Source: Arcuatula senhousia
Lineage: Eukaryota; Mollusca; Bivalvia; Mytilida; Mytilidae
Direction: 5' to 3'
NCBI GenBank assembly: GCA_963971305.1
Contig: OZ020307.1
Location: 14,397,501 to 14,461,500 of the forward strand
DNA length: 64,000 nucleotides
Shown here: positions 1 through 64,000 of the stretch, one piece after another
How the letters are laid out: every line of letters starts with the position of its first letter
How positions within the stretch are numbered: the first letter of the stretch is position 1
The notes under the pieces: generated by a model
Database searches by the model: none
Told to the model about the DNA's origin: nothing
What the model saw: only the letters and a program-made list of their open reading frames with translations
Program-made: the position numbers and the translations under genes

Positions 1-3000
1 ATCTACAATGTCTTTCAGTTTGTTCTTCTTTGGAAGGAAGTACACACTCAACCACTCCTCTACTGTAGACTCGTAGAAAACTTCTGATAAAGAGTGCTGT
101 ATCCTGGTCTGTATAATGCGAAAACTTTCCAGTAACCTGGAATCATAAGAAATATAAACAGTTATCACAGAGGTATATGGTGCTTGTTGCAGCAAGACAC
201 AATATCCAATGAAGATAAAAATGCCAATGATAAAATGACTACAGTACTGGCAATTATACTCTTGAAATCAATCTGTACAGATGCAAATAAAACTGTATAC
301 CAAATATCAATGGTTTACAATTACAAAATGTACTTGTTCAGCTAAAACAGACACACACACAAAATTATGATTAACATTTATCCAAATGAGTATAAAATTT
401 TAAAGTCATGTAGATAAGTTGTTCTTGGCATTGATCTGTACTGATGGTAATGCAGTTGCATACTAAATATCAACAAGAATGGCGGTCTTCTATGGCAGAC
501 ATATGTCGCCTGCATTTTAAAATATTCAGTACACAGGAAGTAGATGAATTAAGGGCATCAAATCGCTTTATACAATATAGAACTGTAAAAGTTAGTTACA
601 TGCCAAATATCAGCCTGCCATTGCTTCAGAATCACCATACCTAAGTTGTTTTTTTTGCAACATTTGTCACATGGGAGATAAAAGATTTTTATGAGTTATA
701 AATTTAGGAAAGTAAGAAAAGTTACCATTTATTATAGTAATTTTTAGATACAAAATATTCTATGAAATGTTAAATGCATATATAGCTTACCTTGAAACAG
801 CATTTAACAGAGGACCCACATGTACTGGGTTGGTAAAGTTCCTTTTGATATGATATTCATTCATCCATGTGAACACACTGAAATGAAAGATAAGGTTAGA
901 AAAATATAAAATAATACACCCTACAAATAATCTAAATAAACATAAAAATTACATTTTGATTTCATTTTTGGCAAGATTTCACAGACATGTTAAATTTCAT
1001 GTGAGCCGGCATTGCGTGGGTGGAAGAAATTTATTTTGCAAGTGTTCTAAGCAACTACTTTTTATACAGCCCCTTGATATTTGGTATATCGCATCGGCAT
1101 AAGGTGGGATTAACATGTATTTCTGGTCTGTCACTTTCCTACTTCCTGTTAAACAAAATTAATTCTATCTTATCTTATCTTTCAAAAAGTATTACATTGT
1201 TAATAAATGCTGTTTGCTGCTATCTTTTATCTTAGTAGATTTTTATGTACTATTTTCATAATCCTTATTTTGTTTTTTGTTTGTTTTTCAATCAAAATAT
1301 GATAAATTATTTGACTATCAACCTTCTATTAATGTTTTGATCTAGGTCTCCATTAAACAAATGTATCACAATTTTATCTGTTTTTAAAGGAAAGCCTTAT
1401 CTAAACTCTGATTTTGTGTGTGTGTTTAAATAATGCACATGCTAAACCTACAAAAACATCCTTTCTCAACAAACTTTATCATGTTTATACGCTCCTGAAG
1501 GGGGCGATAATGGTAGAAGTGTCAACAATTTAGTTGTACTATGAGTTGGATTTTCCTTCAACGTCCGGTTTTTAACCGTTTGTTTTCTCGAACTTTCAGT
1601 GTCTATTAACACTTATTCATTTGAAAATTTTGAATGTCATTAAGCGCACACGGGTCCCAGAACTGGTGGAAGAAAAGCTAGTAAGTTTTTATTTTTGGAT
1701 ACAAATTGTTTCAATGCATAGCATTATAAACACTTTAAAATTTATCAAATATCATCAAAAATATTTAAAGATACGTTGTAACTTCAGGAGCGTCACAGGT
1801 TAAACCTGCCTCATATTATTAAGTTTCAACTATCTTGTAAATGTGGTTATGATATTATTTTAAAGCCTTCTAGTAGCTTTACTGGCAAGAAACATTCAGT
1901 GTTCTCCCAAGGCCCTTATAGTGTCCTGGCAATGTGATGCTTTCTGTTCCAAATGTGAAACTATCAGAAAATTATCTTTAAGGACGGTCACTCCTCCTTT
2001 TTCTGAATTTCAGTCCAATTTCAGAACTCCTCTAGACTATAGCTTTAAATACTGAAGATATTTTCGGCACACTGACTCCTACTTTTTATGGCATTTTCTG
2101 ATTTTATAAACATTAAAAACAAACTGTAAAATATCTCTTGAAATTCTTGATACAGCTTCATGCTTTTTAAGGCCAACAACATCACAATGTTAAAGTTATG
2201 TAAAATCGAGAGAAGTCCGATTTTCCGCCAAATTTTTGACGTCATAAATTTGGAAACGAGCACACAGACCTTTAGTTTTCTTTTTGTCATTTGATTAAGC
2301 GGACATTTATCTATCATTTCCATCACAAATTATATAAAATTTTCTTGGGAGAACACTGCATTCTTCAACATTGGTGTCAGAAATTACTCAAACAGTTACT
2401 ATTCTTATTTATAAATTCAGAATTTTGATATTCATAATATGGGATTTATGTTTGTACCTTTCATTATGCATGAGATCTTCATAGGAAGCTTCTAGACGGT
2501 TATAGTCTAACATATCTTTGTATACCTTGTACCCAGGAAAGTCACAGGGAGGGGCTCCTAAACTGTAAATATGAAAAGAAAATGAGCAACAATCAGACAA
2601 TTTACTTCCATAATATATAGAAAGGAGAAAATAAATCAATATTAGTCTAACATATCTTTGTATATCTTGTACCCAGGGAAATCACAGGGAGGGGCTCCTA
2701 AACTGTAAATATGAAAAGAAAATGAGCAACAATCAGACAATTTACTTCCATAATATATAGAATGGCAAATAGAGAAAGGAAAAAATAAATCAATAAGACA
2801 ATAGAAAAACTAACTTATGAATTTTTTTTTTTATTTTCACATTTTTTATCATAAGTTTAGGCTATAAAAGACGATGATGATGCCTTTTGAGATGCGTGAT
2901 TCTGTGTATTCGATTATCTGAATTCATTTTGCTTGTGTTTCGTGTTTGGCAATTTTTATATCTCGTGCTTCGTTTTCAGCTTTTTTGAAGCACCTGTTTT

Positions 3001-6000
3001 CGTGTTGGGATACCCCCACCCCTTTACCACCCCCTGTGAAACATACATTTATATGTTAAGATTTTTGAGAAATTAAAACACAACAGTGAATCCACAGTGT
3101 GAAACATGTGTAAAATGAATAAATGTACAGATCTATACACAAGTAAATCCCCCAACTTGCAAGATGTTCTTCTTTCTGCAATTACTGAAACATGTAGCTG
3201 AACGATTAGATGAATGAAACAAGGAAATGTGTCAAGATGACACTGATGCCCCGCTGGCAAATAAAATAAAACTGTTATTTTTACCAAATTTGCTAAGTCC
3301 AAGGACCCTAATTTGGGTCAAAATCAGTGGACCGGAACGAAACTCGAACTTGACCTGTAACTCATCATGGTAGACTCACATACCAAAAATCTTTTGAATA
3401 TATGCAAGGATGTGGAAAAAAGGTGCGGAAAACTTATTTTTACAAAATTTGCTAAGTTCAAGGGCCGTAATTTAGGTCAAAATCAGTGGACCGGAACGAA
3501 ACTCGAACTTGACCTGTAACTCATCATGGTAGACTCACATACCAAAAATCTTTTGAATATATGCAAGGATGTCGAAAAAAAGTGCGGAAAACTAAAGTGT
3601 GACGGACGGACGGACGGAAGGACGGACGAAAGGACCGAAAAACTATATGCCCCCCAACAAAGTTGGCGGGGCATAAAAACAGAATCAAACACATTATTCC
3701 ACTCTACTTTGTAGGTGGGGCATAGAAATAAACAGTAAAAGAATACCACTGAAATGGGTTGATGGGCAGTAATGACTTGAATTTGAGATTCTCTGATACA
3801 CTGTTATGTAGATCTGCAGTGAATGTCCCTTTATTGAGAACAGACAGACAGACTGCTAGACTAGGAAGAGCTTGGGGCAATAACTCACACAAGATTGCAT
3901 AGTGGTCATATCTGAAACAGAAAAATCTTATCAAAATATGGTATCAGTGGAAAATTTTGTTTTATTCCGTTTAACTACACATGTATCAGTTTTCTAAGTT
4001 ATATTTTAATTCCAGAATTGATAATCAATTTGTTTGTCTATTTTAGCTATTAAGCAAAAAGAATTTTTATATGTCCATGTCGATATTAAATCTTCTAATC
4101 TCTAAACAATCTGAATGTGTGTGTGTGTGTTGGTGTTTTACGCCCTTTATCGGCGCACCTGGGTCATGTAGGGCAGTCAGTTTTAATGGTGGAGGAAACC
4201 GGAGTACCCGGAGGAAACCACCGACCTTGGGCAGGTAACTGACAAACCTAATCACATACAGTTGGGGAAGAACAATCTGAATGATATTGTTAAGTATATC
4301 ATAGATGTTCCATTCAAAAATCCTGTAATGTGTTTCATACTGAATGGAAAGATTAATTAATTGATTGATTGATTGATTGATTGAAAGATGTCCAACTTTG
4401 ACCACCATGACCACCTTGTTATAGCATATCACCTGATTGTCCAAAATTTTAATTTATATTTTTTCTTGGACTGCTAAACGTACTAATTTATGATAGATTG
4501 ATTAATGTACCAACCTTGACCAGCCTGTAATAGCATATCCCCTGATGGTCTGGAACTTTAATTTTTCTTTTTCTTGGACTGCTAACCACACTAAGTGATT
4601 CTCAATGTGGTATCCTATATTTGTGACATATACATTAGAACCAGTAGCACCTTTGAAAGCACTAGCAAACCAGATGTTTGGGAAGACCTTGGAAAATTTA
4701 TCCCAAATGTCTGAAAGAAAAGAAAGTGTTCACAATTTGTATTGATTATCAAAAACCTATGAACAATTCCCAATTATGTAGCAAATATTTTAGTAGAGGC
4801 AATCATGCTGTGCTTTTTAAAATATCAAGAGTAACCTCCAACAAAATTCTTATCAATGTTAATGTTTTCATTTGATATCTTTTAAAAATACACATGTACA
4901 ATTAGAAAATAATATTGCTTTGTAAGAAAAACTATATTACATGAATATAAAAAATATGATAACCCCATCCTCATGATTAAGTATGGGTGAACCAAGAGCA
5001 ATCTTATCCAGTAAAATGTATTTTAAAGGACCGATATGTTCTTTCAATGTTAGATTCTATGAGATTACTTCTTGATGTTTAAAAAAGTCAATTTCGCATA
5101 AAATTTTATAAACTCAGGGCATTTAAGAACATATAATATACCTGGTGGTAGTAGAAACTGTGTAAGATAATGCCATACCATGGGCTCTACCAACCCTGTT
5201 AATCCAGATTCTAAACAGAAAAAAACAGTATAAAAGTAAGGTGAAAACTAAGGCCTTATCATCTACTGACCCTTTTAAAGAAGATTCTTAATACAAAATA
5301 TACAAAAACAGTAAGATGTTAGAATCTTGAAAGCTGTTTTATGTCACTTTATTTTAAGAACTCTCAATCCTGCCATGCAATCTTACAAAAAATGTGCCTG
5401 AGAATGGTGTAATTATTTTTCTCATGGCTTGTTGCGTAGTGTTAAAATAGCTTAGTTTTAAATGGACACTAAAGTTTTAAACCCACCCAGTAGTACTGGT
5501 AGCTCTGTGTGTCTCATCATGTCATCCCACATTATTGCTGTGATGGAGGGGTATTTCATTTTGATGTAGTTGAGGACTGCTTTACAATGGACAAAGAATA
5601 ACTGTTGTGGCGTCATGCTGTTTTCTGCCATCCTTTTCTTACACTTATCACAGATCCCAATATGGTACACCTGTTGATTAATCAAATATACATGTACATT
5701 TTTTGATTGATATAGGTACAGAAGATACAGCAACAGATAGCAAAATGAACCAAAAAGTAAAAATTATTTTTACCTATGAATGCTTTTAAAGACATCATAA
5801 TTATGCTGATAAATTTATTATAAACAATATAAAAACAAACAAATGTGAATTAAGCATATTCTTTTTGTGGCAGTTTATCAGGGGTACATCTCGATTTTTT
5901 CAAAAAATAAACATGCAGTTTTTTTATTTTTTTTGTTGGTGGGGGTTAAAATGCATTTTTTTGTGGATGTGTTATGATTTTTTTTATAATGGTGGAGGGG

Positions 6001-9000
6001 TCTTAAACAAAGTCCCCCCTCCCCCACATCAATTCAAATGAAACAGCCCTTAAAGTAAACTGACCTCGTCGGCACCAATATGGAACCACCTGATTCTCTG
6101 ATGTAACTCCATCATCTGGTCTATCATCATACAAACAGCTGTCAGAGAATCTGTTAAGAGAAAGGATGGTGATATATTTTTTATGTCTACATGAGGTAAA
6201 AAAGTATTGACTTCTGTGTTGAAATGTATATGATAGGTATACTATTCATGAAAAATTTGAACTTTTATAAACAATTTATATCATGAAAATGTATCTTAAA
6301 AGTGGTTTGAAAGAACTTTCAAGAATTAAGCCCCAACAATTTTTCACAATAATTATTTTCTTTGAAAGGTCTAATCTTTAATTTTTTTTTAATTTTTGTT
6401 GTTGTTTTTTTTTTGGGGGGGGTGGGGTGGGGGGGGGGTGTCAAAATACAATTTTGACAGATTTTCAAAATGACAAAATATCTAGATTATATGAAATCAG
6501 GCCTTCACATTCAGTGCAAGCATCAATTTTCTGTGAGGTACCAATTTTCATGGGTCCACAAATCACAAAATTTTTTAATCCCCAAAAGTAAAGAAATTTT
6601 GCAAAGATTTTCTGTAAAGACAGTTAAAATCATGAATTCATTGTATGTATTTTTAGAAATTAAATTTCTTTCATGTATCTTTACTTCTTTTAGGAAATCT
6701 GGAATCATTATCTTAATGATCTAAAGAACACCTTCATTGGAAGGACACAAAGCTATTTTTTAGTTATCTGTTAAGTACAATGTTCTCCTTTTTTTTATAC
6801 AAATAACATGAAAAGAATAGGCCATGAATGTTAAAAGTTAAAATTACCTGGATTGGAAGGACACAAAGCCATTGGATAGTTTGGTACTTCTCTAAGAGAT
6901 CTAAATTTTTCATGCTTCAACACAAACTACAAAATTTACACAACAAATATAAACATGTATATCAAATCTGTATTCAGTTAAAATTAGCTTCTTGTTAACA
7001 TTCTATAACCACATATGATATTCATTCTATTTTTTTTTGTATATTATAACCATTACTTCTTCCAAAAGATCAAATTCATATTTTTTTATAGAAAATAACT
7101 ACCATGATTATCATGATTATAATGCTAAGAATCTCACAATACACCTTTCCACTCTGCTGTCTATCATCCACTGATTAGCCAATAGCATCTTGTAAATTGA
7201 TCACATGTGTAAACAAAAGATAAGAGCACATGGTGTCCGACATAACCTCGGACAAGCTGTGATATCTTGCTATACAAACTATAGTAAATTAGGCTAATTT
7301 CCTAAGTCATTTATCAAATAATTAACCATGAAAACTTGATAATTTTTAGAGATAGTAAAATTTCACCATTACTTTGTATGCTTAAGTAAAAAGAAAATTT
7401 GAAAATAATATATTACCTTAGTAAAAAGAGGGTTTTATTGATTAGGTATAGACCATTAAATCCTTAATTTAAATCTAAATACTGTTCAATTCTAATTGTT
7501 TAAAATACAAAATAAATTAATATTTACCTTAGTGAAGCATACATACATGTTCTTTTAAATGATACATGTACAATTAAGTCTTGAAAAGACTAAATAATTT
7601 CAATTGATTGTTAAAAATATTAGAATTTAAAAATTGAATTAAAGTTTGTTTTTAAGTGTTTTATTAGAATTACAGAGTGTAATTGAACTTCTTCTGACAA
7701 TGTTGGAATTCTTTAACTGTAAAATTTGTTAAAACTTCACTTAATGTAAATGTTTGCGTGTTCAAATGTTATAATCTTCATCTTAAAGTTTAATAATTGT
7801 ATAATGAGTGAATTTTATTTATTGTTGTATAAATTCATATAAAATTTTCCTTTACATTCTGTTTTTATACTTATTAATTTTTTTTAATTTGAAAAATTAG
7901 ACATCCATGTCTGTATTTTATTATTGAATCAAAATTGTAAAAAGGTTAAAAACAGTACTAGTACATGAAGCCCAGCATGAAGCATATAACTGACTGATTC
8001 TAGTTAATTTATTACATTATAAAACAATATTTCATATTCATTTAATGTATACTGCAATCAGTGTGACGACTTTAAGTACTTGTTACTCTTAAAAGTATGT
8101 TTATTCAACTGTTTTAAATCATGATCAATTTCTATTTCTCCTTATCATTATCTATAGCAGCATCCATTTTGTTGATTAGCTTGTCCGAGGAAGCTGCGTT
8201 GTTATGCATTCTTATCAGTGGGAGGGGCATAGCAGCCAATAGTGGAAAGGTGTATTTGATACAACAATTAGTTTATAAATTTATAGTGATATATTTTCAG
8301 AAACTTAACTTGAATTAGCTTTATCTTCCCAATGGATAAAAAAGCTTTCTTGCCCCTTGTTAACAAAATAAAACAGCATATGAAGCCTGATAAAGTGTTT
8401 GGTTTTAATTCCTGATCAAATTTGAGCTTTGGTATTTACAGAATTATGGTATCAAGTTAATCACACACAAACTCTAGTAGTGTTTAAGAAGGTCACGCCT
8501 GAACAGGTCACGGACCTTGTTAGTGATATAGGTCATGTTTTGATTGAAACTGCCCGAGATACTTTTGGAGTTGCAAATAAAAAATATCTTAACAAAGATA
8601 ATAAACCCCGGTTTGACAAAGCTTGTAAGGTTAAGCGCGACGAATTTCACGCCACTCGTAACCTGTTTAAAGTAACCAAGTCGGCGTCACACAAAAAAGA
8701 AATGAATGTTAAAGCGAAAACATATCGTCAAACCTTATCTAATAGTTATGCAAAATACTCAGAAAGTTGTGCAAATGAGTTGAGATCCAGTTCTAAACAC
8801 GATCCCAAGTCATTTTGGAAGATTTTGCATAAATATTCACATGCCAATAAGGAATCGCCGGAAATTGATATTGATACCTTCTATGAATACTTTAAAAACC
8901 TAAACGCAGGAGACGAATCCACAGAAAATGATATAAATGTTGACGATATGTGCGACAATCCAGTTTTTGATGAATTATTAAATGGTAAAATATCTGCAAA

Positions 9001-12000
9001 TGAGGTACAAGATGCAATAAACAAACTGAAAAATAGTAAGGGACCAGGTACAGACATGATTATTAATAAATATCTTAAATACTCATCACCTCAACTTATA
9101 TCTATATATTGTGACTTATTTAATTTAGTTTTAGATAGCGGTATTGCTCCTGAGAGCTGGGCACAAGGAATTATAAAACCTATATATAAAAATAAGGGTG
9201 ATCCTGCAGATAATTGTTGTGCGATTACCTCATTAGTTGATATTGTTCTTATCATTATGAATATTTTAATGTTCACTTTTATATTATAAATGACTTTTGC
9301 AATTTGTATTGAGGGCCTCAGGGAAGATTGGTTGTAAAACTAACTGTGTAACCCTCTTGAAATAAAGAATTTACTTACTTACTTACTTACTAGTTGTATG
9401 GGTAAACTTTTTACGTGTATTTTGAACTCTAGATTGAATGTATTCTCAAATGAGTTTAATGTCCTGTCCGAAAGCCAAGCAGGTTTCAGAAAAGGGTACT
9501 TGACTCTTGATAATATATTTACTTTACATGCTCTTATAGAATTTTACTTTGCGTATGGAAAAAAGCTAAACTGCACTTTCGTTGATTTCCGTAAAGCTTT
9601 CGACACAGTCTGGAGGGAAGGGTCATGGACAAAATTACTAAAAAGCGAGATAAAGGGGAAGATTTTTAAAGTTATATACAACATGTACAATGGAATCAAA
9701 TCATGTGTGCAATGTAGTGGAGAACAGACGGAATTCTTTTCTTGCCTTACTGGAGTCAGACAGGGAGAGAACTTGTCTCCCTTCTTATTTTCCATTTTTC
9801 TAAACGATTTAGAAACATTTTTTGCCCAGCTTGACGGACTATCTCTTGAAACTATTGAAAAGAAGATGATGGATGAAATTCATATTTATTTTAAATTTTT
9901 TGTGATATTGTATGCAGATGATACAATTATTTTAGCTGAAAGTCCAGATAAAATGCAAAATTCTTTAGATATATTTAAAAGATACTGTGATTTGTGGAAG
10001 CTTGAAGTAAATGTTAACAAAACGAAAATTATTATTTTTTGTAAGCGTAAAACCAGACAAGGAGTAGAATTTTATCTGAACGGAGAAAAACTTGAAATTG
10101 TTGATTCATATACATATTTAGGAGTTATTTTTAAATACAATGGATGTTTTATTGAAACTCGAAAGAAAAGAGTAGAACAAGCTCAAAAAGCTTTATTTAG
10201 TATTTATAAACTGATAAATAACGAGAATATCCCTATAGACCTTCAATTGAAAATGTTTGATTGTATGATTGAACCTATATTATTGTACGCGGCTCTGAAG
10301 TCTGGGGATTTGAAAATATTAATGCCATCAAGCAAATACAATTGAAGTTTTGTAAAAGAATACTTGGTGTCAGAAATACTACACCAAATTACATGGTGTA
10401 CGGAGAACTTGGGAGATTTCCACTCAAAATAAGTGTCAAAGTGAGAATGATTTCTTTTTGGGGTAGACTAGTTCAAAACAAGGGCAAATTATGTAACTCA
10501 CTGTATCGTTTGATGCTTAAATTGAATGACATCAAGACATTCAAGTGGATTAATTGTATGAAAAATATTTTTAATGAAATTGGTAAAAGTGAGTGGTTTA
10601 TGAATCAGTGTTCTGCTCTTAATATCAATTATATTAAGCAAATTCTACATGACCAGTTTATTCAATCTTGGTATGGCGTTATTGCCAGCTCCTCAAGAGG
10701 CGAATTTTACTCTCTTTGCAAGTCATCTTTTGGCCTCGAAAACTATTTAGTTAAACTCTCGGAGTTTAACCGCATTTGGATTACTAAACTACGCATGTCA
10801 AATGTTCATTTGCCTATTGAAACGGGGAGATGGCATAACATCCCAAGGCATGAAAGAATTTGCTCTTTTTGTGGTAACTCTGTAGGTGATGAGTTCCATG
10901 TACTGTTTGTGTGTGACAATGTAATTATTAAAAACCTGCGCCAAAAATTCTTGGCAAAATATTATTATGAGCATCCAAATAGTAGGTAAAATGAGCGGAC
11001 TGTTATCTCTTTGCAATGTTCCTGTATTAAAAAAACTATCGGTATTTGTTAAGAAAATCTCATCTTTGTAAGATTATTTATATAGTTACCATTTACTGTG
11101 AATGTATATATTCTGGAGTCCCTAATTTGTATCTGATATTTATGTGCTTAATTTCCTTGTTGTTTAATAATTGTATTTGTATATTTTGCTTGACTTCATG
11201 TTACATATTTATATATGTCTGAGTGTATTGAATAAAATCTGAAAATCTGAAGAAGTTGATGAACTTTCATATACAAACCTCAAAATGACCAAATGATTGG
11301 ACAAGAGGGATAATTATCAGCTCATTCTCTTCTGCTAGCTGTTGTATTCTGTATATCGCTTCCTTGCTGAAATTAAAAAGAAGACTAGGGATTAATACAT
11401 GTACATCATTTTTATATATATTGTATAATCATTTATTTTTTCGTGGGGATGTAATTTCGTGGTATTGAGCACAAAACTGAATTGGTGGGGACAAATTTTC
11501 GTTGATTTTTTATTTTGCTATACACTCTTAATCTAAATATCTTAAATTTGTGGGGATTTAATTTCATAATTTTCTTATCCACGAAATAAATGAAAATTAA
11601 TCCCCCACGAATATTTCTGCTTCTAAAGTATTTCTTAGATGTATGCTCTCCATGTTTTCAACACTCCATAATCGATAATCATAATAATTAAACTACAACT
11701 TAACTATTATTTTAGAATAACTACATGTAATAATCCCAGAATATATATGTAGTATACAAGTTGCAACTTTGTACATGTTGCAACATGTACAGATAAATTG
11801 TACAAGTTAAGAAAAATATTGAATGCCCTCAACATTATTAGACATGACCTTAAATGAGAATGGCTTCCCAATTAGCAAGCAGGACAAACTTTGATATAGA
11901 AAGTGCACATCTACATTATGTCAAACAGATTGTTTGATTAGGGTTCTGTTCATGAAAATTGACCTAAGGGTTAAAGAGGAGCTATTAATAAGGAACATGT

Positions 12001-13162
12001 ATGTTACGGCTTGTGTTGTTTGTTAACATGTGTACCGGCTTTAAAATTAATACTACTGGACTTAATTTATTAACTCTGTACCTGTATGCATAAGGTGATG
12101 CTATTTCACTGATATGTCCATAGTAAGGAAACATATCTTCATACTCAATTAGAAGACCAGTGGCACCCATCTTCTTAAATGCTGGAATAACCTAAAAAAT
12201 AAACCATAAGTTTTATATGATAACCAAAATTCAATTAATTTATCAAGACTTTATTCTGTACAAGAGTGTTTAAGAAATAATTTTAAAAAGACAGCTATAT
12301 GCAACTGGCAAACTAATTAATTTATTGACAAAAAAGAATTAACAATATTGAACATTGAATATAAATATTGATAATTATTAGCAGGGGGTTCTATAATTTA
12401 CATTAAAATGAGGAAGAAAAGAAATTAGAGATAAAAAAACACCATTATTAATACATGTCTGTCATGTACAAAAAAATTGTATAACTTTTAATAATCAGTC
12501 TATGCATGCAGCTTAGGACATCCCTCATATAGTATTTCAATGATAAATACATGACATGAATGATACCTGTTCTAGATATTCCACTTTCGGTGGGGCCCCT
12601 TTCAGATCCAAGTGGACCAATCTGTAAAAATATAGAAAGCAAGTGATGTTGGCAAACTGTATACGTGGAAGGGATATCGATGCCAGAGCTATAATACTGT
12701 ATGCAGCAAAGTCATGAAAGTATCAAATTTATTGGACATGTTGGAGAGCATAATTTTTTCCCTAGTGTCACAAGTCCAAGGATAAGATTTGGTGTCTGTA
12801 CACCCATACAATGGTGAGTAATAGGTCATAACTATTGCTTCACCCCTGTATAAAAAACACTAGCTTTTCATTTTTTACAGTTAGATTTTGTTTTTCATTT
12901 TTATCCATTTATTTTCATGGGTATCAATCTTCCTGGTTTCCTCAAAAATGACAATTGCTTTAGATTCTTAATTTCGGGTTTGCACATGTTCCTAGAAGTA
13001 ACCAATATAAAATTCACACTGACTTCATATGTTTTTATTTTCGTGGTTAACTGCCGACCACGAAATTGGTACCCCACGAAAAAATAATGAAACCACAGTA
13101 TCTGAAACAAATTAATCCATCCTATGTATGACTTACCTATGATTTTGATCCTTTAAATTCAT
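1..13162 (-). CDS. HEXD: Hexosaminidase D, GH20 (13 coding exons, 3' end outside window)
   Basis: Retaining beta-N-acetylhexosaminidase of family GH20; the vertebrate enzyme is nucleocytoplasmic and favours GalNAc substrates. Coding exons in transcription order: 13162-13137, 12621-12567, 12191-12082, 11366-11279, 6926-6848, 6150-6065, 5670-5487, 5210-5142, 4710-4515, 3911-3747, 2562-2458, 877-791, 136-1. Every junction is GT-AG and the phases join into 462 codons without a stop. The start is the ATG at 13162, in a short exon (13174-13137) whose 12-nt 5' part is untranslated; the next residues, RLVHLDLKGAPPKVEYL, match the family N-terminus. Seen further on: GLLIEYEDMFPY (~40-55), IIPLVQSFGHFE, and HIGADE with the catalytic Asp-Glu at residues 147-148; then MWDDMMR, SAFKGATG, and YDHYAILCELLPQ. 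The tail VEEWL matches the vertebrate C-terminal helix. There is no signal peptide, as expected. The promoter and any noncoding first exon were not identified. Intron 4 (11278-6927) holds a LINE. Confidence 0.93.
163..625. repeat. Dispersed repeat, copy 1 of the family also at 53728-54110
   Basis: Repeat in the last HEXD intron seen here. Phrases shared with 53728-54110 include a TTGCAGC word, ACTACAGTACTG, TTGAT-TGTACTGATG and CCAAATATCAATGG. It ends with an AATGGCGGTCTTC box followed by CATATGTCGCCTGC, which reappears inverted near 26340-26375. No coding potential was seen. Confidence 0.5.
1489..1793. mobile_element. MITE-like element with 12-bp perfect terminal inverted repeats
   Basis: ACGCTCCTGAAG at 1489-1500 is exactly reverse-complemented by CTTCAGGAGCGT at 1782-1793, giving a 305-bp non-coding element in a HEXD intron. 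No clear target duplication was found. The interior has no homology I recognise. Confidence 0.5.
2503..2797 (-). repeat. Tandem duplication carrying a truncated copy of HEXD exon 11
   Basis: The segment 2503-2640 is repeated almost exactly at 2641-2797. The first copy holds the 5' half of the real exon (2562-2458). The second holds the same acceptor and the first ~19 codons (start 2697), with a few substitutions, then TAA directly after the YKDMLD codons. If the extra acceptor were used the protein would be truncated. The high identity indicates a recent event. Confidence 0.85.
3229..3675 (+). mobile_element. Double-hairpin modular repeat, copy a
   Basis: Starts with a perfect hairpin GTGTCA-AGA-TGACAC (3229-3243), followed by GATGCCCCGCTGGC. 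Two ~159-bp internal modules follow (from ~3284 and ~3444), then a GACGGACGG block (3600-3640), and it ends in a GC-rich hairpin (TGCCCC...GGGGCATA, to 3675). The layout matches the copy at 36803-37191. Non-coding; short open frames here are incidental. It lies in a HEXD intron. Confidence 0.7.
4110..4262 (+). repeat. SINE-like molluscan repeat with GGAGGAAACCGG core
   Basis: A TG microsatellite leads into GTGTTTTACGCCC, GGCGCACCTGGGTCAT, GGGCAGTCAG, then GGAGGAAACCGGAGTACCCG and a second GGAGGAAACCACCG, ending AACCTAATCACATACAG. A degraded relative is at 45825-45975. I recall this core as very widely conserved in molluscan dispersed repeats. I found no clear A/B box promoter, so SINE is a tentative class. 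Confidence 0.5.
4355..4385. repeat. (GATT)n microsatellite
   Basis: About six GATT units next to the degraded exon-9 copy in a HEXD intron. Confidence 0.8.
4391..4491 (-). pseudogene. Degraded tandem copy of the 3' half of HEXD exon 9
   Basis: About 100 bases resemble 4507-4595, which codes for the end of HEXD exon 9 (LKFQTIRGYAITGWSR). Shared blocks include TAGCATATC.CCTGAT and TTTTTCTTGGACTGCTAA. The copy has several substitutions and indels and no open frame, so it is an old, dead exon fragment between exons 9 and 10. Confidence 0.75.
6409..6440 (+). other. G-rich tract, potential G-quadruplex
   Basis: A T-rich run is followed by G runs of 8, 4 and 10 split by single T residues. It is in a HEXD intron, on the strand opposite to the transcript. 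Confidence 0.6.
6733..6757 (-). repeat. Short copy of the 3' end of HEXD exon 5
   Basis: ATTGGAAGGACACAAAGC is repeated at 6851-6868 inside the real exon (6926-6848). The copy lies ~115 bases downstream in the gene and is followed on the sense strand by a donor-like AAG-GTGTTC. Confidence 0.6.
7138..8257. mobile_element. Putative DNA transposon remnant with long imperfect inverted ends
   Basis: The left end reads AATACACCTTTCCACT (7138) and, ~107 bases in, CCTCGGACAAGCT (7246). The right end gives the same two blocks in inverse orientation at ~8241-8257 and ~8178-8190. The interior is very AT-rich and has no coding frame I recognise. It sits next to the LINE in HEXD intron 4. Confidence 0.55.
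8429..11247 (+). mobile_element. 5'-truncated non-LTR retrotransposon (LINE), inactive, antisense in HEXD intron 4
   Basis: Reverse transcriptase ORF2 remnant. The first part (8429 to ~9230) carries KGPGTDMI and WAQGIIKPIYKNKGDP. The second (9398-10310) carries SQAGFRKG, FVDFRKAFDTV (motif A), GVRQGENLSPFLFS (motif B), LYADDTIILAES (motif C) and YTYLGV. A shift of frame near 10290 leads into GSEVWGFENINAIKQ and 10342-10989, which ends with a CxxC zinc-knuckle-like tail (RICSFCG, DEFHVLFVC). No endonuclease domain is visible, so the copy is 5'-truncated. The 3' end is AATAAAATCTGAAAATCTGA near 11247. Three breaks (truncation, insertion, frameshift) make it non-autonomous. The clade was not assigned; the exact 5' boundary is uncertain. 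Confidence 0.92.
9232..9394 (+). mobile_element. Small retroposon nested in the LINE, with (ACTT)n tail
   Basis: It interrupts the LINE between the codons for DNC.AIT and SCMGKLFT. The insert ends CTTGAAATAAAG-AATT followed by four ACTT units. A short direct repeat resembling TAGTTG borders it. It looks like a SINE or LINE 3' tail inserted after the LINE. Confidence 0.7.
11434..11631. mobile_element. Small palindromic element with TTCGTGGGG / CCCCACGAA ends
   Basis: TTCGTGGGGATG at the left is inverted as TCCCCCACGAA at the right, with internal TTTCGTGG and CCACGAAAT also inverted. Relatives are at 12898-13102 and 37623-37836. Non-coding. Confidence 0.5.
12898..13102. mobile_element. MITE with TTTATTTTC(G/A)TGGGTA ends, directly inside HEXD intron 1
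   Basis: The left end TTTATTTTCATGGGTATCAA is mirrored by TTGGTACCCCACGAAAA and ACCACAGTA at the right. Same family as 37623-37836. It lies ~35 bases from the exon containing the HEXD start codon. Confidence 0.6.
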
Positions 13163-13174
13163 CTTTCAAAACTT

Positions 13175-16145
13175 CTGAAAAAAAATGAAGAGAATAATTA
13201 CACATCACCTTATCAAATTCAAATGTCAAGCATGTCAAGTGTTATACAAGTACTAACTTTGTTTAAGTTTTGAGACAAAACATATTTTTTTTCTTATTTC
13301 TATAAGTTCTAAAAGTGAACAAAGAAAGTAGTTGACTAACTTATATGACTTAAATAACTGATTTAAAAATGGCACCTGACACAATACATCTCATCTTGCT
13401 TAAGCAGTGTGTCAAACTTGAAATATACACATGTATGCTTAGAAATCATTTAAGAAAACTTTAAAATTTTTGCACCTTAAAATAGTAGTCAAAGTCGTCT
13501 AAGAAATAAAGAAGTACTAAACATTTTTAGATGACGCACTGACATGGAAATAGGAGACAAAGTAAACCTTATCATCCTTAGATATTTCAAATTTGAAATC
13601 AATCCCTTCTGAGAAATTGATTAGGAAAGTTTGAGTAGGCAGACAGATGAGATATGATGGCAATATAATATCTTAAGAGTGGGGGCACAAAAAGCATTAA
13701 AAATTCCATAACATGCGTCTACAAAATATGTTAGCATAGCAAGCTCTTTAATGAAGAAAGTCTGTCAAATTGCACAAGACTCAAATTATGATGGAAGAAA
13801 AATTGTCTGTCACTCATTCAGATTACATCGTCCCATCAATCCAAATTATCCCATTCCCTAAAATTGATTTTTTTCTAATCTATTTTAGAAACTGTGCAAG
13901 CTTTTTTTCGGCAATGCTTTTTTTCGTATTAATGTAAAATATGCAAGCTGTCAAAGACTTTGTTATCTTTAATGTCACAATTTATTGCTGAATCAATCTT
14001 TCAAGGTGAAGTTCTGTGGCCAAAAACATGAAAAATTAGTTAACAAGCATATGAATTCCTAGGTCCCCCACCGAGTAACAAAATTCAAAATCTGCTTGTT
14101 AAACAGGAAGTAGGTGAAAAGTATCCAACTATATGAGACCCCTACCTGATGCTGCAATAAATACCAATTATCAGAAGCCTTACAAATACTAGTAGCTGAG
14201 AAATCTGTAACAAAAGTTTTTTCCATTTTGCCCCCCCTTTAAAAATTCTAAGTCAGCTCCTTTTACAAGAAGTAGATAAGTGACAGACCTTGAAACTTAA
14301 AATCCCACCATATGAGACCCCCACCTAAAGCTGAACACCAAATATTAAAAGCCTATAAATAGTTATAAGTAGCTGAGATATCTGTTCCATTTTTTTTTCT
14401 TCATTTTTTAACTTTTAAAATTCCAAGTTTGCTTGTTAAACAGAAAGCAGGTAAATGACAGACATGGAAATGCATTCCACCAAATGAGACCCCTACCTGC
14501 AGCATACCAAATATCGAAAGCCTTATGAATATAATACTTTAGAAGGCAAGAAATCTGTTACAGTCCGCAAAATTTGCATGTCGAGCGGTCTTTAAATATA
14601 CATTCACTCTTTTTGGTGCTCTGCTGTCCCAAAAAATCAGCAACAGCTAGCAAGTGTGAATGTCATATATGACTACAAGAATATGTCTTAGATAATATCC
14701 CCTAGTATATTTTGAAGAATGGTCTAGAATTGAATTTTGGGTAAAAGAAAGAGTAAGCACTAAGGACTGAGCATTACAGTCTGTGCCATTTACTTTGTTA
14801 ACAAAAAATAAAATACATGAAATAGTAAGAAATCTAGTGAAATAAACTATCACCCATAGACATGACTCTAGGTAAAATTTCAAAAAAAAAGAAAAAATGA
14901 AAAGAGATTCTTTGTCAACGTAAAGCAACAGTAAACTACTGGCGGAACATTGGTCGTTTTTCCTGGTTTTTTTTTCTGTCGACATCAATTATTGTACATA
15001 TCTTTTGTTTCGACTGTTGTTTCCAAGATACCTAAATGGCATATGGCTGCGGAAAAATAGCTCTTGTCACGTTGATTTTTTTTGTTCGCATTTTTTTATG
15101 CAACCAACCAAAACAGTTGTACCCATGGGGTTCCGGGTGGTGAATAGGCCCAAATCAGTGCTAAGTTTGTCCATAAAAATCCAATAAAGAACGATCAGAA
15201 ACAAAACACCGGGTCAGACCGCTTTGCCCACAAATTGACTTGAATATGTTCACCAGCCTAGCAGGTGGTTGAATGGTCCCAGAAGCTCTGTCATAATGAA
15301 TGCCGAATCTCTATACGAGTAGAGTCTGTATCGTCCCCATGAGGCTGGGAGGCTAAATTGCCTGTCCCTGCCCATCACTCCTTTTTCCAGTAAAATTCAA
15401 TACTCTCTTTCCCGATTGGCCTTGCTTCTCCATTTCCTCCACTTCATCTTGTAATCATTTCATGTAATGTACGTATCACCCCTTTCATGTTCATTTCCTG
15501 GATATAGCCGAAATCGTGTTGCTTGGGAATAAACACACGCTTTCAATTCAATAAAATAAGGAACATTATCTCATTTTGAAGTCGGGATGACAGGATTTGT
15601 AAAAATAAGTTATGGATGCCGGGATCAGCCCCCCCCCCCCCCCCTCCTATACATGTAGCTACTGTTGGACTGGCCTGACATTTCAATGTCCTCACTCCAC
15701 ATTTCAGCAGGGACAAAGAAAAAGTACATGAGAGTAAAAAGGTTCAAAATTAAACAGCAATTTGACTCTGTTTGCCAATTTATTAATTATCACCAGTAAT
15801 GGTGCAAAAAATTCTCCTGCCCTTTTTTCAGAATTGTAAATTATAGAAAGCAGAAATGACATTCGATTCATCTGGTATATCTAATTGAGATTACCTCTAT
15901 GCAAACCTATTTTAAAGTCTAACGTCAATTATTTTATCATGTTTGTATTCTTTTGCATTCTAATCAGTCTGTTGTTTACTCCATGATCAGTCCGATTGAT
16001 TCTATTTCTCACTGATTCTAAGTAGGTTTATGAATATTCATGAAAATTATAAAACAAAATCAGATTCGGAATAGCAACGGAATTTGTTTTCGCTTTAACT
16101 GTATGCCGGTGTCAAAGTTACCGGCACAAAGGACCAGTATACAAT
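13175..16145. other. Region between divergent HEXD and CARF-like genes
   Basis: About 3 kb without a coding exon I can support. It must hold the HEXD noncoding first exon and both promoters, but no TATA box or CpG-rich core stands out. Seen in it: a degenerate tandem repeat (14076-14563), an 18-C run near 15630, and a more GC-rich stretch at 15205-15555 ending GGGAATAAACACACG that may be an old retroposon tail. The last ~100 bases before the 16146 ATG contain the inverted pair ATGCCGGTG / TTACCGGCAC. Confidence 0.5.
14076..14563 (+). repeat. Degenerate tandem repeat, three ~165-175-bp units
   Basis: Units begin near 14076, 14242 and 14415. Each has an AGCTTGTTA/ACAGGAAGTAG-like word, then ATGAGACCCC-ACCT, a CAAATAT(C/T) word, AAGCCT, and GAAATCTGTAACA-like ends. 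The CAGGAAGTAG phrase also occurs in other repeats of this window. Confidence 0.7.
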
Positions 16146-19100
16146 ATGGTTGACCAAGATAACCCACTTATTTACGTTGCCAAGTACTCGAAAGTGAAAG
16201 AAAGCATTGATTTTTATGAGCTCGGGACTACTTCAGCTTTCATAAGCAAGCGATCAACCAATAAAAATTTGTTTCGCACAGATTCCTTTCCTAACGGTAA
16301 TTAAATCAATCAAATTATTTCAATCAAGTCCAGTTGCATGTGATTTGGCTTTTATATTATGATGATTGAGTGCCAGAGAAGTAACATTTTATCCTTTGAT
16401 GCATAAGGAAAGTTGTATGTGCATCAGCTTATGTGCATTTTATCATATAATAGAAAATGATGAGATGTGGAATAAGTGTACATGACACAGTTCACATAAC
16501 AAGAGGTAATTGATAACCCCGAGCACAGCAGCTTTCAACGAGGTCAGTAGGCACTGCTTGCCTTTCTAATTGGCCCAAGGTCTAAATGAAATGCATATAA
16601 TTCAAATCAAATCATATAAACCTTAACAAAAACTTTACTCTTATTCGAACTTGCATTGCAGATCGGACTACCTACATTGTACTTTAATTAATGTCAGCTG
16701 GTCATTTCTGACAGGGACTCCCTGGATACATTCAAGGATGGGGTCAGCCAGCTCAGGTTTTGCTGAGCTTATGGTTTTTTAACCAGTAAATAGTAGCCTT
16801 CCGTAATATACATGTACGCATGTACACCGTTGAACTTTTAAAAGTTTTTATGTGTGATGATGTCTTCAGACCCTGCACAGTATCAATTCAGATTCAGATC
16901 AGAAACCAGTGTCAGATCCAGGCTTATTAATATTAGTAATACATGCTTTTAATTTTATTCCACTTAAAAATCTGTTAGATCATTTAATCGAAAAATACTC
17001 ATATAATCCAAATACTTATATGGTCTGGCTCCTCATTATATATTCATAGCTACATGTATATGTGTAGGTATATATGAGTATTTATGGTCATAACCATACA
17101 TGTATGTGTATGGTCAAGATACTCAATTACTCATATCGTCTGGAACATAGCCACCAGCAAGGAGTAGCCTAAAGATAATCAGATATAGGCAGCTTTAATA
17201 AGTAATTGACAATACTTTATGAAACAGCATCCAGATAAGAAACTGATATGTCAACTGATACAGAGTCAATAGAGGTTTTATATACATGTCAAATCATTAA
17301 ACCAACTAGCAAGTCAATTAAGTTGTTCGTACATTGAATGTTATTATAAGAGTGATTCCTGTTGAAAGTTCAATATCTGCTGTCCTTCTATATACCCCAT
17401 AATGGATAGTAAAATCTGACCCCTATTTAAACTAGGATGATAAATTCATGCCCCATTTTACAATATTTGTTTAAAAAATACCACATGGATTGTGGGTGAA
17501 TGTGTATATTTTCACAACTAGATTTAACAACGTTATGCTGTTGGTATTTTGTATTTTTAAGACAACAATATTGTACATTTTTTCAGATTTTCAAAACTTT
17601 GATGGAAAAGAAATTTATTGGTCAAAGTCATGGAGTGATGGTTGTCTTATAGAAGCTGATGGCATACCCTTTGTTGTAGTTGGCAATGAAGAACTTGAAT
17701 GCCACTATGGACCAAAGGGTGTTGAAAGTACCAGCAGTGATGACAGACAGGTTTAAAATAAAGCTTTGAATTACATGAATCAGTTATTATATTATTTTGA
17801 GTTTAAAAGGAAATTTTATTTAAAATAATTGTATGATCATGACAATCCATGTGACATTATAATAAATGTATGAGTTAGACAATAAATGTATGAGTTAGAC
17901 AGTGCCTAGCTAGCCTAATTATTCCATTTTACATGCTAATGACTGAAAAAAAAATAGCATGAAAGAAAAGCAACCGATGAAGGACTCTGGCCAAAATGTT
18001 TGAAGAAATTATTATTTGAACAATGATATTTTTTTCGATGAATTTTTAATTTATGTCATTGACAATATTAACTTTTTTCACTCCATTAAAATTCTAATAA
18101 TATCTTCTTCTTTAGTCCTAACAAAGAATTTATATTTCAAGTTATATGAAACATTATGCCTATACCATGAATCTAAATTTGGACACGTATATGAAACAAA
18201 CCTTGTTTAGCATATGGCAGATTTTTTGCTGGAACGTTCTGTTATGCTATCAATCTCATCCACTTTTATTTTGCTGACAAGCTGTGTCTTAGCTTGAATA
18301 AAGTTAATGTCTTCAAACAAAAGTATGGTGGGATGAAATATTAAACATTTACACAAATATTTTGCCATTAAAAATTCTAAATTCTGAGAAAAAATATGTT
18401 TTATTTAAACTCCTTATATTTTATATAGGAGAGTGACCATTCCTATGGAAACAAAAAGAGACGCAGGCTAATTCAAAACACAAAAAAGAAGGGGTGCCCA
18501 GCTGTTATAAAAGTTAAAGTGGTCATTAAGTTTCCTGAGTACAAGGTAAGTTAATAACCTAAATAATACCCAATTAGTTCAGGATTTAAATGAATTTATA
18601 TGAATCTTATTTTCTCTGCAATTGCCAGACTACTTGACTTATAAAGATTTAACAGTACATAAGTACCTAGGCTTTTAAAATAAATATTGATTTTATTTTT
18701 TTGAATTTCAACTAGACTCTTCTGGTAGATTTTTATTGTTGTAGCAAATTTTTAAGTCTATTTTTTATTTCAAATACTTATAACAGCTCTTTTAATTTTT
18801 ATGGCATTTTTTTCACAGGCACATTAACAGTCATTATATGAAAATTGCACACTGTCTTGTTTTTATTGTTTGGTGTATCTGATTTTATATTCGGTTATAT
18901 TCCTTAAAGCTTGTCTCCTATACTTTTTATCATGCTTAATCAAAATAAAGTTTTACCAACTCACTTACTTACTTATTAAATTGTGCAATTTAAAATCATG
19001 AAAATTGTCTAAGTCACTATACAAGTTCTATAATTCATCACTGACTGTAGGCAGGTACATTACAACTCTCTCTTAGGTCACTGTACAAGTTCTCAAACTC

Positions 19101-22100
19101 ATCACTGACTGTAGGTAGGTACACTACAACTCACTCTAAGGTCACTATACAAGTTCTATAACACATCACTGACTGTAGGTAGGTACACTACAACTCCCTC
19201 TAAGTCACTATACAAGTTCTATAACTCATCACTGACTGTTGGTAAATGTACAATGTACTACAACTCTCTATTAGTAAATATACTAGGTCTATAACTCATC
19301 ACTGACTGTAGGTAGGTACACTACAACTCTCTCTTAGGTCACTATACAAGTTCTATAACTCGTCACTGAATGTAGGTAGGTACACCACAACTCTCTCTAA
19401 GTCACTATACTAGTTCTATAACACATGACTCACTGTAGGTAGGTGTACTACAACTCTCTCTTAGGTCACTATAGAAGTTCTATAACTCATCACTGACTGT
19501 AGGTAGGTGTACTACAACTCTCTCTTAGGTCACTATAGAAGTTCTATAACTCATCACCTACTGTGGGTAGGTACACTACAACTCTCTCTTATGTCACTAT
19601 ACAAGGTCTATAACTCATCACTGACTCAAGGTAGGTACACTTCAACTCTCTCTAAGTCACTATACTAGTTCTTTAACACATCACTGACTGTAGGTAGGTA
19701 CATTACAACTCTCTCTTAGATCACTATACAAGTTCTATAACACATCACTGACTGTAGGTAGGTACACTACAACTTTCTATTAGTCTATATACAAGTTCTA
19801 TAACTCATCACCGACTATAGGTAGGTACACTACAACTCTCTCTAAGTCACTATACTAGTTCTTTAACACATCACTGACTGTAGGTAGGTGCACTATACAA
19901 GTTCTATAACTCATCACTGACTGTAGGTAGGTACACTACAACTCCCTCTAAGTCACTGTTCAAGTTCTATAACTCATCACTGACTCTAGGTAGGTACACT
20001 ACAACTCTCTCTTAGGTCACAATACAAGTTCTATAACTCATCACTGACTCTAGGTAGGTACACTACAACTCTCTTTAAGGTCACAATACTAGTTCTATAA
20101 CTCATCACTGACTCTAGGTAGGTACACTACAACTCTCTCTTAGATCACTTTACAAGTTCTATAACTCATCACCGACTATAGGTAGGTACACTACAACTTT
20201 CTATTAGTCACTATACAAGTTCTATAACTCATCACCGACTATAGGTAGGTACATCACAACTCTCTCTAAGTCACTATACTAGTTCTATAACTCATCACTG
20301 ACTCTAGGTAGGTACACTACAACTCTCTATTAGTCACTATACAAGTTCTATAACTCATCACTGACTCTAGGTAGGTACACTACAACTCTCTATTAGTCAC
20401 TATACAAGTTCTATAACTCATCACGGACTATAGGTAGGTACACTACAACTCTCTATCAGTCACTATATTAGTTCTTTAACACATCACTGACTGTAGGTAG
20501 GTGCACTATACAAGTTCTATAACTCATCACTGACTGTAGGTAGGTACACTACAACTCCCTCTAAGTCACTGTTCAAGTTCTATAACTCATCACTGACTCT
20601 AGGTAGGTACACTACAACTCTCTCTTAGGTCACAATACAAGTTCTATAACTCATCACTGACTCTAGGTAGGTACACTACAACTCTCTCTAAGTCACTATA
20701 CAAGTTCTATAACTCATCACTGACTCTAGGTAGGTACACTACAACTCTCTCTAAGTCACTATACTAGTTCTATAACTCATCACTGACTCTAGGTAGGTAC
20801 ACTACAACTCTCTTTAAGGTCACAATACTAGTTCTATAACTCATCACTGACTCTAGGTAGGTACACTACAACTCTCTCTTAGATCACTTTACAAGTTCTA
20901 TAACTCATCACCGACTATAGGTAGGTACACTACAACTTTCTATTAGTCACTATACAAGTTCTATAACTCATCACCGACTATAGGTAGGTACACCACAACT
21001 CTCTCTAAGTCACTATACTAGTTCTATAACTCATCACTGACTCTAGGTAGGTACACTACAACTCTCTATTAGTCACTATACAAGTTCTATAACTCATCAC
21101 TGACTCTAGGTAGGTACACTACAACTCTCTATTAGTCACTATACAAGTTCTATAACTCATCACGGACTATAGGTAGGTACACTACAACTCTCTATCAGTC
21201 ACTATACTAGTTCTTTAACACATCACTGACTGTAGGTAGGTGCACTATACAAGTTCTATAACTCATCACTGACTGTAGGTAGGTACACTACAACTCCCTC
21301 TAAGTCACTGTTCAAGTTCTATAACTCATCACTGACTCTAGGTAGGTACACTACAACTCTCTCTTAGGTCACAATACAAGTTCTATAACTCATCACTGAC
21401 TCTAGGTAGGTACACTACAACTCTCTTTAAGGTCACAATACTAGTTCTATAACTCATCACTGACTATAGGTAGGTACACTACAACTCTCTCTTAGATCAC
21501 TTTACAAGTTCTATAACTCATCACCGACTATAGGTAGGTACACTACAACTTTCTATTAGTCACTATACAAGTTCTATAACTCATCACCGACTATAGGTAG
21601 GTACACCACAACTCTCTCTAAGTCACTATACTAGTTCTATAACTCATCACTGACTCTAGGTAGGTACACTACAACTCTCTATTAGTCACTATACAAGTTC
21701 TATAACTCATCACTGACTCTAGGTAGGTACACTACAACTCTCTATTAGTCACTATACAAGTTCTATAACTCATCACGGACTATAGGTAGGTACACTACAA
21801 CTCTCTATCAGTCACTATACTAGTTCTTTAACACATCACTGACTGTAGGTAGGTGCACTATACAAGTTCTTTAACTCATCACTGACTGTAGGTAGGTACA
21901 TTACAACTCTCTCTTAGTCACTATACAAGTTCTATAACACATCACTGACTGTAGGTAGGTACACTACAACTCTCTATCAGTCACTATACAAGTTCTATAA
22001 CTCATCACCGACTCTAGGTAGGTACACTACAACTCTCAAAATTTGAGGGAAAAAAATGTTCTGTCATGCATTTTGATTTTTTAGAAGTTTTTGAAAAGTT

Positions 22101-25100
22101 CTGCACAGGCTGAAAAACAATGGGAAATACTTAAATTGTCCCCAAATATCTCGTACCATCAATCAAAATTATACTATCTTATGGAATTGTTTTTTTCTAG
22201 TCTAAGAGTTAACACCACCTTTTAAAGAAATGTCTTTTTATCAACATATTATACACCATATATATTTTGATCATTGAAGAATCAGTAGTTCTGTGGTTAC
22301 CTGCATTAACCCATATTTGACCAATTGTTTTTTCGGTGCTCTATCATGTAAATAATGATCAGAAATCCCTTGGGTGATTTATTTGCTTTACAACTTAATC
22401 TAATATTTCAGGTTGTTTGTACATATTCTTTTGTTAGTCTTAATGTATGTTATTTTGAAGATTCCATGGATGAGGTGTGGACAGCAAAAGAGATTTTATC
22501 TCAAGATGCGGACATATCAAATTATGTTTCTGTCCAGGACAAAGAAGGATCCCCATCTCCTGATTCTTCTTCCACAGAAGCATCTCAACCGGATATTTCT
22601 TCTACAGAAGCATCCAAAAATGATTGCTTAACAAGATTGGACGAGGAAGATTCAGATGAATGTGACGATGAAGATGACCAACTTAAACCCATTACCAAGG
22701 AAGTGGTCATGAAGAACGTGAGTACATGTATTTGAAAGTGCTACAAAAAGCTAGAAAGGATTGTTTTAATTATGGTACGTCTGTCCATCCAAAATGTTAC
22801 AAGATAGGGCATCTAATCTTTTGACATATTTTTTGTTTAATTATTGTTTTTATTTAGGTAATATATATTTTTCATCCACTTTAAAGTTTTACAAATATAA
22901 ATCAATTTGTCTGTTACATGTATTGAGGTCTACATTATGACAAAAATCTTTCAGTACCTACAGATTAAAGAGCATTTACAAGGCATGATGAATTGTGAAC
23001 TAAACAATTGGTAAGTTTATAGATGGATACTCTTCATGGGTGTTAGATTTTACATATATTAATTTTTCTAAAATTCTTGATCAAAGATCATAGTTTTTAT
23101 GGCCAAACCATTACGATGTTTAAAGGTTTATTAAATCTAGAGAGTCTGGTTTACCATGGTCAAATTATGCCTGTACCAGTTCAGGACTATTGCAATCTAT
23201 AATATTCATAGTATGTCTTCCTGTCTTTTCTCTTGTACAGTGAGATTGATCCTCTAAGTTTGGTTTAATCTCCATTCATAATTCCATTACACACCAATAA
23301 GAAAATAAAAACCAAAATAGAATAAAAACACACAAAAAATATGTAATTATAAAAATTATAAGAATTGAATATTTGTATTTTTGTGTGTAAAATTGTTGAC
23401 TACATGTATTGCACATTCTTAATGAAGCACGCTAGCACTTCATGTTAAAATGTGTGACCCAGGTCAACAGTTTTACACACCAATGAAACATCAGAATGCA
23501 AACATTCAATTTTTAGATATATGGACACAAATAGAGTGAATAATTATGCATAAATAAACTTTTGATTTTATAGCAATGAAGAACATCATCAAAGGCACCA
23601 TGAGTTTGTTCAAAAACCTACTGAAGTTTATAACAGGGAACGATCTACGTTTAACTTTGGAGTAGATGTTGTAAAACAAAGGGTAAAGTTGATTAGTTGA
23701 TGCCACTGTACATTGCAGTCATATCAAAATCAAAGTCTTACTGCAAAGTGTAAGACGAGAAATTTACACATATGTTGCATGGCATGTAAAATCTAATATC
23801 ATTGGTCATAAGTATTTTTGAAAATGGGAATTGTATTTGATCTTTACCATAAAATAAAATCATAAGGTCTAAGAAGATTTTACAACAACACATTTGGATA
23901 ACTGCAAAATAAATATTTAATTAGTTGACATGTTACTCTCAAAAAGGCATAATCAGAAAAGAGATTTTTCTTGTTATTTTTTACAACCATAGCATATTAG
24001 GACATCAACTTCAATTGACTCTCAATGAAAGTAAACATATCATGGCATTAGTTCACCACTTTAAGGTTAAAGTTATAAGATGACTGATAAATTCAATCAT
24101 TAACCTGTCAACAAGATCAAATATTTATTAATTCTTTCAAATAAATAAAAAAATGAAGTTTTAATATTCCATTATAATATTTTCAGGCTGTACAATACCT
24201 GCAAATGAGGTTAATGAAGGAGATGATTTACACTGTAAGAGATTATAAGTAAGTCAAAAATGCACAAAATTTATGACCTTGCCAAGTTGTCGATCTAAAG
24301 TTTTGTCTTTCAATATTATAAAGGGTAAAGAGTTATATGTTGGAAACCCATTTGGTTTTAGTAATAAGTTACAACTTATATATACTATTTTTTGAAAAAC
24401 ATGAAAAAAAATAAAACTTTCTTTTCTAGATATTAAAAAAACTATATATTTCTAAAAAATTTCTTGCCAATTATCTCCCCTACAAATAGAACTTTTCATC
24501 AAGCTTGATAATTTTTGAATGTCATGTTATACTTATTTCATCAATAAATAGAATTAAAAATTAAATGTTTCATGTTGTGTGCTTTTTTAAGTAAATGAAG
24601 CCCATTATAAATAATAAACTATTTGTCACAAAGCTGATAAAGGCATAAATTTACGCTAAGCATCAAGAATACAGATATGATTTTTTTTTCCACTGAAAGA
24701 CAACTGATTGTCACATTGCTTGTTTATTAATTGTAGACGCCCTTACACCAACAAAAGTAATCTTCTGAGGAATGTGTACAACAAAGAATTGGTGGACATA
24801 TTTAAAACATACGAGTAAGATTTAGATTTATATTAATTAGATCATTTTTTAACAATGGCAATCCTGTCATAATCAATGCAGATTTGCTTCCTACTAGAAT
24901 ATATCATGTTATACTAATTGTATTCAGAATGTTATATTAACATCCCAGGGGCTGTTGCTTTTTTATCATAACTTGGGTTCTTTTAAGTCAAAACAGTAAC
25001 AACTCATGAGATTAAAATAAAATTTAATTGATGAAATAATCTATAGTTTTAGCATTGACGGGTTCATTTTTTATCTATTATTTTATTATACCCCCCCACT

Positions 25101-25945
25101 TCAAAAGTGGGGGGTATATAGTGATAGGGGTGTCCGTCCGTCCCTCCTTCCGTCTGTCCTTTCTTCCGTTACACTTCAGGTTACCCATCTCTTATCCGCA
25201 ACTCCTCCTAAACCCCTTGATGGATTTTCATGAAACTTACACACAATCTTTGTGACATAATGTAGATGTGCACCTACTATTTTAAAATTTGATCAGAATG
25301 ATTTTTGGAGTTTCCCATAGCAAAACATGGACTTAGCCATTCGCCTACATGGGGGTAACCATCTCTTATCCGCAACTCCTCCTAAACCCCTTGATGGATT
25401 TTCATGAAACTTACACACAATTGTTGTGACATAATGTAGATGTGCACCTACTATTTTAAAATTTGATCAGAATGGTTTTTGGGGTTTCCCATAGCAAAAC
25501 ATGGACTTAGCCATTCGCCTACATGGGGGTACCCATCTCTTATCCGCAACTCCTCCAAAACCCCTTGATGAATTTTCATGAAACTTACACACAATCTTTT
25601 TGACATAATGTAGATGTGCATCTCCTATTCTAAATTTTATCTGATTAATTTTTTTGGGGGGTGGGGGTATTTATTTGTGAGCTGCGGCTCACATTGTTGG
25701 TCTGTATTGTTCATTAGGATTTCTAAGAAGTTTTTTAAGAAGTATTTAAGGCATTATATTTATTTTTCAGCTTATCATCCAGCTACCTGTACTACATTGT
25801 TTACAAGGAGTTCTTGGTAGCATTACTTGTGGAGAAATCTGCTTCATCATATGCTGAAGCCAATACAATTTGTAAAGCAACAGAAACAAACATGAGGGAA
25901 GCAAGAAAATCATCCAGAATTTTTAGACAATTACTAACTAAATAG
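16146..25945 (+). CDS. CARF/ALS2CR8-family protein (9 exons, complete)
   Basis: Exons: 16146-16296, 17587-17750, 18429-18545, 22412-22717, 22955-23010, 23574-23682, 24187-24248, 24737-24814, 25771-25945. All junctions are GT-AG and the sum is 1218 bases (405 residues plus TAG). The family call rests on ADGIPFVVVGNEELECHYGP (residues ~74-93) and KKKGCPAVIKVKVVIKFPEYK split as GCPAVIKVKV (127-136) and KFPEYK (139-144), which match vertebrate calcium-responsive transcription factor at DGIPF, ECQYGP, CPA and KFPEY. A basic KKRRR stretch (114-118) may be a nuclear localisation signal. Exon 4 encodes an acidic Ser-rich linker with two SSTEAS repeats. The C-terminal half resembles the VRKQLR region only weakly. 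Vertebrate CARF is about 700 residues, so this is a short relative; target genes and calcium response cannot be inferred. Intron 3 is almost entirely satellite. Confidence 0.8.
17861..17900 (+). repeat. Perfect 20-bp tandem duplication
   Basis: AATAAATGTATGAGTTAGAC occurs twice in a row in intron 2 of the CARF-like gene. Confidence 0.95.
18810..18976 (+). mobile_element. Possible retroposon 3' tail with AATAAAG and (ACTT)n
   Basis: Ends CAAAATAAAG-TTTTACCAACTC followed by ACTT units, like the tail at 9394. It sits just before the satellite array. The 5' limit is uncertain. Confidence 0.35.
19008..22037 (+). repeat. Satellite array 1 (~63-bp monomer, sense orientation)
   Basis: About 3.0 kb of head-to-tail copies, roughly 48 by length. 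Landmarks in each unit: CACTATACAAGTTCTATAAC, TCATCACTGACTGTAGG, TAGGTACACTACAAC, CTCTCTCTTAG. A shortened ~43-bp unit with AGGTGCACTATAC recurs near 19887, 20501, 21239 and 21853, spaced 614, 738 and 614 bases, showing higher-order repeat structure. It fills most of intron 3 (18546-22411) of the CARF-like gene. The same monomer in opposite orientation forms the array at 26532-31107. Confidence 0.97.
25087..25692 (-). mobile_element. Double-hairpin modular repeat, copy b
   Basis: In reverse orientation in intron 8 of the CARF-like gene. Read on the plus strand it opens with the ACCCCCCC...GGGGGGTAT hairpin (25088-25116), then a GTCCGTCCGTCC block, then three modules starting with CCATCTCTTATCCGCAACTC at 25184, 25361 and 25533. 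It ends with hairpin GTGAGC-TGCG-GCTCAC (25677-25692). On the minus strand each module contains AAGTTTCATGAAAATCC and GTTTAGGAGGAGTTGCGG, matching the copy at 47316-47830. Confidence 0.75.
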
Positions 25946-26119
25946 GTTTTACTGTAATCCATTGTGTCCGTCATCATCTGTCAGCCTGGGGCATCTGTCG
26001 TTTGAAAACAATTTTTGTCTTGCCTGCGACAAAAGTGGCAAGAGGAGTCTTTGGTTTTACTTTCTGGCAGAAGTTGTGTTGAAACTTTTTTGTAAGATTT
26101 TTAATTCGCCAGCAACATG

Positions 26120-26375
26120 TTGCAGAAACAACATATAGGGGTTACTTTGGCACCATCCATAGTCTTGTGTCAACTTGCATTGTTGTCCTGCGTTGTCCTG
26201 CGGCATCACAAAAAAAATTCAGGGAAACTACAAGTCACAACCTCTTGATATTTGGTATGTGGCTTCCTCCTATGGTACTATATGGTGTAAAGCGATTTCA
26301 TCTACTTCCTGTTAACCGAATATAAAAAAACGCAGGCAACATATGTCTTCCATGGAAGACCGCCATTCTAGTTGT
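26120..26375 (-). repeat. Dispersed repeat fragment related to 590-1240 and 60790-60930
   Basis: Shares CTTGATATTTGGTAT, ACTTCCTGTTAA and GGGGTTACTTTGGCAC with other repeats in the window, and ends in an inverted copy of the AATGGCGGTCTTC box seen at ~478-490. Confidence 0.45.
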
Positions 26376-26531
26376 GGAAAATATATTATATGAAAAGAAT
26401 TTAATAATAGCAAGGCATCTGATATTTGGTATACAGGCAGCTGGGGATTTGATCTATGCAATTGGCACCGTGCCGTTTGACCTGGACCCCATTTTCATGT
26501 TAAGGGACTATGTGAACTTTGGTCTTTTATG

Positions 26532-29500
26532 AGTTGTGTAGTATACCTACCTACAGTCAGTGATGTGTGATAGACCTTGTATAGTGACATAAGAGCGAGT
26601 TGAACTGTACATACCTACCTACAGTCAGTGATGTGTTATAGAACTTGTATAGTGACTTGGAGAGAGTTGTAGTGTACCTACCTAGAGTCATGATGAGTTA
26701 TAGAACTTGTATTGTGACCTAAGAGAGAGTTGTAGTGTACCTACCTAGAGTCAGTGATGAGTTATAGACCTTGTATAGTGACTTAAGAGAGAGTTGTGGT
26801 GTACCTACCTATAGTCAGTGATGTGTTATAGAACTTGTATAGAGACCTAATAGAGAGTTGTAGTGTACCTACCTACAGTCAGTGATGTGTTATAGACCTT
26901 GTATAGTGACTGAGAGAGAGTTGTAGTGTACCTACCTACAGCCAGTGATGTGTTATAGACCTTGTATAGAGACCTAAGAGAGAGTTGTAGTGTACCTACC
27001 TATAGTCGGTAATGAGTTATATAACTTGTATAGTGACTGAGAGAGAGCTGTAGTGTACCTACCTACAGTCAGTGATGAGTTAAAGAACTTGTATAGTGAC
27101 TAATAGAGAGTTGTAGTGTACCTACCTACAGTCAGTGATATGTTATAAAACTTGTATTGTGACCTAAGAGAGAGTTGTAGTGTACCTACCTACAGTCATT
27201 GATGAGTTATAGAACTTGTATAGTGACCGAAGAGAGAGTGGTAGTGTACCTACCTACAGTCAGTGATGAGATAAAGAACTTTTATAGTGACTAATAGAGA
27301 GTTGTAGTGTACCTACCTACAGTCAGTGATATGTTATAGAACTTGTATTGTGACCTAAGAGAGAGTTGTAGTGTACCTACCTACAGTCAGTGATGAGTTA
27401 AAGAACTTGTATAGTGACTAATAGAGAGTTGTAATTATCTACCTACAGTCAGTGATGTGTTACAGAACTTGTATAGTGACTTGGAAAGAGTTGTAGTGTA
27501 CCTACCTAGAGTCAGTGATGATTTATAGAACTTGTATAGTGACTAATAAAGAGTTGTAATGTACCTACCCACAGTCGGTGATGTGTTATAGACCTTGTAT
27601 AGTGACTTAAGAGAGAGTTGTAGTGTACCTACCTACAGTCAGTGATAAGTTACAGAACTTGTATTGTGACCTAAGAGAGAGTTGTAGTGTACCTACCTAC
27701 AGTCAGTGATGTGTTATAGAACTAGTATAGTGACTTAGAGAGAGTTGTGGTGTACCTACCTATAGTCGGTGATGAGTTATAGAACTTGTATAGTGACTAT
27801 TAGAAAGTTGTAGTGTACCTACCTACAGTCAGTGATGTGTTATAGAACTTGTATAGTGACTGATAGAGAGTTGTAGTACACCTACCTACAGTCAGTGATA
27901 TGTTATAGAACTTGTATTGTGACCTAAGAGAGAGTTGTAGTACACCTACCTACAGTCAGTGATGTGTTATAGAACTTGTATAGTGACTGAGAGAGATTTG
28001 TAGTACACCTACCTACAGTCGGTGATGAGTTATAGATTTTGTATTGTGACCTAAGAGAGAGTTGTAGTGTACCTACCTAGAGTCAGTGATGTGTTACAGA
28101 ACTTGTATAGTGACTAATAAAGAGTTGTAATTGTACCTACCCACAGTCAGTGAAGTGTTATAGAACTTGTATAGTGACTTGGAGAGAATTGTAGTGTACC
28201 TACCTACAGTCAGTGATATGTTATAGAACTTGTATTGTGACCTAAGAGAGAGTTGTAGTTTACCTACCTACAGTCAGTGATATGTTATAGAACTTGTATT
28301 GTGACCTAAGAGAGAGTTGTAGTGTACCTACCTACAGTCAGTGATATGTTATAGAACTTGTATTGTGACCTAAGAGAGAGTTGTAGTGTACATACCTACA
28401 GTCAGTGATGTGTTATAGAACTTGTATAGTGACTTGGAGAGAGTTGTAGTGTACCTACCTACAGTCAGTGATATGTTATAGAACTAGTATAGTGACTTAG
28501 AGAGAGTTGTGGTGTACCTACCTATAGTCGGTGATGAGTTATAGAACTTGTATAGTGACTAAGAGAGAGTTGTAGTGTACCTACCGACAGTCAGTGATAT
28601 GTTATAGAACTTGTATAGTGACTTGGAGAGAGTTGTAGTGTACCTACCTACAGTCAGTGATATGTTATAGAACTTGTATTGTGACCTAAGAGAGAGTTGT
28701 AGTGTACCTACCTACAGTCAGTGATGAGTTAAAGAACTTGTATAGTGACTAATAGAGAGTTGTAATGTATCTACCTACAGTCAGTGATGTGTTACAGAAC
28801 TTGTATAGTGACTTGGAAAGAATTGTAGTGTACCTACCTAGAGTCAGTGATGATTTATAGAACTTGTATAGTGACTAATAAAGAGTTGTAATGTACCTAC
28901 CCACAGTCAGTGATGTGTTATAGACCTTGTATAGTGACTTAAGAGAGAGTTGTAGTGTACCTACCTACAGTCAGTGATAAGTTACAGAACTTGTATTGTG
29001 ACCTAAGAGAGAGTTGTAGTGTACCTACCTACAGTCAGTGATGTGTTATAGAACTAGTATAGTGACTAAGAGAGAGTTGTGGTGTACCTACCTATAGTCG
29101 GTGATGAGTTATAGAACTTGTATAGTGACTATTAGAAAGTTGTAGTGTACCTACCTACAGTCAGTGATGTGTTATAGAACTTGTATAGTGACTGATAGAG
29201 AGTTGTAGTACACCTACCTACAGTCAGTGATATGTTATAGAACTTGTATTGTGACCTACGAGAGAGTTGTAGTACACCTACCTACAGTCAGTGATGAGTT
29301 AAAGAACTTGTATAGTGACTAATAGAGAGTTGTAATGTATCTACCTACAGTCAGTGATGTGTTACAGAACTTGTATAGTGACTTGGAAAGAGTTGTAGTG
29401 TACCTACCTAGAGTCAGTGATGATTTATAGAACTTGTATAGTGACTAATAAAGAGTTGTAATGTACCTTCCCACAGTCAGTGATGTGTTATAGACCTTGT

Positions 29501-31107
29501 ATAGTGACTTAAGAGAGAGTTGTAGTGTACCTACCTACAGTCAGTGATAAGTTACAGAACTTGTATTGTGACCTAAGAGAGAGTTGTAGTGTACCTACCT
29601 ACAGTCAGTGATGTGTTATAGAACTAGTATAGTGACTAAGAGAGAGTTGTGGTGTACCTACCTATAGTCGGTGATGAGTTATAGAACTTGTATAGTGACT
29701 ATTAGAAAGTTGTAGTGTACCTACCTACAGTCAGTGATGTGTTATAGAACTTGTATAGTGACTGATAGAGAGTTGTAGTACACCTACCTACAGTCAGTGA
29801 TATGTTATAGAACTTGTATTGTGACCTACGAGAGAGTTGTAGTACACCTACCTACAGTCAGTGATGTGTTATAGAACTTGTATAGTGACTGAGGGAGATT
29901 TGTAGTACACCTACCTACAGTCGGTGATGAGTTATAGATTTTGTATTGTGACCTAAGAGTTGTAGTGTACCTACCTAGAGTCAGTGATGTGTTACAGAAC
30001 TTGTAAAGTGACTAATAAAGAGTTGTAATTGTACCTACCCACAGTCAGTGAAGTGTTATAGAACTTGTATAGTGACTTGGAGAGAATTGTAGTGTACCTA
30101 CCTACAGTCAGTGATATGTTATAGAACTTGTATTGTGACCTAAGAGAGAGTTGTAGTTTACCTACCTACAGTCAGTGATATGTTATAGAACTTGTATTGT
30201 GACCTAAGAGAGAGTTGTAGTGTACCTACCTACAGTCAGTGATTTGTTATAGAACTTGTATTGTGACCTAAGAGAGAGTTGTAGTGTACATACATACAGT
30301 CAGTGATATGTTATAGAACTTGTATAGTGACCTAAGAGAGAGTTGTAGTGTACCTACCTACAGTCAGTGATGTGTTATAGAACTTGTATAGTGACTTGGA
30401 GAGAGTTGTAGTGTACTTACCTACAGTCAGTGATATGTTATAGAACTTGTATAGTGACTTAGAGAGAGTTGTGGTGTACCTACCTATAGTCGGTGATGAG
30501 TTATAGAACTTGTATAGTGACTAAGAGAGAGTTGTAGTGTACCTACCTACAGTCAGTGATATGTTATAGAACTTGTATAGTGACCTAAGAGAGAGTTGTA
30601 GTGTACCTACCTACAGTCAGTGATGTGTTATAGAACTAGTATAGTGACTTAGAGAGAGTTGTTGTGTACCTACCTATAGTCGGTGATGAGTTATAGAACT
30701 TGTATAATGACTAAGAGATTTGTAGTACACCTACCTACAGCCGGTGATGAGTTATAAACCTTGTATAATGACTGAGAAAGAGTTGTAGTGTACCCACCTA
30801 CGGTCAGTGATGAGTTATAGATTTTGTATAGTGACCTAAGAGAGAGTTGTAGTGTACCTACCTACAGTCAGTGATGTGTTATAGATCTTGAATAGTGACT
30901 GATAGAGAGTTGTAGTACACCTACCTACAGTCAGTGATGAGTTATAGAACTTGTATAGTGACTGAGAGAGAGTTGAACTGTACCTACCTACAGTCAGTGA
31001 TGTGTTATAGACCTTGTATAGTGACTGAGAGTGGGTTGAGCTGTAACTACCTACAGTCAGTGATGTGTTATAGACCTTGTATAGTGACTAAGTGAAAGTT
31101 GGAATAT
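26532..31107 (-). repeat. Satellite array 2 (same ~63-bp monomer, inverted)
   Basis: About 4.6 kb, roughly 72 copies by length. On the plus strand the unit reads GTGTACCTACCTACAGTCAG, TGATGTGTTATAGAACTTG, TATAGTGAC, CTAAGAGAGAGTTGTA. This is the reverse complement of array 1. Long segments repeat: a block with GATGATTTATAGAAC recurs near 27528, 28860 and 29430. Some units contain AATAAAGAGTTG, which creates a poly(A)-signal-like hexamer on the plus strand. It starts ~590 bases after the CARF-like stop codon. Confidence 0.97.
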
Positions 31108-32734
31108 ACCAACAAAGTTGTACATGTTTATGAAGTTACTAAATATTTTTTTTACTTTAGTTATAAGATTTTATTGTATTTATATTTAATAAATTGTTAT
31201 TTATTAGTTTTAAACTAATAAGGAGAGTTAGTTTGTTCAGTGTTTCAATTTATGTTTCGAATTATAGCCATTTGAATATGATTAAATATTAATTGTTCTA
31301 GACATTAGAGAGAAAAAAATAAGACAAGTCCATGAATCTTGACATCGAAAAAAGATCAAACTTAAATTTAAAACATGATGATTACACAGATCAATTTATA
31401 CACCAAACATAATAGATATTAACTATACTATACAACAAATCTTACACTGACAACTTTCTTTAAAACCAATAGTGAACCAGCCTGTTCTACCTGTTTTACC
31501 TTGCTTCAACATTCCCAAAAAAGAAAGACAAGAACTAGAAACTAAAATATTTCAAATAAATACAATGTACACGGCCAATACAATAATATTTTCCCATGTG
31601 TTAAAAGACATTATATAAACTTGAGTGGATTAATAACCCCAATAACGAAACTTGCACGTTGAGGCCAAATGACAGGGCTTAATTGATATTAGACTATAAT
31701 TGGGTGAATTAAAAAAAAAACCCGGCAAAATGATTCAAGTGTACAAAATACTAAAACTTTTTGCAAAATTTAATTACCTCAACGGTGCTTTGCCTAATAA
31801 AGCAAATGAATGTGTCCTTTAAGTCCAATTTAGACTGAAAAGACGTAAAATACCGGTGTAAATAAAGTGTAAAGATGATCCTTGACACTTATGAATCTGT
31901 GATGTTTTATGATTTAGCAAAAAAGAATTCAAACAAAGAATTTAATTTTCAAGACCAATGGAAAGGTAGGTATGTAGGGATAAATTTAGCCTTTGTAGTG
32001 CCCTTTTTGATTCACATTAGAATCATTTACTGTATGAAATGTGGCACACTCAACACAAGTCTCACTAAGTTCCAAATCAGGCATTCGGGGGTCCCCAGGA
32101 CGATTCAGCCACTCCTAGAATCCCGAGACCCAAATATTCATCTCTAACGACAGACTAACTCTCTTGCAGCATATTTGCGACCAGGGGTTCGTAGTAAACT
32201 ATTCTCCCATATAACTCTTCAAGAACTAATACTGAATTCAATCCTATATATATACAATTTAAGTCTTATATTTTTACTTTTGCATTCGTATGGTTTGGGT
32301 TTGTAAAAATATAAAAAAGAATATATGTGTTGTTAAACTTGTTTAAAACGTCCAGCTCGATTCTGAATATTTTATACGTCAATAGATGGCCATAACACTA
32401 AGTAAGTTTGTGTGTCTAATTGGGAAGAAAGGGGGGAACAACGTACGTCTTTATAGTACATAATGAACTAACCAGACGGCTTGTTAATATATTGTTTTGA
32501 ATTTGTGTTTGTTTAATTGTATTATAAAGACGTTTAGAGAATGTTACCTACATGCGTAACTTTTTTTAGGAGTATATATATAATTTTCTTTTTTTCTTAA
32601 TGTTCTTACATGTATTTCGAACAGCTGGAAAGAAACGTAAAATATCAATCTTATCTACAGTTTTCAGCGCAAATTAAAGAAAAACAGATGAAATGGCAGT
32701 GCGTGTTTTCAAAAATTCCAGTGGCCTACAACCC

Positions 32735-32735
<1 letters not shown>

Positions 32736-32765
<30 letters not shown>
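32736..32765 (+). repeat. Poly(C) run of 30
   Basis: Thirty consecutive C residues in intergenic DNA. The exact length may be affected by sequencing. Confidence 0.9.
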
Positions 32766-32766
<1 letters not shown>

Positions 32767-32852
32767 AGTTTCCACATTTATCTTAAAAGTATCCGGAAAA
32801 GAAACATTATTTTACCGATATTGATTTTTACTTAAGTTTTTATATGAATATT

Positions 32853-32885
32853 AATGACCTACCTAGAATCGGTGAGAATTAGAAT
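32853..32885 (-). repeat. Isolated satellite monomer remnant
   Basis: GACCTACCTAGAATCGGTGA resembles the array 2 monomer (ACCTACCTATAGTCGGTGA) 1.7 kb beyond the array end. Confidence 0.4.
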
Positions 32886-33512
32886 CAATCGATCAGTCCA
32901 TGCACTGGGAGGTGTCAACCAATGAAAATTGACTTCCTGTGATTTTTTCGGAACTCTGTTTTCTGAGTTTTTTCCATTCAAATAAGCTAAATTCTAGGAA
33001 TGTTCCGTGTAATTCTATTTTTGGTTTGTTTTGTAAACATACATGTATGTATCAGAAGTGAAGATTGAATTGGTAATTATTCTTTGTTTTCTATTTAGAC
33101 TACCCAAGAAAATTATTTATTTTTGCACTCTCATGACTCATGGTTTGTTTTATTTGAATTTGACTCCTTGAAAATTAAAAAAAGAATTTAAAAAATGGTT
33201 TCATGGCCATGGACATGGTCATTCATGCATACCAGTACTGGTATACATGTATATGAGATACATGTTTGTATCAAAATGATAATATATGATAATCCCTGCA
33301 TTCCCTTGCAGACCTGCAATTTTTCCTTAGATATAAAATCTGACCCTTCGACCCTTACATGTATTACATTTTGTAGATCTCCTTGTTCAATGGATTTATT
33401 GTGTAATCGAAGATCTAATACATAATTTTATAATGGACATTTTAATTTTCACTAAACATTTCTGATACTTTGGGAATACTTGCATGTGAATTTAACAATC
33501 TATTGATATATA

Positions 33513-34429
33513 ACACTTCTATGGCAAGCCGAAGTGGACAAAAGTCGATATTTATTTATATTAATAATTCATTTATTAATATTTATAATTCATTTATTAA
33601 TATAAATAATTCATTTATAAATATAAGCAATTCATTTATTAATATAAGCAATTCATTTATTTATATAAACAATTCATTTACTCATATCAATAAATGGCCG
33701 AATTACTTATATTAATAATTCATATATGTATATTTATAATTCATTTATGAATATTAATAATTCATTTATGTATATTTATAATTCATTTATTAATATCAAT
33801 AATTCATTTATTAATATCAATAATTCATTTATTAATATCAATAATTCGATTTATTAATATTAATAATTCATTTATTGATATAAACAATTCATTTATTTAT
33901 ATTAATAATTCAATTATTAATATAAACAATTCGAATTATTTATATTAATAATTCAAAGTGGAATTATTAATATAAATAATTCATTTATTTATATCAATAA
34001 TTCATTTATTTATATTAATAAATGAATTGTTTATATCAATAAATGAATTATTAATATTAATAAATGAATTATTAATATTAATAAATGAATTACTTATATA
34101 AATAAATGAATTATTAATATAAATAAATCTACTTGAATTATTTATATTAATAAAAGAATTATTGATATAAATAAAAGAATTATAAATATAAATAATGCAT
34201 TTATTAATATAAATAAATGAATTATTTATATAAATAAATGAATTATTTATATTAATAATTCCACTTTGAATTATTAATATAAATAAATCGAATTGTTTAT
34301 ATTAATAATTGAATTATTAATATAAATAAATGAATTATTTATATTAATAAATAATTATTTATATTAATAAATGAATTATTAATATAAATAAATATTGACT
34401 TTTGTCCAGTTTGGCTTGCCATACACTTC
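33513..34429. mobile_element. Foldback element with palindromic AT-rich minisatellite core
   Basis: Terminal inverted repeats ATGGCAAGCCGAAGTGGACA (33521) and, inverted, ending at 34422, differing at two of the first 20 positions and continuing AAAGTC. They enclose ~850 bases of a ~20-bp unit: AATTCATTTATTAATAT in the left half, inverted in the right half, so the whole element can fold on itself with a centre near 34015. CACTTC (or ACACTTC) borders both ends, a 6-7-bp target duplication (33513-33519 and 34423-34429). No transposase. Frames such as 33470-33715 are repeat translations. Confidence 0.85.
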
Positions 34430-34461
34430 GTTCACCTGAAATCTAATGTCTGACTTACATG

Positions 34462-34694
34462 ACTTATGGGGGTGTCACAGCCCCCGCCCCCGCAATACTG
34501 AATACCGTTTAAAAAAGGACAGAATACCGTTAAAAAGACTGCAATACCTAATTCTCTAAAGATCACGGTGTACGCATACCAAAAGCCTAAAAAACTGGAA
34601 CATCGCATACCGCGTACCACACCTTGGCGTACCAAATACCCTTTTAAAAGCACGGAATACCGCGTACCAAAAGGGCTGTGACACCCTCACTTAT
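34462..34694. mobile_element. MITE with GGTGTCACAGCCC ends and ACTTAT target duplication
   Basis: GGGGGTGTCACAGCCC at 34468 is inverted as GGGCTGTGACACCCTC ending at 34688. ACTTAT flanks both sides (34462-34467 and 34689-34694). The interior holds several ATACCG(C/T)-type words. It is only ~40 bases from the foldback element. Confidence 0.85.
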
Positions 34695-35425
34695 TGACAA
34701 ACCACTAGAAACACTGAAATTTTTACACCTAAACAATTGAATATACCTTTAAAGTTGAAAATTATCACATGTTCATGTACATGTTTAGTATGGGTAAAAG
34801 TGTCAATTAAGGTTAATTGCCGTAATTGACCTGATGATTTAACATGTTTAACAAACCATTTGGAATGCGGTGCACTTCATTTGAGTGAATTGATCATGAC
34901 CTTTCAATTTCAAGAGTAGGTAATCTTTCATTCTAGTATTGTTTTGTCATAGGTAAATTTGTTTATAATTGAAAAGCTCAGCTAGTGTCTGAAAAGGGTG
35001 ATATTAAAATTCATAACTTAATATAGGTGTATTATTTAAGGGGCTGACTGTCGGTAAAAAATCAACATGTGACCTAAAAGCTTTTTAGAGGCAATTTTTA
35101 CTTTTATTTAGGTTAAAACCATGCAGCCTTAACCTTGGGAATTTCATTGTTAACAACATGGGACCTACAGACTCATTAAAAATATATCCTTTACAATCAA
35201 CCTTCAATCATTAAAGCAGAGTTACTGTACTAGTCTCGCAAATAAATATTTTTGTAAACATAAATATATGTACAATGTATGAATTACTCAACTATTTTGT
35301 TTATTATGCTTTAGATATCCAACTCAAATAAAACATCTTTTCCATTATTTATTATTATTATATAAGTAACATATACCTGATGCATTTTTTATAATTCTGA
35401 TTCAGATTGAATATTTAAAGAAACC

Positions 35426-38400
35426 ATGAGAAGCCATATAAGGATAAAAGAAGAGACGGATGATCATCTTTTATTGGTCAAAGAACCAGGGTTGTATGGT
35501 TATGCTTTGCTAGCAGGTTAGTATTAATTCCGTGTCTTTATTGTGCTTGAAGTTATTTGTACTATGATACATGTGTATGTACAAGCTGAATCACAATTGC
35601 AATGTCTTTACTGAACACAGCAGTTATTTGATTTATAGCTACTAAACTTTCTGCCATTTATTAATGCTTCGTTATAAATCAAATAATGATATTCCTTTAG
35701 ATTTATTAGTGAATTGAAAAAAAAAATATCTAAAAGTTAATGAAAATGTATAAACATTAAAATTTGTGACTGAACACACTGGATTTCCACCTTAGATCAA
35801 ATACACCACAATGATAAGATAGAAGGGAAAAACTATTGAGAAGAAGTCCATAACCAATCACTTCATAAAAAGGTCACAAAGCTTTACAGAATAAACCTGA
35901 TATTGCAGATTTACTTCACTATCATGACTATTTTTATATACATGATATATAATTCATATACATTGTTATTCTTATTTTCCATCTTCTTTCAGCATTTACA
36001 GCCATTGGGTATGGAGCTGCATCATACAGCCAAGGTAACTTGTGCTGCATACTTAAGTGGCTGTCTGTGAATTCATTTTTTGAGCCTTAAAGGACAGGAT
36101 ATCCCACCACCAGTGGCTAACATGAAAATCAGTTATATTCAACCCTATTCCATGATAGTCATGAAGAAACATGAATTACCCCAAAAAAAGTTGCAAAAGA
36201 AAATAATTGAAAACAATCAACAGTTATTAAGAAAACCTAATTTAGAAGTTCTATCTTATATTTAATATATAAAGCCAAATTTCTTGGGCTAAATATCAAA
36301 ACAGTACACAACTTAACTTATTATACTACATATGACGTACTTTAACAAAACAATTTATTTCTATTCTTATACTTTATTGGTTTATGGCAACAAGTAAAAA
36401 TACACCAAATATTTTGCAAAATTATGAATGAAAACAATATTATGAAACAAAAAAGTAAAATATAATGGGGGCTAATATTGAACTTAAATATGCATATATC
36501 TAAAGTATTAACAATTCAACGTATGATTAATAATCTTATTTTGTTGTAGACCATTGTTTGTGGCAGTTAACTTATATATCATTTGGTGTGTTCCTAGGAC
36601 TGGCCTGTATTGATGATTATGAGGTATATTGGTTGGAAAGGTTGAAGAGCTGTGTACACATGTTAGAAAAAAGATAACTACAGTGTAAAAAAACATATCA
36701 CATCACATACATGTATGTTGAAACCCCCAAAAAGCTTAAGAAACAATGTTTTATTTTATATCTTTTTTTATGTTAAAATTTGGATTAAAATAAAGAAAGA
36801 ATGTGTCCATGGGACACGGATGCCCCCGCTGGCCTCAAATAAAAAGTTGAAGTGCAACAGGTCTGAAAGTCGCTTAGGACGCATAGTTTATCATACTAAA
36901 CCATCCTACCAAGTTTCAAATCAATCCCATGTACAGTTTCTGAGAAAAGCTTGACGGAAATTTTCATGTCGATTTTGGTATCGATCCAGCCCCAAACAGG
37001 AAGTAGATGTCCGACAGGTCTAAAATTCGCTTAGGACATATAGTATGTCATACTGAACCATCCTACCAAGTTTCAAGTTATTCCCATTGACGGTTTCTGA
37101 GAAAAGCTTGACGGAAATTTCGTACGGACGTACGTACGGACGGACATGAGTAAAACTTAATGCCCCCCCGACATGTCGTCGCGGGGGCATAAAAAAGAAT
37201 TGCATGTATTATCAAAAATGCACACAGTTTATTAAAAGTGAAATTTGTACTCTGCAGACCCTGTAAAACAGTTTTTTGTAACAAAATTATTTAGTTAAGG
37301 TATGCAAAAAAAAATTCTTGTTATGTGAAGTATTTTTAATAATTTATGTTCTATTTATATAGGAATGTCATATAAATAAAAAGGAAAAGGAGGCCAAATT
37401 GATAAGAATGACAGTGTGGGACAAAATTTATAACCTTATAACCAGCAAGCCTCCCCATACAGGTTAGTGGTAAAACAAAAGCCATTAGAATAATTTCAAA
37501 ATAATCTTTACTTTGAAATAATTATATTTGAATACAGTATATTATGGTCAGAATACATGTATAGGGTTTTTCATTTTTGCATGCAAAATCATTATAGCTA
37601 GTCATATCTGGGATAAAGTTGAATACTGTGGTTTCATTATTATTTGTTGGGTATCAATTTTCATTGTTTTTGTGGTTGGTCTTGAACCATGAAATTTGAT
37701 ACCCCACAAAAAGGAACTGTTACACTGATCTGTATGCTGCAAAACCAAAGAACCACTCATTTAAAATTCACAAACTGATTCTTTTTTATCAAACCATGAA
37801 AATTGGTACCCACGAAAATAAATGAATCCACAGTATCCTTATTTCTATGTGAAATAAAATTGTTGTAAAAAATAGAATTCATCTGTCACTTAATGATAGA
37901 TATTTTAAGTTTTAACAAAAATAATGTCATATTAGCTCAATTAAAATAAGATATAGACTTTAATATGCATGATCAAATACATTAAAAACATAAAATCGAG
38001 TCAAAGTGCTTTCAAAATTAAATCTTTTTATGTGATAATACAATATGCAAGCTGATCATATCTTTTTTTCTTTTCTCAGTGGTATTTGGGACAGATGATA
38101 TTATACGAGTACATGTAAAAGAAGAGACAGTGACCTACTTTGGTAAAGGTTACCAGGTCGTAATGTTTATGAACTCTGGAATTGATATAGGTGTCACAGA
38201 ATCTTATATTTTTGGAAATAATAGGTAAATTGTGTTTTAAAGATAAGAGGAAACAAAAATGAAAAACTGAGTAACAACAATAACATGTATAAGTCATCAA
38301 TACTTCCTTTTTGGTGACTTTATAATAATACACAATAGCATATGGTTGTTTGTTTGTTTGTGTTGTTGGCACATGCAAAATGGTTTCATTTGTGTCATTA

Positions 38401-40028
38401 ACTTAGCAACTTGTGTTTGAAACTATACCCAAAGGTAAACTAGATATGAAAAAAAGTTGTTTCATGTGGGACAGAACTAGGAACATCCAAGATAATATAT
38501 AATTTAAAACAAACTTAATCAATAAGAACAGGATTTGAAAGCAGGCCATAGGCTTTTACATATCTTTTCCAAGGATATTGTAATATGTAACCTAGGTTGG
38601 AAAGGCGGCTTTCCAAATTAATTTTCACACTAGGAGCATACAAAACAGAGGGGGTCACCCATGTCCTGATTTACTACACATAACATGATAAATAGACCCT
38701 GGAATTGAAAGTATACTTAAGGCATCCTAGGGTAGTCAGGGGCGTAACTTATTTAAGTTATTACAGAAAAATCACAACCATTTGTTATTAAACCATAATA
38801 TCAAGAGTTGTCTGCCCTTACAATCTATCTTTGTAATAACAAACATATGTGATTTGTTGGAAACCATGGTCTAGGGTAACAAATGTGTGTTATTTGGTAT
38901 TGTTTTGTAAAACAGTCATAATAACTTACACATGTTATTGTACTGCAAAATTACAGCTAATCTGCACAGTAAATTTCACAAAATTCTATCGTGCACAGTA
39001 AGTTTTTTAATTGAAAATCAATAATTAATAATTAAAGATTTGTTTCATTTCATATTGGGCTTAATTATAAAACTTCAGATGGCAAAAATCATTAGTAAAA
39101 TTACACAAGAAAATGACTCTTTTTTTTTCTAAATAAACTCATTATGTCTATAATAAGCCTACACTTGTTATGATCCAAAATGACAATAAAATGTATGTGC
39201 ATCAAATGAGACCATAATGTGATTAACCTTTTGATTTAACAAATCATAAACACTACTTCTTTGCTTTCTGGTCAAAATAACATAAGTAAGTCATCCCAGG
39301 ATACTATTTCAACAAATCACACATGTATGTTATTACAAGGTAAAATTGTAAGGACAGACAATTCTTGATATTATGATTCAATAATAAATGGTTGTGATTT
39401 TTCTGTAATAACTTAAATATAAGTTACACCCCTGACTGTAGGGAGAAATTACAAATGTGTACTATAAAAATGTTCATATCCTGGGCTACTGTAATAATAT
39501 CACATTACCCTAAGGGCTATTCCAGAAAAAAAATATCTCCTGGGGGGCAGAACGCCCATCAAATTTAGGGGTACCACCAGTACATTTAAATTTTATGTAT
39601 TGCAATGCATTGTATGTAGAATTTTTGTATCTGACCCCCACCAACAGAATTTTAATTCAAGTGCATTCTGCCCCCAGGATATATTTTTTTTCTGGAATGG
39701 CCCGAAGACCTCTGCATGTAAATTTGCTAAACATTAGTTGCATCACATCATTGCTTGCTATTTGTCTTTTCTCTTGGACATTGAGATTGATCCTCAAAGT
39801 TTGGTAATTTTGTTATTACCTTTATTTTCTATTTTGCTCCATTTTAGAAATGAACCAGATGAGTTAGCCAGCAAGATTAAGACATTCCTGGATTTGACAG
39901 ATTTACCAGAGGAGGAGACACAAGATCTTTCTGATGATAGCAGTTCTGGACCAGAAGAAGATTTTGAATACATATCTAAAGATAGGATTGAGGAAGAGCT
40001 AAAAGGTGATACACAGACAGACGAATGA
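35426..40028 (+). CDS. CYBC1: Cytochrome b-245 chaperone 1 / EROS (6 coding exons, complete)
   Basis: ER membrane chaperone that stabilises gp91phox (CYBB) for assembly of the phagocyte NADPH oxidase in vertebrates. Coding exons: 35426-35516, 35993-36034, 36550-36623, 37363-37462, 38080-38224, 39848-40028; 633 bases, 210 residues plus TGA, all GT-AG and in phase. Human EROS is 187 residues. The match is clearest at IIRVHVKEETVTYFGKGYQV (~110-129) and in LASKIKTFLDL near the C-terminus; SLLV/ALLAAFTAIGYGAASY and LTYISFGVFLGLACI form two likely membrane segments before a cytosolic domain. The tail is acidic and Ser-rich (DLSDDSSSGPEED), as in vertebrates. The start is the first ATG after the acceptor at 35406. 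Introns carry copy c of the double-hairpin family, a long-TIR foldback element and a MITE. Its role in mollusc haemocytes is inferred. Confidence 0.92.
36803..37191 (+). mobile_element. Double-hairpin modular repeat, copy c
   Basis: Opens with hairpin GTGTCC-ATG-GGACAC (36803-36817), then GATGCCCCCGCTGGC. Two modules contain TCGCTTAGGACGCATAG-like, CCATCCTACCAAGTTTCAA and GTTTCTGAGAAAAGCTTGAC. A CGGACGTACG block follows and it ends with a hairpin TGCCCCCCC...GGGGGCATA (to 37191). The stem differs from copy a at paired positions. In CYBC1 intron 3. Confidence 0.75.
37623..37836. mobile_element. MITE with TACTGTGG / CCACAGTA ends
   Basis: ATACTGTGGTTTCATT at the left is inverted as AATGAATCCACAGTAT at the right, with an internal GGTATCAATTTTCAT / ATGAAAATTGGTACC pair. 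TA ends suggest a Tc1/mariner-type MITE. In CYBC1 intron 4. Confidence 0.7.
38726..39442. mobile_element. Foldback element with ~145-bp inverted ends (hAT-like CAGGGGCGTAAC)
   Basis: The left arm CCTAGGGTAGTCAGGGGCGT... is matched by the inverted right arm ending at 39442. Both arms share AAGTTATTACAGAAAAATCA, CAACCATTT, ATAATATCAAGA and GTGATTTGTTG. CAGGGGCGTA-type ends are typical of hAT elements. No transposase and no clear 8-bp target duplication. In CYBC1 intron 5. Confidence 0.75.
39514..39703. mobile_element. MITE with GGGCTATTCCAGAA ends
   Basis: GGGCTATTCCAGAAAAAAAA is inverted as TTTTTTTTCTGGAATGGCCC. Internal TGGGGGGCAGAACG and TTCTGCCCCCAGG are also inverted. Related by its ends to the MITEs at 42979-43165 and 56951-57153. 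Its right end is ~145 bases before the last CYBC1 exon. Confidence 0.75.
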
Positions 40029-40354
40029 TCAATAGAAATAACAAGATTTATGTAGATTACTAGAGAAATTTCTGCTTTAGTATTGTGTAACATTTAATGA
40101 TTGATATATATTTTTTAACAAACTTTATTGTGGGCAAATTTTATTTGTAAGGTTATTTTTTACCCCTATATACCCCATGTAGATGCAAGTTGTCATGTGA
40201 TACCCTTAATTTGGTTGAGAATTGGGAACAGTATATTCCTCAATTTAGTTATTTAGTTCAAGGTCATTTTGTAACTAAATAGTCACAAGACTCCAAAACA
40301 GATTTAAATCATATTCACAGCTCTTTAGTTAGTTTGATCTTCAAAGAAATCTAA

Positions 40355-41267
40355 AATAAAGAACAGCTCCTTTCAGGGGTTTAATTTTATGGAGTATCAA
40401 ATTGATTTCCATTTGATATCCTATTTGTTATGATTTAAAAAATTACTATTTTGTCTTAGCATAAGTCACGAGTGGTAACTTTTCTCTTATATTGTAATTA
40501 TTTTAATTAAATCACAAACACACAAAAATATTATGAGATTATTAACAAGATTACAGGTTATTTAGATTCTAGTCAAGCTTTCATTAAAATGTTAGGTCCT
40601 CACTAATAGATGTCAGTCTAATACACATTTTCCTTATAATTACCATTTACCAAAAGTTATTATCAGTACTTGTTGACCGGTGATTCCTAGGTTTTGTATC
40701 TTGTAATTATGTTTTATGGGATGTAGTTTCCTGTGCTTTAAAATATTGTGTTTCTATATAACAATGTGTCTTCTTACTTTATAAAGCATTTATTGTTGAT
40801 TTTGGTCAAAATGGGTGCATTTATAATTCTTTTAATAGTAGCAATTGATAGGAACAGAAATCAAAAGTTTACTGATTTGTAATTTAAAAAGCCACCATTG
40901 GCTTGCCATAGTTACACCTGTCTAAGTTCCTTAATGTGTTTGGCATTTTCAACTTTTGGTAGAGGGCCTCTGATGAGTCTTGAATAGACGAAACGCGCGT
41001 CAGGCGTTGCAAAAATTATTGTCTGGAACTTTGTTGTAATTAATATTCCTTAATGCTACAAATTGCAGAATTACAGATACATTCAATATTTGTTGTATTG
41101 TTTTTTGATATTTGATAGTTGTTTTTGTTATGTTATATTATCTCACATGGATTATATCTTTATATATTCAATGTACATGTTACTGGGTTGGAAAAACTGT
41201 TTTCAGAGATTCAAATCACAAACCTTGGGAGTTCATAAGACATGTTTTTTTCAAGTGCTGTAATAAA
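40355..41267 (+). terminator. Candidate CYBC1 poly(A) signals
   Basis: AATAAA occurs at 40355-40360, 327 bases after the stop codon, and again at 41262-41267. Use of the distal site would place the hammerhead ribozyme (40961-41012) inside the 3' UTR. Confidence 0.4.
40961..41012 (+). ncRNA. Type I hammerhead ribozyme
   Basis: The full catalytic core is present. CTGATGA lies at 40970-40976. Stem II is GTCT (40977-40980) with AGAC (40986-40989), closing a TGAAT loop. GAAA is at 40990-40993. A minimal stem III CG-CG-CG (40994-40999) is followed by TC, so the predicted cleavage is after C41001. Stem I pairs GCCT (40966-40969) with AGGC (41002-41005). The very short stem III is typical of metazoan retroelement and retrozyme hammerheads. 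Only one copy is found in this window, so a tandem retrozyme unit is not evident. Confidence 0.9.
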
Positions 41268-41624
41268 ACTTGATGAGAAGTGCATGGAAGTAAGTTTCAA
41301 CTTAGATCTCTCTTTTTTGTCATGTTACTTTACATGCTTTAATGCTGGTTTTTGTAATGTTTAAATTTCTATAAAGCAATGATTTTTTGGTTAAATTATA
41401 CATAATTCATCTTATTCTCCACATAGCTATTGGTAAATGCAATGTCTTTCAAATATTGTATTGCAATAAACTAACAGTATTTAGACAATGTTGTTTTACA
41501 ATTTTGTTTATCCAAGGAGTACAGATTTTTTTGGGGGGTGGGGGTGACGTAAAGACTTTTTCAGTGAGCAAATCAAGGTGCATAAATTTTTAGTGTTTTT
41601 TTACATCAATTGTTTGCATATATC

Positions 41625-42062
41625 ATAGACCTCCAACATGTAGTACCAAGATATGACCCTTTACTTAGAACTTGACCAAAGTCAGGCAAAGTGTTAGTTA
41701 ACATATGTATGGAAACTAAGGACAGACTGACAAAACTCTATGTCTAACCCACAAACGTTACATTCTAATAGTTGTTAGGTGCAGATTTGTCATTAGGCTA
41801 TGTGCTGCATACATGCCCTAAAAATGATAAAGATTTATACTTAAGTTGTCTATTGGAAAATGGTGTTGATAAAATGAACTTGAAAATGTGTTTATGAGCC
41901 ATGGCTTGACCTCCCATTCTTGGAATTTATAGATCCCTTACATGTATATGTAGTTCCCAAGATATGGACATTTACTATGAACTTGACCAAAGCGTAAGTA
42001 AAATATGTACAGACAGACTGATAAAACTATATGTCTAACCCACAAATGTGGTGGGCCATAAA
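41625..42062 (+). repeat. Degenerate modular repeat with two similar halves
   Basis: Two halves each contain ACC/CCAAGATATG, AACTTGACCAAAG, ACAGACTGA and AAACT-TATGTCTAACCCACAAA. The end GTGGTGGGCCATAAAAA resembles the 3' hairpin end of the double-hairpin family, but no 5' hairpin is clear. Confidence 0.45.
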
Positions 42063-42197
42063 AATCAATGTGTTCTTCCAAGCTTTTTGACATTAAAGAT
42101 TAAAGATTTCTTGTCTTGACATCATTTTCAAGGACATAATTTTTGGTCTATAGCTGTTGAGAACATTTTTTTTTCTTCCATCTTGTTTACTGCATAC

Positions 42198-43320
42198 AAG
42201 AGGCTCCCAGAAGCCTGAATCGCTCACCTGACATATGTGCCTGAAGTAAAGGTTATAGGGCAAAATCTATTTGACATTGAAAGGGTCATAAGTTTAATAA
42301 AGGGGTCATCTGACAATATGGTGGATCCTAAGGTGCTGATCACTTTTGTTCTCAATCAAAATTTAAAAATCTGTCACCCTTTTTGAGTTATTAGCAAAAA
42401 AATGCAGTTTAACCCATTGTTCAATTTTTAGCCACAGCGACCATGTTTTACAACCAATCAAAAATCCCCACATCAGTTCTATACACCTAATGCTAATAAA
42501 CAACAATACCAAGTTTGGTTGCTATTGGACTAAAAGTGTCAGAGGAGTTAACGTTTTCAATGTAATGAGGAAATGCTTTTTAAATGCTCAATTTTGACGT
42601 TCTAAGGGCAATAACTCCTTAAAGGAAAATTTCTACAACTTTGACCCTATTACATATATATTTTGTAGATCTTGATGCGCTTACCAATATGCAAGTTTTC
42701 AAGATATTGAGCTAAACAGGTGCAAAATTTGCAAAAAATCCACAAAAAGGGCAATAACTCCCACATGGGTTGTTGGATTTTCTTCAAAATTTCAGAGCTG
42801 GTAGATCTTGAAGTGCTGATCACTTTTGTTCCAATCAAAATTTTAAAATATGTCACCTTTTTGAGTTATTTGCAAAAAAAACTGCCATTTACCCCTATGC
42901 TCTATTTTTAGCCACAGCGGCCATGTTTTATGACCAATCAAAAATCCCCACATCAGTTCTATACACCTAATGCTAATAAGGGCCATTCCAGAATTAATTA
43001 TATGGGGGGGTCGGAAGGCACTTAAAATAAAATTTTATGGGTGGTGGTATTTTTAGATATTTCTCAAATGCAACATAAGGAAAAAAAAATTAAAATTTTA
43101 TGCATGGTGGGTATAAAAAAAAGTGCCTTCCGACCACCCCATACATTTATTTCTAGTATAGCCCTAAACAACTATACCAAGTTTGTTTCCAATTGGACTT
43201 AAAGTGTCGGAGGAGTTAATATTTTAAAAAGTTTACGGACGGCGGAGGACGGGCTACGGGCGGACGACGGACGCCAAGTGATGAAAATAGCTCACATGAC
43301 CCTTCGGGTCAGGTGAGCTA
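42198..43320 (+). mobile_element. Double-hairpin modular repeat, copy d, with nested MITE
   Basis: Opens with hairpin AGGCT-CCCAGA-AGCCT (42201-42216), then CGCTCACCTG. Modules contain GGGCAATAACTCC, CACATCAGTTCTATACACC and ACCAAGTTTGGTT. It closes with a GGACGGCGGAGGACGG block and hairpin GCTCACATGACCC-TTC-GGGTCAGGTGAGC, split here by the loop, ending at 43320. A MITE interrupts it at 42979-43165. Same type as 59555-60417. Confidence 0.8.
42979..43165. mobile_element. MITE nested in copy d (AGGGC...GCCCT ends)
   Basis: AGGGCCATTCCAGAATTAAT and GGGGTCGGAAGGCACTT are inverted at the other end. The uninterrupted sequence CTAATGCTAATAAACAACAA at 42487-42506 shows the empty site, so insertion left at most a 2-3-base duplication. 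The copy at 56951-57153 is the same family in opposite orientation. Confidence 0.8.
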
Positions 43321-44160
43321 AAAACCATGAATCTATCAAATGTGTTACACAGGTTATAGCAGTTCATAGACTTATTTCTTGTATGAAGCAACGCCTCCAA
43401 AGCTATCAAAAAAGACAAAAGCAGCAGTGTAACCAAAAAGTACCAAAAATTCAAAAATATTTGATTGGAGTAAAAAGTTCCAAACAGAACATGAACCAAA
43501 TCTGCAATTGAAGCTTTAGTTTTAAAGAAGGTAATTTTCCCTCAGTTTTTTATACATTAAGATATGCAGGCATTGAAATTGTAAGATGACTTATTAGATA
43601 AATTAGAAAATAAAGGAAGCAATCAATATTTTATTTCATTTATTTGGAAATCACAACCATATGCACCAATCACAAACAAACAGAAAAAAACAAGACCATG
43701 TATACGAAAAAGTAAAATATGCAATAAATTCTTTAAAAAATTTTTAAATACCGATGTGTATAAAAAAATCATTAAAATATAGAAATATAGTATGAACAAA
43801 AAAATACTTGAAAGAAGCACTAAAAATTAATTAATATGTTTTGCCTTTACAATAATCACATGTAAAATCATTTCTCCCATTTGTTTCTCAAATTGATGTG
43901 AAACTTAAACAAATGTGTCTTTAAAAGACACAAATCAACAGCTAGCTTGGTATATAAAAATGGAAAAGTCAACAAATATATACAATTTAGATAATACAAG
44001 AAGTATTTTATATTCACTTTGTAGAACTAAATATTGATACACCTATAATGAGTAGTTTAATTAATATATCCAAATTTAAAAATGTTTACTATATATCTAC
44101 AATATTAAAATTTGATTTAAAATCTGACTAACTGAGTGACGAGAGAAAACATATAAGAGT

Positions 44161-44654
44161 TAAAAGTTATTTACGCATCAAATATAAGCATAAGAACAAT
44201 TTATATTATATAATAAAATGATATATGTGCCTGAAGTAAAGGTTATAAGGCAAAATCTATTTGACATTGAAAGGGTCATAAGTTTAATAAGGGGGTCATC
44301 TGACAATATGGTGGATCTTAAGGTGCTGATCACTTTTGTTCTCAATCTGTCACCCTTTTTGAGTTATTAGCAAAAAAATGCAGTTTAACCCAATGTTTTA
44401 TTTTTAGCCACAGCAGCCATGTTTTACGACCAATCAAAAATCCCCACACCAGTTCTATACTCCTAATGCTAATAAACAACAATACCAAGTTTGGTTCCTA
44501 TTGGACCTAAAGTGTCAGAGGAGTTTACGTTTTCAATGTAATGAGGAAATGCTTTTTAAATGCTCAATTTTGATGTTCCAAGGGCCATAAAAAGTTATTT
44601 ACGCATCAAATACATGTATAAGCATAAGAATAATTTATATTATAAAATAAAAAT
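44161..44654 (+). repeat. Secondary copy of 42231-42610 flanked by ~60-bp direct repeats
   Basis: The interior 44221-44589 is a close copy of part of copy d, lacking both hairpins and a ~15-base stretch. It is bounded by AAAGTTATTTACGCATCAAA ... TTTATATTAT on both sides (44161-44220 and 44590-44654). Confidence 0.8.
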
Positions 44655-44679
44655 GTGAATGTAAAAGAAGTTTATACTT

Positions 44680-44762
44680 ATATATTACAGAGTACTCAAA
44701 CAATATAACCAAACAATAAATATTATATATTACAGAGTATTCAAACAATATAACCAAACAAC
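44680..44762 (+). repeat. Short tandem duplication (~45-bp period)
   Basis: ATATATTACAGAGTA-TCAAA followed by CAATATAACCAAACAA occurs twice with one substitution. Confidence 0.9.
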
Positions 44763-45824
44763 TAAAACGGTTGAAACAAAACAGGTGGAACATACCTCAG
44801 TGCTTGTTATGACTTTGTTCATTAATTAGTTAGTAAAACCTGGTTTTACGGCACCAAATTTACCTCTCACACATTGCTTTCTAGATCCTGGTAATAATTA
44901 AATAACAAACTTTTCATTTGAAAACAAGATACAAAAATATATTCCAAAAATCTTGTTTACAAAAACAAGAGACAACTTAAATTCTAAAAAAAAAGTGGAG
45001 AGACATTAAGTAGATGAAAACAGCAAAATATTTGCTAAATACAATTCCATGGATTTCAAATACATGTATAATCATATAAATTAGCACATTTTCCCAACAA
45101 AATATCTGCATTTGTATACAATTGTACAAAATTCCTCAAATTATCAAAATAAAAGGTTGAATGAAGTTATTTTAATGATCCCTTAGACAAAAGAAGTGTA
45201 CTAGATGGCTGAAATTTTGTAATACTAAATTTCATTTTTATTGGGGGGGGGGGGTAACCATTTTCATGGGCAGAACTTAACCACAATAGATAGACTGCTT
45301 CTCATTGACAAGAATAAAGTAAATAGCCAAGTATTTCAAAGGAATATAACAATACAGTTTGTAATAATACAAGAGTTAACACTAAAGTATGGCCTTACTT
45401 CCCCTATATTTTGAAATTATAAGGATTTTCAGTTTCTGAGATCAAAAGGTGTTTGTAGAACTTAAAAATTGCAATTAAATATATGCAATTAAAATTATCA
45501 AAGTCACTCAACCAGAAAATCAAGGGCAAGGTCAAAAGATGGGGATGCAACTGTACTGAGCTATTACTAGGGCATATGCGTACCAAGTTTCATCAACCTA
45601 GGACCTATAGTTCCTGAGATTTGGAGGTGCTCATAAAACCTTAACGAGTGAACTCAGGTGCTCCGGAAGAGTTAGGAGTTCCTTTTTGTTGCAACATACC
45701 CATTGTGTTGCTATAGCCAATTCAGCCAGTCATATTGGGTAAATGAGAACAAAACAAAGCTCTAGAATAATTATAATTAGAATCATGTGAGATATGTTAA
45801 CTCCATAAGCTTAGGGAAAGTGTG

Positions 45825-45975
45825 TGAGTATCTTGGTGTTTAACACCTTTTTGGATGCAACTGGGCCATATAGCTAGGGCAGTCAGTTTTAATGGTAGAG
45901 AAAACCAGGTAACTGACGAATCTAATCACATACAGGTGGGAAAGTCCTTGTTTTGTATATTACATGCTGGGAATC
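45825..45975 (+). repeat. Degraded relative of the 4110-4262 SINE-like repeat
   Basis: Shares GTGTTTAACACC, GGGCAGTCAGTTTTAATGGT, GGTAACTGAC and AATCTAATCACATACAGGTG, but has lost the GGAGTACCCGG core. Confidence 0.5.
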
Positions 45976-46504
45976 AATCCAACAACCTGTAGGGCCACAT
46001 GACAAGTGATCAGTGGCATGGTATTAATTAAAATCAGCAACTTCATTCAGCCACCCCATTTTTAAGGGACTTTCTCAAAACAATGAAAATTACGTTGCGG
46101 TTGTAATGACCCAGGAGGTTCTTTCAAGTGCATCAATTGATAAAAATAATACAGCAATGGTGCAATGGGGCGCTCTAAATTGAACACTGTACATTTGTAT
46201 TTGAGAGCAGCAAAATTTTTTACAATATGATGTAGTTCCTTGCACTTTACAGACTGATTGACAGACAGACAAGGTGATTCCTACACACCCTTAAACTTTG
46301 ATTGTGATATGTATAAAAATTGCATAAATCATGTAAATGGAATGTATAATTACAAAAATATCTCTATGGAATATAACAAAATACAGAAAATGAGTATTTT
46401 TGTCAATTTATAATTTCTATAATAAAGTTAAGATTTGGATACAAAAAGTACAACTTGAACATTAAGCAAAAAAAGCTGACTTTTATATTTTTATATAAAC
46501 GCTA

Positions 46505-49500
46505 TCATGTGTTTCTATCTTTTTGAGATACAAAATACAAGGTGTCAGAATCTTTATCTACATTGATCTTTTCTGATTCTTTTTGACTTAATACATCTTT
46601 AAAATCATTATACAAATCATGAAAATTAACATCAACATTTTTATCCTTCCATACATTTGTACCATGATTTTTCTCTGTATGAAATCTCTTGCCCTTTTCT
46701 GTATTGTATATTCTGAGGTTGTCGTACTCAGCATAACCATAGCCAGATGTTCCAAACCCCACAAAGCCGGTCAGAGGGACATTTAGTATGCCTGACTCTA
46801 GAAGGTACTCTCCGTTCAAATACACCTCTATTTGATACCCCTATAAAATGATTGAATAGGAAATTATTCAACTTATCATAGAACACAAATGTACAAAGAA
46901 ATAGAACAAGTTACTTATGGCTATCATGCCCCCTGCTGCATTAGAATTAAATCCCTAAAAACTAGGTACTGCAAACAGCAATGCAGTCAGAAAAATACAC
47001 GTTTAAACAGAAATTGGATCAAATTTATTAGGCAGTTTCAGGGATATTGCATCCATATAGTTTTTAACCTAACATTCACAAAATAAAAAATGACCCATAA
47101 GTCATATGTGTCTGTTTAGTAACAGTTTGGTAATGGACGCATTTGTACCTTTGGTAGCACGTAATTAATTAAAATACTGTAGTATTACTTATTTTTGCAG
47201 GGTATTTTTTTTTTTAGATTTCATGGTCATTATTTTTTTTTGCAAAATTTAATTTTGTTCAAAAGAGATATTATATATGAGATAAAAAGAATATTAGAAC
47301 AAAACAAGTAATACTGTGAGCGAGCTCACAAAAGGATACCCCCCCCGCTACATATTGGACTCTGTACTGCCAAATACCTAAAGTCCAATTATCACCCTAA
47401 ATGATATCAAAGAGCAATGAAAAATCTTCATGCACATCTACATATGATGTACTTTCTTCATGTAAAGTTTCATCAAAATCTGTCGAGCAGTTTAGGAGGA
47501 ATTGCGCTTACGAGGTCTCCCATTGAATACTATATTTAAACATTCTAAGTCCAATGATCTCCCCTGAATGATATCCGAGAGCGATGAAAATTCTTCATGC
47601 ACATCTACATATGATGTACTTCCTTCATGTAAAGTTTCATCAAAATCCATACAGCGGTTTAGGAGGAGTTGCGCTTACGAGGTATGTGGACAGACGGACA
47701 GACAGACAGGGTGATTCCTATATACCCCCCCAAACTTTGTTTGCGGGGGGTATAAGTATGTGGAGAGACGGACAGACAGACAGGTGGATTCCTATATACC
47801 CCCCCCAAACTTTGTTTGCGGGGGGTATAATTAAGTACTTGTTAAGTTTTTAAGCTATTTTTAAGCAGCAGCAAACTTAGCTTCAAAAAATAAAATCACA
47901 AAAATAGTATTTTTTAGAGTAACTTTTTACCTGTAGAATAAGTTTAATATTGTTCCACCCATCCTTTGCAGAAGGTGCATGTCCTGTTTTGAGTACTGAT
48001 TTCCCACCTATTCAAAATAAAGGGTAGCACAAATAAAGTCAAAGAATGGTAGCACTAGAATGATTCACAGAATGGACTCTTTATAATAATTAATCAAAAC
48101 TAGAATTATGGGTGTGAACTCACAGCTTGCAGCTGTATTGAACTCTGTATTGGAAAAAATTTAAGTTCAATCATCTCCCCTAAAGGATATTTGAGAGTAT
48201 GAAATTTCTTCATGTTCATCTCTATATTACCTCTTTCATGTAAAGTTTCATTGAAATCCGTCCAGCAGTTTGGTATGAGTTAAGTTTACAAGATATGTTG
48301 AATTCCTATATCCATCTACTCCTAGAATCAGAGTATAATAATGGGATTGATTCTAATTCTAAAAAGCTTAGTAAAATTATTGACTTAATAGTTTCTCATG
48401 AGTTGAAAGACATTGTTTGTTGGTGATTGATGTACCAAGACCGTTGAGCAAAGTTCTTTGTTTGTTTTTTTTTTTTTTTTTTATATGAGCGGTTTGCTCA
48501 ACATTATTTAAAATTTTCTTGCATCATTATAACTACAAAACCCATAAAAATCTATCATATGTCCTGATACTATATCATACCTATGTCATTGGTTAAGTTG
48601 TACATCTTTGTTGATGGGTTTAGGTAAAAGAAGACCCCTAGAGCACCACTGAGTCTGGTGCCTCCTCTGTCTACCCGTGCTGCAAGGAATATCCCATCTG
48701 TACCATTTATCTCCCCTGATCTTACATCCATAGATACTGTAACGTCTTCCCTGGTAATCATCATAAAAAACTTGGTGATATTCAAAAGTAAATAACAAGC
48801 ACCGGTATAAAAAAAATATAACTAAATTCACTTTTGTTAGCACAAAAATAATACTTATTAACCAGAGTATACCATTGAACAATACTTAAATACTTTTACT
48901 TTTTCATGACTCAATATTTACATCTGATTCTTATTTTGATAAGACTTTTAAATTTGACATAAACACTTTCTAGTTGCCAAGCAGTATATTTTCTTTAAAA
49001 TTGTTGATCATTTTTTCTTACAAATCTTTCATCTCATTCTTTTTAAGCATACAATTATAGGAAAACGACAAAGATGATTGGAAATATAAATATGATAAAT
49101 GTGCATATTTAACAGATAAAAAAGCTATTAGTAGTCTTATACAATTGTTCTTATAGTATAGAGAAACTTGCCAAGAATAATCTCCTATAAGATTGACTGT
49201 ACGTTTGAGGGTGTCTGCTATATTCCAGTAGACAGGTTGTTGTAGCACCATCTGACGTAAAACATTTCTATTAACAGGGTCACCTGAGTCATGGACCTCA
49301 AAACATCCAAGCTGCTGAGCCATGTACTTTGGTTGTTCTGTTTCTGCATACTCTGTAAAAGATTTGTAGATTGAATTTGGAGGGTGATTTTCCATGGATG
49401 TTCCCGGCAATCTAAAATATACAGTAAGCAGGAATAAGATGATTTAGGGACATAAAATTGCTTTATACCATATAGTACTAAAGAACAAAAAATACATGGC

Positions 49501-52500
49501 AAATATCAAGAGGCTGTGGCATGCAAAATTTTGTGGCAAAAATCACGCTAGATGCAGACGGCTGCAAGACAAGGTAGTTTTGCCAAATTGAAAGTAACCC
49601 CTAAATGACACTTTACAACACATTGAAAGGGACATACAAATCACATTTTCTAACACATAAATTGTAACAGATCATCAACAATAATATATTTTGTTTTGTT
49701 AATTCATACCACTAAAATCCTCCACATATGGGAAAGGGAAAGGTTTCTCTGTAGGTGGATCAGGGTACACCCCCCTCTGTCCTGTAGCTAGTGTTGTCAG
49801 GGTCAATATGGTGTCAGGTTTTATATTCAGACTCAACATCCCAGCACTTATCTGGAAGGAAAATATGATTGAATAGTGGAATCCTGAAAATTGACACACT
49901 GGCTAATTGTTATGAGGGTAGTAAAGGGGAAAACACACGCTTGAAAAAAGCTGAAAACAAAACACGAGTTATAAAAATTGTCAATCACAAAACACAGCAA
50001 AATTTATTTGACTAATTCTAACTTTTTGTCAAGTTCTTTTGATTTTTTTTAGAATATCTATTTAAATATTTTGATCTATTAAATGATTCAACACGTTCTA
50101 GATTTGAAAGCAAAGGAGATGATCACACACAAGAAATGGGTTGTCCAACACGAAACATTGGGCTAAAATGCAGGCAAACACGAAGCACATACAACCATGT
50201 CAACACGAAAACACTGGAAATAAATATCAAAATCACGAAAAAACAAGAAAATAAAAACATTGAAAATGTTGCACAAAATTATCCTTTACCACCCCCTGTT
50301 ATTGTGTCATTTTTTTCATGTTGTTAATTAAGAAATTTTATTATTTCTATTTATTCTATTGTGTGCTGCATTTCAGGCTTTTCAACTTTAAAATACAAAA
50401 ATTACCTTAAATTGACATGTAATTATTTTTAATTTAAAATCACCTGTGAATAGAATTTGTACAAAAAAAACATTGAATTCCATTGTAAAGTTAAGATTAT
50501 ATGAATTTTAACCTACCCCAATCTTGCCCAAACTTTCCATCATCTTCGATTCGTCTCCATCATATCCTAATCGGCTCTGCCAACCATACAGGTAAGGAAT
50601 TTGAGCCTAAAGATAATTATGTTTAGCATTTTAAGCATGCATATACATTTAGTGGGTAATTTTGAGGCCAGCGATAAGGATTAAAATTTTGAGATTGAGT
50701 CTTTTTATCTCTCTTTCAAAATTTCAATGGGACATTCTTTGTAAATTTTCCAGAATTCTATGGGACATTTCAAATTTGAAAGAGTAAAATGGTCCATGGC
50801 CCCACCTAATCCCAATCACTGTTGATGGGTACATTTATGTAATGCCCATTCTATGTAATTGCTAAATTTTACACCCATCAAAACAAGAAACAAAACCATA
50901 CAACATATATTGTACATGTCAAGCAAATAAAGAACCTACAAACAATGATATATTATACAATTATCACCCTAGTTGGTGCGTGACCCGGTGGTTTCTTTCC
51001 CCGAGGAAGTAAGGTCGAGCATGTCCTTAATTTTTAGAAGTGATAGAATTTTTAGCATGCATATACATGTAGTGAGTAATTTTGAGGCCAATGATTAGGA
51101 TTAAAATTTTGAGATTGTGTCTTTTTAGCGAGCATTGCAGATGCGAGCCCAACGGCATTGTGCATGTTTTGAGATGTGCCAGAAATATACTGACGATAAA
51201 ACCGGAACAGGTTTACTTTTACGGAGTGAAAAAAATAATAGGCACGGAGCAAGTAAAGCAATCAACCCTCTGGGCTTATAAAAAAATACATCATCATCTG
51301 TTATGCATAAATATAAAAATTCAAATTCAAAAACAGTGATAAAACCCTCATTCATCCACTTGTTTATTTTTACACACATATTTTTATTTAAACACCATTC
51401 GGTCTTTTCCGCTGAAAAACGATTTTCCGGAAATTACCGAGCTAGCTTTTGGCAACATCGTCCCAATGACTAGTCATACAAAATGCATGATACTGACCAA
51501 GGTTTGTTAATTCTAAGTAATATAAAAAAGATAAAGAAATACATAAATTTACTGAATAAAACCTACTCATAATAATAAACAAAAGGTTCTTACCTGAAAA
51601 TGAAAAAGAGTCCCATCCTGTGCCTGTGGGGTTTCACTCACATTCCTCAATCCTGCATGATATTTTTACTTTACCGTTTTTTCCGACAGGTTTCTTAATG
51701 TACCATCTGTTACCAATGCTTCAAATAAAACACTGATACTCAGAAAATCTCACAAACCTGACAGAATCTGAATGTTGTTTTTGGTCTGCTGAAGAAGCGC
51801 GAAATACTCTGACAAGGAAATGACGTCACGTAATCCATAAAATGGATAATTTCGTCCCCGCTTAATGTCGTCCCAGAATGTTACAGGATTTATTATTTGC
51901 ACAAATAATTGAATTTCTAATAAGTAGTTATCGTTCCCAGATATTTTAACAACAACTTTCTCAAGTGCATATGATTTGAGTTTGGTGGGGTCAGACTTTG
52001 CTACTTTAAAAGTTCCCTCTTTACGTTAAACTTAATTAGCCGGTTGAGCACATGGATTTATTTTTAAAAGGTATATAGATTTTCGATGCTCGCTAAAAAG
52101 GCAGGGCCTTAATCATATTATCTCTCTAGTCTCTTTCAAAACTCTTACTTTTCAAGGGGAAAGAAATGCTGGGTCACATATCATCTAGGGTGATAACTGT
52201 TATATTATATCAAATATTTTAATGAAACTATTCAATATTACATTTTGAAACATATTTCCCACATATTATAACCCTTTTCCATTAGAAAAACCCCAGCCCA
52301 TACAATGTTGAAAAACAAACATGTACCTCACATGCAAAATCTCACGAGAGGGTGACCTTACCATGCGACCCAACGATTACCAGTTGACCCAGCGAAATAT
52401 CACATGCCACGTGAACGTGTCTTAGCGAATCATAGTAAAGATTTTTATATGAGTATATAATATAAGGTATTATTTGTTTTTAAGATTTTTGGAAAAGTTT

Positions 52501-55500
52501 TATTGGTACATGAAGAACAAAGAGAATTTAGGAAATACCTTATTCTTCCATAAATGGCATTCCAAGTGTGTAATGATTAGGTTGAGATGCGAGCACATGC
52601 AGTGACCTAACACTGTTCAATTGACCCCCCCCCCCCCCCCCCACCCCCCCCCAAAAAAAATTGTAGGTACTGATATTGATTGATGATGTCAACCAATGAA
52701 ATGGCATGTTATCTAAAACTTTTGTGAATACCTAGGGTTTCAGTCTATAAAAATTGTGTTTTTGCAGCAGAATTAGGTACTTACACATGTTCTTGGAAAT
52801 CATGCAATTATCTTTCACTCGTCATAGAATTTTTGGGGGGCTCCACTTGCAATAAAAATGAAAAATTTTTATCTCTTAAAAAAGAAGTAAATCTTCTAAA
52901 AATAAGGGACATACTCAGAAAGGATGCTCAGTATTTAACCACTGTACTTCCATAATTATAAACTAACTTACAAAATTTCCTTTCAACTGAAAGGTAGCCG
53001 TCTGTGATGAAACATTGAATACTGGCTGCGAGTAAAAACACACAGAATGTTCTGATTTCTGAAAAAAAAATAATGAACGATTTTTGGACACAGTTTCATG
53101 TTTTTTTCAATCTGTTTCATCTGACTTTCTTTTCCTAGTATCTATCTAAACATACAAGAAAATTTTTGTAAAACAGTTATCACATTTATTTAACTTCTAA
53201 ATTGATATCAAAGTTAAGTAAATATGTTTAACTTGTATTTTGATTAACTTATCTATGGTTAACATAGTTGAAAGGATAATATTTAAATCTTTGTAATCCG
53301 GAACAGTAAGTAATTTTTTTTTCATTTATTGTTATGTTTATACATTACTTTTGTTTTAAACTAACCATAGTTTCTATGATGATTGTGAGGTCTTTCCCAT
53401 CAGGGCTAGCGAGGGAAACATAGCTACCACCATGCAGAAGCTTTCCTACCCCCTCTCCATGCTTCAGATATCTCCACCCTGGAGCAGTAAACTGGGTTGT
53501 ATGTGCTAAAAAACATACAGTAAATATCATATTAATCCAAAGCTAAATTGCTGACACAGTTAGGTGTAGTAAGCTTTGTGAATGTGACTTAAGGATGACG
53601 GACATCATAAAAACAGCTGTATCTTTCTTTAGTTTTGTTTCTATAGTTATAAAGTGACTTTGTGTTTAGCATATTTACTATGTTTTTTTTTTAACATTCA
53701 ATAAATTGATACAACACAAGATAAAAATAAACTGTTAACACAGAGATATGTCTCGCCTGTTGCAGCTGGACACAGTATAAATGAAGTTAAATAAAAATGC
53801 AAATATTATAAGGGACTACAGTACTGACAATTACTCAAGAAATTGATTGGTGATGATGCAAATGCAACTGTACACCAATTATCAATGGTGAAAAAAGAAA
53901 AAAGGTTAACATTGGCCAAATCAGTATAAAATTGCAGTCAGTAGACCGTGACTGCACAAGCATACAGATAAAATTCTCTTGGAATTGATTTGTACTGATG
54001 CTAATGAAACTGCATACCAAATATCAATGGAGTACCATTACTTGTTCACATAAAACAGACTTAACCAAAAACTTTAACAATTGTGGATGCCTCGGCAAGA
54101 ATCAGCATACCTGAGTCTCACCTTTCACGACATATTAATCAAATTATAATTTTTGCTTCAGAAGATGTGAAAGTATGCAATTTGGTTCTACAAAAATTCT
54201 ATTGCTGAAAATATTTAAATTATATGGCACTTAATCCATGCTCTTTGTATATGTATAAAGTTTTCACTTATTATTTGAAACATACCTGTGACCCATATAG
54301 GGTTGTTAACAACATAATGTCCACTCCATGGTGAGTTGGCTGTCATCAAACTCTGTCTGTCAAAGGGTAGTGCACTGTAATATCCTGTTATCATATTCCA
54401 AGCAATGGTCCTGGTTAGAAATAAAGACAAATGGTGTAATAAAATTGGATAGGCAATGGCCCTGGTAGAAGCAAATTGTAACCAGTTAACATCATAAACA
54501 TTGAACATACTACATGTTTCTTAATCAAGATCATCATGCTTTATTCTAAAATCTTTAAAACATTATTTACTGGTACTAGATATTTTACAAAAAGCCCAAC
54601 AATTCAATCCTCATCTGTTTTTCAAAAACACATAAATTGGAAAGAAATAATTGTTATTATGCAAAACTATTCAACACTTTATTGATCAAGGCTCATTTCT
54701 CAAAAAGCTATTCGTACACATTAACTCTGCAGCAATGCAACACCATAAAAGTTAATATGGACTTACCCTGTAAAGTAGCCATTCACATGGTTCTGGTTAA
54801 GTGTCTGAAAGAAGGCAAGGAAATACAAATAAAAATCCATTATACCACACAGTTATGTAATTGTGATAAAGAAAAAATCTCTTATACATGTACCATATTT
54901 GTGGTCATAGATTTGCTAATGGATGCAGGTTTAATTGATAAAATTTAAAGACAGTCATTGACATTCTAATCACAATTTTAAAACTAAAAGTTAATGAATA
55001 TCCTCTTTATTGTCAAATTTATAAACAGCTAAACAGAAGCCAAGGAAAGAGCAGTTATTCTATTTTTATTTTTTTTTTGAAAGAAAAAATAATACTGCAC
55101 ACATGGTTAATTGAATGTTAACTTGACTTTTAAATATATGAAATTTGTTGGATTTAGTCAGACTATTGAATTTTCAATCGATTTACTGTGCTACAGTATT
55201 ATTGAATGAAAGAAAATATATCACTTAATCTTTGTTTTTTACTTTTGAGTTGAATTGTTCAATCCTTTCAAATAACAAGCATTACATGTTATTATGTAAA
55301 ATAATTAATAAAGTCTACAAAACATCTATATGAGAAAATTCAACATACTGTAAATCAATTTATTTTGCGACTACTATATTTCGGTTTTCTGTGTTAAAGG
55401 ACAATTTTGCAGCTATTCCTTTTCATTATTCTTCATGAAAACAATAAAATTACTATGAAAATGAGTTAATTTTGCAAGGATTCATTTTCACAATTTTCTG

Positions 55501-58500
55501 TACCTCACGAAATCTTGGAAAATAAATTGCTCACAAAAATTAGTTTGTTTACAGTATCTAAAAAGTACTCACCCTGGCCCAGCATCCTGCCCCAATGTTG
55601 TCATTAAAGGTACTGAAGTCCTCTGAGGCCCACATCTGTTTCCCTGTTTTATAGGCCAAGTCTGTAGATTGGGTTCCTGGGTAATGTACACTAAAATAGC
55701 AAACAAAGTCTTCTCTTTAACATGTTTAAAAATCCTTCATGTTTATAGAGATACATGGACATTTATTAATGAAACACATCCACAATTGGCTTGCAAAAGA
55801 CTCATGACATTATAAGATTTTGAACTAACATCCATGATTTACTTCACAAAACTCATACGGTTGAGAGGTTAAAATTAATGGACTTTGGCTCTTTTTACAA
55901 AATGTGCAACAACATACAAACCCATACTTATTTTAAAGTAAATAGGTTGGACAAAAAAATTATAATTTGCTGCTAATATATAACCTGAGTAAAATAAAAT
56001 GCCAAACAACTTTTTCAAAGCTTCAAAAGCTTTGAATAAAACTAAAATTTCTATCATTTATTTCTCTACTAAGTCAGAGAAATAAATAGTTTTGTAAATG
56101 TTAAACCTTTTTATGATTTTGATCATTACATTTTGATGGCTGTTCTATGTGTGTAGAAATTTATTTCCATGACTTTCAAATATCATACATTGAATAAGAA
56201 ATAAATATTGAATATTCAAATGTACAATTTTTCAAAGTTGACTATGAATATAGCAAAAATTATCATGCCGACAAAATTAGGATGTCTAATACAGTACATA
56301 TATATCTTTAGTTTTGCTGAAATTTTGACTTTTAAGAATACATACCCAATAATTTCAATAGCATCGTTGAGTTTGGGATCTTTGACCATATCATTTACTA
56401 TTTCAAACCCTCCGTCTACAGCTACTATCTTCACATTGTGTAAACCATGTTTGTCCAACAGATATCTTAGAACCTATTAATAAAATACATGTATTAGGCT
56501 TCTTCAATTATTGTCTTCAAAAATTCATATATCAAAATAATAAATGTGAATGTTCACTGCTGCATCATACATGATTTGATACAATTTATATTGAACAGAA
56601 ATGACAACTAAATGACAAGGGTTTAGCATTGTGTACTTTTTCATAAAAACTTTAAAATTACACCAAAACATGTAAAATATCAATGTAACTAATATACATC
56701 ATTCCTATACCTTAAACTACCGTATAGCCCTACATTTTTGCTATATTCGCCACCATTACTCTAGCGCACACTTTGTATTGAGAATATTATTAAATCACAA
56801 AAATAAATGTCCGCATATATAACAGCTTAGTCAATAGGTAAGAAATCACGAAATTTGCCACTTCGAAAATTACCCGCAATACAGTATTCACTGGTAACAC
56901 CAAAGAATTAGAACTAGCAGGAAAATTAACCTTCCCAAACAAGTAAGTTCAGGGCTATTCCAGAAATAAATGTAGGGGGGGGGGGGGGTCAGAAGGCACC
57001 TTTTTTATACCCACCATGCATAAAATTTTAATAATTTCCCTTTATGTTGCATTTGAGAAATATCTAAAAATACCACCACCCATACAATTTTAATTATAGT
57101 GCCTTCCGACAACCCCCCCCCCCCCCCCATACAATTAATTCTGGAATAGCCCTCAGTATAATATTGTTGCAAATTCATGCTGTTGGTTGCCATTATAATA
57201 AGTTGTGTTGTATGTCTTCTTTGTACTGTTTTCAGTTTCTCCTGGTTTGTTCTTTGTTTTTGTTTGTTTTGTTTTTTAAGTTAAAGATCTAAATACCATA
57301 CTCAAACTTCCTTGCTTCTTAAACATTCAACAGTTCAATTTATTTAAAAAAATGGATCAACAGATTACTTAGTAAAAATATAATAATACCTTGATGTATG
57401 TAGTATTGTATGCCAACTCATTCCATATCTGAAATTAATAAATAATGGATTCTTTTCATCAATTCATATGTTTCACATTTCCATAATTTAAAGCAACATA
57501 AAAGAAACTAATAACAACTAAGTAATGTGTTTAAAAGTAATGTTTTCCTAACTCTTCACAGATGTATTCCCCCTTTTTTTGCCAGCTAGGACATAAGTGA
57601 TCAATTTTTAGAGTACAGTTTACTCAACAGTAAAACTGCATTGAAAAAAAGCTACATCATAAAAGATATTCTTTAACTCAACATTTACCTTACTTTTCAG
57701 ATTTAAATGACAACCAGCATGAGGGTCTACGATGGATACGTATGTCACCTGCATCTTAAGAGCGTGTCTATGAGAAAACCATGCAAAATCCAAAAATTTG
57801 TCCAGATGCAAGAATTTCAAATCTACAAAAGGGATGGGGCAACTAAAAGCATCCCCCTTGAAATTCCTTTTCGCAAAATATTTTTTTCGAGAAATTCAAG
57901 ATGGCCGACCTACGGACCTTATAAGGATAACTGAGTTTCTTGGAAAAATTAGCCATATTGAACAGTGCTGAATACAACAATTTAACTTTTTAATAATTTA
58001 TTTTTTCAATATTTTTCTCCAATAATCCAAATTTGAAAGAAGAATTTTGAAAGGGTCATGTTTCTGCTTTTTAATTCTACAAAAATTTTGAAAATCATTA
58101 TTTCCATTCCCCAGCAACCATAGGGGGTAAATGGGGCATTTTCCAAATTCCTCAAAAACTTCAAAATATTCCATTTTAAACATGATCGTTTGTGAAAAAT
58201 AACATTTTTTAATTCAATTTGCCATACTATGCAGAAAATTGATGCATTAAAGTACAAAATAGCAAAAGGAATTGCTTTGCATATGAATTTTGGCATCTTT
58301 ACAAGTCCATGAATTAGGGGCATGCGCCAGTTTTGGCAAGACAATCCCATATTTTCAACAACTTTGGTTAAAGTATGAAAGTATTTTTTTCCAATGAAAA
58401 ACCATTTTTGACAAATGCAAAGACAGTTGGTTACATTAAAAATAACTGTATATATATTGGTGGTGTAGAAAAAGTACAAACGAAGATGCAAAAAAGTGAT

Positions 58501-61500
58501 TTTTTTAAGAATTAACAAAAAATAAAGAAATTGTCAATTTTAGGTGAACAAAGCAGATTTACTAAAACTCAGGTCAAATTAATTGAATATGTCCCCAAAA
58601 GAATCCTTTTTGGTGGTTTGGAATTGATATATACAAAGTAGTATATTATTGTTTTCCTCAGGGCAGATGCATTCAAAAAGTCATCTTTGGCCATTTTGGG
58701 TAACTGCCAAAATGAGCTCCTGGACCATATTTGTATCAGTTTTATAACAATGTTGTTTAATTAAGCTACAATCCTTTTTGCTATTTCTGACGTATGTAAA
58801 AATGTTTATCTAGACCAAAAATATATAAAATATCTGTCAAGGCATTACTTTTTAAAAATTGGTCAAAAATAGCCAAAAACCTCATATGGCTAAATTTAGC
58901 TATTTCTCCTTAAAAAAACCAAGTCAGACAATTTTTTGAAAAAAAGTGTACCAGGGAGAGTAATTTTTTATGCTTCTTTTCACTTGTTCTTTACTTTAAA
59001 TTATTGTCTCAGATACCCTCAAGAAAAAAATATTTTGTTTTTTTCAGGAGGTGGTGGCCTCTTCTAGTCAAATGATGTTTGTTCTCAATTTTGACTATAT
59101 TTTTTCAAGGTATCTCTCGACAGATTCTTTTTATATTATGTTTTCACATGCTTATCTGTACATACTTTAGAAAACTTAAAAATAATGTTTTCTGAATTGA
59201 ACAACTTTTTAATAACAATTATACAAATATGGTCCAGGAGCTCATTTTGGCACTTTGTCGAAAATGGCGGAAGATCACTTTTTGAATGCCTGTCTATCGA
59301 GAAAAACAATAATATGTCACTTTGTAAATATGAATTCCAAGAGACCTAAAAGGATTCTTTCGGGTACTAATTCAACTTATTGGACCTGAGTGTTAGTAAA
59401 TCTGCTTTCTTCACCTAAAATCGACAATTTCTTCATTTTTCCTTAATTCTTTAAAAAAAATCACTTTTTTTCATCTATGGTTGTACATTTTCTGCACCGC
59501 CAATGTATATATAGTTATTTTTATTGTAACTCACTGTCTTTGCATTTGTCAACAAGAGGCTCCCAGGAGCCTAAATCGCTCACCTGGTCTTGATGTCAAC
59601 CCTATATTTTGTATAGCTAAATGAGCTGAACATTTGAGCAAGCAACAGTTTTTTCTTCATCTACTATAGTTTTCATTCTATAGGCCAAAAACACGAAAAA
59701 CAGTTATTTTAGGGGCCGTAACCCCTATAAGGGGTCATCTGACAACTTCGACCCTATGGAGACTTTTGTAGAGCTAAATGAGCTGAACATTTAAGCAAGC
59801 AACAGCTTTTCTCTATCTGCTATTGTTTTCTTTCTATAGGCCAAAAACATGAAAAAACATCATTTTAGGGGCTGTAACCCCTATAAGGGGTCATCTGACA
59901 ACTTCGACCCTATGGAGACTTTTGTAGAGCTACATGAGCTGAACATTTTAGCAAGCAACAGCTTTTCTCTATCTGCAATAGTTTTCATACTATAGGGCAA
60001 AAACATGAAAAAACGCTATTTTTCACCTTTAAGGGGCTGTAACCCCTATAAAGGGTCATCTGACAACTTGGACCAAATGGAGACTTTAGTAGAGCTTTTA
60101 ATGCTGAAGCAGCAGGGTGGCATCAGATTTCATCTATCTCTTATACTTTTTGATTTACAAGCCAAAAACAGTAGTCTGACCCCCCTGGTCTATTTTTAGC
60201 AACGGCGGCCATGTTTTTCAACGAATCAAAAATCCCCACATCAGTTCTGTGAGGGATACCCTAAGGTACCATCAGACCAAATTTGGTTTGAATCTGTTCA
60301 GCCGTTTCAGAGGAGAAGAAGTTTGAAGAAAAGTTAACGACGACGGACGACGACAACGGACGACGACGGACGCCAAGTGATGGCAATAGCTCACATGGCC
60401 TTTGGCCAGGTGAGCTAAAAAGGGGTTTTCTTTAGCAAAAAATACTTTCATACTTTTACCAAAAGTTGTTGAAAATATGTGATGGTCTTGCCAAAACTGG
60501 GGCATGCCCCTAATTCATTGATTTGTAAAGATGCCAAAATTCATATGCAAAGCATTTCCTTTTGCTATTTTGTTCATTAATGCATACATTTTCTACATAT
60601 TTTGAATTTCTCGAAAAAAATATTTTGCGAAAAGGAGTCTTAAGGGGGGTGCTTTTGGTTGTCCCATCCCTTTTGTAGATCTGAAACTCTTGCATCTTGA
60701 CCAAATTGCATGGTTTTCTCATAGACACGCTCTTAAGATAAATGGTAAACGGGAAGTTAACAAGTAAAAGGCATAAAATCACTTATACCAAAAAAGTACT
60801 ATTGGAGAAAGCTACATGCCAAATATCAAGACACTGTGACAGTGTGACATGAAGTTTCCCAGAAAACTGGGACAGAAATTTTAGTGGATACTGCAAGATG
60901 AAAGATAGTGCCAAAGTAACCCCTATATAACAAGGAAGACATACCAGAAAAATTTGAAGTCGCAATGGTCCTGATTGATACAGGCATTTCAAAAGAAATT
61001 GTGGGTTAAACCAGGTTTTATGGCGAGCCATACTAGTCCAAATCAACAAACATAACAAAATCTTTTTTTAACTATGCAAGCAGACTTTGGGTACAGACAT
61101 AAATGTTAACCTACCCCAACAAAGTTGATATCCAGATCATGATATTTCTTGGCACCCTCTATCCACTTAATAACGTACATTGCTGTAGTGTCGACATTGT
61201 AATAGGGATTATGTGTACCATTACCAAGCCATCCAGGCCATCCCCATGGCAACCCATACAACAGAATATCTGGATTCCTCTGTAGAAAAAAAAAATTAAA
61301 AATACAGACTTGAATTTATATTAAATTTTGTTATTATTAATCTTGAAGTTTGGTGTAAAGTTTAGGATCATAATAGTGAAAGGGTACATGTAATTATTTA
61401 TGATCAAATTTATATTTAAAGAATTTTTTTAATTCAATAGAAGAAAAGATGATGCAATTAAAAGAAAATATTTTTAATGAAATTTTAGGTAATATCACAA

Positions 61501-63390
61501 ACTTTTAAGATGAGTAATAAAAGATAACATAGACAAAATATAGTACCAGTTAAAATAACCTAATTAAAATTTATACTGCAGCCCAATTGTATTCAAAGGT
61601 GTTTCATTAATCACTTGCTTCTTTCAAACATGTAATACCTTCTATCTTCATTTACATGTGTGAAATCCTTGCTTCTTTCACATTAGTTACACCTTTTTAG
61701 CCTTTTTTACACATGTAAAACCCTTGATTCTTTCACATATTCAATTCCAATTTAGCCTTTTTACACATGTACAATCCTTGCTTCTTTCACATATGTAATT
61801 CCTTTTCAGCCTCTTTTACACATGTAAAAATTAAAACCATTAATGCTTCCTTTACATAATAATGTAATACCTTTTTAGCCTCTTTCACATATGTAATTCC
61901 TTTTCAGCCTCTTTTACACATGTAAAAATTCAAACCATTAATGCTTCCTTCACATAATTATGTTATACCTTTTTAGCCTCTTTTACCTATGTAAAATGTA
62001 ATACCTTTTTAGCATCTTCTACACATGTAAATCCCTTGGTTTTTTTTTTCAAATATGTAATACCGTTTTAGCCCCTTTTACACATGTGAAACCCTTGTTC
62101 CTTTCACACATATAATACCTTTTAGCCTCTTTTACACATGTAAAACCCTTTCACACATATTATACCTTTTTAGCCTCTTTCATCATCCACCATTCATATC
62201 CTCTGTTGTAGTTCTCATCCCAGGTATTGTGCATGTGTGATGCTTCACTACCCTCTAAACAAACAAAAAGGAATAAAATACATGTATCCCCTCTATACAT
62301 AGAAATAGAGAAACACATGCAAGTTATTTCAGAAATGTAAAAATACATGTATACAGAATTAATTCAGATTCATCCATTTTGATATATAAATAAAACCATG
62401 ATCATTATGATAATACAGTCCCCTCACACAAAGCACTATTATAAAAGCCTGTATTTTTTTTGTCAATATGTAAAAATGCTACATTTGTTTATTTCCTGAG
62501 AAATGCACATTTTTTAAAACCTTTCAATATGTCAAATATTTGTACATCTGCAATAAAAACGGGTTAACATGCTATGTCATTCCGGCAGTATTTGTATTTG
62601 GTGGAACGGGCCAAGAATAAATTTCACGAAGACTGAGGTGATGTTTAAAACGTACATTGTTTGCCTCATTTGGTTGATGAAGAATACACATATTTTTTCA
62701 TCATACTACTGGTGAACCTTACACAGGATTTTTTTCCCCATCAAAAGTGCATTTACTTCATAGTTCAAATTTGAAAATAAATCAAATAGTTGGTCCATTT
62801 GAACAATATTGTTGGGTTAAAAAAACAAATATTTCCTACAAATTAAGAAATCAAATTTTCATGATTATATTTCATCAAACAACAACTTTGAACCAGTTTT
62901 GTACCAAAATCAGAGTATAATAACCGATAAAATGTAACTCGTCATCTGGATATTCCTTGTACTTATCATACATGTATCTTATCATTCTATTTAGTGTAAA
63001 ATCATATCATCTTCTTTTATTGTAGTAAATCATACCTCCACTCTGAGAATCACCTCCAATTTCAACTTTTAATATTTGAAGACTGGCTCCAAATCTTGGC
63101 TGAAATAAATAGATAAGGAATTATAATGAAACTTACAATAAAAACTTTGGCTTCCAAATTTAAAGCAGACTGATATTAGTTAAACATGTCACAGACAGAT
63201 AGACAGACATGACAAGATTAAAGTTAATTTGATTTTGGTTTCTGAGATATCACACCTACACATCTTCAGTGAGTAGGCTATAATTGACATTTTTAATCTT
63301 TCATCTGATGTTTTAACATACCTTGAACAAAAAATCCAAAATTTCATCTCGTATCTGTGTTGGATAGTGGCGAACAAGTAAAGATGTTGC
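46505..63390 (-). CDS. GALC: Galactocerebrosidase, GH59 (17 exons; N-terminal exon(s) outside window)
   Basis: Lysosomal hydrolase that removes galactose from galactosylceramide and psychosine. Exons: 63390-63322, 63099-63036, 62254-62166, 61279-61115, 57428-57390, 56473-56346, 55690-55573, 54804-54767, 54410-54286, 53505-53366, 53058-52972, 50607-50517, 49851-49710, 49352-49172, 48750-48581, 48007-47931, 46840-46505. They give ~685 residues with phases matching throughout except one apparent +1 frameshift in exon 50607-50517. The first residues here, [10 protein letters not shown], follow the GGG of the family, so the signal peptide lies beyond 64000. Catalytic acid/base Glu is in IWNE (~residue 133) and the nucleophile in ASEDFS (~208), 75 apart as in human. 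Also seen: [49 protein letters not shown], then the lectin-like C-terminal domain ([21 protein letters not shown]). About 60 extra residues follow the usual C-terminus. One intron is GC-AG (48751-49171). Alternative reading: a decaying gene, but only one lesion is seen. Confidence 0.93.
47316..47830 (+). mobile_element. Double-hairpin modular repeat, copy f
   Basis: Opens with hairpin GTGAGC-GA-GCTCAC (47316-47329), then ACCCCCCC. Two modules carry CCTGAATGATAT-like, CACATCTACATATGATGTAC, GTAAAGTTTCATCAAAATC and GTTTAGGAGGAGTTGCGC. They are followed by GGACAGACAGACAGG and the hairpin ACCCCCC-AAACTTTGTTTGC-GGGGGGTATA. The last ~77 bases (tail block plus hairpin) are duplicated in tandem. Located in the last GALC intron. 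Confidence 0.75.
48100..48320 (+). repeat. Degraded copy related to 47316-47830
   Basis: Keeps GTAAAGTTTCATTGAAATCC and GTCCAGCAGTTTGG and the TTCAATCATCTCCCCT word, but has lost the GACGG block and the 3' hairpin. Confidence 0.55.
48751..49171 (-). other. GC-AG intron of GALC
   Basis: Phase and homology require the upstream exon to end ...GATTATTCTTG (49172) followed by GCAAGT, and the next exon to start G-GAA-GAC at 48750. This yields [14 protein letters not shown], which aligns with the human GDYNW region. The nearest GT (in CAA-GTTTCT) would shift the frame. Confidence 0.8.
50946..52211 (-). mobile_element. TIR element carrying a spliced open segment, in a GALC intron
   Basis: Ends of ~68 bp are imperfect inverted repeats: left GATATATTATACAATTATCA then CCCTAG, GTGACCC, TTTCTTTCCCC, AGTAAG; right inverted with the same blocks. 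A further inner pair CTTTTTAGCGAGCAT (51121) and ATGCTCGCTAAAAAG (52086) strengthens this. The CCCTAG end recalls piggyBac-like elements, but TTAA was not seen at the borders. The interior holds an open segment on the minus strand. Confidence 0.65.
51594..52018 (-). CDS. Unrecognised open segment of two exons inside the TIR element
   Basis: Minus strand, open from just after a TAA near 52010 to 51801-51793, then a plausible intron (GTTTGTGAG ... ATCATGCAG, about 51785 to 51655) and a second open part ending CATTTTCAG-GTAAGA near 51594. The peptide (~130 residues, no Met) includes [47 protein letters not shown] and [11 protein letters not shown]. Composition looks protein-like rather than random AT-rich DNA. 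I do not recognise the family. It could be a captured host-gene fragment, a transposon gene piece, or a cassette exon pair: its last phase (0) would join the next GALC exon, but GALC homologues have nothing there. Confidence 0.4.
53728..54110. repeat. Dispersed repeat, copy 2 of the family at 163-625
   Basis: Same ordered phrases as the copy in HEXD: TGTTGCAGC, ACTACAGTACTG, TTGATTTGTACTGATG, CATACCAAATATCAATGG. In a GALC intron. Confidence 0.5.
54449..54470 (-). repeat. Short copy of the acceptor region of GALC exon 9
   Basis: GGCAATGGCCCTGGTAGAAG resembles 54402-54421, which spans the real acceptor (exon start 54410). It lies ~45 bases upstream in the intron. Confidence 0.45.
55346..55556. 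mobile_element. MITE with TACTGTAAA / TTTACAGTA ends
   Basis: TACTGTAAA at 55346 is exactly inverted at 55548-55556. TA ends suggest Tc1/mariner type. It lies just upstream of a GALC donor (55573). Confidence 0.6.
56951..57153. mobile_element. MITE with AGGGCTATTCCAG ends
   Basis: AGGGCTATTCCAGAAATAAA inverted as TTAATTCTGGAATAGCCCT. The interior is the reverse complement of the MITE at 42979-43165 (TTATGTTGCATTTGAGAAAT, TACCACCACCCAT). It has a long G run near one end and a C run near the other. Confidence 0.85.
57753..60739. mobile_element. Giant palindromic (foldback) element of ~3 kb in a GALC intron
   Basis: Ends ATCTTAAGAGCGTGTCTATG and its exact inverse (to 60739). The arms remain inverted repeats inward: 57770-57905 with 60600-60735; 58235-58745 with 59215-59545 and 60420-60595. 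Shared blocks include ATGGTCCAGGAGCTCATTTT-like, CAAATGCAAAGACAG-like and TTTGGCATCTTTACAA-like words. The left arm has ~320 bases (57915-58235) absent from the right. The right arm is split by the element at 59555-60417. No ORF of note; frames such as 58006-58518 lack any recognisable product. Confidence 0.85.
59555..60417 (+). mobile_element. Double-hairpin modular repeat, copy i, nested in the palindrome
   Basis: Opens with hairpin AGGCT-CCCAGG-AGCCT (59557-59572) and CGCTCACCTGG. Three similar modules contain GGGGTCATCTGACAACTT, CTATGGAGACTTTTGTAGAG and GAGCTGAACATTT. It then has CCACATCAGTTCTGTGAGGG, ACCAAATTTGGTTTGAATCT, a GACGACGGACG block, and the 3' hairpin GCTCACATGGCC-TTT-GGCCAGGTGAGC, split here by the loop. 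It is inserted in TTTGTCAAAAATGG of the palindrome arm, as the opposite arm shows. Confidence 0.82.
61610..62165 (-). repeat. Minisatellite derived from a GALC exon-intron junction
   Basis: Roughly ten decayed units of ~40-60 bp, each with ACCTTTTTAGCCTCTTT-like sequence (sense: AAAGAGGCTAAAAAG-GT) and TTTACACATGTAAAA. The first unit overlaps the true 3' end of the GALC exon 62254-62166, whose last codons EAKK and donor are AAAGAGGCTAAAAAG-GTATAA. The array therefore copies the splice donor into the intron. Clear units lie near 61680, 61790, 61865, 61895, 61960, 62000, 62055 and 62110. Confidence 0.85.
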
Positions 63391-64000
63391 CTGAAAAAAA
63401 TGAAGTTTTACATGTAGCGATACAAACATATACAAAAGCAGAGTCAAAGAGTTAAAAAGAAATACTTAAACTTATTCTACACCACTTAATTCAAGTGCAT
63501 TTTCTGTTGTTAAAATTCAAAAGTACAAAAGGAATTTACAGTTATTTCAAAAACAGGTAGTATTTAGGGAGGGACCATTTACCTTGAAGGGGGGGCCTTC
63601 ATTTTTTGTTTTGGTCAGAAAAATTTTTGCTGCACAAAGCATGGATAAAATATTCATTTTTCAAAGGCGTCACCACAGAATATTTTTTTTTTATTATTAG
63701 CATTGTTTTATATGCCAGAAATCCTTCTTTCGTCTGCTGCAAAAATATTTTTTCATCAAAAATAATTTTCAGAATGTTTTTTTTTAGAAAAAAAACCTAG
63801 GCCTCCCTTGAAGTTAAATGGTCAGTCCCTTATAACCTTATCTGCATTGAATAAAAAAGGGAAAATGTCTGTTCCCTATAAAAGTGGATAAAAGACGCTC
63901 AAAAGTTTCCAATGCCTGAAAGCAAGAATAATGTTTCAGACAATATTTTTAAACATGTACAGAAATATATCTAATTTCAATGAAAAAATTTATACAGTTT
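63391..64000. other. Start of a GALC 5' intron
   Basis: Intronic sequence upstream of the first GALC exon in the window. Apart from the MITE at 63566-63831 nothing is recognised. The signal-peptide exon must lie beyond 64000. Confidence 0.7.
63566..63831. mobile_element. MITE with AGGGA.GGACCATTTA ends
   Basis: AGGGAGGGACCATTTACCTT followed by GAAGGGGGGGCCT is inverted as AGGCCTCCCTTGAAG-TTAAATGGTCAGTCCCTT at the right. About 33-bp ends, 266-bp element, non-coding. Confidence 0.8.

What the first reader, a model, noticed from the sequence alone, without database searches (positions are those of the whole stretch)
3229..60417. Modular elements with a structured hairpin at each end and compensatory stem changes
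At least five elements (3229-3675, 25087-25692, 36803-37191, 42198-43320/47316-47830, 59555-60417) share one plan: 5' hairpin, one to three ~160-180-bp modules, a GACGG-type block, 3' GC-rich hairpin. Stems differ between copies at paired positions: GTGTCA/TGACAC versus GTGTCC/GGACAC at the 5' end; TGACCC/GGGTCA versus TGGCC/GGCCA at the 3' end. Co-variation means the structures, not just the sequences, are maintained. There is no ORF and no long TIR, and almost no target duplication. That suggests single-strand or rolling-circle type mobilisation (Helitron-like) or an RNA role. The class may be known in bivalves; the paired changes deserve attention.
Basis: partly seen in the sequence, partly recalled or inferred. 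Interest (0 to 1): 0.78.

Follow-up and report, generated by a model that had tools for sequence, protein, structure and literature searches.

The report
Rolling-circle transposons with matched hairpin ends
The elements are members of a known kind of jumping DNA that copies itself by rolling circle and is common in shellfish and flies; their two ends carry matching short codes that change together, which fits an older proposal of how copying knows where to stop.

Summary
In detail: six (not five) elements with a hairpin at each end, tandem modules and paired stem changes lie at the stated places. Turned round, the plan is T-run, 5' terminal repeat folding on its neighbour, GTCC/GTCY microsatellite, tandem repeats (156-174 bp in five), inverted copy of the 5' repeat, 3' hairpin, often CTTGT: the published plan of non-autonomous Helentron/Helitron2 rolling-circle transposons (HINE, DINE-1, Pearl), where compensatory stem changes are already in print (PMC2374699, PMC3627910). 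Added here: 22,126 matching 3' ends of one family in the genome; in 20 of 20 scored elements the two letters left free by the filter pair with the element's own other end, in three types; both-sided changes at 3 of 13 pairs of the 5' hairpin; two empty sites with nothing extra but TT. No transposase gene was recognised in the window; the genome search for one was sent 26 times and never answered. New member of a known kind; the three-way covariation makes a stated hypothesis testable.

The parts
3647..3674 (-). E1 5' hairpin; 5' ATIR ATGCCCCGC at its start, preceded by TTTTT
3601..3635 (-).
3275..3593 (-). E1 two 159-bp tandem modules
3229..3254 (-). E1 3' ATIR (3246-3254) and 3' hairpin GTGTCA/TGACAC (3229-3243); CTTGT follows after 5 nt
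25088..25117 (+). E2 5' hairpin with 5' ATIR ATACCCCC
25185..25653 (+). E2 174-bp modules, 2.7 copies
25655..25693 (+). E2 degenerate 3' ATIR and 3' hairpin TGTGAGC/GCTCACA (25676-25693); no CTTGT
37160..37190 (-). E3 5' hairpin with 5' ATIR ATGCCCCCGC
36832..37120 (-). E3 two modules 157 bp apart
36803..36829 (-). E3 3' ATIR (36820-36829) and 3' hairpin GTGTCC/GGACAC (36803-36817); no CTTGT
43289..43319 (-). E4 5' hairpin with 5' ATIR GCTCACCTGA
   Evidence: as L004
42201..42232 (-). E4 3' ATIR and 3' hairpin AGGCTTC/GGAGCCT (one T.G pair; 42201-42216), followed directly by CTTGT
47796..47828 (-). E5 outer 5' hairpin with 5' ATIR ATACCCCCCGC
47722..47753 (-). E5 second, tandem copy of the 5' end (74-bp period, 94% matches)
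47381..47683 (-). E5 167-bp modules, 1.8 copies
47315..47351 (-). E5 3' ATIR and 3' hairpin TGTGAGC/GCTCACA (47315-47330); CTTGT follows after 6 nt
60388..60416 (-). E6 5' hairpin with 5' ATIR GCTCACCTGG
60337..60367 (-). E6 GTCC-type microsatellite
59607..60096 (-). E6 156-bp modules, 3.1 copies
59557..59588 (-). E6 3' ATIR and 3' hairpin AGGCTCC/GGAGCCT (59557-59572), followed directly by CTTGT

Best explanation
Three families (ends ATGCCCC..., ATACCCC..., AGCTCACC...) of non-autonomous rolling-circle transposons of the Helentron/Helitron2 kind (HINEs) in what is most likely a bivalve genome. Inferred mechanism: a Rep/helicase encoded elsewhere nicks at the T-run before the 5' ATIR and peels off one strand; the 3' hairpin signals the end of the copied strand, and the 3' ATIR can pair with the 5' ATIR of the same strand by displacing the partner arm of the 5' hairpin, bringing both ends together for cleavage, joining and insertion at a T-run. 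Shown here: anatomy, orientation, element-specific pairing of both kinds, a sharp 3' end in family C, two empty sites with nothing extra but TT. Inferred: the enzyme, the single-stranded intermediate, the strand exchange.
For: The scan finds 4 of 6 elements, 0 in 40 shuffles; the unchanged rule on 80 kb of new sequence finds 2, 0 in 60 shuffles. Across the six elements the own 5'ATIR-3'ATIR assignment is the lowest of all 720, likewise 5'ATIR with its own hairpin arm; the control arm-3'ATIR is not (89 of 720 as low). In 20 of 20 C-family elements scored, the two free ATIR letters match the own other end in three types (13 CCTGG/CCAGG, 6 CCTGA/TCAGG, 1 CCTTG/CAAGG); 0 of 100,000 permutations reach 20. 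5' hairpin: 3 of 13 pairs changed on both sides, covariation score 0.118 reached by 0 of 500 shuffles and by no slid version. Letter after CTCTTG is T in 37 of 37, TT in 35 of 37; a T-run of 5 or more precedes 25 of 29 5' ends. Empty sites: target CCATTTTTGAG, filled CCATTTTT[...]TTGAG; target GCCCTTTTTGTGG, sides GCCCTTTTT[and ]TTGTGG. Head-to-tail junction CTCTTG-TT-AGCTCACC at one place, seen in the overlapping loci L025 and L026.
Against: No Rep/helicase was recognised in the window (86 of its 88 ORFs of 70 aa or more scanned; a gene in short or decayed pieces could be missed) and the genome search for one (PF14214) was sent 26 times and never answered, so no autonomous partner is shown. 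E2's ATIR is degenerate and pairs better with E5's 3' ATIR than with its own. CTTGT follows the hairpin in only 4 of 6 window elements, two of them of one family. Covariation inside the 3' hairpin is thin: of 100 listed copies 1 double compensation, 13 wobble-only, 10 broken. In one search two of five measures are weak: pairs changed on both sides are reached by 22 of 500 shuffles, further pair types by 272 of 500. The 20 elements are related, so the permutation counts few lineages many times; 8 of the 10 ATIR letters were fixed by the filter, which would not count an element with a mismatch there.
Confidence: 0.9

Rival explanations
1. Cut-and-paste MITEs with short imperfect TIRs; the TT on both sides is a 2-bp target duplication.
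For: The empty sites fit a 2-bp TT duplication arithmetically. Pearl was first described as a MITE and DINE-1 was discussed as one (PMC7492417, PMC2374699, passages read).
Against: The inverted repeats are not symmetrical: at the 5' end the repeat is terminal, at the 3' end a separate hairpin and often CTTGT lie beyond it. MITE TIRs need no own hairpin at each end, and co-variation with a third segment is not expected of them.
Confidence: 0.06
2. RNA elements: the hairpins work in a transcript (SINE-like retroelement, or a structured RNA kept at each locus).
For: On the element strand of the 3' hairpin, transitions that make a G.T pair outnumber those that break a pair (16 versus 4 in the 100 listed copies, the compensated copy left out; counted), as expected of a strand that folds; but 9 of the 16 are one position and may be one inherited lineage, and single-stranded DNA would give the same.
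Against: No poly-A or A-rich end in the flanks seen, no target duplication beyond TT, and at Rfam's gathering scores only one hammerhead, outside the elements. Four decayed ends in the window fold at -1.2 to -4.1 kcal/mol, against -11.2 and -14.7 for two intact 5' hairpins and -4.1 for one intact 3' hairpin, so the structures are not kept up in place.
Confidence: 0.03
3. These are Helentron-type elements, but the paired changes come from one arm being copied onto the other (gene conversion, template switch) and not from selection on structure. This can be true together with the main explanation.
For: Inverted repeats can correct each other; only a few independent change events are seen (three ATIR types in family C).
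Against: The 5' hairpin arm of family C keeps a mismatch inside the ATIR (T opposite C8 in 29 of 31 rows of A2, G in 2) that the distant 3' ATIR does not have, so the arms are not plain copies of one another.
Confidence: 0.2

Closest known systems
Cg_HINE non-autonomous Helentrons of the Pacific oyster (PMC7492417, passages read), with Pearl (oyster, blood ark), DTC84 (Donax) and MgE (Mytilus) named there
   Same: 5' subTIR plus complementary IR, GTCY/GTCC microsatellite on the same side, satDNA-like central repeats, 3' subTIR then palindrome; related flanks with unrelated repeats; autonomous partner unresolved there too
   Different: End sequences not compared (supplements not readable here). 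The passages report that subTIR pairs with one mismatch prevail in most of the oyster elements; here 20 of 20 match over 10 letters, but 8 of those were fixed by my filter, so this is no clean contrast
DINE-1 of Drosophila (PMC2374699, passages read)
   Same: GTCY microsatellite, central repeats, TT insertion, 3' stem-loop whose stems differ between species, there already called compensatory; subTIR ATACCC... resembles the start of family B
   Different: Covariation there is between species; here within one genome and over three segments
Helitron2 (PMC3627910, passages read)
   Same: Asymmetric terminal inverted repeats, hairpins at both ends, compensatory changes in two related elements, and the proposal that 5'ATIR-3'ATIR pairing breaks the 5' hairpin to mark the replication end point
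   Different: Rep/helicase-bearing members are known there; none shown here
Canonical Helitron1 / Helraiser (PMC4778049, passages read)
   Same: 3' hairpin; in Helraiser it acts as a terminator and circles are formed
   Different: Here no 5'-TC / CTRR-3' ends, but a 5' hairpin and ATIRs, and insertion at a T-run

Membership tests
Helentron/Helitron2 non-autonomous elements (HINE) | 5' terminal repeat (ATIR/subTIR) at or near the 5' end, forming a hairpin with the following nucleotides | tested here: met
   6 of 6 window elements; intact in 27 of 31 aligned 5' ends of family C
Helentron/Helitron2 non-autonomous elements (HINE) | 3' ATIR subterminal, just before a 3' hairpin | tested here: met
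   6 of 6, E2 degenerate; 20 of 20 scored C elements, the filter presupposing 8 letters
Helentron/Helitron2 non-autonomous elements (HINE) | insertion in TT / T-run without further target change, shown by empty sites | tested here: met
   two empty sites, family C only; the second is mainly pieced from different copies, L025's own element showing only CCCTTTTT on its 5' side; T-run and TT counts. Families A and B: flanks only
Helentron/Helitron2 non-autonomous elements (HINE) | GTCY-type microsatellite near the 5' end and tandem central repeats (usual, not obligatory) | tested here: met
Helentron/Helitron2 non-autonomous elements (HINE) | autonomous partner with the same ends encoding Rep/helicase (with endonuclease in Helentrons) | tested here: inconclusive
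   none recognised in the window; genome search PF14214 sent 26 times, never answered (first, last)
Helitron1 (canonical) | 5'-TC start, CTRR-3' end, insertion between A and T | tested here: not met
   5' ends are T-run or TT, then AT.. or AGCTC..; 3' ends in family C are CTTG|TT
MITE (DDE type) | terminal, symmetrical TIRs flanked by a target duplication | tested here: not met
   3' repeat is subterminal, a hairpin lies beyond it; only TT on both sides, which alone would not exclude a 2-bp duplication
SINE / retrotransposed RNA | A-rich or simple-repeat tail, variable target duplication | tested here: not met
   flanks; empty sites

The most novel reading that the evidence does not exclude
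The 5' hairpin is meant to be imperfect. In five of the six window elements (E2 excepted) one ATIR base at position 8-10 is unpaired in the 5' hairpin but paired in the 5'ATIR-3'ATIR duplex, so the 3' end can displace the hairpin arm by strand exchange; the ATIR then is an element-specific address that lets one enzyme tell which 3' end belongs to which 5' end, and new address types arise by coordinated change of three segments.
Probability: 0.25. Interest if true: 0.6.

Novelty: new member of a known kind. Interest (0 to 1): 0.3.

Why it matters
The kind and even the compensatory changes are in print. What is useful is that one genome holds over 20,000 3' ends of one family with at least three ATIR types, enough to test by sequence alone the 2013 proposal that 5'ATIR-3'ATIR pairing unfolds the 5' hairpin and marks the end of copying. 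It would also help to find the unknown autonomous partners of bivalve HINEs, which the oyster study could not link.

Tried and rejected
Relatives elsewhere: five pattern scans of viral contigs found nothing; one scan of genome contigs gave 3 bacterial records, L001-L003, which share nothing with the window at E 0.001; I read only L002. Homology of the modules: of 15 element pairs only E2-E5 and E4-E6 stand out, so the families share a plan, not modules, and E1 and E3 share ends but not modules. RNA role and MITE: rejected as above. Strand preference from G.T wobbles: suggestive only, dominated by one position.

Weak or contrary results: the 3' hairpin inside family C is poor evidence for covariation: of the 100 rows listed (of 22,126 matches) 72 have the common hairpin, 4 only loop changes, 13 wobble-only changes, 10 broken pairs, 1 double compensation (rows picked out by eye, the 28 departing ones classified). 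Rows dropped: one search scored 20 of 39 3' ends; the other 19 had no 5' end in reach under the filter. That filter also left out L007 and L013, whose own 5' hairpin looks like a 3' end to it; searches show them as matching (A/T and G/C). Overlapping loci were collapsed by sequence. L012-L042 were drawn with patterns that fix the partner of ATIR letter 10, so type CCTTG could enter only by chance, as it did in L009; L004-L011 were drawn by likeness to E4.

Full report
What is there. The window (64 kb, 32% GC) holds six elements: E1 3229-3674(-), E2 25088-25694(+), E3 36803-37190(-), E4 42202-43319(-), E5 47315-47828(-), E6 59557-60416(-). By their ends they form three families: A (E1, E3), B (E2, E5), C (E4, E6). 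Read in the true direction the plan is: T-run (TT in family B), 5' ATIR that folds on the next nucleotides, GTCC/GTCY microsatellite, tandem modules, 3' ATIR, 3' hairpin, often CTTGT.

Orientation and chance. A scan written for this plan, run on both strands, hits E1, E3, E5 (twice, because its 5' end is duplicated in tandem) and E6, all on the minus strand, and nothing in 40 local dinucleotide shuffles. It misses E4 (T.G in its 3' stem) and E2 (degenerate ATIR). The same rule, unchanged, on 80 kb next to the window finds two more elements, one like E3 and one of family C, and none in 60 shuffles. CTTGT within 12 nt after the 3' hairpin occurs in 4 of 6; from its frequency in the window the chance would be about 5e-7, but it was noticed first and tested afterwards, and E4 and E6 are not independent.

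Pairing specificity. DNA duplex energies for all 36 combinations show that the true 5'ATIR-3'ATIR assignment is the lowest of 720, and so is 5'ATIR with its hairpin arm, while arm versus 3'ATIR is not special (89 of 720). Exchanging partners inside a family weakens pairing in families A and C, and only slightly in B, where E2 prefers E5's 3' repeat. For the 3' hairpin 4 of 720 assignments tie, because E2 and E5 have identical stems and E4 and E6 the same 3' arm.

The genome. The own genome answered three searches. It has 1,036,387,356 bases in 1803 contigs. The family C 3' end with four free letters occurs 15,909 times; with the hairpin left free 22,126 times, against 0 for the reversed pattern. 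From the 39 loci fetched by then plus the window, 39 family C 3' ends were read and 20 had a 5' end in reach under the filter; all 20 have the same 10-letter ATIR at both ends, in three types (13, 6 and 1). Eight letters were fixed by the filter, so the test rests on two letters; 0 of 100,000 permutations give 20 (mean 10.3, maximum 18). The hairpin arm follows the same letters (CCAT, TCAT, CAAT) except in L024 and L032, where it is damaged. A 31-row alignment of 5' hairpins (14 distinct rows) has 95.8% of cells paired, 3 of 13 pairs changed on both sides, and a covariation score of 0.118 reached by 0 of 500 shuffles and by no slid version (largest 0.033); the count of pairs changed on both sides is reached by 22 of 500 shuffles and the count of pair types by 272 of 500. 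Relatedness means these numbers are not probabilities; the safe statement is that three ATIR types carry coordinated changes in three separate segments.

Ends and insertion. After CTCTTG the next letter is T in 37 of 37 and TT in 35 of 37; 25 of 29 5' ends follow a run of five or more T, 21 exactly five. Two empty sites: the element in L034 sits in a family C-like module whose uninterrupted form is in L016 (and, less alike, L040); and GCCCTTTTT|..|TTGTGG against GCCCTTTTTGTGG in L011. The second site is pieced mainly from different copies (5' sides L025 and L040, 3' sides L025 and L027); L025's own element shows CCCTTTTT before it. In both, TT is the only extra. A head-to-tail junction with just TT between the ends is seen at one place (overlapping loci L025 and L026).

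How it most likely works. The anatomy is that of Helitron2/Helentron elements as described in PMC3627910 and PMC4067079 (passages read): ATIR at the 5' end within a hairpin, 3' ATIR before a 3' hairpin, insertion at TT or T-rich sites without target modification. In Helraiser, a canonical Helitron, the 3' hairpin works as a terminator (PMC4778049, passages read). PMC3627910 proposed that 5'ATIR-3'ATIR pairing destroys the 5' hairpin and sets the end point. The three-way covariation here is what that proposal predicts. In addition, five of six window elements leave one ATIR base (position 8, 9, 8, 10 and 8 in E1, E3, E4, E5, E6) unpaired in the 5' hairpin that is paired in the ATIR-ATIR duplex, and in family C that mismatch (C8 opposite T) is in 29 of 31 rows and persists through the three types. 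I read this as support for a hairpin that is meant to be displaced; inheritance explains it as well.

What it is not. No ORF scanned belongs to a Rep/helicase family: of the 88 stop-to-stop ORFs of 70 aa or more, 86 were scanned (two in satellite arrays left out), and the matches with E below 0.001 are galactocerebrosidase pieces (PF02057, PF21708), one RVT_1 and one ALS2CR8. Rfam at its gathering scores gives only a hammerhead outside the elements; a laxer search of 39000-43000 adds one sub-threshold match, also outside. Decayed copies in the window (5' ends near 42.05k, 46.3k and 48.3k, a 3' end near 48.1k) fold only weakly (-4.1, -1.3, -1.8 and -1.2 kcal/mol; intact E1 and E5 5' hairpins -11.2 and -14.7, intact E5 3' hairpin -4.1), which fits selection during transposition and not a role in place.

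What is known. Oyster Cg_HINEs, Pearl, DTC84 and MgE have this make-up or a comparable one (PMC7492417, passages); DINE-1 stems that differ between species were called compensatory in 2008 (PMC2374699, passages) and Helitron2 stems in 2013 (PMC3627910, passages). A search for Helitron + compensatory + inverted repeat + hairpin listed 4 papers; I looked into two of them. I did not see a genome-wide test of the three-way covariation in the passages read or in the listings, but papers of subscription journals are mostly not in the library.

Verdict. The open and valuable question is the autonomous partner, which could not be searched because the tool did not complete.

Noticed in passing
42980-43164: A MITE with ends GGGCCATTCC.../GGGCTATACT... 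inserted in E4, flanked by TAA on both sides; the uninterrupted form is in E4's own other module near 42490-42520, so the TAA duplication is shown. Related copies at 39513-39703 and 56947-57158. Harbinger-like by its TSD (recalled).
   Followed up: partly
40964-41007: Type I hammerhead ribozyme above the Rfam gathering score (37.2 bits, gathering 34), the only one in the window; animal retrozymes carry such motifs (PMC7229834, start of abstract seen in a listing).
   Followed up: partly
44164-44650: Internal piece of a family C element (44219-44590, 91% to E4) without either end, flanked by similar direct repeats of roughly 60 bp on both sides. Unexplained.
   Followed up: partly
19008-22037 and 26537-31101: Two large arrays of a 63-bp satellite, in opposite orientation by their consensus units, on either side of E2.
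   Followed up: no
47682-47830 and 3647-3723: The 5' end of E5 is duplicated in tandem (74 bp, 94%); E1 also has a decayed second 5' end about 50 bp upstream of its own. Helitron tandems with truncated inner copies are known (PMC7492417, passage).
   Followed up: partly
46508-54520: Pieces of a galactocerebrosidase gene on the minus strand (PF02057, PF21708); E5 lies between two of them.
   Followed up: partly
8426-10989: Broken retrotransposon ORFs, one with a reverse transcriptase domain (PF00078).
   Followed up: no
L047 about 710-1202 (- strand): A degenerate family B element in neighbouring sequence: 3' hairpin TGTGAGC-AATA-GCTCACA, then GATTTACTTGT; the loop differs from E2 and E5 while the stem is identical. 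Another 5' end of this kind lies near 410-441.
   Followed up: partly
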